The position numbers were made by a program, and so were the translations under genes. 64,000 nt of DNA, from assembly GCF_009371975.2 (NCBI RefSeq), contig NZ_VIKT02000008.1, forward strand, positions 355 through 64,354. The letters run 5' to 3'. Source of the stretch: Microcella pacifica. GTDB taxonomy: Bacteria > Actinomycetota > Actinomycetes > Actinomycetales > Microbacteriaceae. The notes below the pieces were generated by a model. It worked only from the letters and a program-made list of their open reading frames with translations, did no database searches and had not been told where the DNA came from. Below, in pieces: positions 1 to 64,000 of this stretch (position 1 is the stretch's first letter; each line of letters starts with the position of its first letter).

Positions 1-2
1 CT

Positions 3-386
3 GTCGACGTGCACGCCCAGTTCGACCGCACCCTGGACTACGTGACCGAGACGCTCCCCGCGGTCGCCGAGCACCTCGATACCGCCAGGGCCGACATCCT
101 GGCCTTCACCGAGTTCCCCAAAGACGTGTGGTCCCAAATCTGGTCGAACAATCCCAACGAGCGCCTCAACCGCGAGATCCGCCGCCGCACCGACTCCGTC
201 GGCATCTTCCCCAACCGCGACAGCGTCATCCGCCTCGTCGGCGGCGTCCTGGCCGAGCAGACCGACGAGTGGGCAGAAGGCCGCCGCTACCTCGGGCTGG
301 ACGTTCTGGCCCGCTCCCGCATGCGCGTCCTGCCCGACACCGAAAGCGAGGTGGTCGCCGACACCTTCATCGCACTCAGCGCATAA
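3..386 (+). CDS. IS256-family transposase, C-terminal fragment cut by window edge
   Basis: This is the last 128 or so codons of a mutator-type (IS256) DDE transposase. The reading frame is open to the left edge, so the true start lies outside the window. The segment [20 protein letters not shown] and the following helix around [12 protein letters not shown] are typical of the C-terminal end of the family, which lies after the catalytic glutamate region. The stop is followed by about 40 bases that look like the element's right end (around 405-431). The element appears to have inserted into the adjacent minus-strand membrane-protein gene, because that gene's last codons are read from the IS end. 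Whether the rest of the transposase is intact cannot be seen here. Confidence 0.85.
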
Positions 387-395
387 AGCGAAGGA

Positions 396-947
396 TCAGC
401 CGTTACACCACTTCCAGGGACTTGACCTCACCGGGAGCATTGCCGTGCCTAGGAGCACGGCACCGAGCGCCACATCGGCGCTTCGCAGTGGACGACCTCG
501 GTCGCCACTCATGGTCACGCCGACGACTACCACCACACTGCCGATGATCCCGAGGAGGTGAGGAGGGGACCAGAGCACCGAGTCCCGACCGAAGTACTCG
601 TGCCAAAGAACATCGAGGGCGGCCGACAGTGCCACCACGGCAAGAGCCGCACCCGTCAAGACCAGGGCCCGGTGTCGAAGGACCGACAGCGCTGAACGTT
701 CTCTGACCAGAGTCACAACAACCCATGCGGCGATGATCAGCGCGACAGCGGCGATGCTTGAGTACAGCAGTACGTGGGGAGGAGCGAACGTGCTGTCTCG
801 TCCGATCTCAGAGTGCCAAGCTCCGTCCCAGTACGTCGCAATGATCGCCGCCGAGCCTGCGATCACAGCTAACCACCGCAGGGCGATAGGGGTCGACCGC
901 TGCGGGTCGAGAACGGGCGCGGTAGCGGGGGCGACTTAGCTTTTCAT
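396..947 (-). pseudogene. Membrane protein gene truncated by an IS256-family element
   Basis: The frame encodes at least three hydrophobic helices with the motifs PPHVLLYSS and SPPHLLGIIGS, each a Pro-Pro-His lead into a membrane segment. I do not recognise the family. Its last ten or so residues (RSSPWKWCNG) are translated from the end of the IS256-type element, so the native C-terminus is lost. At the 5' side an ATG at 947 in the same frame is followed two codons later by TAA (936-938); the frame then stays open. Either a GTG at 866 is the real start, giving 156 residues, or the gene also carries a nonsense mutation. A CsoR-type operator lies just upstream (958-971). The histidine pairs and the operator suggest a metal-linked role, but that is inference. 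Confidence 0.6.
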
Positions 948-957
948 GCGGCGAGAG

Positions 958-971
958 TACCCCCTGGGGTA
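958..971. promoter_or_regulatory. CsoR/CstR-type operator
   Basis: TACCCCCTGGGGTA is a perfect inverted repeat with arms TACCCC and GGGGTA and a 2-bp centre. This is the form of operator known for CsoR-family copper (or CstR persulfide) repressors. It lies 11 bp upstream of the ATG at 947 of the minus-strand membrane gene and downstream of the small membrane gene that ends at 1032. A second site of the same kind is at 47006-47023. No csoR gene is present in the window. Confidence 0.6.
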
Positions 972-1031
972 TTGGTACGCAAGCCTCAATCTGGTCATCC
1001 ACGTCTTGCCATACAGCCCACCCTCGCTGTA

Positions 1032-1292
1032 CTACTTCGCCGGGGCCTTCGGCTTCCGGCTCGCCACAGCACCTCCGAGGATGAGCAAGAGAGCGGCCAT
1101 GGGATACCCGATGGCAAGATCGAGCAGGAGCGGCGGTTGCTCGGAGCCGAATGCTTCAAGGTGGGTAAGCCAATGCACGAGCCCCATGATCCCGCCCGCC
1201 ACCATGATCGCCTGCCCGATGCGGAGGAACAGTCGGCGGCGGGTGTAGTCGTCAAGTCGCTTTCGTGCCGGGCGTGGCTCTGAGGCGGTCAT
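1032..1292 (-). CDS. Small membrane protein, unknown function
   Basis: An 86-residue protein with a basic N-terminus (RPARKRLDDYTRRR) and two hydrophobic segments at about residues 22-40 and 56-78. No known family is recognised. The ATG at 1292 overlaps the TGA of lgt by four bases (ATGA), so the two genes are probably translationally coupled and in one operon. By topology the protein would have short cytoplasmic tails, a basic N-tail and a C-tail ending RKPKAPAK. The start is set by the overlap with lgt. Confidence 0.7.
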   Translation of the reverse strand: MTASEPRPARKRLDDYTRRRLFLRIGQAIMVAGGIMGLVHWLTHLEAFGSEQPPLLLDLAIGYPMAALLLILGGAVASRKPKAPAK

Positions 1293-2209
1293 GACTGGTC
1301 CTCTTTCGTGGGCGCCATGCGTTCGTACTCGTTCACGCCCGCGCTCGACAGCAATGCCGCGGGCAGTTCCAGCCGTCTCGCCAGCGCCATTACGACGAGC
1401 GCAACGCCAACGATTGCTGCGGCGATGGCGGTGAGCACATTGATCTTGATCCCGAGCACGTCGAACTCCGTGGGGTCGAGACGGAAAGTGTTGAACCACG
1501 CTCGACCGACCCCGTACCAGATGAGATACAGGCCAAGAGCGAGACCCCGCGGTGCGTCGGAGTTGCGGCGCCTACGCCAGAGACGCTCGACAACGAGAAT
1601 GACCGCGACCCCGACGATGTTCCAGAGCAGTTCATAAAGGAACAGAGGGTGAAACAGCGTGCCCTCAGGGGTACCCGGGGGTATCGCGGGGTTTCCCGGG
1701 TCGATGTGAATGCCCCAGGGCAGGGTCGTCGGTGTGCCAAACAATTCTTGATTGACGTAATTGCCCATGCGCCCGATCGCCTGCGCCAGGAGCAAACCTG
1801 GTGCGAGCGCATCCGCCGCGTCAAGAAAGCGGATCTGCTCCTGACGAGCGCCGATCCAGAGGCCGATGGCGCCTGCGAGGACGGCGCCAAAGATTGCGAT
1901 GCCGCCCTCCCAGATGGCAAATACTTTCCAGAGGTCGGCTCCCTCGAAAAAGTAGTCGGAAGGATGTGTGACCACGTGGTAAAACCGTGCACCGACGATG
2001 CCGATCGGTATGGCCCACAGCGCGATCGCGAGCGCCGAACCGCGAGGAAGCCCGCGGCGATGCAACCGCCGGCCCATGACAATGACTGCGACGGCCATAC
2101 CCGTCACGATGAATAGTGCGTAGAAGCGAATCTCGACGAATCCGAGATCGATCGAATTAACTGCCGGACTGTACAGTCCGGACTCAAACGGCTTGGTGAT
2201 CGACAACAC
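1289..2209 (-). CDS. lgt: Prolipoprotein diacylglyceryl transferase
   Basis: Lgt moves a diacylglyceryl group from phosphatidylglycerol to the lipobox cysteine of prolipoproteins in the cytoplasmic membrane. The 306-residue protein has about seven membrane helices. It shows the family signature around GRMGNYVNQELFG with its invariant arginine and asparagine, the upstream VGARFYHVV segment, and HPLFLYELLWN. The start is taken as GTG 2209 because AAAGGGAGAG lies directly upstream; a longer frame exists but has low-complexity N-terminal sequence. The gene sits in an island with lnt and IS debris, so it is probably a second, mobile copy next to a chromosomal lgt elsewhere. A perfect 18-bp palindrome (2164-2181) lies inside its early codons. 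Confidence 0.93.
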   Translation of the reverse strand: MLSITKPFESGLYSPAVNSIDLGFVEIRFYALFIVTGMAVAVIVMGRRLHRRGLPRGSALAIALWAIPIGIVGARFYHVVTHPSDYFFEGADLWKVFAIWEGGIAIFGAVLAGAIGLWIGARQEQIRFLDAADALAPGLLLAQAIGRMGNYVNQELFGTPTTLPWGIHIDPGNPAIPPGTPEGTLFHPLFLYELLWNIVGVAVILVVERLWRRRRNSDAPRGLALGLYLIWYGVGRAWFNTFRLDPTEFDVLGIKINVLTAIAAAIVGVALVVMALARRLELPAALLSSAGVNEYERMAPTKEDQS

Positions 2210-2379
2210 AGAGCTCTCCCTTTGGTAGATGATGGATGAAGACGGCTCGCGGCGAGCCGAAATTGGTACTGTGGAGCACGCCTCGGCAGGCACCATCCCT
2301 GGGCCATCCGCCGCACAGGCGCGGTCCGCACGCGACTGGCTTTGTTACCCTGGCGGCTCTCGCTGCGTTCAGGCCGCGA

Positions 2380-2832
2380 TCAGCGAATGCAAACAGACAT
2401 CGCCGTCAGGTCGGGCCTGGGGGCGGGCATAGCTGTCGGTGGCAGTGGAGCATGAGATGGTTGTTCGCGAGGCGAACTAGGAATGTGATTGAGGGTGGCG
2501 GGTCGGATTGACGCCAGCACGAACAGCGCGATCGTGAGGCATGCAGCGAATGCGTCTCGAGGTTCGAGACACGCGCTTGCGCACGATTCGGCTTGCGGGG
2601 AAGCGAACCCGGGGTTCTCGAGCTCGAACTGAAGCGACGGTCCGGAACGACCATCTAGCACGTCGATAGGAGAAGAGACGGAGCCCTCGACGCTCGCTGG
2701 GGCGCTGGCGATTGCCCCACCAATGATCGCGCACGACATGACGAGCAGGGTGACGGCCACGATGACGAGACGTGCGAGCGCTGATCGCCGGGAAGTTGGC
2801 AACCCACCCTCGTCTACTCGCTGCGCCCACAC
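2380..2832 (-). CDS. Small DUF6153-like membrane protein
   Basis: About 150 residues. One hydrophobic segment follows a basic N-terminus (ALARLVIVAVTLLVMS). A second stands after a Cys-rich stretch (ESCASACLEPRDAFAACLTI), and a Pro-rich tail ends DLTAMSVCIR. This layout and the short tail ending resemble the actinobacterial DUF6153 group, which has no known function and often sits with copper genes; the assignment is from memory of the pattern and is tentative. GTG 2832 is chosen. A TACTAT hexamer stands about seven bases before it, so the message could be leaderless. A longer frame (to 2979) overlaps the M23 gene and looks non-native. Confidence 0.5.
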   Translation of the reverse strand: MWAQRVDEGGLPTSRRSALARLVIVAVTLLVMSCAIIGGAIASAPASVEGSVSSPIDVLDGRSGPSLQFELENPGFASPQAESCASACLEPRDAFAACLTIALFVLASIRPATLNHIPSSPREQPSHAPLPPTAMPAPRPDLTAMSVCIR

Positions 2833-2875
2833 AAGCGCTATAGTACCTGGCACCCGAACAGCTTGCGCCGCCGTC

Positions 2876-4135
2876 CTAGCTCGCGTTCGTCGTGAGCCAG
2901 GCGAAGGGATCGATCGCGATACCGTCGATCGCGATTTCGAGGTGCAAGTGAGGGCCCGTTGAGAGTCCCGAATTGCCAACCGTGCCGACGAGAGTCCCCA
3001 CCGGGATCTCCTGCCCTACCTTGAGTGGCGAGCTGTCCCACTCCATGTGGGCGTAAAGGCTTGTTACCCTCTGCCCATTGATCATGTGCGAGATCTCGAC
3101 GCGGTAGCCGTACGACGTGTACTGGCCGACGCCGGTGACGACGCCATCGGCGATCGCGTAGATGGGATTGCCCCGTCCGCCAAGCATGTCGAGGCCACGG
3201 TGGTAGGAGGAGCAGCCGAAGCACGGGGCAACGCGGTCGCCGAACCCCGAGCTGATGGGCACCGGGTTCGGGAACGGCCACCGCACGGCGCCCGTGCCGT
3301 TGGTCGCGTAGGAGAAGTTTCGGGTTCCGTACTTGAGGCGAAGCATTTCGGCGTATGAGGTCACAGACCAGTCGTCGCGGCTCGCGACGGGGGCAGCGAC
3401 CTCGGCCATCGCGGCCATGTCGAGCACCTGGCCCTCTTCGAGCTCAGCCTCGGCGAGAATCTCGGTGCCGTCGTCGGCCATGGTGGCGTCGTTGGTCGGC
3501 ACCGAAGCGAACGCAGCCGATGCAGGCGGGGCATCCGGGTCAAAGAGTGCGCTCGGCGGCACAGAAGTCCCGATGAGGAGCGCGGCGGCCGCGGCCATGA
3601 CGACCGGAGGAAAAGCTCTTTGCGCGACACGGCGTCGCAGGGACACGGTCGGCCCTGAGGTCGTGGCCGTGCTGGGGAGTGGTGCGGGAGCAGCAGGGGC
3701 GGGTCGACGCAGCACGGATCGAGCCTCGTGCGCACGGCGTCCACGCGAGGCAGCCGGGTGGTCTACCTGTGGTGCCCCGGTCGCGCTGGCAACTGGCTCA
3801 ATTACGACGGGTTCGGTGGCAGCAGGCTCAATGGCCTCAAGTGGTGCGGTGGCGATGTCAGCCGGGTCAACGGGTGCCTGCGCAGCCGAAGGCGTCTCGG
3901 CGGGCTCGGCCCGACGGTTGGCGCCGCGTCCACGACGGGTCGACGACTTCTTCTCAGCCTCGCGCAATGCGCGGCGACTGAGCGGCGCCGCTTCTGATGC
4001 CTCGCGAGGCGTTTCCACCGGCTCGGTAACCGGGGAATCCTCAGTAAAAGAGAAGCCGAGAGATTCGAGTCCGCCGGGGAGTGCGGTGGCGTCCGTGTCA
4101 GGACTGCTCTGCCGCGGCTGGTGCTGGTCGGTCAC
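2876..4135 (-). CDS. M23-family peptidoglycan endopeptidase, membrane anchored
   Basis: A LytM-type zinc metallopeptidase that would cut peptide cross-bridges of peptidoglycan outside the membrane. The 419-residue protein has a long Ala/Pro/Glu-rich, charged cytoplasmic part (1-165), one membrane segment at about 170-190, a linker, and the catalytic domain (about 285-415). Zinc ligands are visible: H312 and D316 in HRGLDM, and H398 in PHLHLE, with H396 as the catalytic histidine. A Cys pair (CFGC) precedes the first ligand. The start is GTG 4135; no strong ribosome site is seen. The gene is the first of the minus-strand run M23, DUF6153-like, lgt, small membrane gene. Its 5' side borders IS debris. 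Confidence 0.88.
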   Translation of the reverse strand: MTDQHQPRQSSPDTDATALPGGLESLGFSFTEDSPVTEPVETPREASEAAPLSRRALREAEKKSSTRRGRGANRRAEPAETPSAAQAPVDPADIATAPLEAIEPAATEPVVIEPVASATGAPQVDHPAASRGRRAHEARSVLRRPAPAAPAPLPSTATTSGPTVSLRRRVAQRAFPPVVMAAAAALLIGTSVPPSALFDPDAPPASAAFASVPTNDATMADDGTEILAEAELEEGQVLDMAAMAEVAAPVASRDDWSVTSYAEMLRLKYGTRNFSYATNGTGAVRWPFPNPVPISSGFGDRVAPCFGCSSYHRGLDMLGGRGNPIYAIADGVVTGVGQYTSYGYRVEISHMINGQRVTSLYAHMEWDSSPLKVGQEIPVGTLVGTVGNSGLSTGPHLHLEIAIDGIAIDPFAWLTTNAS

Positions 4136-4347
4136 AGGTATCGAGGGGCCTTACTTCGTGTCATGTACGTGGACTGTTCCGCGCAACCTACATCGTTCAG
4201 CCTCTCGGCCACGACGGGGGATTGATGTGATCACGCGAAATCCGACTATCACGGATTGGTAAAGGCTAACCGCTCCGACACGATTCGACCAGTCGGTGGG
4301 CCACCTTTGCAGAGGATCATCAGGGAGACTCCGCGCCCGCGGCTCCC

Positions 4348-4533
4348 AGGCTCACGAGGACCGGCTCCAACACCTGGCAGAACGGCAAGGCCGAACGGTT
4401 CAACCGAAACCTGCAGGAGAACTGGGCGTACCGACACCCATTCCTAACCAACCAAGCCCGTCACGATGCTCTCGCGCCGTGGCTTGAGCATTACAACTAC
4501 GCTCGAGCACACACCGCTTGCGGAGTCATCTGA
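4348..4533 (+). pseudogene. Transposase C-terminal remnant (IS481-like)
   Basis: The frame reads TWQNGKAERFNRNLQENWAY and then a WLEHYNYARAHTACG segment, which is the catalytic-glutamate end of an integrase-core (rve) transposase of IS481/IS3 type. No 5' part is present. The frame is cut at 4530 by the left end of the IS3-family element that starts at 4531, with the stop codon supplied by that element. It is therefore an older insertion broken by a younger one. Confidence 0.75.
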
Positions 4534-4602
4534 ATCGGCCTGACTTTCGTTCCGTTCTTCAAGCAAGGATGGAACACGATTCACAGAAGATATTCGCCGG
4601 AG

Positions 4603-4884
4603 ATGCGTGAGCGGGCTTTGCGGATGCTCGCGGAGGCACGGCCGGAGCACCCGACGATGATGAGCGCGGTGCGTCACGTGGCCGGGCTGCTGGGCATGAG
4701 CGCGGAAACGCTGCGATTGTGGCAGCGCCGTTACGAGGCCGACGCGGGCGTCAAGCCCGGTCTGACCACGGATGCGGCGGCGGAGATCAAGCGGCTGCAG
4801 AAGGAGAACGCCGAGCTGCGCAAGGCGAACGAGATCCTCAAGGCTGCGAGCGTGTTTTTCGCGAAGGAGCTCGACCGCCCCTGA
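4603..4884 (+). CDS. IS3-family transposase OrfA
   Basis: A 93-residue DNA-binding subunit: a helix-turn-helix (about 18-42, with LLGMSAETLRLWQRRYE) and a leucine-zipper-like coiled coil (about 55-85, IKRLQKENAELRKANEIL). The frame is open upstream as HRRYSPEMRERA without an ATG, so the real start may be a few codons earlier on a rare codon. Near the 3' end the run of five T in GTGTTTTTCGCG is a plausible -1 slippery site leading into OrfB to make the OrfAB transposase. Confidence 0.88.
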   Translation: MRERALRMLAEARPEHPTMMSAVRHVAGLLGMSAETLRLWQRRYEADAGVKPGLTTDAAAEIKRLQKENAELRKANEILKAASVFFAKELDRP

Positions 4885-4889
4885 CCGAG

Positions 4890-5816
4890 ATGATCCGGTT
4901 CATTGACCTGCACCGGGATCGTTTCGGGGTCGAGCTCATCTGCCGAGTCCTTGGACCGGCAGTCCAGGGGTTCCTCACCTCCCGCGGTTACCGCGCCGCC
5001 GTCGGACGTGCGCCGTCGGCACGGCAGCTGCGGGATGACCTGCTGGTGCCGGAGATCGCCCGTCTGCACGCGGAGAACTACGGCGTCTATGGGCGCCGGA
5101 AGATGCACGCCCTAATGCGACGCCAGGGCTGGGACATCGGCAGGGACCAGACCGAGCGGCTGATGCGGCTGGCCGGGGTGCGCGGGGTGAAGAAGTCGAA
5201 GCGCGTGTTCACGACTCGTTCGGACACGGCGACGGTGCTGCCGAAAGATCTGGTCAACCGGAAGTTCACTGCCGACGCGCCACGCCGGCTCTGGGTCTGC
5301 GACGTGACCTACGTCGCTACGTGGTCCGGGTTCGCCTACGTCGCGTTCGTCACCGACGTCTACTCCCGCCGGATCGTCGGCTGGAATGTCGCGGCCACGT
5401 TGAAGGCCGAGATCCTGCCGCTTCAGGCGCTCGACATGGCCGCTTGGGACGCTGGCGACGACCTGACCGGGCTGACGCATCACTCGGATCACGGCTCGAA
5501 CTACATGGCGATGGTCTACACCGACCGGATCGTCGAGCTCGGCGCCGTGCCCTCCACCGGGACCGTCGGCGACTCGTTTGATAACGCGATGGCAGAGGCG
5601 ATCAACAACCTCTACAAAACCGAGCTGATCCGCCAGCAAGGACCCTGGCGCACGGTCGAGCAGGTCGAGCTCGCAACGCTCGAATACGTCTGGTGGTGGA
5701 ACAACCAGCGCCTCCACGGCGAACTCGACATGCGCACTCCGATTGAGGTCGAAACCGCGTACTACGCTGACCTCGAATCAGCCAATCCAGCACCTGCCGG
5801 ACAAGGCTCCCAATAG
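4890..5816 (+). CDS. IS3-family transposase OrfB (DDE integrase core)
   Basis: A 308-residue catalytic part. An HTH_21-like segment (NYGVYGRRKMHALMRRQGWD) is followed by the rve domain. The three acidic residues are visible: D in WVCDVTYVATW, D in THHSDHGSNY, and E in NAMAEAINNLYKTEL. It ends with WWWNNQRLHGELDMRTPIE and YYADLE. The ATG at 4890 is the nearest start, but expression is more likely as an OrfAB fusion by frameshifting. All key residues are present, so the element may still be active. Confidence 0.9.
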   Translation: MIRFIDLHRDRFGVELICRVLGPAVQGFLTSRGYRAAVGRAPSARQLRDDLLVPEIARLHAENYGVYGRRKMHALMRRQGWDIGRDQTERLMRLAGVRGVKKSKRVFTTRSDTATVLPKDLVNRKFTADAPRRLWVCDVTYVATWSGFAYVAFVTDVYSRRIVGWNVAATLKAEILPLQALDMAAWDAGDDLTGLTHHSDHGSNYMAMVYTDRIVELGAVPSTGTVGDSFDNAMAEAINNLYKTELIRQQGPWRTVEQVELATLEYVWWWNNQRLHGELDMRTPIEVETAYYADLESANPAPAGQGSQ

Positions 5817-5839
5817 GAACGAAAGTCAGGCCGATTCAG

Positions 5840-6136
5840 TTCTTCGCTGACAAGACGAGTGGACAGTACGACACGATCATCTACTGCACCGGCTATACCG
5901 CTGACTACGGGTGGATGCAGATCCCGGACGCTCTCGATCGAAACGGCATGCCCTCCCACAAGGGTGGACAGTCACAGACCGTCAGCGGGCTGTACTTCCT
6001 CGGCTTGGGATGGCTTCGTTCACGAAACTCTGCCTTCATGGGTGGCGTCGGCACCGATGTCAAAGTCATCATCGATCGGATCGCCGGCACCGCTAAGACC
6101 GACGCTGCGCGCGACACTTCGGAGGCACGCAGATGA
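5840..6136 (+). pseudogene. FAD/NAD(P)-dependent oxidoreductase, C-terminal remnant
   Basis: The frame opens at the right end of the IS3 element and reads YDTIIYCTGYTADYGWMQIP, then GLYFLGLGWLRSRNSAFMGG, ending in SEARR. The CTGY segment and the GLYFLGL..RSR..A...GG segment are typical of the last third of flavin-containing monooxygenase-like (CzcO-type) oxidoreductases. The N-terminal FAD- and NADPH-binding parts are missing. The TGA overlaps the ATG of the SRPBCC gene (ATGA at 6133-6136), so the two were once an operon. Confidence 0.72.
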
Positions 6137-6588
6137 GGGTCCACGTTTCCACCTTCCTCAACGCCAGTCCCACCACGGTGTGGAGCACGGTCAAGCGCAA
6201 AGAGTTGCTTCATTGCGTCATCGCACCGATGGGCAAGTTCTCTCCCCTCGATGGGATAACCCGAGGCACCTGGATTCCCGGAACGGCGTATGACGGCCGA
6301 AGCTTCATGTTCTCGATCATCCCGGTGGGGACGAGGACAATCCTCATCGAGAGCGTCGATGACCGCTCGATGACAATTCAGTCACGCGAGCATGGTGAGA
6401 TCGGGTTGAAGAAGTGGGACCACCTGATCGCGGTCAAGCCGGAGGGCGACGGCTCGCGCTACTCCGACACGATTGAGATCGACGCTGGTGTCTTCACGCT
6501 TCTGTATTGGTGATACGCAGAGATGTGCTATCGGCATCGTCAGCGCAAGTGGAGGAAGCTCGTCCGGCACGACTTCGCCGGCCTGTGA
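6133..6588 (+). pseudogene. SRPBCC-family protein with an in-frame stop
   Basis: The first 126 codons (to TGA 6511-6513) encode a START/Bet v 1-like (SRPBCC) fold: N-terminal VHVSTFLNASPTTVWSTV and a C-terminal YSDTIEIDAGVFTLLYW strand. After the TGA the same frame continues for 24 codons with CYRHRQRKWRKLVRHDF, which is exactly how related proteins end, then stops at 6586-6588. The gene therefore looks broken by a single nonsense codon, or by a sequencing error. Function unknown; family members bind hydrophobic ligands. It followed an oxidoreductase gene now reduced to a fragment. Confidence 0.7.
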
Positions 6589-6787
6589 ACAGCCCAAGTC
6601 GCACAGGCATGCAGGACATGAGCTCGTCACATCATGAAGTGCAGGCTGAGCCAGGGCGGATCGAAACGCCATGCCAACGTAGACTTTCGAGCACGAGCTT
6701 CGCGTGGGCCGAGTTCCGCTTTCCTGAGACTAGCTATCAGGAGCGCGACGCAGACTTGCTCCCGAAGGCCACCGATCTAGGAGAAGT

Positions 6788-7396
6788 ATGAGCGCCGTCG
6801 CCAGCCGACATGCCCGCCGCCTCGTCGTCACCATCGCGATCGCCGTCGTGCTCACCGGATGCACCGCCAACGACTCCCTCGCCGAGCAGTACCGATCGGG
6901 CAACGGGCAGGGGTACATTTCGGGCGACGGCGCATATACCGTTATCGCCGAAGCCGACCGCGGCGAGGCCATCGAATTCGAGGGCACGATCGAGAACGGC
7001 GACACGGTCTCGAGCGATGACTACCGCGGCGAGGTGCTCGTTGTGAACTTCTGGTACGCGGCGTGCCCGCCCTGCCGGCTCGAGGCCCCCGATCTTGAGG
7101 CGCTCTCGCAGCAGTTCGCGCCCGACGGGGTGAGCTTTCTCGGCATGAACATCTACGACCAGGCACCCACCGCGATGTCGTTCGCCGAGGAGTTCGGAGT
7201 GACATACCCCTCGATCCTCGACGCCAATGACGGGTCGGTGCGTCTCGCGTTCGCGGGGCAAGTTGCGCCGAACGCCGTGCCGACCACGCTCGTGCTCGAC
7301 CAGCAGGGCCGCGTCGCCGCTCGTATTTCGGGGGTCATCAGCGAGCCGAGTGTCCTGCGCTCGATGATCACTGACGTGCTCGCCGAAGACTCGTGA
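6788..7396 (+). CDS. TlpA/ResA-like thiol-disulfide lipoprotein
   Basis: A 202-residue extracytoplasmic thioredoxin-fold protein. The N-terminus is a lipoprotein signal with lipobox LTGC at about residue 25. The redox motif is CPPC in FWYAACPPCRLEAPDLE (about residue 97-100), and the cis-proline is in NAVPTTLVLDQQG. ResA/CcsX-type proteins reduce apocytochrome c cysteines before heme attachment, receiving electrons from CcdA, which is the next gene. The ATG at 6788 has AGGAGA in front. The stop overlaps the GTG of ccdA. Lipidation ties this gene to the nearby lgt and lnt copies. Confidence 0.9.
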   Translation: MSAVASRHARRLVVTIAIAVVLTGCTANDSLAEQYRSGNGQGYISGDGAYTVIAEADRGEAIEFEGTIENGDTVSSDDYRGEVLVVNFWYAACPPCRLEAPDLEALSQQFAPDGVSFLGMNIYDQAPTAMSFAEEFGVTYPSILDANDGSVRLAFAGQVAPNAVPTTLVLDQQGRVAARISGVISEPSVLRSMITDVLAEDS

Positions 7397-8169
7397 TCGC
7401 CATCGCGGGCACTCTCGCGGGCGCGGTCAACCCGATCGGTGCGATCGTGCTGAGCGGCAACCTGCTGCTCGCCCTGCCCATCGCGCTCGCCGCCGGGTTT
7501 CTCGCCTTCGCCTCGCCCTGCGTGCTACCACTCGTGCCCGGCTACCTCGCCTATATCGGCGGCGTCACGAGTAGCAGCGAGCTCGCGCAACGGCGGGGCC
7601 GCCTGCTGTTGGGTGTGGCGCTCTTCGTGTTGGGGTACAGCATCGTCTTCGTGAGTCTCTCGATCGTCTTCGCGACGGCGGGCCTGCTGCTACTGCCGTG
7701 GATCGACCTCATCACGCGCATCGCGGGCGTCATCGTGATCCTCATGGGCCTCGTGTTCATCGGTCAGGTGTCGTTCTTGCAACGCAAGGTCGCGCCGCGC
7801 CTCCAGGTTGCCACCGGGCTCGGAGGCGCGCCGCTGCTCGGCATCGTGTTCGGGCTCGGGTGGGCGCCCTGTATCGGGCCCACTCTCGTCGCCGTGAATG
7901 CTCTCGTTATCAACGAGGGTGACATCGGTCGTGCGGCGATCATCGCGCTCATGTACTGCTTGGGTCTCGGCATCCCGTTTTTGCTCGTCGCGTTCGGGTT
8001 CCGCTGGGTGGCGGGTGCAACGGAGTGGCTCAAACGGAACATCCGGGCCATCAACATCATCGGCGGCGCGCTGCTTATCGCCATCGGCCTTGCCATGGTC
8101 ACCGGGCTGTGGCAGCAGTTCATTTCGAGCCTCGGGGCGGTGATCGGTGGAACCGTTACGCCCCTCTGA
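7393..8169 (+). CDS. ccdA: Cytochrome c biogenesis protein CcdA
   Basis: A 258-residue polytopic membrane protein of the DsbD-central-domain family that carries electrons from cytoplasmic thioredoxin to extracytoplasmic thiol proteins. The two redox cysteines are in ASPCVLPLVPGYLAYIGG (after helix 1) and WAPCIGPTL (helix 4), both with their flanking prolines. About six membrane helices follow the family pattern. It begins at GTG 7393, overlapping the previous stop by four bases, and its end overlaps resB by 23 bases, so expression is tightly coupled. Confidence 0.94.
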   Translation: MIAIAGTLAGAVNPIGAIVLSGNLLLALPIALAAGFLAFASPCVLPLVPGYLAYIGGVTSSSELAQRRGRLLLGVALFVLGYSIVFVSLSIVFATAGLLLLPWIDLITRIAGVIVILMGLVFIGQVSFLQRKVAPRLQVATGLGGAPLLGIVFGLGWAPCIGPTLVAVNALVINEGDIGRAAIIALMYCLGLGIPFLLVAFGFRWVAGATEWLKRNIRAINIIGGALLIAIGLAMVTGLWQQFISSLGAVIGGTVTPL

Positions 8170-9784
8170 TCACCACGATACCGAGGCTCCCGAGCCGCGG
8201 TCGACGACGATCGCGCAGCCAAGGCTCGACGCGGTCGGTTGGCTGCGGTTCTTCTGGCGTCAGCTCACGAGCATGCGCACGGCACTCTTGCTGCTGTTGC
8301 TCCTCGCCGTGGCCGCGATTCCCGGCTCGCTCGTACCGCAGCGCTCGGCCGACCCCAACGGCGTCGTGCAATACGAGCGAAACAACCCCGAGTTGTTCGC
8401 TGTCTTGGACACCCTGCAGGTTTTCGACACCTACAGCTCGGTCTGGTTCTCGTCCATCTACTTGCTCCTGTTCGTCTCGCTCATCGGTTGCGTGATCCCG
8501 CGCACCCAGCACCACTGGCGGGCGCTGCGGGCCGCGCCGCCCGCGACCCCTGCGCGCTTGAACCGGCTTGTCGGGTACACCGAGCGGCACGCGGCCGGCG
8601 AGGTCGCGGCGGCTCTTGAGGCCGGCGAACGGGTGCTGCGACGACAGGGTTTCCGTGTCGCGCGGTATGGCGACTCGATCAGCGCCGAGCGGGGATACCT
8701 GCGCGAGACCGGCAATCTCGTCTTCCACTTCGCACTCCTGGGGGTTCTGTTGACCGTCGGAGTCGCTGGGGGTTTCGGCTACAACGGTCAGCGGGTCATT
8801 GTTCAAGGCCAGAGCTTCACGAACCAACTCACGAGCTTCGACTCATTCAGCCCCGGTCGCTTTTTTGACGAGACAAGGCTCGATCCCTTCTCGATTCGGC
8901 TTGATGACTTCGTGCCCGTCTATGACCTCGATACCACGACAGGTTTCCCAATCGCTCTCGACTTCACCGCATCAGTGACGGTGGTCGAGAACGGAGTCGA
9001 ACGCACCGAGGACATCAAGGTGAACGAGCCGATCGATATCGCCGGGACGACCACCTACCTGCTGGGCAACGGGTTCGCGCCATGGATCACGGTCTACGAC
9101 TCCGAGGGAACCGCGATCTTCAGTCAACCCGTGCCGTTCTTGCCACAGGATTCGAATCTCACGAGTCTCGGTGTCGTGAAAGTGCCTGATGGGCTTGACG
9201 AACAACTCGGCATGATCGGGTTCTTCTACCCTTCCGCCGTCCCCCTTGAATCGGGCGCCCTGACCTCGGTATTTCCCCAACCCGATCAGCCGGTGCTCAC
9301 GCTCAATGCCTTCGTCGGCGACCTCAAGTTGAACGAGGGGGTGCCGCGCAGTGTCTACTCGCTCAAGACGGACGAACTGACGCAAATCACGGGCGGCGAC
9401 ACGGGGGTCGAGTCACTTGTTCTCGGTTTGGGCGACGCAGTCGAGTTGCCCGACGGACTTGGCTCGGTTGAGTTCACGAGCCTCCCCCGGTTCGTGAGTC
9501 TCGAAGTGCATCACGATCCGACGCAAGTCGGTGTACTGATCTCCGTCGTGCTTGCCTTCCTCGGCCTGCTCACCAGCCTCTTCGTGCCGCGCCGTCGCTT
9601 GTGGATTGCGGCCGAAACCACAGGCGACGGCGTAAGGCTGCAGTACGCCGGCCTCGCACGAGGCGACGACCCACGGCTCGAGCGCGCAGTCGCCGAGCTG
9701 GCCGACTCGCACGAGGCCACGCTTCGTGACGCGAGCAGCGAACGAACAGTCGCGTCGACCCAACTCTCAGCTTCCCGATCGTAG
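8147..9784 (+). CDS. resB: Cytochrome c biogenesis protein ResB
   Basis: A 545-residue system II heme-lyase subunit. Three N-terminal helices are seen (about 50-70, 105-125, 195-215), then a large extracytoplasmic domain, then a last helix near residue 465-485 (VGVLISVVLAFLGLLTSLFV) and a cytoplasmic tail. Family segments include SMRTALLLLLLLAVAAIPGS near the start and ERGYLRETGNLVFHFALLGV. GTG 8147 lies within the end of ccdA. ResB works with CcsB/CcsA to move heme outward and attach it to CXXCH motifs. No cytochrome c gene lies in the window. Confidence 0.93.
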   Translation: MEPLRPSDHHDTEAPEPRSTTIAQPRLDAVGWLRFFWRQLTSMRTALLLLLLLAVAAIPGSLVPQRSADPNGVVQYERNNPELFAVLDTLQVFDTYSSVWFSSIYLLLFVSLIGCVIPRTQHHWRALRAAPPATPARLNRLVGYTERHAAGEVAAALEAGERVLRRQGFRVARYGDSISAERGYLRETGNLVFHFALLGVLLTVGVAGGFGYNGQRVIVQGQSFTNQLTSFDSFSPGRFFDETRLDPFSIRLDDFVPVYDLDTTTGFPIALDFTASVTVVENGVERTEDIKVNEPIDIAGTTTYLLGNGFAPWITVYDSEGTAIFSQPVPFLPQDSNLTSLGVVKVPDGLDEQLGMIGFFYPSAVPLESGALTSVFPQPDQPVLTLNAFVGDLKLNEGVPRSVYSLKTDELTQITGGDTGVESLVLGLGDAVELPDGLGSVEFTSLPRFVSLEVHHDPTQVGVLISVVLAFLGLLTSLFVPRRRLWIAAETTGDGVRLQYAGLARGDDPRLERAVAELADSHEATLRDASSERTVASTQLSASRS

Positions 9785-9796
9785 AATAAGGGTCTT

Positions 9797-10759
9797 ATGG
9801 AGAACATGGTTGCCCTCTCGTTGGTCGCCGTCTACTCGGCCATGGGCGTGTACACCATCTCGTTCATCCTCTTCACGTTTGATCTGGCGAAGCGCAGTGC
9901 GGCCGAGCCCACCTCGGCCGCTGTCGTCGAGGTCACATCGGCTCGGCAGGCGGGTGGCATTTCGACCGCGGTTCGGGCGACGACGACGGCGGATTCCCCG
10001 CCGACAGGCGCCACCCGGTACCAGCGCGCCGCGTTCGCCCTCGCGCTTCTTGGCTGGGTGCTCCACGTTGGGGCCACCGTCTTGCGGGGCGTCGCTGCGG
10101 GGCGTGTTCCGTGGGTCAACATGTTCGAGTTCGGCTTGACCGCGACTGCGATCGGTATGGGAGTCTTCCTCGTCGCACAGGTCTGGAAAGACCTCCGTTT
10201 CCTGGGCGCCTACATCACCGGCATGACGGTGTTGGCGCTCGGGATCGTGACAGTGAATTTTTATGTTGATGTGATCCCGCTTCCCCCGGCTCTGCAGTCT
10301 GTGTGGCTCGTGATTCACGTGTTCGTCGCGTCGCTTGCGACCGGATTCTTCGCGATCGGCGCGGGGCTCTCAATCATGCAGCTGTTGAGCGCTCGCCGCG
10401 CCGCGCACAAGGCCGAAGGCCTGCGCTTTCTCGACACGCTGCCCGGGGCGACGACCCTCGAATCGCTCGCCTATCGCGTCAACGTCGTCGGATTCGTGTT
10501 CTGGACCTTCACCCTCATCGCGGGAGCGATCTGGGCCGAGCGCGCCTGGGGTCGCTACTGGGGTTGGGACACCAAAGAGGTGTGGACTTTCATCATCTGG
10601 ACGCTCTTCGCCGCCTACATTCACGCTCGCGCCACACGCGGCTGGCGCGGCGAGCGCTCGGCGTGGCTGGCGATCGTCGGCTTCTCCGCCGTGATCTTCA
10701 ACTATACGATCGTCAACCTCTTCTTTACGGGGCTCCACTCCTATTCGGGCTTATTATAG
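9797..10759 (+). CDS. ccsB: Cytochrome c biogenesis protein CcsB (CcsA/ResC family)
   Basis: A 320-residue heme-handling membrane protein with about eight helices. The tryptophan-rich heme loop is clear: WGRYWGWDTKEVW, near residue 255. Histidines likely to ligate heme are in LLGWVLHVGATV, VWLVIHVFVA and YIHARATRGWRG. It starts 12 bp after resB at ATG 9797 and closes the four-gene set TlpA-like, ccdA, resB, ccsB. Only vestigial sequence follows. The set is a complete system II maturation module placed in an IS-rich region. Confidence 0.93.
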   Translation: MENMVALSLVAVYSAMGVYTISFILFTFDLAKRSAAEPTSAAVVEVTSARQAGGISTAVRATTTADSPPTGATRYQRAAFALALLGWVLHVGATVLRGVAAGRVPWVNMFEFGLTATAIGMGVFLVAQVWKDLRFLGAYITGMTVLALGIVTVNFYVDVIPLPPALQSVWLVIHVFVASLATGFFAIGAGLSIMQLLSARRAAHKAEGLRFLDTLPGATTLESLAYRVNVVGFVFWTFTLIAGAIWAERAWGRYWGWDTKEVWTFIIWTLFAAYIHARATRGWRGERSAWLAIVGFSAVIFNYTIVNLFFTGLHSYSGLL

Positions 10760-11405
10760 GCATCGAAGCTAACGTGCACTGCCGTGGCTGGATGTCTCGA
10801 TTCCGGCGGGCACTGTTGGGGCTGTAGCGAGACGCTCTCACCGCCTCGCACCGTTGTGCGACCGTGACGCCATCTTGCCGGGAGTCGTCGTCGACCATGG
10901 CGATGCGCTGGCCCTACATTGAGGAGCGGTTCGTGGCGAAAATTGACCACGACGCGGCCAGGAAGACTCGAAGTGACGTCGCTCGAAAAGCGTGCATCCA
11001 AGCCCGAAACAACAGGCGGTTCACCCAGGCGAAAGCGACTCGCGATAGAAGGGACGAAGCCGCCGAGAAGCACGAGGAGGATGCCGCCATGCCGAAGATC
11101 AGTTCCCCCACGGCATCGATCGCGGTCGACGGCAATTAGGCCCCGCGATCACGGCGGCTCTGCCGAAGCACCTCAAGGCAATGGCCGACGGCGGAGTCGG
11201 CCCACAAACAGTCAAGGCGACGCGGACGCGACTCAAAGCCGACACCTTCTCAGCGCGACTCGCTGCTATCCACGGCAGCGATCTCAAGTTCTCGGTGCGC
11301 CGCCGCCATATTTCTTCGCAGCTTCGGGCTCCATCCCGGGAAGCAAAAGGCGGGCTATGCGGCAGAAAGGTGACCTGCCCCACGTTTCTGGTTCCAGTCT
11401 GTCAC
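10760..11405. other. 646-bp stretch without a convincing gene
   Basis: Both strands were read. Several short frames exist. One, about 10864-11139 plus, is charged and helical, including AARKTRSDVARKACIQARNN; others cross it on both strands. None has a good ribosome site or a recognisable motif, and they overlap each other. The base composition is slightly less GC-rich than the core. I read it as degenerate island DNA between ccsB and lnt. Confidence 0.5.
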
Positions 11406-13010
11406 CTAAACCTTCAGCAGTCCCTCCGGTCGTGCGATTTGTCTCCTCGAGCTCGAGGCATTCGGGCGTGGGATTCGGTGCAGGATGCCGAACACCATCA
11501 GTCCGCCAATCGCAAGGAGGGTGATTCCGGTAGTGATCGCAGGTCCGAGGATGCTGGCGGGGGTCAGTCCGGTGCGCAAGGGGACGGTGGTCACGCCAGC
11601 GGCGGCAATGTCGACTCCGGCGGAGGCGATAGTGGTACCGTCGGGGGCAATGACCTGGCTGGTGCCAACGGTAGAGACGTTGACGACGGAGCGGCCGGTC
11701 TCGATCGCGCGCATGCGGGCGAACGCGAGCTGTTGCAAGTTCTCGTCGGTGCCGCGGAAGTCAGCATTGTTCGTTTGGAACACATACACCTGCGCACCCT
11801 GGCGGGCGCCGTCCCAGATCACGGCGTCGTAGATCACGTCGAAGCAAATCGCCAATCCCACCCCGATTCCGTTCACGGTGACCGCGGGCGGGTTCGTGCC
11901 GGGGGTGTATTCGCGTTGAATGAGACCGATCAGGTCGGGGGCGAGAAGTTCGTAAAACCAGCGGTCGGGTACATACTCTCCAAACGGGACCGGGTTCACC
12001 TTGTCGTGCAGCTGCCGGTCCACATCGCCTTGGGTCCACAAAATCGATGTGTTGAACACGTTGCCCCCGCGGGTGGTGGCGGCATTCACCAAGACAGGGG
12101 CGCCCGCCCTAGCGGTCAGCTCGTCGAGCGCCGCCGCGGTGCGGCGGTCCTGGAGCGGGTCACTGTCGACGCTGCCTTCCGGCCACACCAGCAGGTCCAT
12201 AGGTTGCCCGAGGACGGGTACGGTCGCGGCGGTCTGCGCGGTGAGCACGTCACCAGGTGAGCGGTCGTCAAAGTAGCCGGTGGGACCGTTCCCCTGCACC
12301 CACCCAACCCGGAACGACCCGGCGTCGCTGGTGGGGAACGCCGGGACCAGCAGCAGACCCATCCCGATCACGGCGGCGGGTAGCGCGCTGGCCGGGTGGT
12401 GGATGCCGCCTGCGCGGCCCCACTGCAGCAGGGCGGCGCACCCGACCGCTATGAGAAACGACAGCCCCGTAACGCCGGTCCAGGACGCTACCTCCGGGAA
12501 GGGTCCGTCGACCTGGGTCATCCCTAGGCGGGCCCACGGGAACCCGGTATACGGCCATGCACCCATCACCACTTCCCTGGCCGTCCACAACCCGCCGATC
12601 AGCGCGGGAACTGCGACCAGCTGCACAGTGCCCCTTGCCCGGTAGCGGGCGCTCCACTGGTAGGCGAGCGCGATCGGGATCGCGCCCAATCCAAAGAGAA
12701 CGGCTTCTAGTCCGGCGAGAGCGACCCAGGGGACCGGACCGAGGTAGACGCCGACCCACTCCAAGTGGGTAGCGTAAAACGCGACGCCGTATACGGTACC
12801 GACCAGCATCGCGCCACCGGCGCTGCGGCCTATCAGTGTCATCAGGGCGAGGGTGACGCTGACGAAAGTGAGCGGCCACCACCCAACCGCGGGGGTCGCC
12901 AGATCCAACGCGAATCCCGCGACAGCCGAGACCAGTAGGGCGGCCCACCATGGCAGCAGGGGGCGGGCAAGGGCCGGCACTGTTGGGGGGTGGGCGGTGT
13001 CAGTTGGCAA
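11406..13010 (-). CDS. lnt: Apolipoprotein N-acyltransferase
   Basis: Lnt adds the third acyl chain to the N-terminal cysteine of lipoproteins. The 534-residue protein has six or so N-terminal membrane helices (about 20-205), an extracytoplasmic nitrilase domain (about 225-490) and a final helix (about 495-515). The catalytic triad is visible: Glu in LLVWPEGSVD, Lys in LHDKVNPVPFGEYVP, and Cys in GLAICFDVIYD. The start is TTG 13010, overlapping the DsbA-like fragment's end by 11 bases; GTG 12980 is an alternative. With lgt at 1.3-2.2 kb it gives the island both ends of lipoprotein acylation. Confidence 0.9.
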   Translation of the reverse strand: MPTDTAHPPTVPALARPLLPWWAALLVSAVAGFALDLATPAVGWWPLTFVSVTLALMTLIGRSAGGAMLVGTVYGVAFYATHLEWVGVYLGPVPWVALAGLEAVLFGLGAIPIALAYQWSARYRARGTVQLVAVPALIGGLWTAREVVMGAWPYTGFPWARLGMTQVDGPFPEVASWTGVTGLSFLIAVGCAALLQWGRAGGIHHPASALPAAVIGMGLLLVPAFPTSDAGSFRVGWVQGNGPTGYFDDRSPGDVLTAQTAATVPVLGQPMDLLVWPEGSVDSDPLQDRRTAAALDELTARAGAPVLVNAATTRGGNVFNTSILWTQGDVDRQLHDKVNPVPFGEYVPDRWFYELLAPDLIGLIQREYTPGTNPPAVTVNGIGVGLAICFDVIYDAVIWDGARQGAQVYVFQTNNADFRGTDENLQQLAFARMRAIETGRSVVNVSTVGTSQVIAPDGTTIASAGVDIAAAGVTTVPLRTGLTPASILGPAITTGITLLAIGGLMVFGILHRIPRPNASSSRRQIARPEGLLKV

Positions 13011-13296
13011 TGGCGCGTCCGAAAGGATCGGTGAGGTCGGTGAGGGAGTTCAGATCGAGCTGTTCGCCGTCCTCGAAGAACGTCGAGGTGCCCCGTTCTT
13101 CCATCGCCTTTCCCTCGGCGAAGTCTTGCCCGATCCGAGTCGTCGTGGCAGTGTCGGCGACGGCCTGGTCGACAGCGGCCTTGTCCTGGCCGAGCTCCCC
13201 GGGGAAGGTACCGAACAAGTCCAATATAGACACCTGCTGATCGCCCCACTCCGCCGGCGTCTTTAGCATCATGTTTACATTCTTACAGCACGAACC
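13000..13296 (-). pseudogene. DsbA-like thioredoxin-fold protein, C-terminal remnant
   Basis: About 97 residues of the end of a DsbA-type (thioredoxin_4) protein. LKTPAEWGDQQ is the typical post-helical segment, and EERGTSTFFEDGEQL is the variant of the usual GTPTFFVNG motif holding the cis-proline strand (here Ser replaces Pro). The N-terminal half with the CXXC motif is absent because the frame runs into the left end of an IS3-family element at 13297. The stop overlaps the start of lnt, so the gene was once coupled to it. ATG 13272 could still start a 90-residue fragment. Confidence 0.65.
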
Positions 13297-13353
13297 TGAA
13301 CCGTCCCCGGTTTGATGCCGTTTCCTTTCGAGTCTGGAAGGAAAATGTTCATC

Positions 13354-13665
13354 ATGCCCAAGAAGATCCCGGAGGAGACCAGGCAGCGCGCAGTGCGGCT
13401 GGTGCTTGACCATCTCGAGGAGTATCCGAACCTCACCACCGCTTGTCAGACGGTCGCTGCCCGGCTCGGTTTCGGTACCGAGTCGCTGCGCCGATGGGTG
13501 CGGCAAGCGCAAGTCGACGCCGGTGCACGTGACGGCCTGACGACGAACGATCTTGAACGCATCAGAAAGCTGGAGAGGGAGAATCGTGAGCTGCGTGAAG
13601 CGAACGCGATCCTGCGCGATGCAGCGGTTTTCTTCGCCGGGGAACTCGACCCCCGACGCCGCTGA
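13354..13665 (+). CDS. IS3-family transposase OrfA (second element)
   Basis: A 103-residue helix-turn-helix and coiled-coil subunit. It begins MPKKIPEETRQRAVRLVLDH; the recognition helix region is ARLGFGTESLRRWVRQ, and a zipper-like stretch ERIRKLERENRELREANAIL is followed by AAVFFAGELD. ATG 13354 is chosen over upstream in-frame starts because the family begins with a short basic lead; GGAAGG lies 12 bases before it. Its end overlaps the OrfB frame, as in other IS3 elements. Confidence 0.87.
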   Translation: MPKKIPEETRQRAVRLVLDHLEEYPNLTTACQTVAARLGFGTESLRRWVRQAQVDAGARDGLTTNDLERIRKLERENRELREANAILRDAAVFFAGELDPRRR

Positions 13666-14627
13666 TCCTCGGCTTCATCGAGGAGCAGCGTTCTTTCGGC
13701 CGCTCGGTCGGGTCGATCTGCACGGTCCTGCGGCAGCAGGGCGTGCCGGTCGCCGAGCGCACTTATCGGGCCTGGAAACATGCCCAGCCCAGCCATCGAG
13801 ATATCGACGATGCGCATCTGATCGAGGCGATCCGTGCTGCCCGCGTCAACGACGAGGGTGAGGCGACGCCGGAGTCGATGTATGGGCGGCGGAAGATGAC
13901 CGCGCTGCTGCGTCGGCAAGGGCTGACCGTCTCTAGCAGGCGCGTCGATCGGCTGATGCGCGAGTTGGGCATCAAGGGGTTGGTGCGAGGCAGAGGCGTG
14001 CGCACGACGGTGCCGGATTCCGCGTCGACTCGCGCTCCGGACCTGCTGGATCGCGACTTCACCGCAGCTGCCCCGAACCAACGCTGGGTTGCCGATTTCA
14101 CCTACGTGCGCACCTGGGCAGGGTTTGTCTATGTCGCGTTCGTCATCGACTGCTTCTCCCGCGCGATCGTCGGCTGGCACGCGGCAACGACGAAGACCAC
14201 GCCTTTGGTGACCACCGCATTGAGGATGGCCCTTTGGCGACGCGACCGAGCCGGGCATCGTGTTGGCGACGGGCTCGTGCATCACAGCGACGCCGGAGCT
14301 CAATTCACCAGCGTGTCCTTCGCCGAAACCTTAGGGCTGGAAGGCATCGCCGCATCGATCGGCTCCGTCGGCGACGCACTCGATAACGCGCTTGCTGAGT
14401 CCACGATCGGACTGTTCAAGAACGAAGCCATCCGTGACGGCTCACCGTTCAGAACTGGCCCGCTGCGAACGATTGATGATGTCGAGTGGGCGACCGCGGC
14501 ATGGGTCGAGTGGTTCAACGCGAGGCGCTTGCACTCGACCCTGGGCAACGTGCCCCCGGAAGAGTTCGAGGCCGACTACTACGCTGACCTCGAAACGTCA
14601 CACCACCCGGTGCTGACACCCGCATAG
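13662..14627 (+). CDS. IS3-family transposase OrfB (second element)
   Basis: The rve-type catalytic subunit, about 320 residues if read from the overlap with orfA. It contains MYGRRKMTALLRRQGLTVS and the DDE residues in WVADFTYVRTW, VHHSDAGAQF and NALAESTIGLFKNE, and it ends with FNARRLHSTLGNVPPEEFE and YYADLE. No ATG stands at the start of the frame; it probably arises by -1 frameshifting from orfA, with GTG 13743 as the first internal start. The catalytic residues are intact. Confidence 0.88.
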   Translation: MILGFIEEQRSFGRSVGSICTVLRQQGVPVAERTYRAWKHAQPSHRDIDDAHLIEAIRAARVNDEGEATPESMYGRRKMTALLRRQGLTVSSRRVDRLMRELGIKGLVRGRGVRTTVPDSASTRAPDLLDRDFTAAAPNQRWVADFTYVRTWAGFVYVAFVIDCFSRAIVGWHAATTKTTPLVTTALRMALWRRDRAGHRVGDGLVHHSDAGAQFTSVSFAETLGLEGIAASIGSVGDALDNALAESTIGLFKNEAIRDGSPFRTGPLRTIDDVEWATAAWVEWFNARRLHSTLGNVPPEEFEADYYADLETSHHPVLTPA

Positions 14628-14654
14628 GAGCGGCAGAGAACCGGGGACGGTTCA

Positions 14655-15046
14655 AGCTGCAGGCCCAGCTCGATGAGTTCGTCAGCTACTACAACCAGCG
14701 CCGCCCTCACCGATCGCTCCCGCACCACTCAACCCCAGCAGCCCGCTACCGGGCACTGCCGAAGGCAACACCGCGAGGAGCGCAGCACCGGGCAGCTGAC
14801 TCGCACGACCGCATCCGTCATGACCGTGTCGACAAGAACGGCACCGTTTGCCTGCGCGTGCACAGCGGCATGCGACACATCGGCCTGGGCCGACCTTACG
14901 TCGGAACCCGCGTGCTGATCCTCGCCCAAGACCTCAACGTCACCGTCATCAACGCCACCACAGGAGAAGTCATCCGCGAACTCGTCATCGACCTCGAGAA
15001 GAACTATCAGCCCCTAGAAAAGGCAAACGGCCGAACCCAAAAATAG
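14655..15046 (+). pseudogene. IS481-family transposase, C-terminal remnant
   Basis: The frame opens at the right end of the IS3 element with KLQAQLDEFVSYYNQRRPHR, the usual end of an IS481 integrase core. It continues through the C-terminal beta domain (RVDKNGTVCLRVHSGMRHIG, TRVLILAQDLNVTVIN) to a natural stop. The N-terminal two thirds, with the helix-turn-helix and first catalytic residues, is gone. After the stop, an IR-like terminus with the mini-hairpin GATGTC/GACATC ends at 15079, next to the tRNA gene. Confidence 0.82.
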
Positions 15047-15079
15047 GTTCGGCCGTTGCAGATGTCGTGAGACATCACA

Positions 15080-15156
15080 TGGTTGCGGGGGCAGGATTTG
15101 AACCTACGACCTCTGGGTTATGAGCCCAGCGAGCTACCGAACTGCTCCACCCCGCG
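15080..15156 (-). tRNA. Initiator tRNA-fMet (CAT)
   Basis: A 77-base cloverleaf can be drawn with acceptor arm CGCGGGG/CCCCGCA, anticodon arm CTGGG-CTCATAA-CCCAG and T-loop TTCAAAT, and the CCA is encoded. The anticodon is CAT. Two marks of the initiator type are visible: a C1-A72 mismatch at the end of the acceptor stem, and three consecutive G-C pairs below the anticodon loop. Its 3' CCA end abuts the last base of the IS481-type remnant. Confidence 0.95.
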
Positions 15157-15238
15157 GCGAAGCCCCCAGTCTAGCAGTCGCCCTCGGCACCGTCGAATCG
15201 AGCCCGGCACCGGGGCACGCGCTCCCCGTCGGCGCGGC

Positions 15239-16567
15239 TCACGCCGGTGTCGCGAGAAGTTCGCGGCGCAGATCGACAGGCGAGGTCGGGGCATCCTGCG
15301 GCACCCCGGGGTGCGCGACCCGGCCGCCGTCGCTGAAGATCGCACCCCAGATGGTGCTCTGCGCCGCCGTCGCGAGCTTGCGCAGTACCGAGAGGTCGGA
15401 CGGGGTCGTGATGTTGCGGGGTCGGGAGTCAATGACGCACAGCGCCCCGAAGTACCGACCCTGAGGATCCTGCAGCGGCATGCCCGCGTAGTAGCGGATG
15501 CCGTCGACGTCGGTGACGAGCGGGTTGGTGGCGAAGCGCGGGTCGTGCGGAGCATCCGGAACTATGAGCGTCTCCTCGTTGCGCACCGCGATCGCGCAGA
15601 AGGACTGCTCGAGCGGCACGCCCTCGAGGTCGATGCCGTAGCGCGCCACGTGCCACTGCCGATCGGGGCCGAGCACCGTCAGCAGAGCGGTCGGGGCGTT
15701 CATCGCCGCCGCCGTCATCGTGACGATCTTGTCGAGCGAGGCCTGCGCGCCCTGCAGCAGCTTCACGAGCTCGGGAGCGTCGGCGATACCCGACGTCATG
15801 CGGTCCACCGCACGGGTGCGGCGGCGGCCCTCCACCGAGTCGTGCTCGGAGAACGCGAGATCGAGCGCGGGTGCCAGCTCGTGCGCGATGACCGCAGCCC
15901 AGGCGGCGTAGTGGGCCGGTGTGTGCCGGCCGGAGGCGCCCTCCGGGCTCGGCACCGCCGGCAGCGGCAGAGTGCGAGCGGTGGGCAACGGGTCGGCCAA
16001 CCGGTCGGTGATCTCGTTGAGACGGCGCACGAGCAGATCGGCGAACCATCCACCGCGCCCCACGAAGGTCGGGATGGACGTGATCGAGGTCGTCCCGACC
16101 AGGAGCAGAAGATTGCCCTGAGCGACCCGATTGCGCCAGATCTCGAGCGCAAGGCGGATGTTGCGCCGCCACACTCGAGGAGATGTGCCCGCGAGCGCGT
16201 CGTTGATGCCGACCGTCGTCACGACCGCGTCGTAGTCGCTCAGCCGCGCACCCCCGATGATCGGCGCGAGATTCGCCGACGTCATCTCCGGGTTCGCGAT
16301 CACGTCGACGATCACGCCGCGCCCCGTCATCGTCCTCAGCGCGCGGGCGAGAGAGCCGGCGAGAGCGAGATCGTGGGAGGCGACGCCCCAGCCGACGGCG
16401 GGGCCCGAGCCGATGATGAGCACGCGGTCGGCTGAGGGACCGTCAGCGACGGCGTGCGGCGTGCCCGCGGGGCGCGGCATCCACGAGAGGTCCTGCTGAC
16501 GCCACGACGCCCACAGTCGCATGAACGGCCTGGCGATGAACACTGCTGCGGCGAGTAGTGCCGACAC
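15239..16567 (-). CDS. SGNH-hydrolase-like and GAF-domain fusion protein
   Basis: A 442-residue two-domain protein. The first 25 residues are weakly hydrophobic. Residues about 45-255 resemble an SGNH hydrolase: VVTTVGINDAL is block III with its GxND motif, and a late HTPAHYAAWA segment stands where the catalytic His is expected. The nucleophile block reads IIGSGPAVGWGV, so the usual GDS serine is not in register. Residues about 265-420 are a GAF domain (DKIVTMTAAAMNAPTALLTV, SFCAIAVRNEETLIVPDA, YYAGMPLQDPQGRYFGALCV). The combination suggests ligand sensing tied to an altered hydrolase. Substrate unknown. Confidence 0.75.
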   Translation of the reverse strand: MSALLAAAVFIARPFMRLWASWRQQDLSWMPRPAGTPHAVADGPSADRVLIIGSGPAVGWGVASHDLALAGSLARALRTMTGRGVIVDVIANPEMTSANLAPIIGGARLSDYDAVVTTVGINDALAGTSPRVWRRNIRLALEIWRNRVAQGNLLLLVGTTSITSIPTFVGRGGWFADLLVRRLNEITDRLADPLPTARTLPLPAVPSPEGASGRHTPAHYAAWAAVIAHELAPALDLAFSEHDSVEGRRRTRAVDRMTSGIADAPELVKLLQGAQASLDKIVTMTAAAMNAPTALLTVLGPDRQWHVARYGIDLEGVPLEQSFCAIAVRNEETLIVPDAPHDPRFATNPLVTDVDGIRYYAGMPLQDPQGRYFGALCVIDSRPRNITTPSDLSVLRKLATAAQSTIWGAIFSDGGRVAHPGVPQDAPTSPVDLRRELLATPA

Positions 16568-16631
16568 GATGGGCTTCCCTCCAAGCCCCCCTTCGCTCAG
16601 CGAGCCTAGGAGTGCCCGCGAGCGCCCGCCA

Positions 16632-16662
16632 TCCCCCGAGCGCGGGAGCCCTGCTCGGGGGA
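16632..16662 (-). terminator. Strong hairpin after UPF0182 gene
   Basis: The arms TCCCCCGAGC and GCTCGGGGGA are perfectly complementary over 10 bp with an 11-base loop. It lies 30 bases past the stop of the UPF0182 gene, before the SGNH-GAF start. There is no T-run, as is usual for high-GC actinobacterial terminators. Confidence 0.55.
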
Positions 16663-16691
16663 CAGACGGTATCGTCTACTGCTCGCTGCGG

Positions 16692-19586
16692 CTAGTCGCT
16701 CAGGGCGATCGCACGCTCGATCGCGTCCTGCAGCCGCTCGTCGGCTTCAGCGGCCGCGACGAGGTCGTTGGCCGCATAGGCCGCCTGACGGTCCTGGAGC
16801 GCCTGGCGGGCATCCTCGAGCGCGGCCTGCAGGTCACCTGCGGGCGGCGTGGTTGGCTCGGTCGGCTCCTCGGGAGCCTCGGGGTCGGTCGGTGCCTCGG
16901 GATCCACCTCGGGCAGCGTCGGGTCGACGTCACCATCACCCGCGTCGGCGCCCGAGTCGCCGCCGAAGAGCGCATCGAGAGCCTGGTCGAGCGTGTCCTC
17001 GAAGGCGATCGAGTCACCGAACGACACGAGCACCTTGCGCAGCAGCGGGTAGCTCGTCTCACCCGTCGACTGCACGTAGACCGGCTGCACGTACAGGAAG
17101 CCGCCGCCGACCGGGAGGGTCAGCAAGTTGCCGCGCAGCACCTCGGTCTCGCCGCGCTGCAGGAGAGCGAGCTGGTTCGCGACCTCGGTATCGGAGTTGA
17201 ACTGGTTCTGCACCTGGCCGGGCCCCGGAATGGTCTGCGAGGGCAGGGTCAGCAGCGTGAGCTTGCCGTAGTCGTCACCGGGGTCGGAGTTCGCCGCGAG
17301 ATAGCCCGTCAGCACGTTGCGCTCGTTGTCGCTCGCGGTGCGCGGGATGAAGGTCGAGTACAGCGTGAAGCCGGGCTCGTCCTCCCCGGGAACCTGCATC
17401 GTGAGGTAGTACGGCGGCTGCGTCGTCGGCGCGGCGGCAGACGAGATCGGGTCGTTCGGGGTGACCCACTCGTCGTCCGTCGAGAAGAACGAGCCAGGGT
17501 CGGTCACGTGGTAGGCGCCGAGGATGTTGCGCTGCACCTTGAACAGGTCGGAGGGGTAGCGCACGTGGTCGAGCAGCTGCTGGCTCATGTCGTCGACCGA
17601 GCGCAGAGTCGTCGGGAAGACCTTCTGCCAGGTCTTCAGAATCGGGTCCTCCTCGTCCCAGGCGTAGAGCGTCACCTCGCCGTCGTACGCGTTGACGGTG
17701 GCCTTGACCGAGTTGCGGATGTAGTTGATGTCGTCGACCGGGAACTGCGGCGACGGCGTGTACGTGTCGGCGACGGCGGCCGAGAGCGGCACCGAGGTCG
17801 AGTACGGGTAGCTCGACGTCGTCGTGTAGCCGTCGACGATCCAGACGATCTCGCCGTCCACGACCGCCGGGTAGGGGTCAGAGTCGAGTCGCAGGTACGG
17901 GGCGGCCTTCTGCACCCGGTCGAGCGGGTTGCGGTCATAGAGGATCTGCGAGTCATCGGTCACCGCCTCGGAGAGGAAGATCTGCTCAGACTGGAACTTG
18001 ATCGCGTACAGCAGGCGCTTGAACACGTTGTCGAGCGCGGGCCCGCCCTCACCCTCGAAGGTGTACGTCGCGTTGCCCGCGGCATCCTCGCCCGCCCCGT
18101 CGGAGGGGAAGTCGAGCTCGAGGTTCTCGCCGCCGCCGACGATGGAGTACAGGGGCGAGAACTCGCCGAAGTAGACACGCGGCTCGTACTCGCCGAGCGC
18201 CTCGGTGAGCGCGCCGTCGACAGGGATGCCCGACTCGAGGAAGAGCGGCTGGCCGTCGTCGGCGCGCTGGTTGCCGTAGGCCGCGACGACGCCGTAGCCG
18301 TGGGTGAACACGATGGTGTTGTTGTACCAGTTCTGCGAGGTCTGCCCGTCGGGGTTGAGCTCGCGCAGGGAGAGCACCGTGTCTTGCGTCTGGCCGCCGA
18401 TCTCGTAGCGGTCGACGTCGAGGAACTCGGGGAACTGGTAGTACTGGCGGAACTGCTCGAGCTGGGCGAAGGCTTCGGTGACGAGAGCCGGGTCGATGAG
18501 GCGGATGTTCGCGGTCGTCTCCGCATCCTCGCGCAGAGCGCCCTCGGTCGCGTCCGTTTTCGCGTCGTAGGAGATCTCGACGAGCTCGTCGACACCGTAG
18601 GCCGCTCGAGTGGCGTCGATGTTGCGCTCGATGAACGGCGCCTCGATCGTGCGCGCGCTCGGGTCGACCTGGAAGCGCTGCACGATCCACGGGTAGACGC
18701 TGCCGATGAGCAGACCGCTCACGAGCAGCAGGGCCGTGCCGACGATCGGCAGGCGCCAGCGCCCGACGATCGCCGTGATGATGAAGAGCACGGCGACGAG
18801 CGCCGCGATGCCGGCGAGGATCGCCCTGCTGGGAATGGTCGCGTTGACCTCGGCGAAACCAGCACCAGCGGGCAGGAAGCCCTCGCTCGGCGCGATGACG
18901 GCCGCGTACTGGTCGAACCAGATGCTCACGCCCTGGAGCGCGATGTAGACGGCACCCGTGATCGCGAGCTGGATGCGCGCGGTGCGGGAGATGCGGATCT
19001 CACGGCCGTTGACGCGCAGTGCGCCGTACAGGTAGCTCGTCGCGAGGGCCGCGAGCAGCGAGAGCAGCACGGCGGCGGAGGCGAAGGCGATGATGCCGCG
19101 GTAGAAGGGCAGCTCGTAGACGAAGAAGCCGATGTCGAAGCCGAACTGAGCGTCGGTCGTGCCGAAGGGCGTCCGGTTGAAGAACTGCAGCACCTGGGTC
19201 CATTGCGCCGAGGTCGTGACGCCCGCGAAGAGGCCGAGCACGGCGGGGATGCCGATCATGGCGGCGCGGCGCAGAGGCTCGATGGCCTCCTGGTAGCGGT
19301 CGAGCTGCGAGTTGAGCTTGGCGTAGACCGGCCGGGAGCGGTAGGCGATCTGCAGGCTCGCCCACACGGGCAGGAACATGCCCACGAATCCGACGAGGAA
19401 CATGACGCCCGTGGCGATCCACTGCGTCGCGAGCACGGGCAGGTACCCGAGCTGGTCGAACCAGAGGATGTCGGTGTAGACGTTCGCGAAGACGAAGAAC
19501 AGCGCCACGAGAACACCCACGACGATGGCCGTGATGATGAGGGCTGAGCGCGATCGGTTGGTCGGCTGCGAGGTGGTGGTCGACAC
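16692..19586 (-). CDS. UPF0182 family membrane protein
   Basis: A 964-residue protein of a family widespread in actinobacteria and cyanobacteria, with no established function. Seven hydrophobic segments occupy the first 300 or so residues (for example SALIITAIVVGVLVALFFVF, then FDQLGYLPVLATQWIATGVM). A large extracytoplasmic part follows, with the family segment GYGVVAAYGN. The last 90 residues are rich in Asp, Glu and Pro (about 855-905) and then in Ala and Gln. GTG 19586 has CAGGAG nine bases before it. It is transcribed alone, with a hairpin after it. Confidence 0.92.
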   Translation of the reverse strand: MSTTTSQPTNRSRSALIITAIVVGVLVALFFVFANVYTDILWFDQLGYLPVLATQWIATGVMFLVGFVGMFLPVWASLQIAYRSRPVYAKLNSQLDRYQEAIEPLRRAAMIGIPAVLGLFAGVTTSAQWTQVLQFFNRTPFGTTDAQFGFDIGFFVYELPFYRGIIAFASAAVLLSLLAALATSYLYGALRVNGREIRISRTARIQLAITGAVYIALQGVSIWFDQYAAVIAPSEGFLPAGAGFAEVNATIPSRAILAGIAALVAVLFIITAIVGRWRLPIVGTALLLVSGLLIGSVYPWIVQRFQVDPSARTIEAPFIERNIDATRAAYGVDELVEISYDAKTDATEGALREDAETTANIRLIDPALVTEAFAQLEQFRQYYQFPEFLDVDRYEIGGQTQDTVLSLRELNPDGQTSQNWYNNTIVFTHGYGVVAAYGNQRADDGQPLFLESGIPVDGALTEALGEYEPRVYFGEFSPLYSIVGGGENLELDFPSDGAGEDAAGNATYTFEGEGGPALDNVFKRLLYAIKFQSEQIFLSEAVTDDSQILYDRNPLDRVQKAAPYLRLDSDPYPAVVDGEIVWIVDGYTTTSSYPYSTSVPLSAAVADTYTPSPQFPVDDINYIRNSVKATVNAYDGEVTLYAWDEEDPILKTWQKVFPTTLRSVDDMSQQLLDHVRYPSDLFKVQRNILGAYHVTDPGSFFSTDDEWVTPNDPISSAAAPTTQPPYYLTMQVPGEDEPGFTLYSTFIPRTASDNERNVLTGYLAANSDPGDDYGKLTLLTLPSQTIPGPGQVQNQFNSDTEVANQLALLQRGETEVLRGNLLTLPVGGGFLYVQPVYVQSTGETSYPLLRKVLVSFGDSIAFEDTLDQALDALFGGDSGADAGDGDVDPTLPEVDPEAPTDPEAPEEPTEPTTPPAGDLQAALEDARQALQDRQAAYAANDLVAAAEADERLQDAIERAIALSD

Positions 19587-19708
19587 TGAAATGGCTCCTG
19601 AGGTCGTCGGGCGAACTTCCCCAGACTAGCGGGCCGTGCCTGGCATCGGGCCGGTCGCACCCCTAACGTTCGCCGCGAGCGCAGTCGTCGACGCGGACTG
19701 CGTCGGGC

Positions 19709-22700
19709 TCAGCTGGCGAGCTCGTCCGGATTCTGCACGCGCTGCCCGACGACGGCGCTCACGCCGTCCTGCCTCATGCTGACCCCGTAGAGGGCATCCG
19801 CGATCTCCATCGTGCGCTTCTGGTGCGTGATGATGATGAGCTGGGATGCCGCTCTCAAGTCGCGGAAGATCGTGAGAAGGCGGCCGAGGTTGGCGTCGTC
19901 GAGCGCTGCCTCCACCTCGTCCATGATGTAGAACGGGCTCGGCCGGGCCTTGAAGATCGCGATGAGGAGGGCGACCGCGGCGAGGGACCGCTCGCCGCCG
20001 CTCAGGAGGCTCAGCCGCTCGATCTTCTTGCCTGCGGGTTTGACGGTCACCTCGATGCCCGTCGTGAGCATGCTCTCCGGGTCGGTGAGGTGCAGGCTGC
20101 CCGTGCCGCCGGGGAACAGGATCGGGAACACCGTGTCGAAGGCGGCCTGCGTGTCGGCGAACGCGGACGAGAAGATGTGCTGCATCGTCTCGTCGAGCTC
20201 GTCGATGATCGTCAGCAGGTCGCGGCGGGTGTTCGCGAGGTCGGTGAGCTGCTCGGTGAGGAACTTGTGCCGCTGCTCGAGCGCGGCGAACTCCTCGAGG
20301 GCGAGCGGGTTCACCCGGCCGAGCTGGCCGAGCTTGCGCTCCGCTCGCGCGAGCCGCGTCTGCTGCTCGGCGCGGTCGAACGGCTTGCCGCTCGGTTCTG
20401 CCGTTCGCAACTCAGGCTGTGCGTGCTCAGGTGCGTGCGAACCGGGCACATCGGTCGCTTCTGCCTGAGTCGCGAACGCGCGCGCGGCGGCGTCGGCGAC
20501 GAGTGCGGCGGTGCGGGCCGCGTCGTCGTCAGTGGTCGGGTCGGGCTCGGGCTCGCGGCCGACCTCGGGCGCATCGGGATCGGGGTCGACGCGCGCGGCA
20601 GCCTGCGCAGCGATCGCATCGGCCGCCGCTCGGGCGGCCGCGGTGAGGGCATCGTCGTCCGGCACGGGCACGTGCGGGCCGTACTCGTCGACGAGGACCT
20701 CCTCGACGAGCCCGAGCTCCTCCCCCGCGCGTTCGAGCAGCTGGCCCAGGTGCAGCTTCTTCTCGTAGATCTGCAGCTCGAGACCGTGCACGTTCTCGGT
20801 GATGCCCGCGAGCCGCTCGCGCAGAGCGGACTCGCTGCGGCGCAGCTCGAGAAGCTCCTCGTTCTGCGCGGTGCGCTGCGCCTCCGCCTGGGCGAGCGAG
20901 ACGCGCGCCTCGGCGACCGACGCGTCGACGGCCGCGAGCACGGCGGGCAGGGACGCGGCGACGCGCGTCGCGCGCTCGACCTGGCGCTGCCGCAGTACAG
21001 CGCGGCGGGCGGCCTCATCGGCGGCGGCACGCTCGGCCTGGCGGCGGCGCTCGAGCTGCTCGGCACCGTCGCGTGCGGCGCGCACCCGCTCGCGCGCCGT
21101 CTCGAGCTCGATGCGCCGCTCCAGCTCAGCCGCACGCGCGGCCTCGAGGTCGCTCAGCAGCTGGTCGCGGGCGGAGGCATCGAGCATGGGGCGCGGGCGA
21201 CCCGCGAAGTCGGCGTGCTCCGCCTCAGACCGCTCGACCGCGCGCTCCGCCTCGACGACGGACTCCTGGGCGCGCTCGAGGGCGCTCGTGAGGCGCGCGG
21301 CCTCCGCCTCGGCGGCCTCCGCCTGCGCTCGGGCCCGGGAGACCTGCTCGCTGCGAGCCGCGCGCTGAGCATCCTGATCGCGCACCGCGGCGAGCGCCGC
21401 GGTGGCCGCCGCCTTCGCCTCGGTGAGCGCGGTGCGCGACGCATCGAGGGCGTACCGCGCGCGCTCGATGCCCGTCGTGACGTCGCTCAGCCGATCACGG
21501 GCGGTGTCGCGCTCGGCAGCGAGCTCGAGTCGACTGCGACCCTCCCCCGACCCGCCGCGCAGCACGGAGCGCGTGAGCACCTCGCCCTGCCGCGTGACGA
21601 TGCTCACGCTCGCCGCGCCGTCGCCGCGCTTCTCGAGGGCGGGCCACGCGGCGCGTGCAGCGTCGAGGTCGTCGGCGATGAGGGTGCGCGCGAGCAGGTC
21701 GAGCACACCGGCGGGAGCCGTGACCACGTCGACCGCGGGGGTGAGCCCCGTACCGCCCGCGAGGTCGCTCGTGTCGGAGCCCGCGCTCGAGAGCTCGGCG
21801 AGCACGACCTCTACCCGGCCGGCATCGCTGCCGCGCGCGCTCTCGAGGGCGCGCAGCGCCGCGTCGAGGTCGTCGGCGAGCGCCGCCTCCGCGAGCGAGC
21901 CGAGCGCCGCGGCGATCGCGGCCTCGAACCCGCCTCTCACCTGCAGGTGGTCGGCGACGAGGCCGCGCACGCCGGCCGTGCCGACCAGGCCGGATGCCCC
22001 GTGAGGCGCATCCACCGCCTGCGAGAGCGCGCTGACCCGCGCCGCGAGGGCGTCGCGCTCGCGCTCGAGGGCGTGCAGGGCATCCCGTTCGCCGTCGATG
22101 CGCGCGGTGGTGTCGGTGACCGCGGTGTCGGCGGCCTCGAGGGCGGCGTCGAGCTCGGCGTCGCGCCCGGAGGCCTCCTCGAGGGCGGGCAGGGCGTCGA
22201 GCTCGGCGCGCGTGCGCGACTGGCGCTCGCGCGCCGCCTCGAGGGCCGACTCCTGCCGCAGCAGCTCGCCGCGCGCAGCCGCGAGAGTGGAGCGCGCGAC
22301 CTCGACGCGACCGGCGAGGGCGGCGAGCTGCAGGTCGTGCTGCGAGACGAGGGCGCTCTGCGCGGCGATCTCCTCGTCGAGGGCGTCGAGCGCCGCGCGG
22401 GCGGTGGCCGTGCGGGCGGCCGCCTCGCCGACTGTGCGCTCGGCGGCGTCGACCTCGGCGCCGAGGGACTCGGCCTCGGCCCGGGCCTCCGCCACCTGCG
22501 CCGGCGTGATGGTCGACGACAGGCCCGGCAGCTCAGACTGCTGACTGAGCAGGGTGAGCTTCTGCTGGGCGAGCGAGTAGAGGCTGCGCAGGCGCTCCTG
22601 CACCTGCTCGAGCTCGAACGCGAGGCGGCGCGCGCCGTCGACCGCGTCTCCGACCTGCTCCGCTTCGAGACGCTGCACGCGCACGCGAGCCTGGTCGAGC

Positions 22701-23482
22701 TGGCTCTGCAGCACGAGCCGCTCGCTCGAACGCTCCGACTCGGTGCGCTGGTGGTCGGCGAGGCTCTCGCGCAGGGCGACGACCTCGTCGGCGAGGATTC
22801 TGGCCCGGGCATCCCGCACGATCGCGGCGATCGTCTGCGCTTCGCGCGCGATCTCCGCCTGGCGACCCAGTGGCGTCAGCTGGCGGCGAATCTCGCCGGC
22901 GAGGTCGTTCAGACGCGTCAGGTTCGCCTGCATGCCCTCGAGCTTGCGCACCGTCTTCTCCTTGCGACGACGATGCTTGAGGATGCCCGCTGCCTCCTCG
23001 ATGAAACCGCGACGCTCCTCGGGGCTCGCGTGCAGCACGGCGTCGAGCTGGCCCTGCCCGACGATCACGTGCATCTCGCGGCCGAGCCCGCTGTCGCTCA
23101 GCAGCTCCTGCACGTCGAGCAGGCGGCAGGCTGTGCCGTTGATCGCGTACTCGCTGCCGCCGTTGCGGAAGAGCGTGCGCGAGATCGTGACCTCGGCGTA
23201 CTCAATGGGGAGCATCCCGTCGGAGTTGTCGATCGTCAGCAGCACTTCGGCGCGGCCGAGCGGGCCGCGCGTCGCCGTGCCCGCGAAGATGACGTCAGAC
23301 ATGGTGCCGCCCCGCAGCGTCTTCGCGCCCTGCTCGCCCATGACCCAGGCGAGGGCGTCGACGACGTTCGACTTGCCCGAGCCGTTGGGGCCGACCACGC
23401 ACGTCACGCCCGGCTCGAACTGGAAGGTGGTCGGCTGCGCGAACGACTTGAAGCCCTTGAGGGTGAGCGACTTGAGGTGCAC
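19709..23482 (-). CDS. smc: Chromosome segregation ATPase SMC
   Basis: A 1,257-residue SMC protein that forms the condensin ring with ScpA and ScpB. The N-terminal ATPase half has Walker A GPNGSGKSN at residue 32-40. Two long coiled coils rich in Ala, Arg and Glu (about 170-490 and 660-1010) flank a hinge near 500-650. The C-terminal half carries the signature LLSGGERSLAAVALL and Walker B FYIMDEVEAALDD. The second coiled coil is followed by a Pro/Asp/Glu-rich insertion near 985-1050 that is not part of the standard fold. It starts at GTG 23482. mutM, rnc and rpmF upstream follow the usual actinobacterial order, here separated from smc by a convergent GNAT gene. Confidence 0.97.
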   Translation of the reverse strand: MHLKSLTLKGFKSFAQPTTFQFEPGVTCVVGPNGSGKSNVVDALAWVMGEQGAKTLRGGTMSDVIFAGTATRGPLGRAEVLLTIDNSDGMLPIEYAEVTISRTLFRNGGSEYAINGTACRLLDVQELLSDSGLGREMHVIVGQGQLDAVLHASPEERRGFIEEAAGILKHRRRKEKTVRKLEGMQANLTRLNDLAGEIRRQLTPLGRQAEIAREAQTIAAIVRDARARILADEVVALRESLADHQRTESERSSERLVLQSQLDQARVRVQRLEAEQVGDAVDGARRLAFELEQVQERLRSLYSLAQQKLTLLSQQSELPGLSSTITPAQVAEARAEAESLGAEVDAAERTVGEAAARTATARAALDALDEEIAAQSALVSQHDLQLAALAGRVEVARSTLAAARGELLRQESALEAARERQSRTRAELDALPALEEASGRDAELDAALEAADTAVTDTTARIDGERDALHALERERDALAARVSALSQAVDAPHGASGLVGTAGVRGLVADHLQVRGGFEAAIAAALGSLAEAALADDLDAALRALESARGSDAGRVEVVLAELSSAGSDTSDLAGGTGLTPAVDVVTAPAGVLDLLARTLIADDLDAARAAWPALEKRGDGAASVSIVTRQGEVLTRSVLRGGSGEGRSRLELAAERDTARDRLSDVTTGIERARYALDASRTALTEAKAAATAALAAVRDQDAQRAARSEQVSRARAQAEAAEAEAARLTSALERAQESVVEAERAVERSEAEHADFAGRPRPMLDASARDQLLSDLEAARAAELERRIELETARERVRAARDGAEQLERRRQAERAAADEAARRAVLRQRQVERATRVAASLPAVLAAVDASVAEARVSLAQAEAQRTAQNEELLELRRSESALRERLAGITENVHGLELQIYEKKLHLGQLLERAGEELGLVEEVLVDEYGPHVPVPDDDALTAAARAAADAIAAQAAARVDPDPDAPEVGREPEPDPTTDDDAARTAALVADAAARAFATQAEATDVPGSHAPEHAQPELRTAEPSGKPFDRAEQQTRLARAERKLGQLGRVNPLALEEFAALEQRHKFLTEQLTDLANTRRDLLTIIDELDETMQHIFSSAFADTQAAFDTVFPILFPGGTGSLHLTDPESMLTTGIEVTVKPAGKKIERLSLLSGGERSLAAVALLIAIFKARPSPFYIMDEVEAALDDANLGRLLTIFRDLRAASQLIIITHQKRTMEIADALYGVSMRQDGVSAVVGQRVQNPDELAS

Positions 23483-23598
23483 GCTGCCCTCCCTCGGCTG
23501 CTGTCGCGCGGGCTGGCGCGCGGACTGATCGGTCAGGGCTACCGTACCGGGTGGCGCGCGCGTATTCTGGCGGGCTGGCCTGCGAGCGAGGAGCCGTC

Positions 23599-24675
23599 AT
23601 GGGTGGGGTCGATTTCAGCGAGGTGGTCATCCCCGCGCGGATCGACGCGCCTGACGCGGCCGACTTCGTCGCCGCGATCGGGGTCCGCAATGCGGTCAAC
23701 GAGCACGACTCGGGCACGCGCGATGACGTGCGGCCGGCCGAGGAGCTGCTGCCGGGGTGGCGCAAGCAGGAATTCGAACCGATGCGGATGCTCGTCGCGA
23801 GGCTCGACGGGCGCATCGTGTGCCGGGGCATCGCCGAGTTCCGGCTCGGCGATGCGGCCGACACGGCGTGGCTGCACGTCGAGGTGCTGCCCGAGGTGCG
23901 CGGCCGCGGGCTCGGCCGCGCGATGGCCGAGCGACTCGAGCTCTTGGCGCTCGCCGAGGGTCGCACCAAGGCGATCGTGTACGCACCGTCGTGGCGGGCC
24001 GGCGGCGAGCGCCTGGCGGCTCCGACCGGGTTCGGAGACGTGCCCGCCGACACCCGGGAGACGCGGCTGCTGCTCGCTCTCGGCTACCGGCTCGAGCAGG
24101 TCGAGCGGGGCAGCCGACTGCCGCTGCCTGTCGACCCCGCCCGAATGGATGCTCTGCTCGAGCAGGCGAGCGCCGCGGCGGGCCCCGACTACCGCGTGCA
24201 CCTCTGGGGCCGGCACACACCCCCCGAGTGGCGGGAGGACATCTGCCGACTGCTCACCCGCATGAGCACCGATGCGCCGACCGCCGGCCTCGAAGAGCCC
24301 GAGGACGAGTGGACGGTCGAGCGTCTGCTCGCCGACGAGCGCGAGGAGGCGGACAGCCCCCGCACCCCGTTCGTCGCGGCCGTCGAGCACGTGCCCTCGG
24401 GGCGACTCGTCGGCTTCACCGAGCTCGTCGCGCCCGCCGAGCGCGGGCGACCTGTCGACCAGGAGGACACGATCGTGCTCATCGAGCACCGCGGGCACCG
24501 CCTGGGCATGCTGCTCAAGGCCGCGAACCTCGCGCAGCTCGAGCGACTGCGGCCCGGGCATCCCTCGATCGTGACCTACAACGCGGAGGAGAACCGGCAC
24601 ATGCTCGCGGTCAACGAGGCCCTCGGGTTCGAGCCCTTCGTGTACGAGGGCGCCTGGCGCAAGGACCTCGCGTAG
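23599..24675 (+). CDS. Tandem GNAT-family acetyltransferase
   Basis: A 358-residue protein with two acetyltransferase folds. The first (about 10-165) has the acetyl-CoA loop VLPEVRGRGLGRAMAE, matching the Q/RxxGxG/A motif. The second (about 185-355) has a degenerate loop at VLIEHRGHRLGMLLKAANL and the typical AVNEALGFEPF ending. This double layout resembles MshD-like and other actinobacterial GNAT proteins, but the substrate cannot be told. ATG 23599 with GAGGAG in front is preferred to an upstream frame start. Its stop abuts the stop of mutM, transcribed toward it. Confidence 0.82.
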   Translation: MGGVDFSEVVIPARIDAPDAADFVAAIGVRNAVNEHDSGTRDDVRPAEELLPGWRKQEFEPMRMLVARLDGRIVCRGIAEFRLGDAADTAWLHVEVLPEVRGRGLGRAMAERLELLALAEGRTKAIVYAPSWRAGGERLAAPTGFGDVPADTRETRLLLALGYRLEQVERGSRLPLPVDPARMDALLEQASAAAGPDYRVHLWGRHTPPEWREDICRLLTRMSTDAPTAGLEEPEDEWTVERLLADEREEADSPRTPFVAAVEHVPSGRLVGFTELVAPAERGRPVDQEDTIVLIEHRGHRLGMLLKAANLAQLERLRPGHPSIVTYNAEENRHMLAVNEALGFEPFVYEGAWRKDLA

Positions 24676-25593
24676 TCAGGCGCGGCGCACGCGGATGCGC
24701 TGGCAGCGCGGGCAGTAGTGCGAGCCGCGGTTCATGAACTGCACGCGCACGATGAGACCGCCGCACCGCTCGCACGGTCGACCCTGCTGGCCGTAGGCGC
24801 GCAGCGAGTGGCTGAAGTACCCGCTCGCCCCGTTGACGTTGACGTACTGCGCGTCGAAGGAGGTGCCGCCCTCCTCGAGCGCGCGCCGCAGCACGGTGCG
24901 CACCTCGGCGAGCAGAGTGCGGGCGCGGCGGGGGCCGAGGTGCTCGGTCGGCTGGTCGTAGTGCACGCGCGCCGCCCAGAGCGCCTCGTCGGCATAGATG
25001 TTGCCGATTCCGCTCACGAGGGTCTGGTCGAGCAGGGCTCGCTTGATGGTCGTGCGCCGCGCCGCGAGACGCCGCAGGAAGAGGCGGTCGTCGAAGGCGT
25101 CATCGAGCGGGTCGCGCGCGATGTGCGCCACCTGGCTCGGGATGCTCGGCTGAGCACTGCCGTACCCGCCTGCCGCACCGTCCGCTGTGGGGGCAAGTGC
25201 GTCGATCGCCATCGAGCCGAAGATGCGCTGGTCGACGAAGTTGAGCCGTAGCGGGCCGTGCTCGGGGTGCACGATGTCGAGCCGGATGCGCGTGAGCGGC
25301 CCGTCGTCGGCGTCGCGCTGCCGCAGCAGCACTTGGCCGCTCATGCCGAGGTGCACCACGAGAGCCTCGGCGGGGTCGCCCTCCTCGTCGTGGAGGGGCA
25401 GCCACAGGAACTTGCCGCGGCGCACGGCGGAGTCGAGGCGTGCGCCGGTGAGCCGATCGATGAAGTCTTCGGCCGGGCCGGGGTGACGGCGCAGCGACCG
25501 CTCGTCGTAGACCTCGATCGCCTCGATCGTCGCGCCGCTCACGGCGGGGGCGAGACCGTGGCGCACGACCTCGACTTCGGGCAGCTCGGGCAC
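24676..25593 (-). CDS. mutM: Formamidopyrimidine-DNA glycosylase
   Basis: MutM removes 8-oxoguanine and other oxidised purines and nicks the abasic site. The 305-residue protein begins with PELPEVEVVRHGL: Pro-2 is the catalytic N-terminus and Glu-3 assists. GTG 25593 is therefore the start. Lys in RRGKFLWLPL is the conserved lysine. The H2TH region reads LVSGIGNIYADEALW, and a C-terminal zinc finger with four cysteines (CERCGG and CPRC) closes the protein. It follows rnc with only two bases between stop and start. Confidence 0.95.
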   Translation of the reverse strand: MPELPEVEVVRHGLAPAVSGATIEAIEVYDERSLRRHPGPAEDFIDRLTGARLDSAVRRGKFLWLPLHDEEGDPAEALVVHLGMSGQVLLRQRDADDGPLTRIRLDIVHPEHGPLRLNFVDQRIFGSMAIDALAPTADGAAGGYGSAQPSIPSQVAHIARDPLDDAFDDRLFLRRLAARRTTIKRALLDQTLVSGIGNIYADEALWAARVHYDQPTEHLGPRRARTLLAEVRTVLRRALEEGGTSFDAQYVNVNGASGYFSHSLRAYGQQGRPCERCGGLIVRVQFMNRGSHYCPRCQRIRVRRA

Positions 25594-25595
25594 CG

Positions 25596-26309
25596 CTAGT
25601 GCCGGCGGCCCTGCTGCAGCACCGTCCACGCCTCGAGGGCGGCGCCCATCTCGGCGTGCTTCTTGCTCGTACCCTCGCCCGTGGCGATCGGGGTGCCGTC
25701 GAGGACGACGGTCGCGGTGAAGACCTTCGAGTGGTCGGGGCCGACGTCGCTGATCTCGTAGGAGGGAAGGCCCATGCCGAGCCGTGCGGCGAGCTCCTGC
25801 AGGGAGGTCTTCGGGTCCATGGCGGCGCCGAAGCGGTCGGGGTCGGCGAGGAGCGGATCGATGAGCCGCAGCACGAGCGCCGTCGCCTCGTCGGCGCCGC
25901 GGTCGAGGTAGGCGGCCCCGATGAGCGCCTCGACCGTGTCGGCGAGGATCGACGACTTGTCGCGGCCCCCCGTGAGCTCTTCGCCCTTGCCGAGCTTGAC
26001 GTGCTGCCCGAGGTCGATCATCGCGGCGACTTCGGCGAGCGCGACGGCGGACACCAGGGAGGCACGCCGCTTGGCGAGGTCGCCCTCGCTCAGATCGGGG
26101 TAGGTCGTGTAGAGCATGACCGTGACGGCCTGCCCGAGAATCGAGTCGCCGAGGAACTCGAGCCGCTCATTGGTCGGCCCGCCGCCGTTCTCGTAGGCCC
26201 ACGACCGGTGGGTCAGGGCGAGATCGAGAAGATCGGGCTCGATGGTGAGCCCGAGCGCACGCGACAGTGACGAACGGTCAGGGGCAGCGCCCGCGGACTC
26301 GCTCGTCAT
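25596..26309 (-). CDS. rnc: Ribonuclease III
   Basis: A 237-residue double-strand-specific RNase for rRNA and mRNA processing. The signature NERLEFLGDSILG (about 47-59) carries the metal-binding Glu and Asp. A second acidic pair is in ADTVEALIGAAYLDRG. The C-terminal dsRBD (about 165-235) includes DPKTSLQELAARLGMGLPSY and GTSKKHAEMGAALEAW. ATG 26309 is chosen; the longer upstream frame belongs to another gene. It lies 14 bp after rpmF and is followed at once by mutM. Confidence 0.96.
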   Translation of the reverse strand: MTSESAGAAPDRSSLSRALGLTIEPDLLDLALTHRSWAYENGGGPTNERLEFLGDSILGQAVTVMLYTTYPDLSEGDLAKRRASLVSAVALAEVAAMIDLGQHVKLGKGEELTGGRDKSSILADTVEALIGAAYLDRGADEATALVLRLIDPLLADPDRFGAAMDPKTSLQELAARLGMGLPSYEISDVGPDHSKVFTATVVLDGTPIATGEGTSKKHAEMGAALEAWTVLQQGRRH

Positions 26310-26323
26310 CGCGATGCGTCCGC

Positions 26324-26527
26324 TCAGACGTCGGCGACCTTGCGACCCTTGTACTCCATGTACAGGGGCGTGCCGGCGGAGTCTTCGACGACCTTGGCGC
26401 GGTGCGGGAGGCTGTAGACGACCTTGCCGTTCTCGATCGTCTTCACGAGCGTGGGGACCTGCGCCTTCCACTGCGAGCGGCGCGAGTGGGTGTTGGAGCG
26501 GGACTTCTTCCGCTTGGGAACAGCCAT
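26324..26527 (-). CDS. rpmF: Ribosomal protein bL32
   Basis: A 67-residue bL32 of the large ribosomal subunit. It starts [20 protein letters not shown], the standard lead. It lacks the four zinc-binding cysteines found in zinc-type bL32, so it is the zinc-independent form. AGAGAGAAGA lies before the ATG. The gene stands between DUF177 and rnc, as in most bacteria. Confidence 0.97.
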
Positions 26528-26575
26528 GGTGTGTCTTCTCTCTCTCGTGTCGCAGCGCGTGCACGCGCTACGAGG

Positions 26576-27106
26576 TCAGTGCGGGGTGTCGTCGTCGGTG
26601 AGCAGGCCCTCGAGCGCCGCCCAGCGGGGATCGATCTCGTCGCGGGGCTCTCGCTCGGGTTGATCGGCCAGCTTCTCGCCGGTCTCGGGGTCGAGACCAG
26701 GGCAGTCAGCACGACAGACCGGTTGGAACGGTAGTGCGAGCACCACCGCATCCCGAACCACAGGTTCACAATCCACGTGATCATCGTGAACCGTGTAGTC
26801 GACAGCGTCCTCAGGAGAATACGCGAAAAGCTCCTGGAATTCGAGTTCGAGCGGCTCGGTGACCGGGTCGAGGCAGCGCACGCACTCCCCCGAGGCGACC
26901 GTGCGCACGTCGGCCGACACGAGAATTCCGTCGTGGAGGCCCTCGAGACGCAGGTCGAGCTCGAGCGGCGCGCCCTGCTTCACCACCATCGCGGCCGCGC
27001 CCAATTGCTCGGGTACGGCGAACGACAGCGTCTTCTCGCGCATCTCGCCGGGGCGGTGCACGAGGTCGCGAACGTTGACGCGGTAGGGGGACTGGTCAGC
27101 AGGCAT
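26576..27106 (-). CDS. DUF177 (YceD-like) protein
   Basis: A 176-residue protein of the YceD/DUF177 family, always found before rpmF; it is linked to 23S rRNA metabolism in plants and bacteria. The conserved Cys pair is in ECVRCLDPVTEPLELEF (about residue 75-91), and a second CxxxC is in PVCRADCPGLDPETG. ATG 27106 is only 11 bases after the stop of the aminotransferase gene, so its promoter may lie inside that gene or transcription may run through from the catabolic operon. Confidence 0.9.
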   Translation of the reverse strand: MPADQSPYRVNVRDLVHRPGEMREKTLSFAVPEQLGAAAMVVKQGAPLELDLRLEGLHDGILVSADVRTVASGECVRCLDPVTEPLELEFQELFAYSPEDAVDYTVHDDHVDCEPVVRDAVVLALPFQPVCRADCPGLDPETGEKLADQPEREPRDEIDPRWAALEGLLTDDDTPH

Positions 27107-27117
27107 GGCGCCCGAGT

Positions 27118-28485
27118 CTACGCGGTCGCGACCGCCGTGAAGGCCGCGTCGTAGGCCTCGAGCGCGGTGGCGACCTGCTCGGGGGTCACGATGCACGGGG
27201 GCACGACGTGAATGCGGTTGTCGGCCGCGAACGGAATGACTCCGCGCGCGAGCAGCTCTTTCTTGAGCGCCCCGATCACGGCGGGGCCGACAGGCTCGCG
27301 CGTGCCCGCGTCGGTCACGAGGTCGAGCGCCCAGAACACGCCGAGCCCCCGCACCTCACCGATCATGGGGTGCTTCTCGGCGAGCGCCCGCAGGCCGGGG
27401 CCGAGGTGGTCGGCGCCGATCATCGCGGCATTCTCGATGATGCCCTCCTCGGTCATGGCATCGATCGAGGCGACGATGGAGGCCATCGCGAGGGGGTGAC
27501 CCGAGTAGGTGAGGCCGCCGGGGAACACGCGCTCGTCGAACTCGGCGGCGACGCGCGGCGACATGATGACGCCGCCCGCAGGCACGTAGCCAGAGTTGAC
27601 GCCCTTCGCGAAAGCGATGAGGTCGGGGGTCGCGCGCGACGGGTTGAGCGCCTCGCTCTGCCAGGCGAACCAGTCGCCCGTGCGGCCGAAGCCCGCCATG
27701 ACCTCGTCGGCGATCCACATGATGCCGTACTCGTCGGCGAGCGCGCGCACGCCCTCGAGGTAGCCGGGCGGAGGCAGGAGAACGCCAGCGGTACCGGGAA
27801 CGCTCTCGAGCAGGATCGCGGCGATCGTGCCGGGGCCTTCGGCCTGGATCGTGCGGCGAAGGTGCTGCAGGGCGCGCTCGGTTTCCTGCTCCGGAGTCTC
27901 GGAATGGAACTCGCTGCGGTACAGGAAGGGGCCGAAGAAGTGCACGTGGCCGGTCGCGTACTCGTTGGGCATGCGCCGCCAGTCGCCCGTCGCGACGATC
28001 GCCGAACCCGTGTTGCCGTGGTAGCTGCGGTAGGTGGAGAGCACTTTGTCGCGGCCGGTCGTGAGGCGCGCCATCCGGATCGCGTTCTCGATCGCGTCGG
28101 CACCGCCGTTCGTGAAGAAGACCTTCGCGAAGCCCTCGCCCGCGCGCTCGACGATGCGCTTCGCCGCCTCGCCGCGGGCAAGGTTCGCGGTCGACGGGGC
28201 GACCGTCGCGAGCTCGGCCGCCTGGCGCTGGATCGCCTCGACGACCCGAGGGTGCGAGTGCCCGATGTTGGTGTTGACGAGCTGGCACGAGAAGTCGAGC
28301 CACCTGGTGCCGTCGTAGTCCCAGACCTCACACCCGGCAGCACCAGCCACCACGAGCGGCTGCAGGGCGGCCTGGGCGCTCCACGAGTGGAAGACGTACT
28401 GCTTGTCGAGCGCGAGGGCGCGAGCGCCGTCGGCGGGGTCGAGGGCGGGTGCAACAGAGTGTGACCGGGTCTGGGTGTCGGTCAT
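27118..28485 (-). CDS. Class III aminotransferase, probable beta-alanine transaminase
   Basis: A 455-residue PLP-dependent omega-aminotransferase. The PLP lysine is in LIAFAKGVNSGYVPAGG, the cofactor Asp in MWIADEVMAGFGRTGDW, and the phosphate-binding region in FFTNGGADAIENAIRMAR. In pyrimidine breakdown such enzymes move the amino group of beta-alanine to pyruvate or 2-oxoglutarate, which fits the dihydropyrimidinase and ureidopropionase genes upstream. Substrate is inferred from context only. It is the last gene of the minus-strand cluster. A strong hairpin lies between it and the preceding binding-protein gene, so it may have its own level of expression. Confidence 0.85.
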   Translation of the reverse strand: MTDTQTRSHSVAPALDPADGARALALDKQYVFHSWSAQAALQPLVVAGAAGCEVWDYDGTRWLDFSCQLVNTNIGHSHPRVVEAIQRQAAELATVAPSTANLARGEAAKRIVERAGEGFAKVFFTNGGADAIENAIRMARLTTGRDKVLSTYRSYHGNTGSAIVATGDWRRMPNEYATGHVHFFGPFLYRSEFHSETPEQETERALQHLRRTIQAEGPGTIAAILLESVPGTAGVLLPPPGYLEGVRALADEYGIMWIADEVMAGFGRTGDWFAWQSEALNPSRATPDLIAFAKGVNSGYVPAGGVIMSPRVAAEFDERVFPGGLTYSGHPLAMASIVASIDAMTEEGIIENAAMIGADHLGPGLRALAEKHPMIGEVRGLGVFWALDLVTDAGTREPVGPAVIGALKKELLARGVIPFAADNRIHVVPPCIVTPEQVATALEAYDAAFTAVATA

Positions 28486-28546
28486 GGCTATCGATTCCTT
28501 GATGTCGGCGGTGACGGTGGCGAGATCATTATCCTCCCGGGATGCC

Positions 28547-28583
28547 CGAAGCCGGGCCGCGCACTCGCGCGAGCCCGGCTTCG
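28547..28583 (-). terminator. Hairpin between binding-protein and aminotransferase genes
   Basis: The arms CGAAGCCGGGC and GCCCGGCTTCG pair perfectly over 11 bp with a 15-base loop. It begins 13 bases past the stop of the ABC binding-protein gene, in the 111-bp gap before the aminotransferase. It could be a terminator or an mRNA-stabilising hairpin that lowers expression of the aminotransferase relative to the transporter. Confidence 0.55.
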
Positions 28584-28596
28584 AACCGTGAGGCGG

Positions 28597-29745
28597 CTAG
28601 TTGCCGCCCTCGAGCAGCTCGACCTCGATGGGCGTGAAGCTGTCACCCGTGATGTCGAACCCTTCGGCCTCGAGCTCGGCGAGCGCCTGCTCGATGTACT
28701 CGTTGGTCCACGCGCTCGCCGGCGGCTCCTCGGTGATGAGGCTCGCGCCCGACTCGTTGACGGCGCTCAGGGCCGCCGCGACGGTCGCGTCGAAGGCGGC
28801 CTCATCGATGTAGCCGATGCCGTTCGGGGCCGGCCAGATGAGCTTGTTGGTCTCGTTCACCATCCACAGCTCGTGGCTGGGGCCCCAGCCGGAGCCCGCG
28901 TCGATCGTGATCTGCGCCGCCTCCTCGGGGCTCTCGGCCGCGAAGATCCAGCCCTTGATGACGGCCTTGAGGAATGCGACGGTCGTCTCCTGGTAGTCGG
29001 CATCGCTCTCGAGCCGCTCGGTGTCGGCCCAGATCGCGTCCTGCAGCATGGCACCCACGGTGTCCTCGTAGCTGATGACCGTGAAGTCGTCGGCCGTGTA
29101 GAGCTCACCGGTCTCGGGGTCGACCGCCTCGAGCAGCTGCGCGTACTCGTTGTAGGTCATCGCCTGGGCGGCGTCGATGTCTCCCGCGAGGAACGCGTTC
29201 ATGTTGAAGTCCTGCGTGATGATCTCGACCGTGGAGGCGTCGAGGCCCTCCTCGGCCATGGCCGCGAAGATCTCCCACTCGTTGCCGAACCCCCACGAGC
29301 CGATCTTCTTGCCCTCGAAGTCGGCGACCGAGGAGATGTCTCCGTCGGCCCACGCAACCTGGAGGGTGCCGGAGCGCTGGAAGATCTGCGCGATGTTGGT
29401 GACGTTCGCGCCGGCCTCGATCGAGCCGAGCACCTTGGGCACCCAGGCGATCGCGTAGTCGACGTCGCCGTTGGCGAGAGCGTCCTGCGGCACGATGTCA
29501 CCACCCGACGGGATGATCTCGACATCGAGCCCGGCCTCCTCGAAATAGCCCTGCTCCTGCGCGGCGAAGTAGCCCGCGAACTGGCCCTGAGGCAGCCACT
29601 GCAGCTGCAGCGTGACCGGCGTGAGCTCCTCGCCCGAGTCAGCCTCCGGGGCCTCCTCGGTCGTGGCGCAGGCGGTGAGCACGAGCGCGGCGCTGAGGCC
29701 GAGCGCGCTGAACGTCGCGAGGCGACGATGGCGGTTGTTCATCAT
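28597..29745 (-). CDS. ABC transporter substrate-binding lipoprotein (NMT1/THI5-like)
   Basis: A 382-residue periplasmic-type binding protein held by a lipid anchor: signal peptide with lipobox LTAC at about residue 26. LQLQWLPQGQFAGYFAAQEQ is the classic NMT1/SsuA-type start, followed by GLDVEIIPSGGDIVPQDAL. Relatives bind thiamine-pyrimidine precursors, riboflavin, hydantoins or similar ring compounds. Given the catabolic genes beside it, a pyrimidine or hydantoin ligand is likely but not shown. The gene lies after the ATPase and two permeases and is separated by 83 bp from the second permease. Confidence 0.87.
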   Translation of the reverse strand: MMNNRHRRLATFSALGLSAALVLTACATTEEAPEADSGEELTPVTLQLQWLPQGQFAGYFAAQEQGYFEEAGLDVEIIPSGGDIVPQDALANGDVDYAIAWVPKVLGSIEAGANVTNIAQIFQRSGTLQVAWADGDISSVADFEGKKIGSWGFGNEWEIFAAMAEEGLDASTVEIITQDFNMNAFLAGDIDAAQAMTYNEYAQLLEAVDPETGELYTADDFTVISYEDTVGAMLQDAIWADTERLESDADYQETTVAFLKAVIKGWIFAAESPEEAAQITIDAGSGWGPSHELWMVNETNKLIWPAPNGIGYIDEAAFDATVAAALSAVNESGASLITEEPPASAWTNEYIEQALAELEAEGFDITGDSFTPIEVELLEGGN

Positions 29746-29828
29746 GTGCTGTGTCCTTTCGTGTTCTCGACGGTGCTGGTGTGGTGCAGGGTCGGCCCCG
29801 AGCGTGTCGGGGACCTCGTGTGGTCACG

Positions 29829-30638
29829 TCACCGTCGACGAGAGACCAGTCGTTCGAGCCCCGAGGCGACGAGCGAGAACGCCAGCCCGAGGATGATCGC
29901 GGCGACCACATAGGCCCACGCGCGCGGGTACGCGCTCGAGGCCGCCGAGGTGGAGATGAGGCCGCCGAGGCCGCCGCGCGGGCCGCCAAAGTACTCGGCG
30001 ACGAGGGCCGAGATGACGGCGAGCGAGGAGGCGAGGCGGATGCCCGTGAAGGTGAAGGGCGCCGCCGTGCGCAGAGTGATGGTGCGCATGATCTGCGCAT
30101 TACTCGCGGCGTAGCTGCGCATGAGGTCGCGGTGCACGGGCTGCGTCTGCCGCAGACCCCGCGCGGTGTTCAGGAAGACCGGCACGAAGGCGGCGAGCGC
30201 CGCGATGAGCTGGCGGCCGGTCTGCGAGTCGGCGCCGAACATCGTGTTGAGGACCGGGGCGAGCGCGACGATAGGGATGACTGCGAGCGCAGCGACGATG
30301 GGAGCGAGCATCCCGTCGAGGGATCGGCGCGTCGACGCGACGAGCGCCGAAATGATGCCGATGAGGGTGCCCGCGACGAGGCCGACGAGGGCGTTGAGGC
30401 CCGTGATCGCGCCCGCACTCACCATCGACGGCCAGAACTCGACGATCTCGGCTCCGATCGCGGCCGGGCTCGGCAGCAGGTACGCCTCGACGAGTCCGCT
30501 GCCCGCGATGAGCTGCCACACGGCGACGACGCTCACCCCGAGCACGATCGGGGCGACCGCCCGCGCCGTCCCCCCGGAGCCCCACGCGGCCCCCGGGGGC
30601 CGCCCACGTGGCGGTGCGATCGTGGCCGCGCCCGTCAT
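29829..30638 (-). CDS. ABC transporter permease (second of two)
   Basis: A 269-residue BPD-type inner-membrane protein with about six helices. The EAA-like loop lies around MRSYAASNAQIMRTITLRTA, where the ATPase docks. The N-terminal 25 residues are Pro/Gly-rich and cytoplasmic. The start overlaps the ATPase stop by four bases (ATGA at 30635-30638). It differs from the other permease of the same operon, so the channel is probably a heterodimer, as in riboflavin- and HMP-type transporters. Confidence 0.88.
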   Translation of the reverse strand: MTGAATIAPPRGRPPGAAWGSGGTARAVAPIVLGVSVVAVWQLIAGSGLVEAYLLPSPAAIGAEIVEFWPSMVSAGAITGLNALVGLVAGTLIGIISALVASTRRSLDGMLAPIVAALAVIPIVALAPVLNTMFGADSQTGRQLIAALAAFVPVFLNTARGLRQTQPVHRDLMRSYAASNAQIMRTITLRTAAPFTFTGIRLASSLAVISALVAEYFGGPRGGLGGLISTSAASSAYPRAWAYVVAAIILGLAFSLVASGLERLVSRRR

Positions 30639-31459
30639 CGGTTCTCCACGCCTCGGGCACTCGACGCCGGCGCTCCCCCGTGCAGTGCCTCGCGCACGGC
30701 CGTGATCATCTCGAAGAACGCGCCGTCTTCGCGCAGGTCGTCGGCGCGACTCGCGGTGCTGCCGAGTGCCATCGGCACGACCGCAGCGATACGGCCCGGG
30801 CGTGGCGACATGACGACGACGCGATCGCTCAGGTAGACCGCCTCGGGGATCGAGTGCGTGACGAACACCACGGCGGCACCCGTCTCGGCACTGATGCGCA
30901 GCAGCTCCGTCTGCATGTACTCGCGCGTCATCTCGTCGAGGGCACCGAAGGGCTCATCCATGAGCAGCAGCTCGGGCTTCTTCGCGAGGGCGCGGGCGAT
31001 CGCCACGCGCTGCTGCATGCCGCCCGAGAGCTCGTCGGGGTAGCGGTCGCCGAAGTCGTCGAGGCCGACGAGCGCGATGAGCTCGGCGACCCTCTCGCGC
31101 GTCTCGACGCTGCTCGAGCCGTGCAGCTCCAGGGGCAAGGCGATGTTCGCGGCGACCGAGCGCCAGGGCAGCAGCCCTGCCTGCTGGAAGGCGATGCCGT
31201 ACTTCTGGTCGACGCGCGCCTGATGAGCACTCGTGCCGAACACCTCCACTGAACCGCTCGACGGGGTGTCGAGGTCGGCGATGAGCCGCAGCAGGGTGCT
31301 CTTGCCGCAGCCGGAGGGGCCGATGAGCGAGACGAACTCGCCCGGCTCGACCACGAGATCGATGCCGGAGAGCGCGACGACCTGCCCAGCCGCCGCCTCG
31401 AAGACCTTGTCGACGGCCGTCACGGTCACGGCGTCGGTGGTGATCACTGACTCGGTCAT
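30635..31459 (-). CDS. ABC transporter ATP-binding protein
   Basis: A 274-residue ATPase of the nitrate/sulfonate/taurine (SsuB/TauB) group. Walker A is GPSGCGKST (about 47-55), the Q-loop is [12 protein letters not shown], the signature is [15 protein letters not shown], Walker B is [13 protein letters not shown], and the switch His is in [16 protein letters not shown]. Start ATG 31459 overlaps the upstream permease stop by four bases, and its own stop overlaps the downstream permease start, so both neighbours are translationally coupled. Confidence 0.93.
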
Positions 31460-32391
31460 GATGCGTCCTCTGTGCGTCGATAGTTGCGGGCGAGAGCGCC
31501 CATGAGCGCGACCGATCCGGCGGCGATGAGCCCGAGCGCGATCGCGCCGAGGATCGGCGCCCAGGCCTTGGCGGGGTCGCCGCTCGCCTGGCCGGCGTAC
31601 TGGATGACGAGGCGCCCGATGCCGCCCTGCAGTCCCGTCGAGACCTCGGCCACGACGGCGCCGACGACGGCGTTCGCTGCAGCGAGACGCAGTGCCGGCA
31701 GGAGGTACGGCACGGCGGCCGGTATGCGCAGGTAGCGCATCGTCTGCCACCAGCCGACCGAGTAGCTGCGCATGAGCTCAAGGTGCAGTCGGTCGGGCGA
31801 CTGGAACCCCTTGAGGGCGCCGACAGCCACCGGGAAGAACGCGAGGTAGCTCGCGATGACGGCCACCGACATCCAGTCCTGCCACTCGAAGGCACCGATC
31901 TCGATGCGCGACCCCCAGCTCTTGACGACGGGGGCGAAGGCGATGAGCGGCACCGTCTGGCTGAGGATGATCCACGGCAGAGCGGCCGACTCGGCGAGGC
32001 GCCAGCGCTGCATGACGAGGGCGAGCAGCAGTCCGACCGTGACGCCGACGATCCACCCTGCCGCCGCGATGCCGAGCGTGAGACTTGCCGCGATCGCGAC
32101 CTCGAGCCACAGCACGCGCGCGCCCTCGGCCCGCGTCACGGGCTCGAACAGGCGGCCGGCGGTCTCCCAGATGTGCGGCATGGCGAGGTCGCTCGTGCGC
32201 GGCAGCACGCGCACCTCGCCGATCACGAGGCCGTCGGCCGGCCCGAGGAGCTTGTAGAGCTCCCAGAGCGCGGCGAGCGCGGCAAGCCCGAGCGCCCCGA
32301 AGCCCCACGCGCGAGCACGCGCCCGTGAGGCCGGGGGCGCCGTGCGCGTGCGTCGCGAGGGCGCACGTGCGACGGTGGCGGCCTGCATCAT
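31456..32391 (-). CDS. ABC transporter permease (first of two)
   Basis: A 311-residue permease with a basic N-terminal tail (about 1-30), one helix at 31-50, an extracytoplasmic stretch, and five further helices. The EAA-like loop is near residue 205-228 in ELMRSYSVGWWQTMRYLRIP. It resembles SsuC/ThiX-type permeases. ATG 32391 (or the adjacent ATG 32388) overlaps the TGA of the LLM oxidoreductase gene. It pairs with the permease at 29829-30638. Confidence 0.88.
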   Translation of the reverse strand: MMQAATVARAPSRRTRTAPPASRARARAWGFGALGLAALAALWELYKLLGPADGLVIGEVRVLPRTSDLAMPHIWETAGRLFEPVTRAEGARVLWLEVAIAASLTLGIAAAGWIVGVTVGLLLALVMQRWRLAESAALPWIILSQTVPLIAFAPVVKSWGSRIEIGAFEWQDWMSVAVIASYLAFFPVAVGALKGFQSPDRLHLELMRSYSVGWWQTMRYLRIPAAVPYLLPALRLAAANAVVGAVVAEVSTGLQGGIGRLVIQYAGQASGDPAKAWAPILGAIALGLIAAGSVALMGALARNYRRTEDAS

Positions 32392-33404
32392 ACCTTGGCC
32401 TGTTTGGAGCCGTTCACCGCCGGGATCACGTGCTCGCCGTAGACGCGCAGCGTCTCCTCCTTGTTGTCGTGCTGGAGGTAGCCCGCGAACTGGTCGACAC
32501 CGAGCTCGCGCAGAGCCTCGAGCTTCTCGATGTGCTCCTTCGCGGTGCCGAGCACGCAGAAGCGGTCCACGATCTCGTCGGGCACGAAGTCGACGTGGTC
32601 GTTGCCCGCCTTGCCGTGCGAGTTGTAGTCGTAGCTCTCGCGGCCCGCGATGTAGTCGGTGAGTGCGGTGGGCACGGTCGACCCTGCCCCGTGCTTGGCG
32701 ACGATGTCGGCGACGTGGTTGCCGACCATGCCGCCGAACCAGCGCACCTGGTTGCGCATGTGATCCCAGTCGTCCCCGATGTACATGGGAGCGGCCGCGC
32801 AGAACTTCACCGAGTAGGGGTCGCGGCCGGCGTTGTCGGCAGCGGTGCGCACCGACTCGATCATCCACTTCGCGATGTCGAGGTCGGCGAGCTGCAGGAT
32901 GAAGCCGTCGCCGACTTCGCCCGTGAGCTTCAGCGCCAACGGCCCGTACGCCGCCACCCAGACCTCGAGCTCGCTGCCGTGGCTCCACGGCAACTGCAGC
33001 GTCGAGCCGTTGTACTCCACGGGCCGCGAGTTGCCGAGCTCGCGGATGACGTGGATCGACTCACGCAGCTCGGCCAGCGTGGTGGGCTTGCCGTTCGTGA
33101 CGCGCACGGCGGAGTCGCCTCGACCGATTCCGCACGCCGTGCGATTGCCGTACATCTCGTTGAGCGTCGCGAAGACGCTCGCCGTGACCGTCCAGTCGCG
33201 CGTCGCGGGGTTCGTGACGAACGGGCCGACCGTGATGCGGTTCGTCTCGGCCAGGATCGCCGAGTAGATCACGTAGGGCTCCTGCCACAGGATGTGGCTG
33301 TCGAAGGTCCACACGTGACTGAACCCGTACTGCTCGGCGAGCTTGGCGAGGTGCACCGTGCGGCTGGCGGGCGGGTTGGTCTGCAGAACAGCGCCGAAAT
33401 CCAT
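32388..33404 (-). CDS. LLM-class flavin/F420-dependent oxidoreductase
   Basis: A 338-residue (beta/alpha)8 luciferase-like protein. It begins MDFGAVLQTNPPASRTVHLA and has EQYGFSHVWTFDSHILW, TRDWTVTASVFATLNEMYGN, and CGIGRGDSAVRVTNGKP, which carry the cofactor-pocket positions of the LLM fold. From memory it matches a subgroup (TIGR03842) named F420-dependent that travels with hydantoinase and aminotransferase genes. ATG 33404 has AGGAAGAG in front. It lies between the hydantoinase and the transporter and divergent to F420 biosynthesis genes. The likely job is reduction or oxidation of the ring substrate, such as uracil to dihydrouracil with F420H2; this is inference. Confidence 0.82.
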   Translation of the reverse strand: MDFGAVLQTNPPASRTVHLAKLAEQYGFSHVWTFDSHILWQEPYVIYSAILAETNRITVGPFVTNPATRDWTVTASVFATLNEMYGNRTACGIGRGDSAVRVTNGKPTTLAELRESIHVIRELGNSRPVEYNGSTLQLPWSHGSELEVWVAAYGPLALKLTGEVGDGFILQLADLDIAKWMIESVRTAADNAGRDPYSVKFCAAAPMYIGDDWDHMRNQVRWFGGMVGNHVADIVAKHGAGSTVPTALTDYIAGRESYDYNSHGKAGNDHVDFVPDEIVDRFCVLGTAKEHIEKLEALRELGVDQFAGYLQHDNKEETLRVYGEHVIPAVNGSKQAKV

Positions 33405-33433
33405 GGATGCTCTTCCTCTCGGTATTCCGGAAC

Positions 33434-34897
33434 TCAGACGAGGTACTGGCTCAGGCCGCGGCGCAGGTACTGCCCATGGCCGGCCCGCCCGTGGTAGGCG
33501 TCGTCCTGGATGACGACCGAGCCGCGGGAGATGACCGTGTCGACCTTCCCGTCGATCTCGAAGCCCTCCCACGCGGCGTGGTCCATGTTCATGTGGTGCT
33601 TCTTGCCCGTGGGGTTGCCGTCGTCGTCGACGTCCATGCCGATCGACGTGTGGCCGTTCGGGTCGTAGACGACGATGTCGGCGTCGGCGCCGGGAGCGAT
33701 GACACCCTTCTTGCCGTAGAGGCCGAACATGCGCGCCGGCGTGGTCGAGGTGATCTCGACCCAGCGCTCGAGCGTGATCTGGCCGGTGACGACCCCCTGG
33801 TACATGAGGTCCATGCGGTGCTCGACCGAGCCGATGCCGTTGGGGATCTTCGAGAAGTTGCCGAGCCCGAGCTCCTTCTGGTCCTTCATGCAGAACGGGC
33901 AGTGGTCGGTCGACACCATCTGGATGTCGTTGGTGCGCAACGACTGCCACATGTGGTCCTGGTGCCCCTCCGCCTTCGAGCGCAGCGGCGTCGAGCACAC
34001 CCACTTGGCGCCCTCGAAGGCGCCGTACTTCTCGCTCACGGCCCCGAGCTGCTCCTCGAGCGAGAGGTAGAGGTACTGCGGGCACGTCTCGCCGAAGACG
34101 TTCTGCCCGTGGTCGCGGGCGGCGGCGAGCTGCTCGACGGCCTGCTTGGCGCTCACGTGCACGACGTAGAGGGGCGCTCCCGTGAGGTTGGCGAGCATGA
34201 TGGCGCGGTGCGTCGCCTCCTCCTCCATCTGCCAGGCGCGGGCGACCCCGTGGAAGTACGGGTCGGTCTTGCCCTGCGCGAGCAGCTGCTCGACGAGCAC
34301 GTCGATCGCTGGCCCGTTCTCGGCATGCATCATCGTCATGAGCCCGGTGTCGGCGGCGACCTGCATCGCGCGGAGGATCTGCGCGTCGTCGGCGTAGAAG
34401 ACGCCGGGATACGCCATGAACATCTTGTAGCTCGTGATGCCCTCGTCGATGAGCTTCGGCAGGGCATCCAGAGCGTCGGCGTCGACGCCGCCCACGATCT
34501 GGTGGAACCCGTAGTCGATCGCGCAGTTGCCTGCCGCCTTCTCGTGCCAGGCCGCGAGCCCGTCGAAGACCTTCTGGCCGGCCGTCTGCACGGCGAAGTC
34601 GATGATGCTCGTGGTGCCGCCCCAGGCGGCGGCGCGCGTGCCGGTCTCGAACGTGTCGATCGCCGCCGTGCCGCCGAACGGCAGCTCCATGTGCGTGTGG
34701 GCGTCGATGCCGCCGGGGATGACGTACTTGCCCGTCGCATCGATGACCGTGTCGACCGAGCCGGAAAGGTCGTGGCCGAGCAGGGTCGAGCCGGGGCTGA
34801 GGACGGCGAAGATGGTCTCGCCGTCGACGAGGACGTCGGCCTGGCCGCGGCCCGTCGCGCTCACGACGGTGCCGCCGGTGATGAGTGTCGTCGTCAT
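33434..34897 (-). CDS. Dihydropyrimidinase / D-hydantoinase
   Basis: A 487-residue amidohydrolase that opens the ring of dihydrouracil or hydantoins. The binuclear metal site is visible: HTHMELPFGG, carbamylated Lys in ITSYKMFMAYPG, His in MMHAENG and VVHVSAKQA, and Asp in MVSTDHCPF. SRGSVVIQD and the C-terminal strand are typical. The protein stays close to family length. ATG 34897 overlaps the TGA of the nitrilase gene by four bases. Its product (an N-carbamoyl compound) is the substrate of that nitrilase. Confidence 0.92.
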   Translation of the reverse strand: MTTTLITGGTVVSATGRGQADVLVDGETIFAVLSPGSTLLGHDLSGSVDTVIDATGKYVIPGGIDAHTHMELPFGGTAAIDTFETGTRAAAWGGTTSIIDFAVQTAGQKVFDGLAAWHEKAAGNCAIDYGFHQIVGGVDADALDALPKLIDEGITSYKMFMAYPGVFYADDAQILRAMQVAADTGLMTMMHAENGPAIDVLVEQLLAQGKTDPYFHGVARAWQMEEEATHRAIMLANLTGAPLYVVHVSAKQAVEQLAAARDHGQNVFGETCPQYLYLSLEEQLGAVSEKYGAFEGAKWVCSTPLRSKAEGHQDHMWQSLRTNDIQMVSTDHCPFCMKDQKELGLGNFSKIPNGIGSVEHRMDLMYQGVVTGQITLERWVEITSTTPARMFGLYGKKGVIAPGADADIVVYDPNGHTSIGMDVDDDGNPTGKKHHMNMDHAAWEGFEIDGKVDTVISRGSVVIQDDAYHGRAGHGQYLRRGLSQYLV

Positions 34898-35742
34898 GGC
34901 TTCACCACCGCCGTGTAGGAGTCGGGCCGACGATCGCGGTAGAACTGCCAGTTGTCGCGCACCGTCTGGATGAGGTCGAGGTCGAGGTCGCGGATGAGCA
35001 CCTCTTCGTGCTCGGAGGAGCCGAGGGCGCCCACGTAGTTGCCCTGCGGGTCGACGACCTGGCTCGTGCCGTAGAAGAACACGGCGTCGTCGCCGTACTC
35101 GTTGTCTTCGAGGCCGACGCGGTTGGGGGCGAGCACGTAGTACTGGTTGGCGACGGCGGCGGCGGGCTGCTCGATCTCCCACAGGCGGTTGGAGAGCCCT
35201 GGCTTGGTCGCGTTGGGGTTGAAGACCATCTCGGCGCCGTTCAGGCCGAGCTCGCGCCACCCTTCGGGGAAGTGCCGGTCGTAGCAGATGTAGACGCCGA
35301 CACGGCCGACGGCGGTGTCGAAGACGGGGTAGCCGAGGTTGCCGGGGCGGAAGTAGAACTTCTCCCAGAACTTGTCGAGGTGCGGGATGTGGTGCTTGCG
35401 GTACGAGCCGAGGATGGTGCCGTCGGCGTCGACGACGACGGCGGTGTTGTAGTAGATGCCGGTGCCGTCCTCCTCGTAGATGGGCAGGATCATGACCATG
35501 CTGAGCTCTTTCGCGAGGGCGGCGAAGCGCTGCACGATGGGGCCGTCGGCGGGCTCGGCGTAGCGGTAGTACTTCGCATCCTGCGTGATGCCGAAGTAGG
35601 GGCCGTAGAACAGCTCCTGGAAGCAGATGATCTGCGCTCCGTCGGCGGCCGCGTCGCGTGCGAACTGCTCGTGCTTGTTGAGCATCGACTCCTTGTCACC
35701 CGTCCAGGTGGTCTGAGTGATGGCTGCCCGAATGGTGGTCAT
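34894..35742 (-). CDS. Nitrilase-family N-carbamoyl amidohydrolase (beta-ureidopropionase-like)
   Basis: A 282-residue carbon-nitrogen hydrolase. The triad is seen as Glu in IICFQELFYGPYFG, Lys in GSYRKHHIPHLDKFWEKFYF, and Cys in VGVYICYDRHFPEGWRELG. This arrangement is close to beta-ureidopropionases and N-carbamoyl-D-amino-acid hydrolases, which release CO2, ammonia and beta-alanine or an amino acid. ATG 35742 is chosen because AAAGGGGAAG stands before it. It is the first gene of the eight-gene cluster, and its stop overlaps the hydantoinase start. Confidence 0.9.
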   Translation of the reverse strand: MTTIRAAITQTTWTGDKESMLNKHEQFARDAAADGAQIICFQELFYGPYFGITQDAKYYRYAEPADGPIVQRFAALAKELSMVMILPIYEEDGTGIYYNTAVVVDADGTILGSYRKHHIPHLDKFWEKFYFRPGNLGYPVFDTAVGRVGVYICYDRHFPEGWRELGLNGAEMVFNPNATKPGLSNRLWEIEQPAAAVANQYYVLAPNRVGLEDNEYGDDAVFFYGTSQVVDPQGNYVGALGSSEHEEVLIRDLDLDLIQTVRDNWQFYRDRRPDSYTAVVKP

Positions 35743-35903
35743 GGGTGCTTCCCCTTTTCTTCGTCGAACTGGGGCCAGTGTGCGCCTCGAGCATTTCCGG
35801 CTCGTTTCGCCCAATGACGGATGCGTTACACGGTAGGCCGCAGGGCGCGTCTGGAGGCGGACGCGCGCAGATGAGCAGGGTCGTGCGCGGCTAGCGTGGG
35901 GGC
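35743..35903. promoter_or_regulatory. Divergent control region between catabolic cluster and cofD
   Basis: A 161-bp gap holds the start sites of both the minus-strand catabolic operon and the plus-strand cofD-fbiC genes. No regulator gene lies beside it. I see no clear inverted repeat for an operator. The shared gap would let one regulator act on both directions, but that is inference. Confidence 0.4.
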
Positions 35904-36890
35904 ATGAGGATCGTCGTGGTCGCCGGTGGTGTCGGGGGTGCGCGTTTCGTGCGCGGCGTGCGCGAGGAGGTGCAGCGCCACCGGCCGGGGTCGACGGTCG
36001 ACGTCATCGTCAACACGGGCGACGACTGGTGGCTGGCCGGCCTGCGCATCGCGCCCGACTTCGACTCGATGCTGTACACCCTGAGCGGGCAGAACGACGA
36101 GGAGCGCGGCTGGGGGCGGGTCGGGGAGACCGAGCGCGTATCGGCCGAACTGCACGCGTACGGCGTGGCGCCCGAGTGGTTCACGCTCGGTGACCTCGAC
36201 CTGGGCACGCACATCGCGCGCTCGGCCTGGCAGCGGGCAGGTGCCACGCCCTCAGATGTCGCGCGGCGCCTGCAGGAGCGGTGGCCGCTCGGCGTGACGC
36301 TGCACCCCGCGACCGACGAGGAGGTCGACACGCACGTGCAGCTCGCGGGCGACTCGGCTGGTGAGGTGCGCGAGCTGCACTTCCAGGAGTGGTGGACGCG
36401 CTACCGCGCCGCCCTGCCCGCCGCGCGCTTCGTGCAGCACGGCATCGAGCGCGCGGTGCCGTCCCCCGGCGTTCTGGATGCCCTGCTCGACTGCGACACG
36501 ATCCTCATCGCCCCGTCCAACCCCGTGGTGTCGATCGGCACCGTGCTCGCCGTGCCCGGCATGGTGGAGGCCCTCACGGCGGAGGCCGCGCCGATCGTGG
36601 GGGTCTCCCCGATCATCGGCGGGTCATCCGTGCGCGGCATGGCGGAGGCGTGCCTCTCGGCGATCGGGGTGCAGACGGATGCGGCCGCTGTCGCCCGCCA
36701 CTACGGTCTGCGCCGGGACGGCGGTCTGCTCGACGGCTGGCTCGTGGGGCTCGAGGACGCAACGGCGGTCGACGCGCTCGAGTCTGAGGGGTTCGCGGCA
36801 CGCGCCGTGCCGCTGTGGATGCGCGACCTCGACACCTCGGCGGCTCTCGCCGCCGAGGCGCTCGACCTCGCTCTGGCCTTGCGCCCCTGA
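35904..36890 (+). CDS. cofD: 2-phospho-L-lactate transferase (F420 biosynthesis)
   Basis: CofD (FbiA in mycobacteria) joins the phospholactyl or enolpyruvyl group to Fo. The 328-residue protein shows the nucleotide-sugar-like fold start VVVAGGVGGARFVRGV, then NTGDDWWLAGLRIAPDFDSM, the DLDLGTHI segment, and SNPVVSIGTVLAVPGM. All are family-typical and the length fits. It stands 42 bp before fbiC on the same strand and shares a divergent gap with the catabolic operon. Confidence 0.95.
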   Translation: MRIVVVAGGVGGARFVRGVREEVQRHRPGSTVDVIVNTGDDWWLAGLRIAPDFDSMLYTLSGQNDEERGWGRVGETERVSAELHAYGVAPEWFTLGDLDLGTHIARSAWQRAGATPSDVARRLQERWPLGVTLHPATDEEVDTHVQLAGDSAGEVRELHFQEWWTRYRAALPAARFVQHGIERAVPSPGVLDALLDCDTILIAPSNPVVSIGTVLAVPGMVEALTAEAAPIVGVSPIIGGSSVRGMAEACLSAIGVQTDAAAVARHYGLRRDGGLLDGWLVGLEDATAVDALESEGFAARAVPLWMRDLDTSAALAAEALDLALALRP

Positions 36891-36932
36891 GCCTCTTTGG
36901 CGCGAGAGGGAGCAGGTTTGCGGGCGTAGGCT

Positions 36933-39581
36933 GTGCGGACTGTGACTGCGTTCGACTTCACCCCCACGGCCTCGGCGCTGTCCCGCGCGCTCAAGCGCGC
37001 CGACTCTGGCGTGAGTCTGGATGCCACGGAGGCCGAGACGCTCCTGCACGCGCGCGGCGACGACCTCGACCGGCTCCTGACCGTCGCAAGCCGGGTGCGG
37101 GATGCCGGTCTCGAACGAGCGGGCCGCCCCGGCGTCATCACCTACTCGCGCAAAGTCTTCATCCCCCTCACCCACCTGTGCCGCGACCGCTGCCACTACT
37201 GCGTCTTCGTGCAGACCCCGAACCAGCTCGAGGCGCAGGGCAAGGCGCCGTTTCTCTCCCCCGACGAGGTGCTCGAGATCGCTCGGCAGGGTGCCGCGCT
37301 CGGCTGCAAGGAAGCCCTCTTCACCCTCGGCGATCGGCCGGAAGACCGCTGGCCCGCCGCGCGCGAGTGGCTCGACGCCCACGGCTACGACTCGACGATC
37401 GACTACCTGCGCTCCGTCGCCATCCGCGTGCTTGAGGAGACCGGGCTCCTGCCCCACCTCAACCCCGGCGTCATGACCTGGCAAGAGCTGCAGCGCCTCA
37501 AGCCCGTCGCACCCAGCATGGGCATGATGCTCGAGACCACGAGCCGGCGCCTCTACGAGACGCGCGGCCTCGCCCATTTCGGCTCCCCCGACAAGGACCC
37601 CGAGCTGCGCCTGCGCGTGCTCGAAGACGCCGGCCGCAGCGCCATCCCCTTCACGACCGGCCTGCTGCTCGGCATCGGCGAGACCTACGCCGAGCGCGTC
37701 GACGGAATGTTCGCCATCCGCGCGAGCGCCCGACGGCACGGGCACGTGCAAGAGGTCATCATCCAGAACTTCCGCGCCAAGCCGCGCACCGCCATGCGCG
37801 CCGCCGACGACCTCGAGCTGCAGGAGTACATCGCCGCCGTCGCCGTCAGCCGACTCGTGCTCGGTCCCGGCGCACGCCTCCAGGTACCGCCCAACCTCAC
37901 CGACGCCGAAGAGCTGCACCTCCTCATTCGCGCTGGCATCGACGACTGGGGCGGCGTGAGCCCGCTCACCCCCGACCACGTCAACCCCGAGCGACCCTGG
38001 CCGCAGCTCGACGAACTCGCCCGCCTCACCGCGGAGGGCGGCTACACGCTGCGCGAGCGCCTCACAGCCCACCCCCACTACGTGCGCGCCGAAGAACCCT
38101 GGCTCGATCCGCGCATCGTGCCGCACGTGCGGGCGCTCGCCGGGGACGACGGGCTCGCCGTCGAAGGGAGGCTGCCGCAGGGTATCCCGTGGCAGGAACC
38201 CGACCCCGACTGGGCGAGCAACGCCGGCACCGGCCGTACCGACCTGCACACCGCCATCGACACCGAGGGCCGCCGCACGACCGCGCGCAGCGACTTCGAC
38301 GACGTCTACGGCGACTGGGCCGAGCTGCGCGAGACCGTCGGCGATACGACGAGGCCGACCAGCGCATCCGCGCACGCTCCCGCCGTGAGCGACGGCGTGC
38401 GCGCCATCCTGCGCCGCGCCGAAGATGCCCCCGCCGGGCTCAGTGATGCCGACTACCTGGCCCTGCTCGAGGCGGACGGGCCCGACCTCGACGCGCTCGC
38501 CGACCTCGCCGACCGCGTGCGAGCCGACACAGTGGGCGACCGCGTCGGCTACGTCGTCAATCGCAACATCAACTTCACCAACGTCTGCTACACCGGCTGC
38601 CGCTTCTGCGCCTTCGCGCAGCGCCGCACCGACGCCGACGCCTTCACCCTCTCCATGCGCCAGGTCGGCGACCGCGTCGACGAGGCCTGGAACCTCGGTG
38701 CCACCGAGATCTGCATGCAGGGCGGCATTCACCCCGACCTGCCCGGCACCGCCTACTTCGACCTCGCACGCGAGGTCACAGCTCGTCAGCCGGAGATGCA
38801 CCTGCACGCGTTCAGCCCCATGGAGATCGTCAACGGCGCCGCCCGCACCGGACTCTCGTTCGCCGCATTCCTCACCGCCGCGAAGGAGGCCGGGCTCGAC
38901 ACGATTCCCGGCACCGCCGCCGAGATCCTCGACGACGAGGTGCGCTGGGTGCTCACGAAGGGCAAGCTCCCCACCGCCGAGTGGATCGAGATCGTCTCCA
39001 CCGCGCACCGGCTCGGCATCCGCTCCAGCAGCACCATGATGTACGGGCACGTCGACAACCCCAGCCACTGGGTCGGCCACCTGCGCACCCTCGCCCGCGT
39101 GCAGGACGACACGGGCGGATTCACCGAGTTCGTGCTCCTGCCCTTCGTGCACGCCAACTCGCCCGTGTACCTCGCCGGCGTCGCCCGCCCCGGCCCCACG
39201 GCGCAGGAGAACCGAGCCGTGCACGCCGTCGCGCGCCTCATGCTGCACGGGCGCATCGACCACATCCAGACCTCGTGGGTCAAGCTCGGCACCGAGGGCA
39301 CCCAGCTCATGCTGCGCGGCGGCGCCGACGACGTCGGCGGCACCCTCATGGAGGAGACCATCAGCCGCATGGCGGGTGCCGACAACGGATCCGAGAAGAC
39401 CGTCGCCGAGCTCGAAGACCTCGTCAGCGGCATTGGCCGCACGGCCTGGCAGCGCACGACCACCTACGGCGAACCCACCGCCGAACGCGTCGCCACCGCA
39501 CGCGCTCACCGCGAGTCGGGCTACGCGGCGACAGGCCGCCGCCTCGCGCTCAGCATCGCCGAGGTGCGCGAAGGCGCCTGA
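36933..39581 (+). CDS. fbiC: Fo synthase, CofG-CofH fusion
   Basis: An 882-residue radical-SAM enzyme that makes the deazaflavin Fo from tyrosine and the riboflavin intermediate 5-amino-6-ribitylaminouracil. The N-terminal CofG half has the cluster motif CRDRCHYC (residue about 80-87). The C-terminal CofH half has [15 protein letters not shown] (about 545-560) and [20 protein letters not shown]. The fusion order is that of actinobacterial FbiC. The frame starts at GTG 36933; GTG 36942 is an alternative. No strong ribosome site is visible. Confidence 0.96.
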
Positions 39582-39725
39582 GCACCCACCCCCACTTCGC
39601 GGGTGAAGACCCTTCACACTCCGACACAATGCGGAGAATGAGGGTTGCGCGTGTTTCACTATGGACTGCACTGTCTACCGTGAGAGACCGACCGACGCCC
39701 GACCACGCACCCGAGGGGAGGTTCC

Positions 39726-39995
39726 GTGGCCCTGTCGCCGTGGATGAACAGCCTCATCGGCGTTCTGCTCGCCGTGGGCATCGCCGTCGCGCTCTACGCC
39801 TCGACCGTGCTCATCTGGAACCTGCTCGCCGAGCGCGCCGACGCCACGTGCGCGGCCCTCGTCGGAGACGACGGAACCCACACGGTCACCTCGATCTGGC
39901 GCGGCGGGCTCGCCTGGGAGTGCGAGTACGCGACCGACTGGAACCCTCGCGGCACGATCGTGCTCACCCCCGACGACCTCATGCGGTCCGGCTGA
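39726..39995 (+). CDS. Small membrane protein, unknown
   Basis: An 89-residue protein with one N-terminal membrane helix (about 8-33, SLIGVLLAVGIAVALYASTV) and a short extracytoplasmic domain with two cysteines (ADATCAALV, LAWECEYATDW) that could form a disulfide. AGGGGAGG lies seven bases before GTG 39726. It is not a known family. Its 3' end overlaps the cofC 3' end by 17 bases in convergent orientation. Confidence 0.68.
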   Translation: MALSPWMNSLIGVLLAVGIAVALYASTVLIWNLLAERADATCAALVGDDGTHTVTSIWRGGLAWECEYATDWNPRGTIVLTPDDLMRSG

Positions 39996-40578
39996 GCAAC
40001 GCCCGCGTCCGGGCTCCCAGAACGAGGGATGCCGCGGCCTCCAGCTGCTCGCGCGTGTCGATGTCACGGCGCAACCCGCTGAGCGGCGGCAGCTCGAGCT
40101 CGACGTAGCCCTCCCCGCGGTGCCGCGCGGCGGACGCCGCACCGAACCGCGCCGCGTGAGGCACCCCGGCGCGCGCGACGATGAGCGTCGTGCCCGTGCC
40201 CTCGGCATCCGGCACGAACGCCCGATCATGCCCGACCGCCACCGCGAAGGCCCGCGAGAGCTCGTCGGGCTGCAGTGCCGGCAGGTCGCCGAGCAGCACC
40301 GCTGTCGGCAGGTCGGGGTCGAGAACGGCGAGCCCAGCCTCGACGGCCGCGAGCAGCCCCCCGCCCGGATCGTCGACGACCCGCACACCCGGCAGCTGCA
40401 CGGGAAGGCCGCCCACGACCACGAGCTCACCGACCGCACTGGCCGCGCGCGCGGCCTCCACGGTGTCCAGGGCGATCGCACTCGCGAGCGCTGCGCGCTG
40501 CGCGGCGTCACCGATGAGACGGCTCTTGGCACCCGGCCCGCCCTTCACCGGGATGACGAGGGAGACGAGTGCGGGCAC
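39979..40578 (-). CDS. cofC: 2-phospho-L-lactate/phosphoenolpyruvate guanylyltransferase
   Basis: CofC (FbiD) activates phospholactate or PEP with GTP to feed CofD. The 199-residue protein begins SLVIPVKGGPGAKSRL, the nucleotide-binding loop of the family. It continues with VLLGDLPALQPDEL, the metal-binding Asp region, and FVPDAEGTGTTLIVA. GTG 40578 is the start. It is 10 bp after the transglutaminase gene and thus probably the last gene of the moxR, DUF58, transglutaminase operon, not co-transcribed with cofD and fbiC. Confidence 0.92.
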   Translation of the reverse strand: MPALVSLVIPVKGGPGAKSRLIGDAAQRAALASAIALDTVEAARAASAVGELVVVGGLPVQLPGVRVVDDPGGGLLAAVEAGLAVLDPDLPTAVLLGDLPALQPDELSRAFAVAVGHDRAFVPDAEGTGTTLIVARAGVPHAARFGAASAARHRGEGYVELELPPLSGLRRDIDTREQLEAAASLVLGARTRALLSRTA

Positions 40579-40588
40579 GACCTCCAGC

Positions 40589-42895
40589 CTAGAGTCGTGT
40601 GACCACGGGAGTCGGCCGCGGCTCGGTCTGCTCGAGACTCGCACGATCCAGGAGCGAGAGCGGTGCCACGACCGCGACAGCGCGCCGCCACCACGGCACC
40701 GCGTCACGCAGCCCGCGCAGCACTGCGCCGACCTCGGGCGGCTCGGCCTCGGGCACCGACCTCCGCCCCGCGAACGCGCGCTCCTCGACCGCGTCGAGCA
40801 CGGCAGCGAGGTCGGCGTCGAGGCCGGCGACCGCGGCCCACCGTGCGGCGAGCGCCCGCGGCGTACGGGTCGGCTCGGCCGGGAGCCCCAGGTCGCGCGC
40901 GGTGTCGCGCACCTCGCGCCAGCGCTCGACAGGGTTGCGCGAGCGTCGCCGACGCGCACGCCGCACGACGCGCCAGACGCCGGGAGTGACGAGCGCGAGC
41001 GCGAGCAGCGCGAGGGCGGCGAGGGCGAGAGCCCGAGCATCCAGAGCGAATCGCGCGCCCGTCGCACCGGTCTCCTGACCGTCATTGCCGCCATCGATGA
41101 GATCGGGAATGCCGGTGGGATCATCGTCGGTGCCCTCCGCGGCGTCTGTCTCCTCCTCGCCGCTCGCGGGCTCCTCGGGCTCGGTCGGCGCATCGTCGGG
41201 CTCCCCGGCCTCGTCGCCCGCGACAGCGGCCGTCGGGTCCGCGTAGCCGGGGGTCTCGCCGCGCGACGGCGTCGGCTCGAAGCGCACCCAGCCGATCCCG
41301 TCGAAGTGCAGTTCGGGCCAGGCGTGCAGGTCGTTCGAGCTCACCACGAACTCGCCCGGCACGCTCGGGTTCTCATCGCCCGGCTGGAAGCCCACCGCGA
41401 TGCGGGCGGGGATGTCGAGCGTGCGGGCCATGAGCGTCATGGCGCTCGCGAAATGCACGCAGTAGCCCGCGCGCACCTCCAGGAACGTGGCGACGATGTC
41501 GGCGCCGGAGCCGTCGTAGCCGCCCTCCACGGGCGCGTCCTCCGAGTACACGAAGTCGCCGCCCGTGAAGGAGCGCTGGAGCGCGAGCGCTTGGGAGTAG
41601 GGAGACGTCGCACCGGCGGCATCGACCACCTCGCGAGCGGTCGCCGCGATCGCCGGGTCCACGTCGGGCACGGCGCGATAGGACTCGAGGCCCGCCTGAT
41701 CGGCTCCCGCGGCCTCGAGCTGCGCGACGGTCGGCCGGGCGTCGAGGCTCTGCACCGTGTAGGCGCCCTCGCGCAAGACGCCCTCGCTCGACTGGACGGT
41801 GACGCCATCGGGCGCCACGAGCCACTCCCCGGCGAGACCCGCGAGCGAGACGGGCGCGCTCGGCAGGGGCACCCACCGCGTACGCACGCTCTCGAGCTGG
41901 ATGCGCGTGGAGACCTCCGTGCGCTCCACCGCCGCCCCGAGCCAGGCCGGAGGGCCGATCTCGCCGAGCGCGCGCGGCTCTCCTGCCGCCACGGGCTGCA
42001 CCGTCTGGCCGTCGAACTCGTCGAGGTGCGCGAGCGTCAAGTAGAGCCCGGCGCTCTGGTCGGTCGAGTAGCGCAGCACCGTCACGGCGGTCGGGCGTCG
42101 CAGATCGTCGCCCAGCTCGAGCACCGGGTTGATGCCGGTCGAGAGCCCGGCGATCCCCCCACCGGGCACGACCGCACCGGCGACGACGGGCGGCAATGCG
42201 GGTGGCACGACGACGGCCGCGACGAGCACGCTCGCCCCGACCAGGAGTGCTCGGCGAACACCCGCGGACCCGCCGTTGACAGCCGGGCGGTGCAGGGCGA
42301 GCACGAGCAGGAACGCCGCCGCGGTCGCGAGCAGGGAGAGCACGGGCAGAGCGCCGGGAGCCAGCACGACCGGGATCGCGAGGATGCCCAGCAGAGGCAG
42401 CGCGACGAGAGCGGGGCGTCGGCTCAGGGTGGCGACGGCGTCGCACAGCAGGGCGACGACCCCCGCACCGGCGGCGATGAGGAAACGCAGCCCGGCATCC
42501 GCGTCGGCGGGGATCGCCTGCTCGGCAATCGACACCTCGCCAGCCCGGATGAGTTCCTGCGCTCGCTCGAGAGTCCCTACGAGCGGCACGATGCCGAGCA
42601 GCGTCGTGTCTGCGGCGAACTGCAGCTGCAGGCTCACGACGCCCGCGGTCGCCGCCCCGAGCACCGACCACAGCGGTCGCCAGACGCGCACGCGATACCG
42701 CACGAGCGCTCCCGCGGCGATCACCGCGGCCACCGTCACGAGCGCCGAGAGCAGCCACCCGCCCTCGTCGAGCACGACCGAGAACGAGGTGAGTGCCGCA
42801 CCGACCGCGAGGAGGACCGCGGCTGAGAGGGCGAAGCCCGCGCCCGTGCGAGAGCGCGGGTCGGCAGACGTGCGCACGCGGTGGGTCTCACGCAC
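40589..42895 (-). CDS. Transglutaminase-like membrane protein
   Basis: A 768-residue protein of the TgpA-like group. An N-terminal membrane domain (about 15-235, six or more helices) is followed by an extracytoplasmic part with a papain-like transglutaminase core. Cys is in RAGYCVHFASAMTLMAR, His in SSNDLHAWPELHFDGIG, and Asp is expected shortly after, near FEPTPSRGETPGYADP. A Glu/Asp-rich linker, one more helix (about 635-655) and a cytoplasmic tail follow. GTG 42895 overlaps the DUF58 stop. With MoxR and DUF58 it forms a common but poorly understood envelope module. Confidence 0.88.
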   Translation of the reverse strand: MRETHRVRTSADPRSRTGAGFALSAAVLLAVGAALTSFSVVLDEGGWLLSALVTVAAVIAAGALVRYRVRVWRPLWSVLGAATAGVVSLQLQFAADTTLLGIVPLVGTLERAQELIRAGEVSIAEQAIPADADAGLRFLIAAGAGVVALLCDAVATLSRRPALVALPLLGILAIPVVLAPGALPVLSLLATAAAFLLVLALHRPAVNGGSAGVRRALLVGASVLVAAVVVPPALPPVVAGAVVPGGGIAGLSTGINPVLELGDDLRRPTAVTVLRYSTDQSAGLYLTLAHLDEFDGQTVQPVAAGEPRALGEIGPPAWLGAAVERTEVSTRIQLESVRTRWVPLPSAPVSLAGLAGEWLVAPDGVTVQSSEGVLREGAYTVQSLDARPTVAQLEAAGADQAGLESYRAVPDVDPAIAATAREVVDAAGATSPYSQALALQRSFTGGDFVYSEDAPVEGGYDGSGADIVATFLEVRAGYCVHFASAMTLMARTLDIPARIAVGFQPGDENPSVPGEFVVSSNDLHAWPELHFDGIGWVRFEPTPSRGETPGYADPTAAVAGDEAGEPDDAPTEPEEPASGEEETDAAEGTDDDPTGIPDLIDGGNDGQETGATGARFALDARALALAALALLALALVTPGVWRVVRRARRRRSRNPVERWREVRDTARDLGLPAEPTRTPRALAARWAAVAGLDADLAAVLDAVEERAFAGRRSVPEAEPPEVGAVLRGLRDAVPWWRRAVAVVAPLSLLDRASLEQTEPRPTPVVTRL

Positions 42896-44168
42896 GGCGC
42901 ACCTCGACCTCCGGCACGACGCGATCGCCAGCGAGAGCAAACCACGCCTCGACGGGCGTCGCGGATGTCGGCACGCGCACGACGGTCCAGCCGGCCCGGG
43001 CGAAAGTCTCCTCCGCAGTTTCGACCTCCCTGTTCCCGTCCTGCCCGGCCACGCTCGTGGGCACCCGCACGGCGCTCGGAAGAAGCAGACTCGGGTCATC
43101 GTCGACGAGCACCGCGAGAGCGGGTGCTGAGGCGGACGCGGTGCGGTGGGCGAGCATCCAGCGCACCGTTGCCGCGTCGGGGCGCGAGGCGATCGCGACG
43201 ACCGGCAGAGCGCCCGCCCCCGCGGGGGCCTCCCGGTGCGGGTCGTCGCGGCCGAGCTCGAGCAGAGCGAGCTCGCCGAGAGCGACCCCCGCCGGGCCAT
43301 CGGCGTGAGGGGCATCGTCGGGGAGCGCCGTGGGCGTGACGAGGTCGACCGCGTACCCGCGCTCGTCCAGGTGCACCGCCACGGAGGCGGCGAAGCGCAC
43401 CGCCCACTCGAACAGTGCGCTCGAGGCCTCGCGTCGACCCGTGGCGTCGGGGTAGCCGCTGCGCTGGGTGTCGACGAGCAGGCGACTGCGCGGCCCGGCC
43501 TGCAGCTCGTCCTGCCGCACCATGAGCTCGCCCTGTCGCGCGGTCACCCGCCAGTGGACGCGCCGCAGGGCATCGCCCTGCCGGTACTCGCGGGTGACCA
43601 CATCGTCGTCGCTGCGCTCGCGGGACCGCGCGCTGCGAGCGCCGGTGTCGCTCGCGGGAGCCGGCACGGGGCCCGTCGGCAGGCGCACGACGGCGGGCAG
43701 CACGAGCTGCGTCGTGACCGTTTTCGTGTCGGTCACCCGCACGGCGAGCGCAAAGGGGTCGTGATCCTCGATGAGGAGCGGCCCGACCTCCACGAGACCG
43801 CGTCGCTCGGGCCAGTAGCGGTAGCCGAACTCGGCGGGGCGCGTGAGACGCACGTCAGCGAGACGCCCGGGCCCCGCGAAGCCGGGCCCCATGGGCACGC
43901 GCTCGATCCACTCGGCAGCGCGGGCACGACCCGCGACGGTGGTCGTCACCCGCACGACCTCGTCCTGCACGGCGACGGGCGGCTCGAAGCGGCGGGACAC
44001 CTGCACGCTCGGCCGCGTGCTCGCCACCACGAGCAGTCCGAGGAGCGGAGCGGCCACGGCGAGCGCCCCGACCGGCAGCAGTTCTGGTCGCTCCACCGCG
44101 TAGGCGAGCACGAGCAAGCCGACGCCGACGACGAGAAAGATCCCGCCTCGCGCGGTCAGCCGCGGCAC
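42888..44168 (-). CDS. DUF58 domain protein
   Basis: A 426-residue protein with two N-terminal helices (about 8-45) and a vWA-like DUF58 domain. The family motif is REYRQGDALRRVHWRVTARQ followed by LMVRQDE (about 225-250). It normally pairs with a MoxR ATPase and a transglutaminase, as here. GTG 44168 follows the moxR stop by five bases. Function within the module is unknown; a metal-dependent chaperone role has been proposed for similar pairs. Confidence 0.85.
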   Translation of the reverse strand: MPRLTARGGIFLVVGVGLLVLAYAVERPELLPVGALAVAAPLLGLLVVASTRPSVQVSRRFEPPVAVQDEVVRVTTTVAGRARAAEWIERVPMGPGFAGPGRLADVRLTRPAEFGYRYWPERRGLVEVGPLLIEDHDPFALAVRVTDTKTVTTQLVLPAVVRLPTGPVPAPASDTGARSARSRERSDDDVVTREYRQGDALRRVHWRVTARQGELMVRQDELQAGPRSRLLVDTQRSGYPDATGRREASSALFEWAVRFAASVAVHLDERGYAVDLVTPTALPDDAPHADGPAGVALGELALLELGRDDPHREAPAGAGALPVVAIASRPDAATVRWMLAHRTASASAPALAVLVDDDPSLLLPSAVRVPTSVAGQDGNREVETAEETFARAGWTVVRVPTSATPVEAWFALAGDRVVPEVEVRRA

Positions 44169-44173
44169 GACGG

Positions 44174-45241
44174 TCAGCCCCCGGCGCTCGGCACCGGCAC
44201 GGTCGTCGCGGCGACGATGCGCTCGACGACCTCGTCGACGCTGCGCGCCGGGCGCCCGTCGGGGTGCTGCGCTCTCGGCACGAGCAGCATGCGGTGCGAG
44301 AGCACGGTCGTCGCGAGCGCGTCGATGTCGTCGGGCAGCACGAAGTCGCGCCCGTCCATCGCGGCGCGGGCTCGTGCGGCGCGCACGAGCTGCAGCGTCG
44401 CCCGCGGGCTCGCGCCGAGCCGCAGCGCGGGCTCCTCGCGCGTCGCCTGCACGATCGCCACCGCGTAGCGCTCCACGGCCGGGCTCACGTAGATCTCGCG
44501 CACGGTCGCGATCATGCGGCGCAGGCCGGTGACGTCGATGACGGGTGCGAGGCGCTCGAGCGGGCTGCCGTGCTCGCGGTCGCGCACCATGCGTGCTTCG
44601 CTCTCGGCGTCGGGGTAGCCGATGGAGATGCGTGCCATGAAGCGGTCCCGCTGCGCTTCGGGGAGGGCGTAAGTGCCTTCCATCTCGATGGGATTCTGCG
44701 TGGCGACGACGAGGAAGGGCGCGGCGAGGGCGTGCGTGTGCCCGTCGACGGTCACCAGCCCCTCCTCCATGCACTCGAGGAGCGCCGACTGGGTCTTGGG
44801 GCTCGCCCGGTTGATCTCGTCGCCGATGACGATGTGGGCGAAGATCGGGCCGGGCGTGAACTCGAAGGTGCCGAGCTGCTGGCGGTAGACGCTCACCCCG
44901 GTGATGTCGGCGGGCAGCAGGTCGGGGGTGAACTGGATGCGGTTGACGCTGCCGTCGATGCACCGGGCGAGCGCGCGGGCGAGCATGGTCTTGCCGACCC
45001 CGGGCACGTCTTCGATGAGCAGGTGCCCCTCGGCCAGGAGCACCGCGAGGGCCGTATCCACGGCGTCCGGCTTGCCGTCCATGACGCCGTTCATGGCGAG
45101 TCGGATGCTCGACGCGAGCTCCCCGAACTCCTCAGCGCCCATCGGCTCAGCGCTCATCGGCTCACGGCCCATCGGCGCCTCGGTGGCGGGGTCGTTCGCC
45201 GAGCCGGTCGGCGTGGCTGCGGTGCTCGTCGACGTCGTCAC
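44174..45241 (-). CDS. MoxR-family AAA+ ATPase
   Basis: A 355-residue AAA_3 ATPase. Walker A is DVPGVGKTMLARALA, sensor and Walker B segments lie around VIGDEINRASPKTQSALLECM, and VVATQNPIEMEGTYALPEAQ RDRF is the MoxR signature. The N-terminal 35 residues are of low complexity with GAEEFGELASSI close to the domain. It is the first gene of the operon with DUF58, transglutaminase and cofC. Such ATPases act as chaperones for the vWA-type partner. Confidence 0.9.
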   Translation of the reverse strand: MTTSTSTAATPTGSANDPATEAPMGREPMSAEPMGAEEFGELASSIRLAMNGVMDGKPDAVDTALAVLLAEGHLLIEDVPGVGKTMLARALARCIDGSVNRIQFTPDLLPADITGVSVYRQQLGTFEFTPGPIFAHIVIGDEINRASPKTQSALLECMEEGLVTVDGHTHALAAPFLVVATQNPIEMEGTYALPEAQRDRFMARISIGYPDAESEARMVRDREHGSPLERLAPVIDVTGLRRMIATVREIYVSPAVERYAVAIVQATREEPALRLGASPRATLQLVRAARARAAMDGRDFVLPDDIDALATTVLSHRMLLVPRAQHPDGRPARSVDEVVERIVAATTVPVPSAGG

Positions 45242-45299
45242 CCGGTGAAGTCTGCCACGCGAAGGTGACGAATCCGCCGAGAGTTCTCGGCCTCGACGC

Positions 45300-45902
45300 T
45301 CAGCGCAGCCGCGTGAAGTCCAGTCGCACGTCGGACTCGCCGATCCTGGTCGTGAGGCTCAGGGCGTCGCCCGAGCACGCGACGGAAGCTCCTGCGAGCG
45401 GGTTGACGGTGACCGGGCGGAGAAAGAGCTCGTCGACGCTGCTGCGCTGGCCCTGCTCGACGTCGACGAGGGCGAGATCGTCGCGCTCCTCCGTGGCCTC
45501 GAGCAGCCCGTCGACGAGTCGATACGAGCCTTCGCTCTCGCCGACGAAGGAGGCGAGGCTCTCCTCCCCGCGGTTCTGCCACGTGATGCCGACTCGGGGC
45601 TCGACGTAGTAGAGGTCGACCGTGAAGCCCAGGGTCAGGTAGCCGCCGACGTCGATACCGGTGCCCGGGTCGAAGGCGAGCAGGTAGTCGTGCAGCGGCT
45701 CGCCCTCGATGCGCCATCCGCCCACGAGGCACTCGCTCTCGGTGAGCTCGACGCCGGGCGGCGGCTCGATGCCCTGAGCCTCTGAGGGGTGCACGGGCGC
45801 GGGGCCCTCCGGTTCGGGCTCCGCGCACCCGCCGAGCAGGAGCATCGGGCCGAGGGCGGCGAGCACGAGGGCGCTGCGCGCGTGGCGGGCGATTCCGCTC
45901 AT
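45300..45902 (-). CDS. Predicted lipoprotein, unknown
   Basis: A 200-residue secreted protein with signal sequence and lipobox LLGGC at about residue 26, then a Pro/Glu-rich linker. The rest is beta-rich (VGGYLTLGFTVDLYYVEPRV, GSYRLVDGLLEATEER) and has a second Cys pair that could form a disulfide (SECLVGGW and ASVACSGD). No family recognised. ATG 45902 has a G-rich leader. It ends 58 bp before moxR starts. Confidence 0.68.
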   Translation of the reverse strand: MSGIARHARSALVLAALGPMLLLGGCAEPEPEGPAPVHPSEAQGIEPPPGVELTESECLVGGWRIEGEPLHDYLLAFDPGTGIDVGGYLTLGFTVDLYYVEPRVGITWQNRGEESLASFVGESEGSYRLVDGLLEATEERDDLALVDVEQGQRSSVDELFLRPVTVNPLAGASVACSGDALSLTTRIGESDVRLDFTRLR

Positions 45903-45996
45903 CTCCGCATCCCCCTCTCCTGCGCCGAGGATTCCCCAGAATCCGGTGGTGCACAGCAAGCGTAGCCAAGGCGGCCGTGGCGTGCGAACCGGGCTG

Positions 45997-46788
45997 TCAG
46001 CCGTTGCGCAGGTCGGTATCCGAGCCGCGCGCCGCGCGCTCCAAGCGCCGACCCTCCTCGCGCGCCTCCGCCGTGCCGAGCGAGAACAGGTCGTCGACCG
46101 CCGCGCGATTGAGGGAGCGAGCGCCGGGGGCGGCAGGGTCGAGCAGGTGCGGCAGCCCGCGAATGACCGCGACGGGGAGGCCCAGCGCCTTCCGCTTGAC
46201 GAGGTCGCCGGCCGCCGCGAGCTCGTCACCGAGCGCCGGCGCGGTCACATCGAGCAGTCGGCCCTGCGCATCAGGCTGCCCGCGCAGGTCATCCAGAAGG
46301 CGCACCCCGCTGCCGCCGATCGCGATATCGGTCTGGCCTTCTCGCCAGGCCCGCCCGGCCGTGTCGGTGATGATGACGCCGACCTCGCCGCCGACAGCAG
46401 CGCCGACAGCCGCACGGATCGCGGCAGCGCTCGCGTCGGGGTCGAGCGGCAGCAGCAGAACCGTGCCCTCAACGGTGTTGCTCGCATCGACCCCGGCCGC
46501 CGCCATGACGAGCCCCAGACGGTTCTCGACGATGCGCGTCACCCCTCCCGGGTGCACGCGCGTCGCGACGACGCGCACGGTCTCGTCGGTGATCGACTGC
46601 TCGCGATCGGCCGCGGCGACGATGCGGCCTTCGGCCTTGCTCACGATCTTGCTCGTGACGGCGAGGATGTCGCCCGGCTCGACGCCCTGCTGCACCGAGG
46701 CCGCTGCGATGATGGCGGGCAGGTCATCGCCCGGCGCGAACTCGGGCAGCCCGTCGAGCGCGAAGAGGGTGAGGCGCGGCGAGGTCAT
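45997..46788 (-). CDS. cofE: Coenzyme F420-0:L-glutamate ligase
   Basis: CofE adds gamma-linked glutamates to F420-0 with GTP. The 263-residue protein shows the family segments [38 protein letters not shown] and [20 protein letters not shown]. Mycobacterial FbiB carries an extra C-terminal flavin reductase domain; this protein ends after the CofE domain and so is the single-domain type. ATG 46788 is chosen. It lies after the small Cys protein on the same strand, apart from cofD-fbiC. Confidence 0.92.
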
Positions 46789-46807
46789 GCCGCCATTCTG
46801 CCGCGCG

Positions 46808-46972
46808 TCAGGCTTGCGAACGGCCGAGCAAGCGGGAGAACAGGCCAGGCTCGCGCTCATGCCCCGGGCAGCGCTGACTCTGGGGCACGCGGCGCATGAC
46901 CTGGTCGACGTGCTGACCGCATCCGGTCCAGGTGGTCTTGCCGCACTGGCGGCAGGTGATGGCAGAGCACAT
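46808..46972 (-). CDS. Small Cys-rich (putative metal-binding) protein behind a CsoR-type operator
   Basis: A 54-residue protein starting [20 protein letters not shown], with five or six cysteines in CxxxxxCxxC and GCG contexts, then [11 protein letters not shown]. It is a widespread actinobacterial family that I recognise by pattern only; no function is established. ATG 46972 has GGAAAGGA 10 bases before it. A perfect TATACCCC/GGGGTATA operator lies about 33 bp upstream (47006-47023). Inference: copper- or persulfide-responsive expression of a small metal-binding protein. Confidence 0.75.
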
Positions 46973-47005
46973 GGGTGCGCATCCTTTCCGTGGGGACCGC
47001 ACCAG

Positions 47006-47023
47006 TATACCCCCAGGGGTATA
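47006..47023. promoter_or_regulatory. CsoR/CstR-type operator
   Basis: TATACCCCCAGGGGTATA is a perfect inverted repeat with 8-bp arms and a 2-bp centre. It stands between the divergent or adjacent starts of the small Cys protein (minus, start 46972) and the end of the YdeI-like gene (minus, ends 47056). It contains a TATACT hexamer on the minus strand that could be part of the -10 element, so repressor binding would block initiation. Confidence 0.68.
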
Positions 47024-47055
47024 ATTTCCGCGCCGACAGCTCGCGTGCTCCATCG

Positions 47056-47628
47056 TCAGAGAGGCGAGTCGCCTCGCGCGAGCGTCTCGATATACCCGGC
47101 GATCTTGCGTTCGCGAGTCTCCGCACGCTTGACGCCATCGAGCCGGAAGATGACCCCGAAGCGCGCTTGCGCGCTGAGCCCGGCGAACGTCTGCGCCGCT
47201 GCCGGCGCGGCGTCGAGCGCGGCCTGCAGATCGTCGGGCACGACGACTCCCTTCTGCCGGTAGGCGGCATCCCACCGCCCGTCGGCCTGCGCGCGCTCCA
47301 CCTGCGCGATGCCCGGCGGGCGCATCCGACCCTCCGCGGTCAGGCGACCCACGATCTCGACGTTGCGTTGCGACCAGACCGACCGGGGCCGCCGAGGCGT
47401 GAACACCTGCAGCGAGTAGTCATCGTCGAAGCGGTTGATCTGGCCGTCGATCCATCCGAAGCACAGCGCCGACTCCAATGCCTCGGCGTACGTGATCCCC
47501 GGCGCCGTCGAGGCCTTCTTGCGCATCTTGAGGCGCACGCCGGGGTGATCGGGATGCGCCTCGAGCCACTCCTCCCACTCCTCGACGCGCGCGAACAGCA
47601 TCACGGGTTTCTGGTCGTTGGCCACCAC
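47056..47628 (-). CDS. YdeI/OmpD-associated family protein
   Basis: A 190-residue cytosolic protein. MRKKASTAPGITYAEALESA then CFGWIDGQINRFDDDYSLQ and FTPRRPRSVWSQRNVEIVGR are the conserved blocks of the YdeI family, and the C-terminus ends with an RETRERKIAGYIE helix. Members protect against some antimicrobial peptides or bacteriocins, but function is poorly known. It is transcribed alone; the small Cys protein lies downstream with its own operator. Confidence 0.85.
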   Translation of the reverse strand: MVANDQKPVMLFARVEEWEEWLEAHPDHPGVRLKMRKKASTAPGITYAEALESALCFGWIDGQINRFDDDYSLQVFTPRRPRSVWSQRNVEIVGRLTAEGRMRPPGIAQVERAQADGRWDAAYRQKGVVVPDDLQAALDAAPAAAQTFAGLSAQARFGVIFRLDGVKRAETRERKIAGYIETLARGDSPL

Positions 47629-47783
47629 GCGCTCAGGCTAGGCGATGCCGCCGACACGAGGGCCCGCGAGCGCCCGAGGTCACGAATCGGCAACAGGGCG
47701 CGCAACCCGTTCGCGGAGGCTTGCGCCAGCCCCGAGCATCCCGCTAGATTCTCCCCACGCCATATGACGAAAGGAGGTCGGCC

Positions 47784-47849
47784 ATGTTTATTCACACTCA
47801 GGGAATGATTCCCACCACCGCCGGCTTCGTCGGCGTCTTCACCGCCTGA
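47784..47849 (+). CDS. Very short ORF (21 codons) with a strong ribosome site
   Basis: ATG 47784 is preceded by AAAGGAGGTC (47770-47779), nearly the full anti-Shine-Dalgarno match, with optimal spacing of six bases. The 21-residue product is mostly hydrophobic or small (ends TTAGFVGVFTA). It may be a leader peptide, a small membrane peptide or a relic. Overlapping minus-strand frames lack a ribosome site. No family known. Confidence 0.4.
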   Translation: MFIHTQGMIPTTAGFVGVFTA

Positions 47850-48089
47850 ACAGCTGACGGATTCCGCCGCCGTTCGTGACGGTGGCGATGCTCTCGAAGC
47901 TCACGGCCCGCAACTGTGCGCGCTGTCGGTAGCCCACTTCCTGTGCAGGGTTCTCCGTCGCGCGCCGCGGGCCGACGCCCCGTGCCGCTCGGCACTCTTG
48001 TCGAGCGCTCGCGACGGGCAGTCGGATGCTCGCATTCGGCTGCCCGTCACCTCCCCCACGGTCACTGCAGCAGTGAAGGAACACCCCTC

Positions 48090-48362
48090 GTGAACACGCT
48101 CTCCTCGGCCCGGCAGCGCCCGCTGACCGGCCACCCTCCGAATACGCTCGCGCCCCAGAACCGCCCCACGCGGCCCGACCGCGTGAGCCCTCTCGACCGG
48201 CTCGCTCTGCACGTGGGTCTCGCCCTCGTGCGGTGGAGCCGGCGCTCCGCGGTCGCCGTACGCCACGAGCGCCGCGCCAGGCGCGTCGAGCAGCAGCTCG
48301 CCACCAACCGTCGCGAACGCGCGCACGAGCGGGCGCTCCGCCTGATCGTGCCGCCGCACTAG
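48090..48362 (+). CDS. Small basic protein, unknown
   Basis: A 90-residue protein: a Pro/Arg-rich lead, then an amphipathic helix SPLDRLALHVGLALVRWSRR, and a long Arg-rich helix ending RALRLIVPPH. I have a sense of similar small proteins in Microbacteriaceae, but I cannot name a family. GTG 48090 has AAGGA nine bases before it. It lies 240 bp after the 21-codon ORF, and that gap holds no clear gene. Confidence 0.55.
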   Translation: MNTLSSARQRPLTGHPPNTLAPQNRPTRPDRVSPLDRLALHVGLALVRWSRRSAVAVRHERRARRVEQQLATNRRERAHERALRLIVPPH

Positions 48363-48423
48363 GCGACGACGGTGCGCGGCTCGAGCGCCGTCGGGCGCCG
48401 GAGGTCATGACCGTTCAACGCGG

Positions 48424-49041
48424 TCAGCGACCCCAGGCGCTCGGCGGCGCCTGCACGACGGGCACCTCGTTGTAGGCCCAGTGCGCGCCGTTGTTGTACA
48501 TACCCGATGCCCAGCCTGAGAACCAGATGGCGCGCTCGACCTCCTCGGTCGGCGCGGACGCCTGGAGCGTCGCGACGATCTCGCCGTAGCGGGGCAACGT
48601 GTGCAGGGCCTCGGCCGCATTCTCAGCGGCGTCGACGAGGTGCACGTAGGTGCCCGTCCCTCCCCCGCCGCCCGAACCCCAGCCGTTGTTGAGCGGGTTG
48701 TTGCGCGTCCACCACGCATCCACGTAGTTCTCCTGGCGCATCCAGCGGGTCACGACCGTGACGTTGCTGTCGGTGAGGGGGAACTCGCCCATGAGCAGCA
48801 CGAGCTTCGCCCAGTCGTGGTTGGTGCCGCCGGCGATGAAGGTCTCGTATCCGGGAGTCGCCCCGAAGTCGTCGCGCATGACCTCGGGCGCGTCCACCGA
48901 TGCCCGTACGACGAAGGACTGCGCATTGGCGGTCGCGAACTGCTCGAGCTCCTCCTCCGCTGAAGGCGGAGTCGCTCCCGCGGCGAGCAGTCCCACGCAG
49001 ACGGCCATGAGCCCTGCGAAGACTCCACGTGTCGCCGTCAT
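48424..49041 (-). CDS. Secreted protein with hydrolase-like fold, unknown
   Basis: About 205 residues from ATG 49041. A signal peptide is clear (GVFAGLMAVCVGLLAAGATP). The mature part includes VVTRWMRQENYVDAWWTRNN, PLNNGWG and a Gly run, then VHLVDAAENAAEALHTL. The Glu in RQEN and the NNPLN segment recall secreted muralytic or lysozyme-like proteins, but I cannot assign a family. A longer frame begins at GTG 49113 with 24 more residues; I prefer the shorter one because it gives a normal signal peptide. Confidence 0.6.
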   Translation of the reverse strand: MTATRGVFAGLMAVCVGLLAAGATPPSAEEELEQFATANAQSFVVRASVDAPEVMRDDFGATPGYETFIAGGTNHDWAKLVLLMGEFPLTDSNVTVVTRWMRQENYVDAWWTRNNPLNNGWGSGGGGGTGTYVHLVDAAENAAEALHTLPRYGEIVATLQASAPTEEVERAIWFSGWASGMYNNGAHWAYNEVPVVQAPPSAWGR

Positions 49042-49180
49042 GCGCGGCGATCGACGGGTCACCGAGAGTGCGCGCGTGCGTGCGCGCGCAGAAGAATGTC
49101 GGCCCCCAGTCACAACGGGAGAGTGTACGCGCCGCGGCCGTGAGCTCCCGTCCTCAGCTGGGAGTCCGCCGATTGTCGCC

Positions 49181-50206
49181 TCAGCCGAGGGCGCGCAGGC
49201 GCGGCGCGAGATCCCGCTCGAAGAGCTCCAAGAAGCGCCGCTGATCGTGACCGGGCGCGTGGAACACGAGGTGGTTCATCCCGTAATCGACGTACTTCGC
49301 CACCTCGGCGACGACCTCATCCGGGTCGCTGCCGACGATCCAGCGCTTCGCGATTTGCTCGATCGGCAGCGCGTCGGCGGCCTTCTCCATCTCGACCGGA
49401 TCGGTAATGTCGTGCTTCTGCTCCTTGCTGAGCGACAGCGGCGACCAGAAGCGCGTGTTCTCGAGCGCGGCATCCGCGTCGGTGTCGTAAGAGATCTTGA
49501 TCTCGATCATCCGGTCGAGATCCTCGAAGCGACGACCGGCCTTCTCGGCGCCCTCGCCGACCGCGGGGATGAGCTCGTCCGTGTACAGCTCGGCGCCCTT
49601 GCCCGAGGTGCAGATAAACCCGTCGCCCACGCGACCGGCGAAGCGCGCGACCGTCGGGCCACCCGCGGCGACGTACACCGGCACGGGGGTCTCGGGGCGG
49701 TCGTAGATGTTCGCATCCTGCGTGAAGTAGAACTCGCCTCGGTAGCTCACCCGCTCCTCGGTCCACAGCTGGCGCATGAGCTCGATGGACTCGCGCAAGC
49801 GCCCGAGGCGCTCCTTGAACGCCGGCCACTCCTGCTCGCCGGCACCGCGGAACCCGGTGGCGATCTCGTTGAGAGCCTCGCCTGTGCCGACGCCGAGGAA
49901 CACACGGCCCGGGTAGAGCATCCCCATCGTGGCGAATGCCTGCGCGATGACCGCCGGGTTGTACCGGAATGTCGGCGTCATGACGGAGGTGCCGATGCGG
50001 ATCGACGAGGTGCGCTCCCCGACCGCGGCCATCCATGCCAGGGAGAACGGTGCGTGCCCACCCTCATGCCGCCACGGCTGGAAGTGGTCGCTCACCGCGA
50101 CGCTCTCCATGCCGTGCGCTTCCGCAGCGACGGCGATCTCGACGAGCTCGCGCGGATCGAACTGCTCAGCCGAAGCCTTGTACCCGAGGGTGAGGGGATG
50201 CGTCAT
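49181..50206 (-). CDS. fgd: F420-dependent glucose-6-phosphate dehydrogenase
   Basis: FGD oxidises glucose 6-phosphate to 6-phosphogluconolactone and reduces F420 to F420H2, the main supply of reduced cofactor in mycobacteria. The 341-residue protein matches FGD1 closely by memory: [58 protein letters not shown], and [18 protein letters not shown]. The Trp-His pocket (WRHEGGH) and phosphate-binding Lys are kept. It starts four bases after coaD stops, so the two are co-transcribed. Confidence 0.95.
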
Positions 50207-50210
50207 GGCG

Positions 50211-50702
50211 CTACTCTGCCTGGTCCGCCTGCAGGAACTCTGCGACGGCCCGCGGCACGTACGGCGCAACGTCCCCGCCCAGCGCCGCGACCTGCCGCAC
50301 GAGCGAGCTCGACACGTGTGCGTGCGCAGGGTCGGGCAGCATGAACACCGTCTCGACGTCGGCGAGGTCGCGGTTCACGATCGCCATGGGCGTCTCGTAG
50401 GCGACATCCACCTGACTGCGCACGCCCTTCACGAGAACGCTCGCGCCCACATCGGTGCAGTAGTCGACGAGCAGGCCCACGCTCCAGCCGGTGACGAGGA
50501 TGCTCTGCGGCAGCGCCCGGTCAGCGATGGCGTGCTCGATGAGGGTCACGCGCTGCGCGATCGGCAGCATCGCCGTCTTGCCGGGGTTGTGCACCACGAC
50601 GACGTGCACCTCGTCGAAGATCGCTGCGGCCCGCTCGATGACGTCGAGGTGGCCCAGCGTGACGGGGTCGAACGACCCAGGAACAACGGCGATCCTGCTC
50701 AT
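50211..50702 (-). CDS. coaD: Phosphopantetheine adenylyltransferase
   Basis: CoaD makes dephospho-CoA from phosphopantetheine and ATP. The 163-residue protein begins [20 protein letters not shown], with the HxGH-like motif TLGH, and has the conserved [13 protein letters not shown] and [14 protein letters not shown]. Length is standard. It lies between the EEP-family gene (24 bp before) and fgd. In many actinobacteria coaD stands close to DUF177 and rpmF; here it is 23 kb away. Confidence 0.96.
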
Positions 50703-50726
50703 GACCCCACCCTATCGGCGCGCGTG

Positions 50727-51461
50727 TTACGACGACGTGACGGAGTCGTCGGCGCCGCCCATAATCGCGTCGTCGGCCACGGGCGCGTCGTCCTCCGCGT
50801 AGTCCGCCTTGACGAAGATCGGCAGGTGGTCACTGGCCCCCTGCTCGAGCGTCCTGACGCTGCGGATGGTCAGCCCGATCGAGGTCGCGAAGTCGAAGTG
50901 GCCGCGGAAGAACTTGTAGCGCGTGTACGTGCGCGCATCGCTCAAGGTCACCTCGTGCCCGGTCTGCTGCAGGCGCCGGTTCAGGAAGTCTTGGAAGACC
51001 GGGTAGTTGAAGTCCCCCACCATGAGGGTCGGCAGCGTCTCCCCGAACGTGTCGAGGGCGTCGTGCGCGGCCTTGATCTGCGTGCGCCGCAGCGAGTTGA
51101 GGGCCGTGAGCGGCGCCGCGTGGAACGACCCGAGCACGAGTTCGCGCTGCTTCGTGCGGTCGTGCAGGTGGCTGCCGAGCAGCCGCTCGAGCGCGGGCTT
51201 GGCGATGATGTCGTGCAGCGACTTCTTGAGGGCGAAGGCCTTCGTCTCGAGCGCCTCGAAGCGTTCGTGGTCGTAGTAGATCGCCAGCCCCAGTCGGTTG
51301 AGCTTCGTCGCGTCAGCGAGGTGCATGGGCCCGAGGTCGACGGGCAGGCGCTCCGTGTCGATCTCCTGCAGGCACAGCAGGTTGGGCCGGTGGTCGGCGA
51401 TGAGCGCGGCGAGCTCGCCGACCGCCGCGTGCTTGCGCAGGTTGTAGCTGATCACTCTCAT
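50727..51461 (-). CDS. Endonuclease/exonuclease/phosphatase family protein
   Basis: A 244-residue EEP-fold phosphodiesterase. Catalytic blocks are visible: VISYNLRKHAAVGELA with Asn, LLCLQEIDTERL with Glu, TLMVGDFNYPVF with Asp and Asn, and QGASDHLPIFV with Asp-His. No signal peptide is seen, so it acts in the cytoplasm. The last 20 residues form an acidic tail. Substrate (DNA, RNA or a phosphoester) cannot be told. It stands between recG and coaD. Confidence 0.83.
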   Translation of the reverse strand: MRVISYNLRKHAAVGELAALIADHRPNLLCLQEIDTERLPVDLGPMHLADATKLNRLGLAIYYDHERFEALETKAFALKKSLHDIIAKPALERLLGSHLHDRTKQRELVLGSFHAAPLTALNSLRRTQIKAAHDALDTFGETLPTLMVGDFNYPVFQDFLNRRLQQTGHEVTLSDARTYTRYKFFRGHFDFATSIGLTIRSVRTLEQGASDHLPIFVKADYAEDDAPVADDAIMGGADDSVTSS

Positions 51462-51475
51462 CGCCTTAACCCTAC

Positions 51476-51512
51476 GACGGCCCCGCGCGTGCTCGGCAGG
51501 CTCGGGGCCGTC
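51476..51512 (-). terminator. Hairpin after recG
   Basis: The arms GACGGCCCCG and CGGGGCCGTC pair perfectly over 10 bp with a 17-base loop. It lies 14 bases past the recG stop and 14 bases before the EEP-family start, separating the two minus-strand units. Confidence 0.55.
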
Positions 51513-51526
51513 ACACAGTTGGCGGC

Positions 51527-53722
<2,196 letters not shown>

Positions 53723-53797
53723 GGCCCCACGCTACCGCCGCGCGCGCTCGCGCCGCGTGCCCGCGCCCGCCCGCGCGCCCGCGCGCGCGAGCGCTTT

Positions 53798-53864
53798 GTG
53801 CCAGATCTGGCGCGTATGGGCGCTTGCGTTGGGGCGATGCGCCGTTTCGCGCCAGATCTGGCGC
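53798..53864. repeat. Two copies of a 16-bp palindrome between recG and rsmD
   Basis: GCGCCAGATCTGGCGC occurs exactly at 53849-53864. A one-base variant, GTGCCAGATCTGGCGC, is at 53798-53813. Both have a run of GC after them (TATGGGCGC and GAACGGGCGC), so the repeat unit is longer than the core. They lie in the gap between the divergent recG and rsmD genes. See the pair at 54497-54563. Confidence 0.75.
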
Positions 53865-53911
53865 GAACGGGCGCGCGTGCGGCGACGCCCAGCGAGGGTA
53901 GCGTTGCCCTT

Positions 53912-54487
53912 GTGACGCGCATCATCGCCGGCTTCGCGGGCTCCCTCACCCTGCAGGTGCCGAAGTCGGGCACGCGCCCCACGAGTGACCGCGTGCGCGA
54001 GGCGATCTTCTCATCGCTCGAGGCGCGCGACCTCGTGGCGGGAGCCCGCGTGCTCGACCTGTACGCGGGCAGCGGTGCCCTCGGCCTCGAGGCGGCGAGT
54101 CGTGGGGCCGCCGAGGTCACCCTCGTCGAGCGCGCGGGCTCGGCTGCCCGCGTGTGCAGCGCCAATGCCCGACTCGTGCAGGGTCGCGCGGCGGGCGGCT
54201 CGGCCCCGAGCATCCAGGTCGTCACGAAGGCGGTCGCGACGTACCTCGCGTCGGCGACCGGCCCGTGGGACCTCGTGTTCCTCGACCCGCCCTACGAGCT
54301 CGGCGATGCGGAGCTCGAACGCGCGCTCCACCTGCTCGCCCCGCTTCTAAGCGAGGATGCCGTGGTCGTCATCGAGCGCAGCGCACGGTCCGCGCTGCCC
54401 GGCCTGCCACCGCGGCTCGAGCTCGACCGTCGTACGAGCTACGGCGACACGGCGCTGCACTGGCTCGCGGTCGCGCACGCCCACTAG
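53912..54487 (+). CDS. rsmD: 16S rRNA (guanine966-N2)-methyltransferase
   Basis: RsmD methylates G966 of 16S rRNA. The 191-residue protein shows RIIAGFAGSLTLQVPKSGTR, then VREAIFSSLEAR, the SAM motif VLDLYAGSGALGLEAASRGA, and the catalytic LVFLDPPYELGD (NPPY-type). GTG 53912 is chosen because the family begins at this point. It is flanked on both sides by copies of a 16-bp palindrome. Confidence 0.94.
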   Translation: MTRIIAGFAGSLTLQVPKSGTRPTSDRVREAIFSSLEARDLVAGARVLDLYAGSGALGLEAASRGAAEVTLVERAGSAARVCSANARLVQGRAAGGSAPSIQVVTKAVATYLASATGPWDLVFLDPPYELGDAELERALHLLAPLLSEDAVVVIERSARSALPGLPPRLELDRRTSYGDTALHWLAVAHAH

Positions 54488-54496
54488 CGCCCGTTC

Positions 54497-54563
54497 GGCT
54501 CAGATCTGGCGCATAGTGGCGCACCGCCTCAACTCAAGCGCCCCTTCGCGCCAGATCTGGCGC
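54497..54563. repeat. Two more copies of the 16-bp palindrome, between rsmD and the kinase gene
   Basis: GCGCCAGATCTGGCGC is exact at 54548-54563. A partial copy (GGCTCAGATCTGGCGC) is at 54497-54512, followed by ATAGTGGCGC in the same relation as at 53798-53864. They stand between the convergent 3' ends of rsmD and the PdtaS-like kinase, where they could fold as hairpins at both transcript ends. Confidence 0.75.
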
Positions 54564-54587
54564 AACGCGGGCCCGCTGGCCGCGCGG

Positions 54588-56084
54588 TTAAGCGCGGCGC
54601 TTGAGGTAGAGGAGGGGCACCTCGATCGTGACCTCGGTGCCCTCGCCCTGCAACGTGTGCCAGTCGATGACGCCGCCGAGCTCGCCCTGAATGAGCGTGC
54701 GCACGATCTGCGTGCCCAGCCCTGAGCCGACTTTCCCCTCGCCGAGGCCGACGCCGTTGTCGCGCACCTTCACCGAGAGGGTGTCGTCGCTGCGACTCGC
54801 GACGATCTCGACCTCGCCGTCGGGCCGCCCGGCGAGGCCGTGCTCGACGGCGTTGGTGACGAGCTCGGTGAGCGCGAGGGCGAGCGGCGTGGCGTACTCG
54901 CTCGGCAGAGTGCCGAAGCTGCCTGTGGACGTCGGGCGCACGGTCGTGGAGTGGCTCGAGGCGACCTCGGCGATGAGCATGAGCACGCGCGCGAAGACTT
55001 CGTCGAAGTCGACGTTCTGGCTGAGTCCCTCCGAGAGGGTGTCGTGGACGACGGCGATCGCGGCAACGCGGCGCATGGCCTGCGTGAGCGACTCGCGGGC
55101 GACGTCGCTGTGGGTGCGGCGGGCCTGGATGCGCAGGAGCGAGGCGACGGTCTGCAGGTTGTTCTTGACGCGGTGGTGAATCTCGCGGATCGTCGCATCC
55201 TTGGTGATGAGCTCGCGCTCCTGGTGCCGCACCTCGGTGACGTCGCGCACGAGCACGATCGCGCCGATGCGCTGGCCGTGCTGCCGCAGCGGGATCGTGC
55301 GCAGGGTGACGGTCACGCCTCGCGATTCGATGTCGGTGCGCCACGGCGCTCGCCCGGTCACGACGAGAGGCAGGGACTCGTCGACCTGAAGCTTGCCGCT
55401 CAGCAGGCGCGTGGTCACGTGCGCGAGCGACTCGCCTTCGAGCTCGCCGACGAAGCCCATGCGGTTGAAGGCGCTCAGGCCGTTGGGGCTCGCGAATGTC
55501 ACGGTGCCGTCGAGGTCGAGGCGCAGGAGCCCGTCGGAGGCGCGGGGTGCGCCACGTCGGGGCCCGCTGGGTGCGGTCATGTCGGGAAAGTCGCCGGCGG
55601 CGATCATCGCGAAGATGTCGTTGGCGCACTCGTTGAAGGTGAGTTCCTGGCGGCCGGGCATGCGCGCTTCGCTCAGGTTGGTGTGGCGCGTCATGACGGC
55701 GATGGGATGCTCGCTCACCCCTTTTCCGCCCGGATCGCGACTCAGCACGGGTATGGCGCGCAACCGCGTCGGGGTCTCCTCGTACCAGTCGGGCGTGCTC
55801 GAGTCGACGATGCTGCGCGTGCTGTAGGCCTCGCTGACCTGGTCGCGCCACTCGGCCCTGATCTCCTGCCCCACGAAGTCGCGGTAGAAGAGCGTCGCCG
55901 AGCTCGATGGCCGCTGGTGGGCGACGGCGACGAAGCTGCCTTCCGCAGTCGGCACCCACAGCACGATGTCGGCGAAGGCGAGGTCGGCGATGAGCTGACC
56001 GTCAGCGATGAGCAGGTGCAGCCACTCGATGTCGGCCTCGCTCGAGGCGGCGTGCTCGTGCACGAGATCGGAGAGGGTCGACAC
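54588..56084 (-). CDS. pdtaS: PdtaS-like sensor histidine kinase (GAF-PAS-HisKA_2)
   Basis: A 498-residue cytosolic kinase. A GAF-like N-domain (about 5-150) is followed by a PAS domain (about 180-290, with FASPNGLSAFNRMGFVGELE). The phosphoacceptor His is in IREIHHRVKNNLQTVASLLR (about 305). The ATP-binding domain has LALTELVTNAVEHGLAG (N box) and VRDNGVGLGE (G1). This layout is that of PdtaS, which signals to the antiterminator PdtaR. No pdtaR lies in the window. It starts nine bases after the CpaE-like gene, so it is probably in the same transcript. Confidence 0.85.
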   Translation of the reverse strand: MSTLSDLVHEHAASSEADIEWLHLLIADGQLIADLAFADIVLWVPTAEGSFVAVAHQRPSSSATLFYRDFVGQEIRAEWRDQVSEAYSTRSIVDSSTPDWYEETPTRLRAIPVLSRDPGGKGVSEHPIAVMTRHTNLSEARMPGRQELTFNECANDIFAMIAAGDFPDMTAPSGPRRGAPRASDGLLRLDLDGTVTFASPNGLSAFNRMGFVGELEGESLAHVTTRLLSGKLQVDESLPLVVTGRAPWRTDIESRGVTVTLRTIPLRQHGQRIGAIVLVRDVTEVRHQERELITKDATIREIHHRVKNNLQTVASLLRIQARRTHSDVARESLTQAMRRVAAIAVVHDTLSEGLSQNVDFDEVFARVLMLIAEVASSHSTTVRPTSTGSFGTLPSEYATPLALALTELVTNAVEHGLAGRPDGEVEIVASRSDDTLSVKVRDNGVGLGEGKVGSGLGTQIVRTLIQGELGGVIDWHTLQGEGTEVTIEVPLLYLKRRA

Positions 56085-56093
56085 CCCCTCAGG

Positions 56094-57611
56094 CTAGCCG
56101 CTGCGCCCGGGCAGGAGCGCCGCGAGACCGCCGACGAATCGGGAGCGCACCGGAGCGGGCCGCTCGGTGACCTCGAGCACGTCGGCCAGCTCTGCGATGC
56201 CGGCCCGCAGCGCCGAGCGGGGCGCGGCGTCGACAACACTGCGGGCGGTGAGCAGGGCCGCGTCGGCTGCGTGCGGATCGTCGTCGATGAGCACGGCGTC
56301 GCTCACACCGCCGAAGCGATCGAGCGTCTGACGCACCTGGCCCGCTGGGTCGAGCCCGAGCACGCTCGACCGCACGCGGTTGACGACGACGCGCACGCTC
56401 GTCGTGAGAACCACGTCGAGCAGGTCGGGGTAGGTGCGCAGCAGGCGTGCGAGCCCGAGCGGATCCGCAGTGCCCACGGCCACGACATCGTCGGCCGCGC
56501 GCAGCGCCGCGATCGTCGCGGCGTTGCGTCGGGGTGCGAGCAGGTCGCTGCTGAGCTCTTCGTCCGTCTCGAGGTTGAAGCCGGTGTCGACGACGACGAT
56601 CGGCCGCCACGCCCGGCACTCCTCCAGGACGCTCGTCACGCGCTCGGCGGAGAGCTCCGGCCACCGGTGCGGGCGCCCGATGCCCGTGAGCACTCGTAGC
56701 TCTCCGTGCGTGCCGCGCAGCGTCGACCCGAGAGGGGCGCGCTGCGCGACGCGGTCGAGCTCGTCCGCCGTGAGGCTGCCGGACCCCGCGAGCCGGCAGG
56801 CCGCGGCGAAGCCGGGCGACTCGTCGAGCAATCCGAGGGCCGGCGCGATCGCTCCGCCGTACGTGTCGGCGTCGACGAGGCACACCGGCAGTCCGCGGCC
56901 GGCCAGCTCGGCCGCGAGCCCGATGGCGATCGTCGTGCGCCCCGGGGCGCCGGCGGGGCCCCATACGGCGATGACGCGGGGGGCGACCGACGACGGGTCG
57001 ATCTCGAGGCGGGCGATCGTGTCGCCGCGTGCGGCACTCCCCCTCGATCGGGAAGGCGGCGTGTGCGGCGAGACCGGCGTCGATGTTGGGGGGCTCGACG
57101 GTTGCGGGCTCGGCGGTCGAGCGTCGTCGTGCTCAGCAGCGTCGTCGCTTAGGCCAACGCCGTCGGGAAGACCAGCTTCATCACGGAGGCCAGGGCCGTC
57201 GAGAAGACCGGGGCCGTCGGACAGGTCCCCGCTGAGCCCGGTGCCGTCGGGAACGGCCGTGTGGCTCGTGGCGCCGAGCGGCCCCGCCTCCAGGGCTGCG
57301 AGGTCGATCGGGGCGCCGGGTCGAGCAACGAGCTGCTCGAGCACCCCCAGCCGACGGGCGGCCGCGCTCAACGCAGACCCCGTGGTGACGAGCACACTGC
57401 GGACGCCCAGGAGGTCGGACGCCCCGACGACGGTGGAGGTGGCGACGTCGGGGTGGTCCGCGAGCAGGAGGACCTCGGGGGTGGCCTCCGCGAGCTGACC
57501 GACCACCTCGTCAGTGTCGAGCGCCCGCCACACCACGCGGTGCCCGGCCCGCAAGAGCGCGAGCTCGAGTGTGTCGGCGTCGAGCCCGGGAACGGCGAGT
57601 GCGATGCGCAC
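56094..57611 (-). CDS. CpaE/MinD-like ATPase with a variant P-loop
   Basis: A 505-residue protein. The N-terminal 110 residues resemble a receiver-like domain (ALAVPGLDADTLELALLRAG). A long low-complexity linker (about 125-190, with repeats of GLxDG) leads to a MinD/CpaE P-loop domain (about 215-490). Its Walker A reads GPAGAPGRTT, where Arg replaces the usual final Lys and no deviant KGG Lys is present. VCLVDADTYGGAIAPALGL and IVVVDTGFN follow. It follows a CpaB-like gene by one base. Similar pairs belong to Flp/Tad-type loci, but no pilin or secretion ATPase is here. GTG 57611 is the start. Confidence 0.75.
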   Translation of the reverse strand: MRIALAVPGLDADTLELALLRAGHRVVWRALDTDEVVGQLAEATPEVLLLADHPDVATSTVVGASDLLGVRSVLVTTGSALSAAARRLGVLEQLVARPGAPIDLAALEAGPLGATSHTAVPDGTGLSGDLSDGPGLLDGPGLRDEAGLPDGVGLSDDAAEHDDARPPSPQPSSPPTSTPVSPHTPPSRSRGSAARGDTIARLEIDPSSVAPRVIAVWGPAGAPGRTTIAIGLAAELAGRGLPVCLVDADTYGGAIAPALGLLDESPGFAAACRLAGSGSLTADELDRVAQRAPLGSTLRGTHGELRVLTGIGRPHRWPELSAERVTSVLEECRAWRPIVVVDTGFNLETDEELSSDLLAPRRNAATIAALRAADDVVAVGTADPLGLARLLRTYPDLLDVVLTTSVRVVVNRVRSSVLGLDPAGQVRQTLDRFGGVSDAVLIDDDPHAADAALLTARSVVDAAPRSALRAGIAELADVLEVTERPAPVRSRFVGGLAALLPGRSG

Positions 57612-57612
57612 G

Positions 57613-58257
57613 TCAGGGCCCGACCGCGAGCGACACGGGGACCGCGGAGAGCGCGTCGCCGTTGGCGACGGCGTGCAGGATGCGCGCGACCTCGCGCCGC
57701 GGCACGAGCAGTTCGACTCGCGCCGCCTCCGCGCCGGAGACGATGCCCTCGGGCGCCACGGTGCGCACGAGCTGAGCGCCCGAGGCGAGCACGGTCGGTG
57801 CCCCGAAGCGACCGGCTTCGAGCGCGGGCGCCGACCACAGGTCGAGAACGTCACCGGCGCGCACGGTGCCGCCGAGGTCGGTCGCCAGAGCGACGACGAT
57901 CGTGGTCGAGGATGCTCCGCGCACGTCGCCGACGGCGGCGAGCGGCACGAGCTCGCCCGAGCCGATGCTGCGGCTCACGATCACACCCCCCTCGGGCAGC
58001 TGCCCGCCCCGCAGATAGGTGCTGCTATCGGGGCCGAGAGAGACGCGCCGCAGTTCGAGGTCCGCCGCGTCGACGTGCTCGCCGACCGTGAGGAGTCGCG
58101 ACGCCGCGTAGACCTCGACACCATCGTCGACGGCAGCGACCACACCGACCACACCCAGCACGGATCCGGCGACGAGGAGGAGGCCGATGACCAGGCGCGG
58201 GTCCCGGAAGCGTCGGGGACGTGGGGCGGGCTCGTCTCTCGCCGCGCGTGCTGCCAT
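57613..58257 (-). CDS. SAF-domain (CpaB/RcpC-like) membrane protein
   Basis: A 214-residue protein with a basic, Pro-rich N-terminus, one membrane helix (about 22-43, VIGLLLVAGSVLGVVGVVAA), and a SAF domain (about 50-110) with EVYAASRLLTVGEHVDAADL. VIVSRSIGSGELVPLAAVG is the second typical segment. CpaB-like proteins form part of Flp-pilus assembly. Its stop is followed after one base by the CpaE-like start. It is divergent from the HTH gene across 128 bp. Confidence 0.75.
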   Translation of the reverse strand: MAARAARDEPAPRPRRFRDPRLVIGLLLVAGSVLGVVGVVAAVDDGVEVYAASRLLTVGEHVDAADLELRRVSLGPDSSTYLRGGQLPEGGVIVSRSIGSGELVPLAAVGDVRGASSTTIVVALATDLGGTVRAGDVLDLWSAPALEAGRFGAPTVLASGAQLVRTVAPEGIVSGAEAARVELLVPRREVARILHAVANGDALSAVPVSLAVGP

Positions 58258-58385
58258 GCGGAGTCTCCTTGTCAGGGGCGGTGTTCGTCAGCGGTCGGCA
58301 TCGATACTGACGAGAGCCGACGACGCCGGTCCGCAGTTATCCACACACCGTCCCGCTCGCGCGAGCCGGCGACGATAATCGACTC

Positions 58386-58685
58386 ATGCCCGATGACCCG
58401 CTGAACCCGATCGGTCGGTTCGTGACCCTCGCCGATGTGGCGGAGATTCTCAGTCTCTCCGCCGCGGAGGTGCTCGCGCTCGTGCGCTCCGGAGAACTGC
58501 CCGCGATCCGTCTCGGGTCGATCGGCCAGTGGAGAGTCGAGTCGAGCGTGCTCGAGTCGTTCATCGCCGACAAGTACGACGAGGCGAAGCGCCTGGCGCT
58601 GTGGAACGAGGCGGAGTTCGCGGATGTCGCGGAGCTCTTCCCCGACCAGGGGCGAAACGGTCAGAGGCGCACGAGCAGCACCTGA
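58386..58685 (+). CDS. Excisionase/MerR-type helix-turn-helix protein
   Basis: A 99-residue DNA-binding protein of the HTH_17 (BldC-like) type. The domain (about 12-60) reads RFVTLADVAEILSLSAAEVL, ALVRSGELPAIRLGSIGQWR and VESSVLESFI. The C-terminal 35 residues are charged. Such proteins in actinobacteria act as small regulators of development or of the neighbouring SAF gene. It is divergent to the CpaB-like gene. Its end overlaps the minus-strand gene that follows by 25 bases. Confidence 0.8.
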   Translation: MPDDPLNPIGRFVTLADVAEILSLSAAEVLALVRSGELPAIRLGSIGQWRVESSVLESFIADKYDEAKRLALWNEAEFADVAELFPDQGRNGQRRTSST

Positions 58686-59245
58686 TCGAACGGTACGAGC
58701 CTCACCTGCTGCACTGCGGTGGCACGACGCGGAGTGTCGCGATCGTGAACAGCGAGGTCGAGATGGTCGCGGCCGACGCGATCGACGGTGCCGTGCAGAT
58801 CACCGACCGCCGTCTGCACGGTGAGCGGAGTGCGGCGTCGGCACAGGTCGCGCAGCAGGAAACTGAGGCCCAGCCGGGCCGAGAGATCGTCGCGCGCCGC
58901 AGTGGGCTCGAGGGTGCGCTGGGCCTGCTCGACATCGAGCACGAGCGATTCCACCGCTCGCAGTGGCACGACGACCTGGGCCGCGCTGAGGTCGACGAGG
59001 TCTCCCGCGAGCCAATCGCGCCCGAGCGACCGCAGGCGCACCCGGGAGAGCGCACCATCGTGGGTACGCAAGATCAGGATGCGCCTCTCGGGCTCGCGCT
59101 CGCGCAGGAGGACGGCGAGCCGACCGCGCAGCTCGAGTCGACCCAGCCGCAGGCGCTCCTCCTCCTGCTGCAGGTCGAGCTCCTCCGCGTGCAATTCGTG
59201 CTCGAGCTGCCCGGCGAGGTCGTCGAAGAGATGGTCCCAGCGCAT
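58661..59245 (-). CDS. Unknown protein with coiled coil and Sm-like repeats
   Basis: A 194-residue cytosolic protein. The first 55 residues form a Glu/Leu-rich helix (HELHAEELDLQQEEERLRLG). Two beta-rich segments follow, LRTHDGALSRVRLRSLGRDW with LAGDLVDLSAAQVVVPLRAV, and VGDLHGTVDRVGRDHLDLAV, that look like paired Sm/SH3-like barrels. I do not know a named family. ATG 59245 is chosen since the frame before it is low-quality. It is convergent with the HTH gene and divergent from the Rv3235-family gene. Confidence 0.65.
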   Translation of the reverse strand: MRWDHLFDDLAGQLEHELHAEELDLQQEEERLRLGRLELRGRLAVLLREREPERRILILRTHDGALSRVRLRSLGRDWLAGDLVDLSAAQVVVPLRAVESLVLDVEQAQRTLEPTAARDDLSARLGLSFLLRDLCRRRTPLTVQTAVGDLHGTVDRVGRDHLDLAVHDRDTPRRATAVQQVRLVPFDQVLLVRL

Positions 59246-59432
59246 GCGGTGACCGTAGCGATCGCCCCCGACGCTCGGTCGCGGGTTTTCCACAGTTGCC
59301 CCTCGGGTCTGGACAACTGAGAATAAGTTCTGGTTGGGTAGGGCTACCCCGACCAGGGGTGCATAGACCGGTCTGCTCACGAGTGCTCCCTCGCGTGCCG
59401 ACCCGACCCCCTCACCGGGAGAGGAGCCGACG

Positions 59433-59879
59433 GTGTCCACCGCCATTCCGCTGCACTCGCACGCCCCCCGAGGTCGCTCCGCGGCCGTCCGCATCGCGCA
59501 GGAGGAGTTCTTCGACTACCAGCCGACGGCGTCGAGCGAACTGCCCGACCCCCGGCCGCTGCTCGAGAATCTCACGCGTTGCGTCATCGAGATTCTCGCC
59601 GGCGCACGCGAGCTCGAGCAGATCGCCCGCTGGGTGACCGATGACGTCTATCGCACCCTCTTGAGTCGCTCCGTGATCAGCGCTCGCGCTCGCGCCGCGC
59701 GGCGGGCACCGACCCGTCGGCCGTCCTTCAGTCTCGGCGGCGTGCGCATCTGCGAGCCGCGGGACGGAGTCGTGGAAGCCGTAATCGTGGTGGTCAACCG
59801 CGCCCGGTGCCGGGCGGTCGCGATCAGGCTCGAAGGGCTCGACCGCCGCTGGCGCGCGAGCGCCATCCACGTCCTCTAG
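59433..59879 (+). CDS. Rv3235-family protein
   Basis: A 148-residue protein of the Rv3235/DUF6459 group, which stands near secA in many actinobacteria. It has an N-terminal Pro/His-rich lead, a helix at about 45-95 (LLENLTRCVIEILAGARELE, QIARWVTDDVYRTLLSR), and a C-terminal beta segment (PRDGVVEAVIVVVNRARCRA, VAIRLEGLDRRWRASAI). Function unknown. ATG 59433 is chosen. Its 3' end faces secA with 72 bp between. Confidence 0.75.
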   Translation: MSTAIPLHSHAPRGRSAAVRIAQEEFFDYQPTASSELPDPRPLLENLTRCVIEILAGARELEQIARWVTDDVYRTLLSRSVISARARAARRAPTRRPSFSLGGVRICEPRDGVVEAVIVVVNRARCRAVAIRLEGLDRRWRASAIHVL

Positions 59880-59951
59880 CGCGAGCAGCGGCCGCGCGCT
59901 CGTGCGCACCAGTGCCCGTCGGGCCTCAGACGCGAGCGCGGTCCACCAGCT

Positions 59952-62861
<2,910 letters not shown>

Positions 62862-62969
62862 TTGGTCACTCCCCGTCATCGGGCCGCGCATGCGCCTGGG
62901 TGGGGGCACCGCGAACACGCCGCAGGCCCGCGCGAGCGCGGCGCGCCCATGCTAGCAAGCGTTCGTCGC

Positions 62970-63002
62970 CGCCCGGTGCGAGTGCGCGCACCGCACCGGG
63001 CG
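62970..63002 (-). terminator. Hairpin between hpf and secA
   Basis: The arms CGCCCGGTGCG and CGCACCGGGCG pair perfectly over 11 bp with an 11-base loop. It lies eight bases past the hpf stop on the minus strand and about 110 bases before the secA start. Confidence 0.6.
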
Positions 63003-63010
63003 CATCCCGC

Positions 63011-63703
63011 TCAGCCTCGTCGGCGAGCCTTCGCGGGCGCCTCCGCGGCCGGCTCCGTCTCGAGACCGATCACGCCGTAGTTCCACCCCGTGCGGCGGTA
63101 CACGACGCTCGGCCGGTCGGTCTCCGCGTCGATGAAGAGGAAGAAGTCGTGGCCGACGAGCTCCATGTGGTCGACCGCCTCGTCGACCGTCATCGACGTG
63201 GAGGGAAAGACCTTCGTACGGATGACGACGGGGCTGTACTCCTCCTCGCCCTCCGCCGGCTCCTCGCTCACGGTCGGAATGGCGCCCGTCGCGACCTTCT
63301 CGATCGTCTCCGGGTCGGCGGGCGTGATGTCGACGACGCTGAAACCGTCGGCCGTCGCCTCGCGCAGCGACACCGGGCGGTGCTTGCCGCGGTGCACCTT
63401 CTTCTTGTCCTTGGCCCGGCGCAGGCGCTCGAGGAGCTTGTCGATGACGATGTCGAAGGCGACGTACTTGTCGCTGCCCGACGCCTCCGCCCGCACCACG
63501 GGGCCGGGGCCGATGAGCGTCATCTCCACGCGGTCATCACCGGAGTGACCCGTGCGACCGAGCTTCTCGTGATGCCGCGAGACCTTGATCTCCAGAACCT
63601 GCGCGCGATCGGCGAGGTGCTCGATCTTCTCGGCCTTCTCGGTGGCGTAGTCGCGGAACCGGTCCGTGATTCCCATATTGCGTCCGGTGATGGTGATATC
63701 CAC
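63011..63703 (-). CDS. hpf: Long-form ribosome hibernation promoting factor
   Basis: A 230-residue HPF that pairs ribosomes into inactive 100S dimers. The N-terminal domain (about 1-110) begins MDITITGRNMGITDRFRDYA and has KYVAFDIVIDKLLERLRRAK. An acidic linker (about 140-170) precedes the C-terminal dimerisation domain, with VVIRTKVFPSTSMTVDEAVD, HMELVGHDFFLFIDAET and VVYRRTGWNYGVIGL. Both domains are complete, so this is the long type. secA lies downstream and the ComF-type gene upstream. Confidence 0.94.
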   Translation of the reverse strand: MDITITGRNMGITDRFRDYATEKAEKIEHLADRAQVLEIKVSRHHEKLGRTGHSGDDRVEMTLIGPGPVVRAEASGSDKYVAFDIVIDKLLERLRRAKDKKKVHRGKHRPVSLREATADGFSVVDITPADPETIEKVATGAIPTVSEEPAEGEEEYSPVVIRTKVFPSTSMTVDEAVDHMELVGHDFFLFIDAETDRPSVVYRRTGWNYGVIGLETEPAAEAPAKARRRG

Positions 63704-63772
63704 GTCGACCTCCCTCGAGTCGGTGCGCGCCGCCCGAGGTCAGGCGGTTGTCGCGCCTTCCATGACCACACG

Positions 63773-64000
63773 CTAGTCCTCCCCCTCGTGCTTGTCATCG
63801 ATTCGGCCGGGAGGCTCATCAGAGAATCGCCAGAGGATGCTCGACTCGCCGACTCGACGCGGCGTCGCGGCGACCGCGGCGCACGCCACGACCTCGGCTC
63901 CCGCGGCTCGCAGGGCGCGCGCCGCGGCGCGCAGGGTGGAGCCGCTCGTCACGACGTCGTCGAGCAGGACGACCCGCGCACCGCGCACCCGCGGGCTGAC
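63773..64000 (-). CDS. ComF-family phosphoribosyltransferase, C-terminal part, cut by window edge
   Basis: The frame is open to the right edge and reads VRGARVVLLDDVVTSGSTLR, which is the PRPP-binding loop of type I phosphoribosyltransferases, then AARALRAAGAEVVACAAVAA. In ComF proteins this lies in the last third and follows an N-terminal zinc finger, which would be outside the window. It stands upstream of hpf and secA, the usual order in actinobacteria. Only about 75 residues are visible. Confidence 0.8.
   Translation of the reverse strand, partial: VSPRVRGARVVLLDDVVTSGSTLRAAARALRAAGAEVVACAAVAATPRRVGESSILWRFSDEPPGRIDDKHEGED

Follow-up and report, generated by a model that had tools for sequence, protein, structure and literature searches.

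The operon analyzed here from Microcella pacifica is likely to encode a reductive degradation pathway for pyrimidines in which the first step is catalyzed by an F420-dependent enzyme, the necessary F420 being either made or salvaged by the cells. The support for F420-dependent uracil reduction is by association throughout, as drawn from sequence comparisons. Uracil, and probably also thymine, would be imported by a THI5-type ABC transporter, and an LLM-class oxidoreductase would then reduce the C5=C6 bond with a hydride from F420H2, in place of dihydropyrimidine dehydrogenase. After opening of the ring by dihydropyrimidinase, the CN-hydrolase would release ammonia and CO2 from the carbamoyl group, and the nitrogen of β-alanine or β-aminoisobutyrate would be removed by the aminotransferase. 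CofC, CofD, FbiC and CofE would make F420, and FGD would presumably serve as the electron source by reducing it; in many relatives without an FO synthase, an ABC importer would supply FO or F420-0. We read the LLM protein as a probable dihydropyrimidine dehydrogenase that depends on F420H2, is not homologous to PydA/PreTA and acts within a reductive pyrimidine pathway of otherwise standard make-up; its catalysis, its substrate and the direction in which it works are inferred. The first-pass annotation had proposed such a replacement, and sequence-level tests supported it with exceptions, namely via the absence of PreA, the linkage to dihydropyrimidinase, the gene exchange in Leisingera, the interchange of importer and FO synthase, and the F420 enzymes among its relatives.

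The analyzed window comprises 64,000 nucleotides, and the catabolic operon occupies positions 27118 to 35742 on the minus strand, running from the amidase gene via those for dihydropyrimidinase, the TIGR03842 LLM protein and the THI5-type ABC transporter to the aminotransferase gene (Table 1). The amidase probably starts with the ATG at 35742. All genes named in the first-pass annotation are present and obtained clear family scores. Its description of the F420 and catabolic genes as interleaved needs correction: because cofC, cofE and fgd lie beyond fbiC and only cofD and fbiC are divergent, the F420 genes flank the operon. Likewise, the divergent orientation assumed for the whole set applies to cofD and fbiC on the plus strand, but not to cofC, cofE and fgd, which are located within 15 kb on the same (minus) strand as the operon and are interspersed with TgpA-, MoxR- and OmdA-type genes. 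The host genome contains cofC, cofD, cofE and fbiC, and the cofC product is 48% identical to a Cryobacterium CofC. The direct repeat GAAA-N7-GAAA upstream of the operon, a pattern noticed post hoc, is a candidate operator and occurs nowhere else in the 64-kb window. Of 17 intergenic regions compared from Microcella, 14 share it, and among 77 named loci (from the best 80 of 593) it stands in front of the gene for the amidase in 37, compared to 0.85 expected.

Table 1. Features of the catabolic operon and the flanking F420 genes (positions within the window).
Feature	Position	Strand	Basis and remarks
Class-III aminotransferase	27118..28485	-	PRK06062 726 bits; candidate β-alanine/β-aminoisobutyrate transaminase (PydD role)
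ABC substrate-binding protein, NMT1/THI5 type	28597..29745	-	PF09084 133 bits
ABC permease	29829..30638	-	PF00528 83 bits
ABC ATPase (start approximate)	30635..31405	-	PF00005 116 bits
ABC permease	31456..32388	-	PF00528 71 bits; ATG 32388/32391
LLM-class oxidoreductase TIGR03842	32388..33404	-	575.4 bits, cut-off 295.45; proposed F420H2-dependent dihydropyrimidine dehydrogenase
Dihydropyrimidinase/D-hydantoinase	33434..34918	-	TIGR02033 520 bits, cut-off 393; start somewhere in ~34885-34918
CN-hydrolase, β-ureidopropionase/N-carbamoylputrescine amidase type	34894..35742	-	PF00795 214 bits
Intergenic region between divergent start codons of operon and cofD	35743..35903	.	Start codons
Candidate operator, direct repeat GAAA-N7-GAAA (minus-strand reading)	35794..35808	.	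Repeat pattern
cofD, 2-phospho-L-lactate transferase	35904..36890	+	TIGR01819 302 bits, cut-off 257
fbiC, bifunctional FO synthase CofGH	36933..39581	+	PRK09234 1460 bits, cut-off 1018
cofC, 2-phospho-L-lactate guanylyltransferase (start approximate)	39979..40578	-	TIGR03552 119.9 bits, cut-off 105
cofE, F420-0:glutamate ligase, single domain (start approximate)	45997..46788	-	TIGR01916 216 bits, cut-off 181
fgd	49181..50206	-	TIGR03554 624 bits, cut-off 420

The LLM protein consists of 338 residues and passes the curated cut-off of TIGR03842, an NCBIfam hypothetical equivalog family without an assigned reaction, for which we propose one here. The LLM protein of Leisingera is also a member (506 bits), and one of Paracoccus is annotated as such; no paper naming the family was found in the literature searched. 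By sequence and by predicted fold, the protein is closest to F420-dependent LLM enzymes of the Mer/Adf/FGD type. A fold search with its structure model (pLDDT below 50 in stretches 36–41, 96–105 and 263–267) returned F420 enzymes as the top 15 PDB entries, with the RutA structures ranking below F420 enzymes. It differs from Mer itself in scoring 134.8 bits, far under the model cut-off of 276, and in several TIGR03842-invariant residues that are changed in the aligned Mer chain, and no methanopterin pathway is implied for the cluster. Assignment as a classical PydA or PreA was rejected because the DHO_dh-type FMN domain is missing and PF00296 is the sole Pfam match.

RutA, the FMN-dependent uracil monooxygenase of the Rut pathway, is likewise an LLM protein of pyrimidine breakdown, and it opens the ring oxidatively, which makes dihydropyrimidinase unnecessary. 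We consider it very improbable that the protein studied here uses FMN, or FMNH2 and oxygen in a RutA-like manner, with the F420 genes being nearby by coincidence or because of another F420 user: a dihydropyrimidinase would have no role beside such an oxygenase, the nearest sequences and folds are those of Mer and other F420 enzymes, and the RutA family TIGR03612 is absent from the 23 NCBIfam matches of the protein (E up to 0.001). Moreover, F420 synthesis or import genes are present in 77 of the 79 LLM carriers of our phylum sample and adjoin the LLM gene in several arrangements in two phyla. Three further LLM proteins encoded in this genome gave matches to other families (E up to 1e-25).

A classical dihydropyrimidine dehydrogenase encoded elsewhere had been named beforehand as a finding that would refute F420-dependent uracil reduction, and the genome search revealed none above cut-off, the best NF006183 match for PreA reaching 33 bits compared to a cut-off of 335. 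PreA exceeded the cut-off in only two of 396 Actinomycetota genomes, both without the LLM gene.

Hydantoins are also opened by dihydropyrimidinases, and the solved chains nearest to the enzyme encoded here, called D-hydantoinases, include 1yny (D-hydantoinase) as well as 3sfw (dihydropyrimidinase); the enzyme may also have hydantoinase activity. It appears unlikely to us, however, that the LLM protein, while dependent on F420, has a substrate other than uracil and works on a different ring or at a different position of the pathway, for instance on hydantoins, modified pyrimidines or other dihydropyrimidinase-related heterocycles. The amidase argues against this, as it is of the β-ureidopropionase or N-carbamoylputrescine amidase type (181–186 bits to both, scores that do not separate these two) and not D-carbamoylase-like (at most 104 bits to N-carbamoyl-D-amino-acid hydrolases). 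The same applies to an MmsA-like gene, as expected for malonate or methylmalonate semialdehyde, which is present within 10 kb in 24 of the 61 loci with full 10-kb flanks (from the best 80 of 593). The nearest solved chain to the aminotransferase is the taurine:2-oxoglutarate aminotransferase 6jix (356 bits). The ABC binding protein has four PDB matches, including the formylaminopyrimidine-binding protein 3ix1 (51 bits) and THI5, and the ABC ATPase is 52–54% identical to the ATPases of two alphaproteobacterial preT-preA clusters.

The named loci used for analyzing operon conservation are the best 80 of 593 and, for this reason, lean to Microbacteriaceae; in all 80, the dihydropyrimidinase gene is located directly upstream of the LLM gene on the same strand. 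Sampling phylum-wide yielded a dihydropyrimidinase in 17 of 20 contexts, paired with carbamoylases of either nitrilase type (10) or M20 type (7) and with carriers of different families, and none within about 10 kb in the other three. An NCS1 symporter is encoded in six of these 20 contexts, a THI5-type ABC binding protein in eight, and an MmsA-like protein in five. We also compared 20 extended loci of relatives. Eighteen come from the same genus; the operon faces cofD in 17 of these, and the 18th (L055) stops inside the amidase gene. Three Microcella genomes (G005, G013, G014) lack the LLM gene together with the F420 genes, which may go back to a single event affecting one region.

At least one gene for F420 biosynthesis or import is present within 10 kb in 42 of the 61 full-flank named loci (from the best 80 of 593), and the chance of such an adjacency is roughly estimated at 1–2%, assuming a 2.72-Mb genome with a single F420 region. 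Linkage of FGD to the LLM loci is not constant, and an npdG-like F420 reductase gene occurs in none of these 61 actinobacterial loci. An accidental origin of the neighborhood in Microcella, with the LLM operon merely placed next to the F420 genes in one ancestor, finds some support in two same-order outgroups from other families, where the operon stands apart from cofD (G032 and G037, no cofD within the 20 kb seen), and in the 19 of 61 full-flank loci (from the best 80 of 593) without an F420 gene within 10 kb. Yet both outgroup genomes carry the importer, CofD and CofE, and these two sets of genes are found together again, differently arranged, in Cryobacterium, Demequina, Actinotalea, Arthrobacter and Diaminobutyricibacter as well as in Alphaproteobacteria. 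An accidental neighborhood is already hard to hold on this basis, and we regard it as exceedingly improbable.

A supply of F420 to the LLM protein would be reflected in the distribution of two systems, an FO synthase and a putative F420-0 ABC transporter (TIGR03868/TIGR03869), which was scored in whole genomes with TIGR03868. FO synthase is encoded in 70 of 79 LLM carriers compared to 173 of 317 non-carriers among the 396 Actinomycetota; of the nine carriers without it, two contain the importer, five others CofE, and two none of these. Among named or same-order LLM carriers, the importer scored over cut-off in each of the 35 that lack FO synthase, and among the named ones that have it, in one of 17. 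In a wider set, the numbers without and with FO synthase were 36 of 44 and 3 of 34. A tree of 48 named carriers contains six independent pairs on supported branches differing in FO synthase; the importer changes in the opposite direction in five or six of them and in the same direction in none. Judging from these gene counts, LLM carriers tend to have either FO synthase or the predicted importer, one in place of the other. CofE is present in all 11 importer carriers that also lack CofD, and where CofC and CofD are retained, the importer may transport FO. The importer stayed under cut-off in eight of the 44 carriers without FO synthase (G007, G156, G197, G214, G225, G264, G296, G357), of which five contain CofE and G007 CofD, whereas G156 and G197, searched for FO synthase, importer and CofE, showed none of the three at the thresholds used. 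Several of these eight assemblies are fragmented, but G214, G225 and G357 consist of 20–40 contigs. The putative transporter often adjoins the uracil-type operon, and the ABC genes between cofD and a regulator gene in a Cryobacterium locus (L099) match both transporter models over cut-off.

Outside the Actinomycetota, the two Leisingera plasmids examined (L. caerulea and L. aquaemixtae) carry a cofG-H-D-C-E-npdG-LLM cluster facing a pntAB-aminotransferase-PydC-hydA-NCS1 cluster. We compared five related operons containing hydA, and four of them possess preT-preA instead. The proteins of L. caerulea share 47–52% (TetR), 69–74% (PydC) and 72–74% (HydA) identity with those of the preT-preA operons of Qingshengfaniella and Roseinatronobacter. 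Going by gene order among these related neighbors, preT-preA is exchanged in Leisingera for F420 synthesis, a predicted F420 reductase and the LLM protein, which points to uracil as the substrate. The single case of Arthrobacter sp. MYb23 points the same way with pseudouridine-type genes that are predicted to release uracil: genes for UriT (606 bits, cut-off 600), a PF04227 protein (378 bits), a PfkB kinase, dihydropyrimidinase, the LLM protein, an M20 carbamoylase, FGD (633 bits), cofD, cofE and CofGH all run in one direction. A different ring finds some support in the same group of sequences, as NCS1 carriers include hydantoin carriers, a near relative of the Leisingera NCS1 gene is located beside hydantoinase/oxoprolinase genes in Azoarcus, and one of the Leisingera hydA gene beside an N-carbamoyl-D-amino-acid hydrolase gene in Sulfitobacter. 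No annotated dihydropyrimidinase gene is present in the 45 kb seen around the cof-npdG-LLM block of Paracoccus alcaliphilus.

A Variovorax plasmid carries an F420 operon, npdG, a different LLM gene, and genes for an amidohydrolase and a CN-hydrolase. There may thus be further kinds of catabolic clusters that combine F420 with LLM proteins, and this plasmid is also in favor of a ring other than uracil.

Our preferred reading, F420-dependent reduction of uracil, places the LLM protein in the slot beside dihydropyrimidinase and carbamoylase that is otherwise occupied by PydA or PreT-PreA, in Thalassospira also together with an aminotransferase and MmsA. The alphaproteobacterial preT-preA operons differ from the Leisingera operon mainly in the uracil-reduction step and the carrier. 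PydA/PreTA contain a dihydroorotate-dehydrogenase-like FMN domain and iron-sulfur clusters and receive electrons from NAD(P)H or ferredoxin, whereas a Mer-type LLM protein is present here; the classical enzymes include a ferredoxin-type PydAc (PMC7332683). In Chloroflexota, a putative F420-dependent "luciferase family" yanthine reductase of 8-oxopurine (uric acid) breakdown was proposed from its gene neighborhood (PMC12507026). The idea of an F420-dependent LLM protein replacing a PydA-like reductase ahead of ring opening is shared with our proposal, but the available portion of that report puts it forward for 8-oxopurines and not for uracil. No description of an F420-dependent route of uracil breakdown was found in the literature searched.

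A broader extension seems possible to us, if still tentative: pyrimidine degradation would be F420-dependent in many Actinomycetota, with TIGR03842 as the common dihydropyrimidine dehydrogenase of the phylum. The importer would be kept mainly to feed this enzyme in lineages free of FO synthase, pyrimidine catabolism in part of the soil and water microbiota would run on cofactor leaked by neighbors, and the whole module would also exist in self-contained form on alphaproteobacterial plasmids. If F420-dependent uracil reduction proves true, a large LLM family that has no assigned reaction would receive one, and a second, non-homologous uracil-reducing enzyme and a third electron donor would join the NAD(P)H- and ferredoxin-linked PydA systems. 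It would suggest how Actinomycetota, with PreA in two of 396 genomes, degrade pyrimidines reductively in the absence of the classical dehydrogenase. It would also give F420 a clear role in the ordinary nitrogen metabolism of free-living bacteria and provide a physiological reason for the import of F420-0 or FO.

Profile matches confirmed the gene list that the first-pass annotation had given for the window, whose host genome comprises 2.72 Mb in 62 contigs with a completeness of 99.99% and whose closest relatives among named organisms belong to Microcella and other genera of Microbacteriaceae. The catabolic operon is transcribed in the order carbon-nitrogen hydrolase (the amidase), dihydropyrimidinase, LLM oxidoreductase, ABC permease, ATPase, second permease, NMT1/THI5-type binding protein and class-III aminotransferase, and its start codon is separated by 161 bases from that of cofD. 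Of the five F420 genes, all of which had been described as divergent from the operon, only cofD and fbiC in fact run the opposite way; cofC lies tail to tail with fbiC, and cofE and fgd are located farther out among TgpA, MoxR and OmdA genes. The single-domain cofE of the window matches only positions 8–261 of the 449 in the ligase model PRK13294, indicating that it lacks the C-terminal portion present in the two-domain enzyme.

Positions of the features discussed in the window, the host genome and the comparison loci
Feature	Sequence	Position	Strand	Remark
Catabolic operon	window	27118-35742	minus	
LLM oxidoreductase	window	32388-33404	minus	
Candidate operator, GAAA-N7-GAAA	window	35794-35808		between operon and cofD; sole match in 64 kb
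cofE	window	45997-46788		
LLM protein, weak Mer-like	L002, host genome	1480-2454		108 bits
LLM protein, MsnO8-type	L004, host genome	1171-2421		381 bits
LLM protein, TIGR03560 F420 type	L005, host genome	1417-2406		272 bits
Photolyase-type gene	L037, Microcella relative	4602-5819		PF03441 verified
Photolyase-type gene	L040, Microcella relative	7338-8540		PF03441 verified
Broken LLM gene	L052, Microcella relative (G022)	9654-10666		two overlapping frames
Duplicated glycosidase and kinase genes	L141, Arthrobacter sp. MYb23	2115-8124		around the UriT carrier
F420 cluster with a different LLM	L200, Variovorax sp. PBL-E5 plasmid 3	4916-15475		

Judged from the affiliations of its products, the operon resembles a reductive pyrimidine pathway in which one component has been exchanged. 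The dihydropyrimidinase matched TIGR02033 with 520 bits, and the amidase was closest to N-carbamoylputrescine amidases and to beta-ureidopropionases of the fly and other organisms (181–186 bits, compared to at most 104 bits for D-carbamoylases). The closest match of the aminotransferase was a taurine:2-oxoglutarate aminotransferase, and the ABC binding protein resembles formylaminopyrimidine-binding protein and THI5. A gene for a methylmalonate-semialdehyde-type aldehyde dehydrogenase was detected by tblastn in 24 of the 61 loci with full flanks, and the protein of one relative was verified with 683 bits. The component of the classical pathway which is absent from the operon is the first enzyme. 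The first-pass annotation had asked for a search for a dihydropyrimidine dehydrogenase elsewhere in the genome, and none was found over the cut-off, the best PreA score in the host genome being 33 bits versus a cut-off of 335; likewise, 394 of the 396 Actinomycetota genomes sampled contained no PreA over the cut-off.

The LLM protein belongs to TIGR03842 (575 bits), a family without an assigned reaction, which takes its name from the Colwellia protein CPS_4043. Among the 80 named loci, the highest-ranking of 593 confirmed matches, the dihydropyrimidinase gene immediately precedes the LLM gene on the same strand in every case. We also inspected 20 contexts from across the phylum, picked by hand for spread out of 79 LLM carriers, and found a dihydropyrimidinase gene within about 10 kb in 17 of them, but not in the other three (L183, L186 and L187). 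The carbamoylase in those 17 contexts was of the nitrilase type in ten and of the M20 type in seven, and the carriers over all 20 contexts included NCS1 proteins in six and THI5-type ABC binding proteins in eight, suggesting that the LLM protein was kept while its partners were replaced by others of the same role. Invariant residues were listed from 143 distinct LLM sequences, retained out of 177 by length limits; among them, E42, R95, S98, R101 and Y153 are replaced by other residues in the aligned Mer chain. An assignment of the LLM protein as a RutA-like oxygenase was rejected because it does not match RutA and the dihydropyrimidinase would then have nothing to do. The LLM gene of one Microcella relative is broken, either by decay or by a sequencing error. 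The host genome codes for three further LLM proteins (see table), so F420 may have additional users.

Alphaproteobacteria provide an independent test of the reading that the LLM protein stands in for the dehydrogenase. In Leisingera caerulea and L. aquaemixtae (two of ten Leisingera records examined, hand-picked as one per species), plasmids carry a cofG-cofH-cofD-cofC-cofE-npdG-LLM block facing pntA, pntB and genes for an aminotransferase, a Zn hydrolase, HydA and an NCS1 symporter. Five related hydA contexts were hand-picked and examined out of 40 non-Leisingera records, and four of them contain preT-preA, the genes for the classical dehydrogenase (Qingshengfaniella, Roseinatronobacter, Azospirillum and Thalassospira); the fifth, from Sulfitobacter, contains a D-carbamoylase gene and neither LLM nor preT-preA. 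Between Leisingera and Qingshengfaniella or Roseinatronobacter, the regulators share 47–52%, the carbamoylases 69–74% and the dihydropyrimidinases 72–74% identity. We considered that the cluster might serve for D-hydantoins instead and set this aside, because both the type of the amidase and the exchange for preT-preA speak against it. A relative of the Leisingera NCS1 carrier adjoins hydantoinase/oxoprolinase genes in Azoarcus, and the NCS1 carrier is thus no proof of uracil as the substrate. The cof-npdG-LLM block also occurs in Paracoccus alcaliphilus, where it adjoins an ABC transporter, with no annotated dihydropyrimidinase found in the 45 kb viewed, and a Caballeronia plasmid retains a C-terminal LLM remnant adjoining a Zn hydrolase gene and pntB. 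The Variovorax plasmid carries genes for an amidohydrolase, a CN-hydrolase, a different LLM protein, a GTP-binding protein, NpdG and RidA together with cofG-H-D-C-E, which may represent an F420-dependent route for some other nitrogen compound.

The locus of Arthrobacter sp. MYb23 codes in a single direction for a uridine carrier of the UriT type (606 bits versus a cut-off of 600), a protein of family PF04227 (378 bits), a kinase of the PfkB type, dihydropyrimidinase, LLM, a carbamoylase of the M20 type, FGD (633 bits), CofD, CofE and a fused CofGH. PF04227 is the pseudouridine-5'-phosphate glycosidase family. The duplicated glycosidase and kinase genes are 99.7–100% identical between the copies. 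By its predicted gene content, this locus ties the LLM pathway to uracil as one single case, because the glycosidase and kinase pair was seen in no other locus among 209.

The dependence on F420 was assessed from the occurrence of its synthesis and import genes. In the 396-genome sample, the LLM was present in 79 and FO synthase in 243 genomes, the latter in 70 of the 79 LLM carriers versus 173 of the 317 non-carriers (Fisher p 6e-9, uncorrected for kinship). The FO synthase search took in 48 of the 80 named loci, leaving out L102 and L103 among others, and recorded the enzyme as present in 17 and absent in 31 carriers. The E-value limits were 1e-60 for FO synthase and 1e-20 each for CofD and CofE, and weaker matches were left uncounted. 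The binding protein of the predicted F420-0 importer was found over the cut-off in all of 35 FO-synthase-free carriers (the 31 named ones plus G032, G037, G262 and G305), and the importer in one of the 17 named carriers with FO synthase, two more giving weak matches. A second set of nine FO-synthase-free carriers (seven from the phylum sample plus the Microcella genomes G007 and G017) contained it over the cut-off in G017 only, and among the 17 carriers from Microcella that possess FO synthase, two (G016 and G021) had it as well. Combined, the importer occurred in 36 of 44 carriers without FO synthase versus 3 of 34 with it. The best tree of the 48 named carriers implies at least ten changes in FO synthase, and its supported branches yield six independent pairs, of which five or six showed the importer varying opposite to FO synthase and none in parallel with it (sign test p 0.03–0.06). 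CofD was present in 24 of the 35 importer carriers without FO synthase, and CofE in all 11 that lacked CofD as well. We read this as three probable routes to the cofactor, namely complete synthesis and the salvage of either FO or F420-0. Our confidence in an F420-dependent enzyme is slightly lowered by the eight of 44 FO-synthase-free carriers without an importer over the cut-off; five of these have CofE and G007 (82% complete) has CofD, and in the fragmented genomes G156 and G197 FO synthase, importer and CofE were all unmatched at the set thresholds. The notion of LLM carriers free of F420, as G032 and G037 seemed at first, was rejected because both contain the importer, CofD and CofE. Neither FbiC, CofD nor CofE was found in the three LLM-free Microcella genomes (99–100% complete); since these genes and that of the LLM are adjacent in Microcella, their joint loss may be one event.

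Linkage was counted over those 61 of the 80 named loci whose flanks extended the full 10 kb, and in 42 of these one or more genes of F420 synthesis or import lay within 10 kb (31/47 in Microbacteriaceae, 3/3 in Micrococcaceae, 2/2 each in Demequinaceae and Cellulomonadaceae, and 4/4 without a family label), with none found at that distance in the single loci of Ornithinimicrobiaceae, Nocardiaceae and Nocardioidaceae. Ahead of the amidase gene, 37 of 77 named loci have the direct repeat GAAA-N7-GAAA, a pattern picked post hoc from these very stretches, versus 0.85 expected from the same loci, and this enrichment spans genera; of 17 intergenic regions from Microcella, 14 contain the same post hoc pattern. 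Our guess is that it represents a putative site of a MocR-type regulator, no gene for which was found in the window. The importer models were applied to a single locus, Cryobacterium L099, whose importer genes score over the cut-offs for TIGR03868 and TIGR03869 and are placed between cofD and a regulator gene of the MocR type that faces the amidase gene. Several Microcella relatives carry a photolyase-type gene within the operon, with the LLM or binding-protein gene on one side and the aminotransferase gene on the other; PF03441 was verified for the copies in L037 and L040, and similar open reading frames are present in L042, L044 and L046. FO is known as a photolyase antenna, and the position of such a gene near F420 genes may therefore be no accident.

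The suggestion of the first-pass annotation that the LLM protein replaces dihydropyrimidine dehydrogenase is supported by the gene neighbourhood, the exchange for preT-preA and the co-occurrence with F420 genes. The protein most likely functions as a dihydropyrimidine dehydrogenase that depends on F420H2 and is unrelated to PydA/PreTA. A search of the open-licence literature, with most subscription papers outside it, yielded no description of an F420-dependent LLM enzyme for uracil. Replacement of a PydA-like reductase by an F420-dependent LLM protein has already been proposed for yanthine in Chloroflexota (PMC12507026); that system has the idea in common with ours, which differs in being proposed for uracil. 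As far as its genes can tell, the LLM operon is an altered version of the known reductive pyrimidine pathway.
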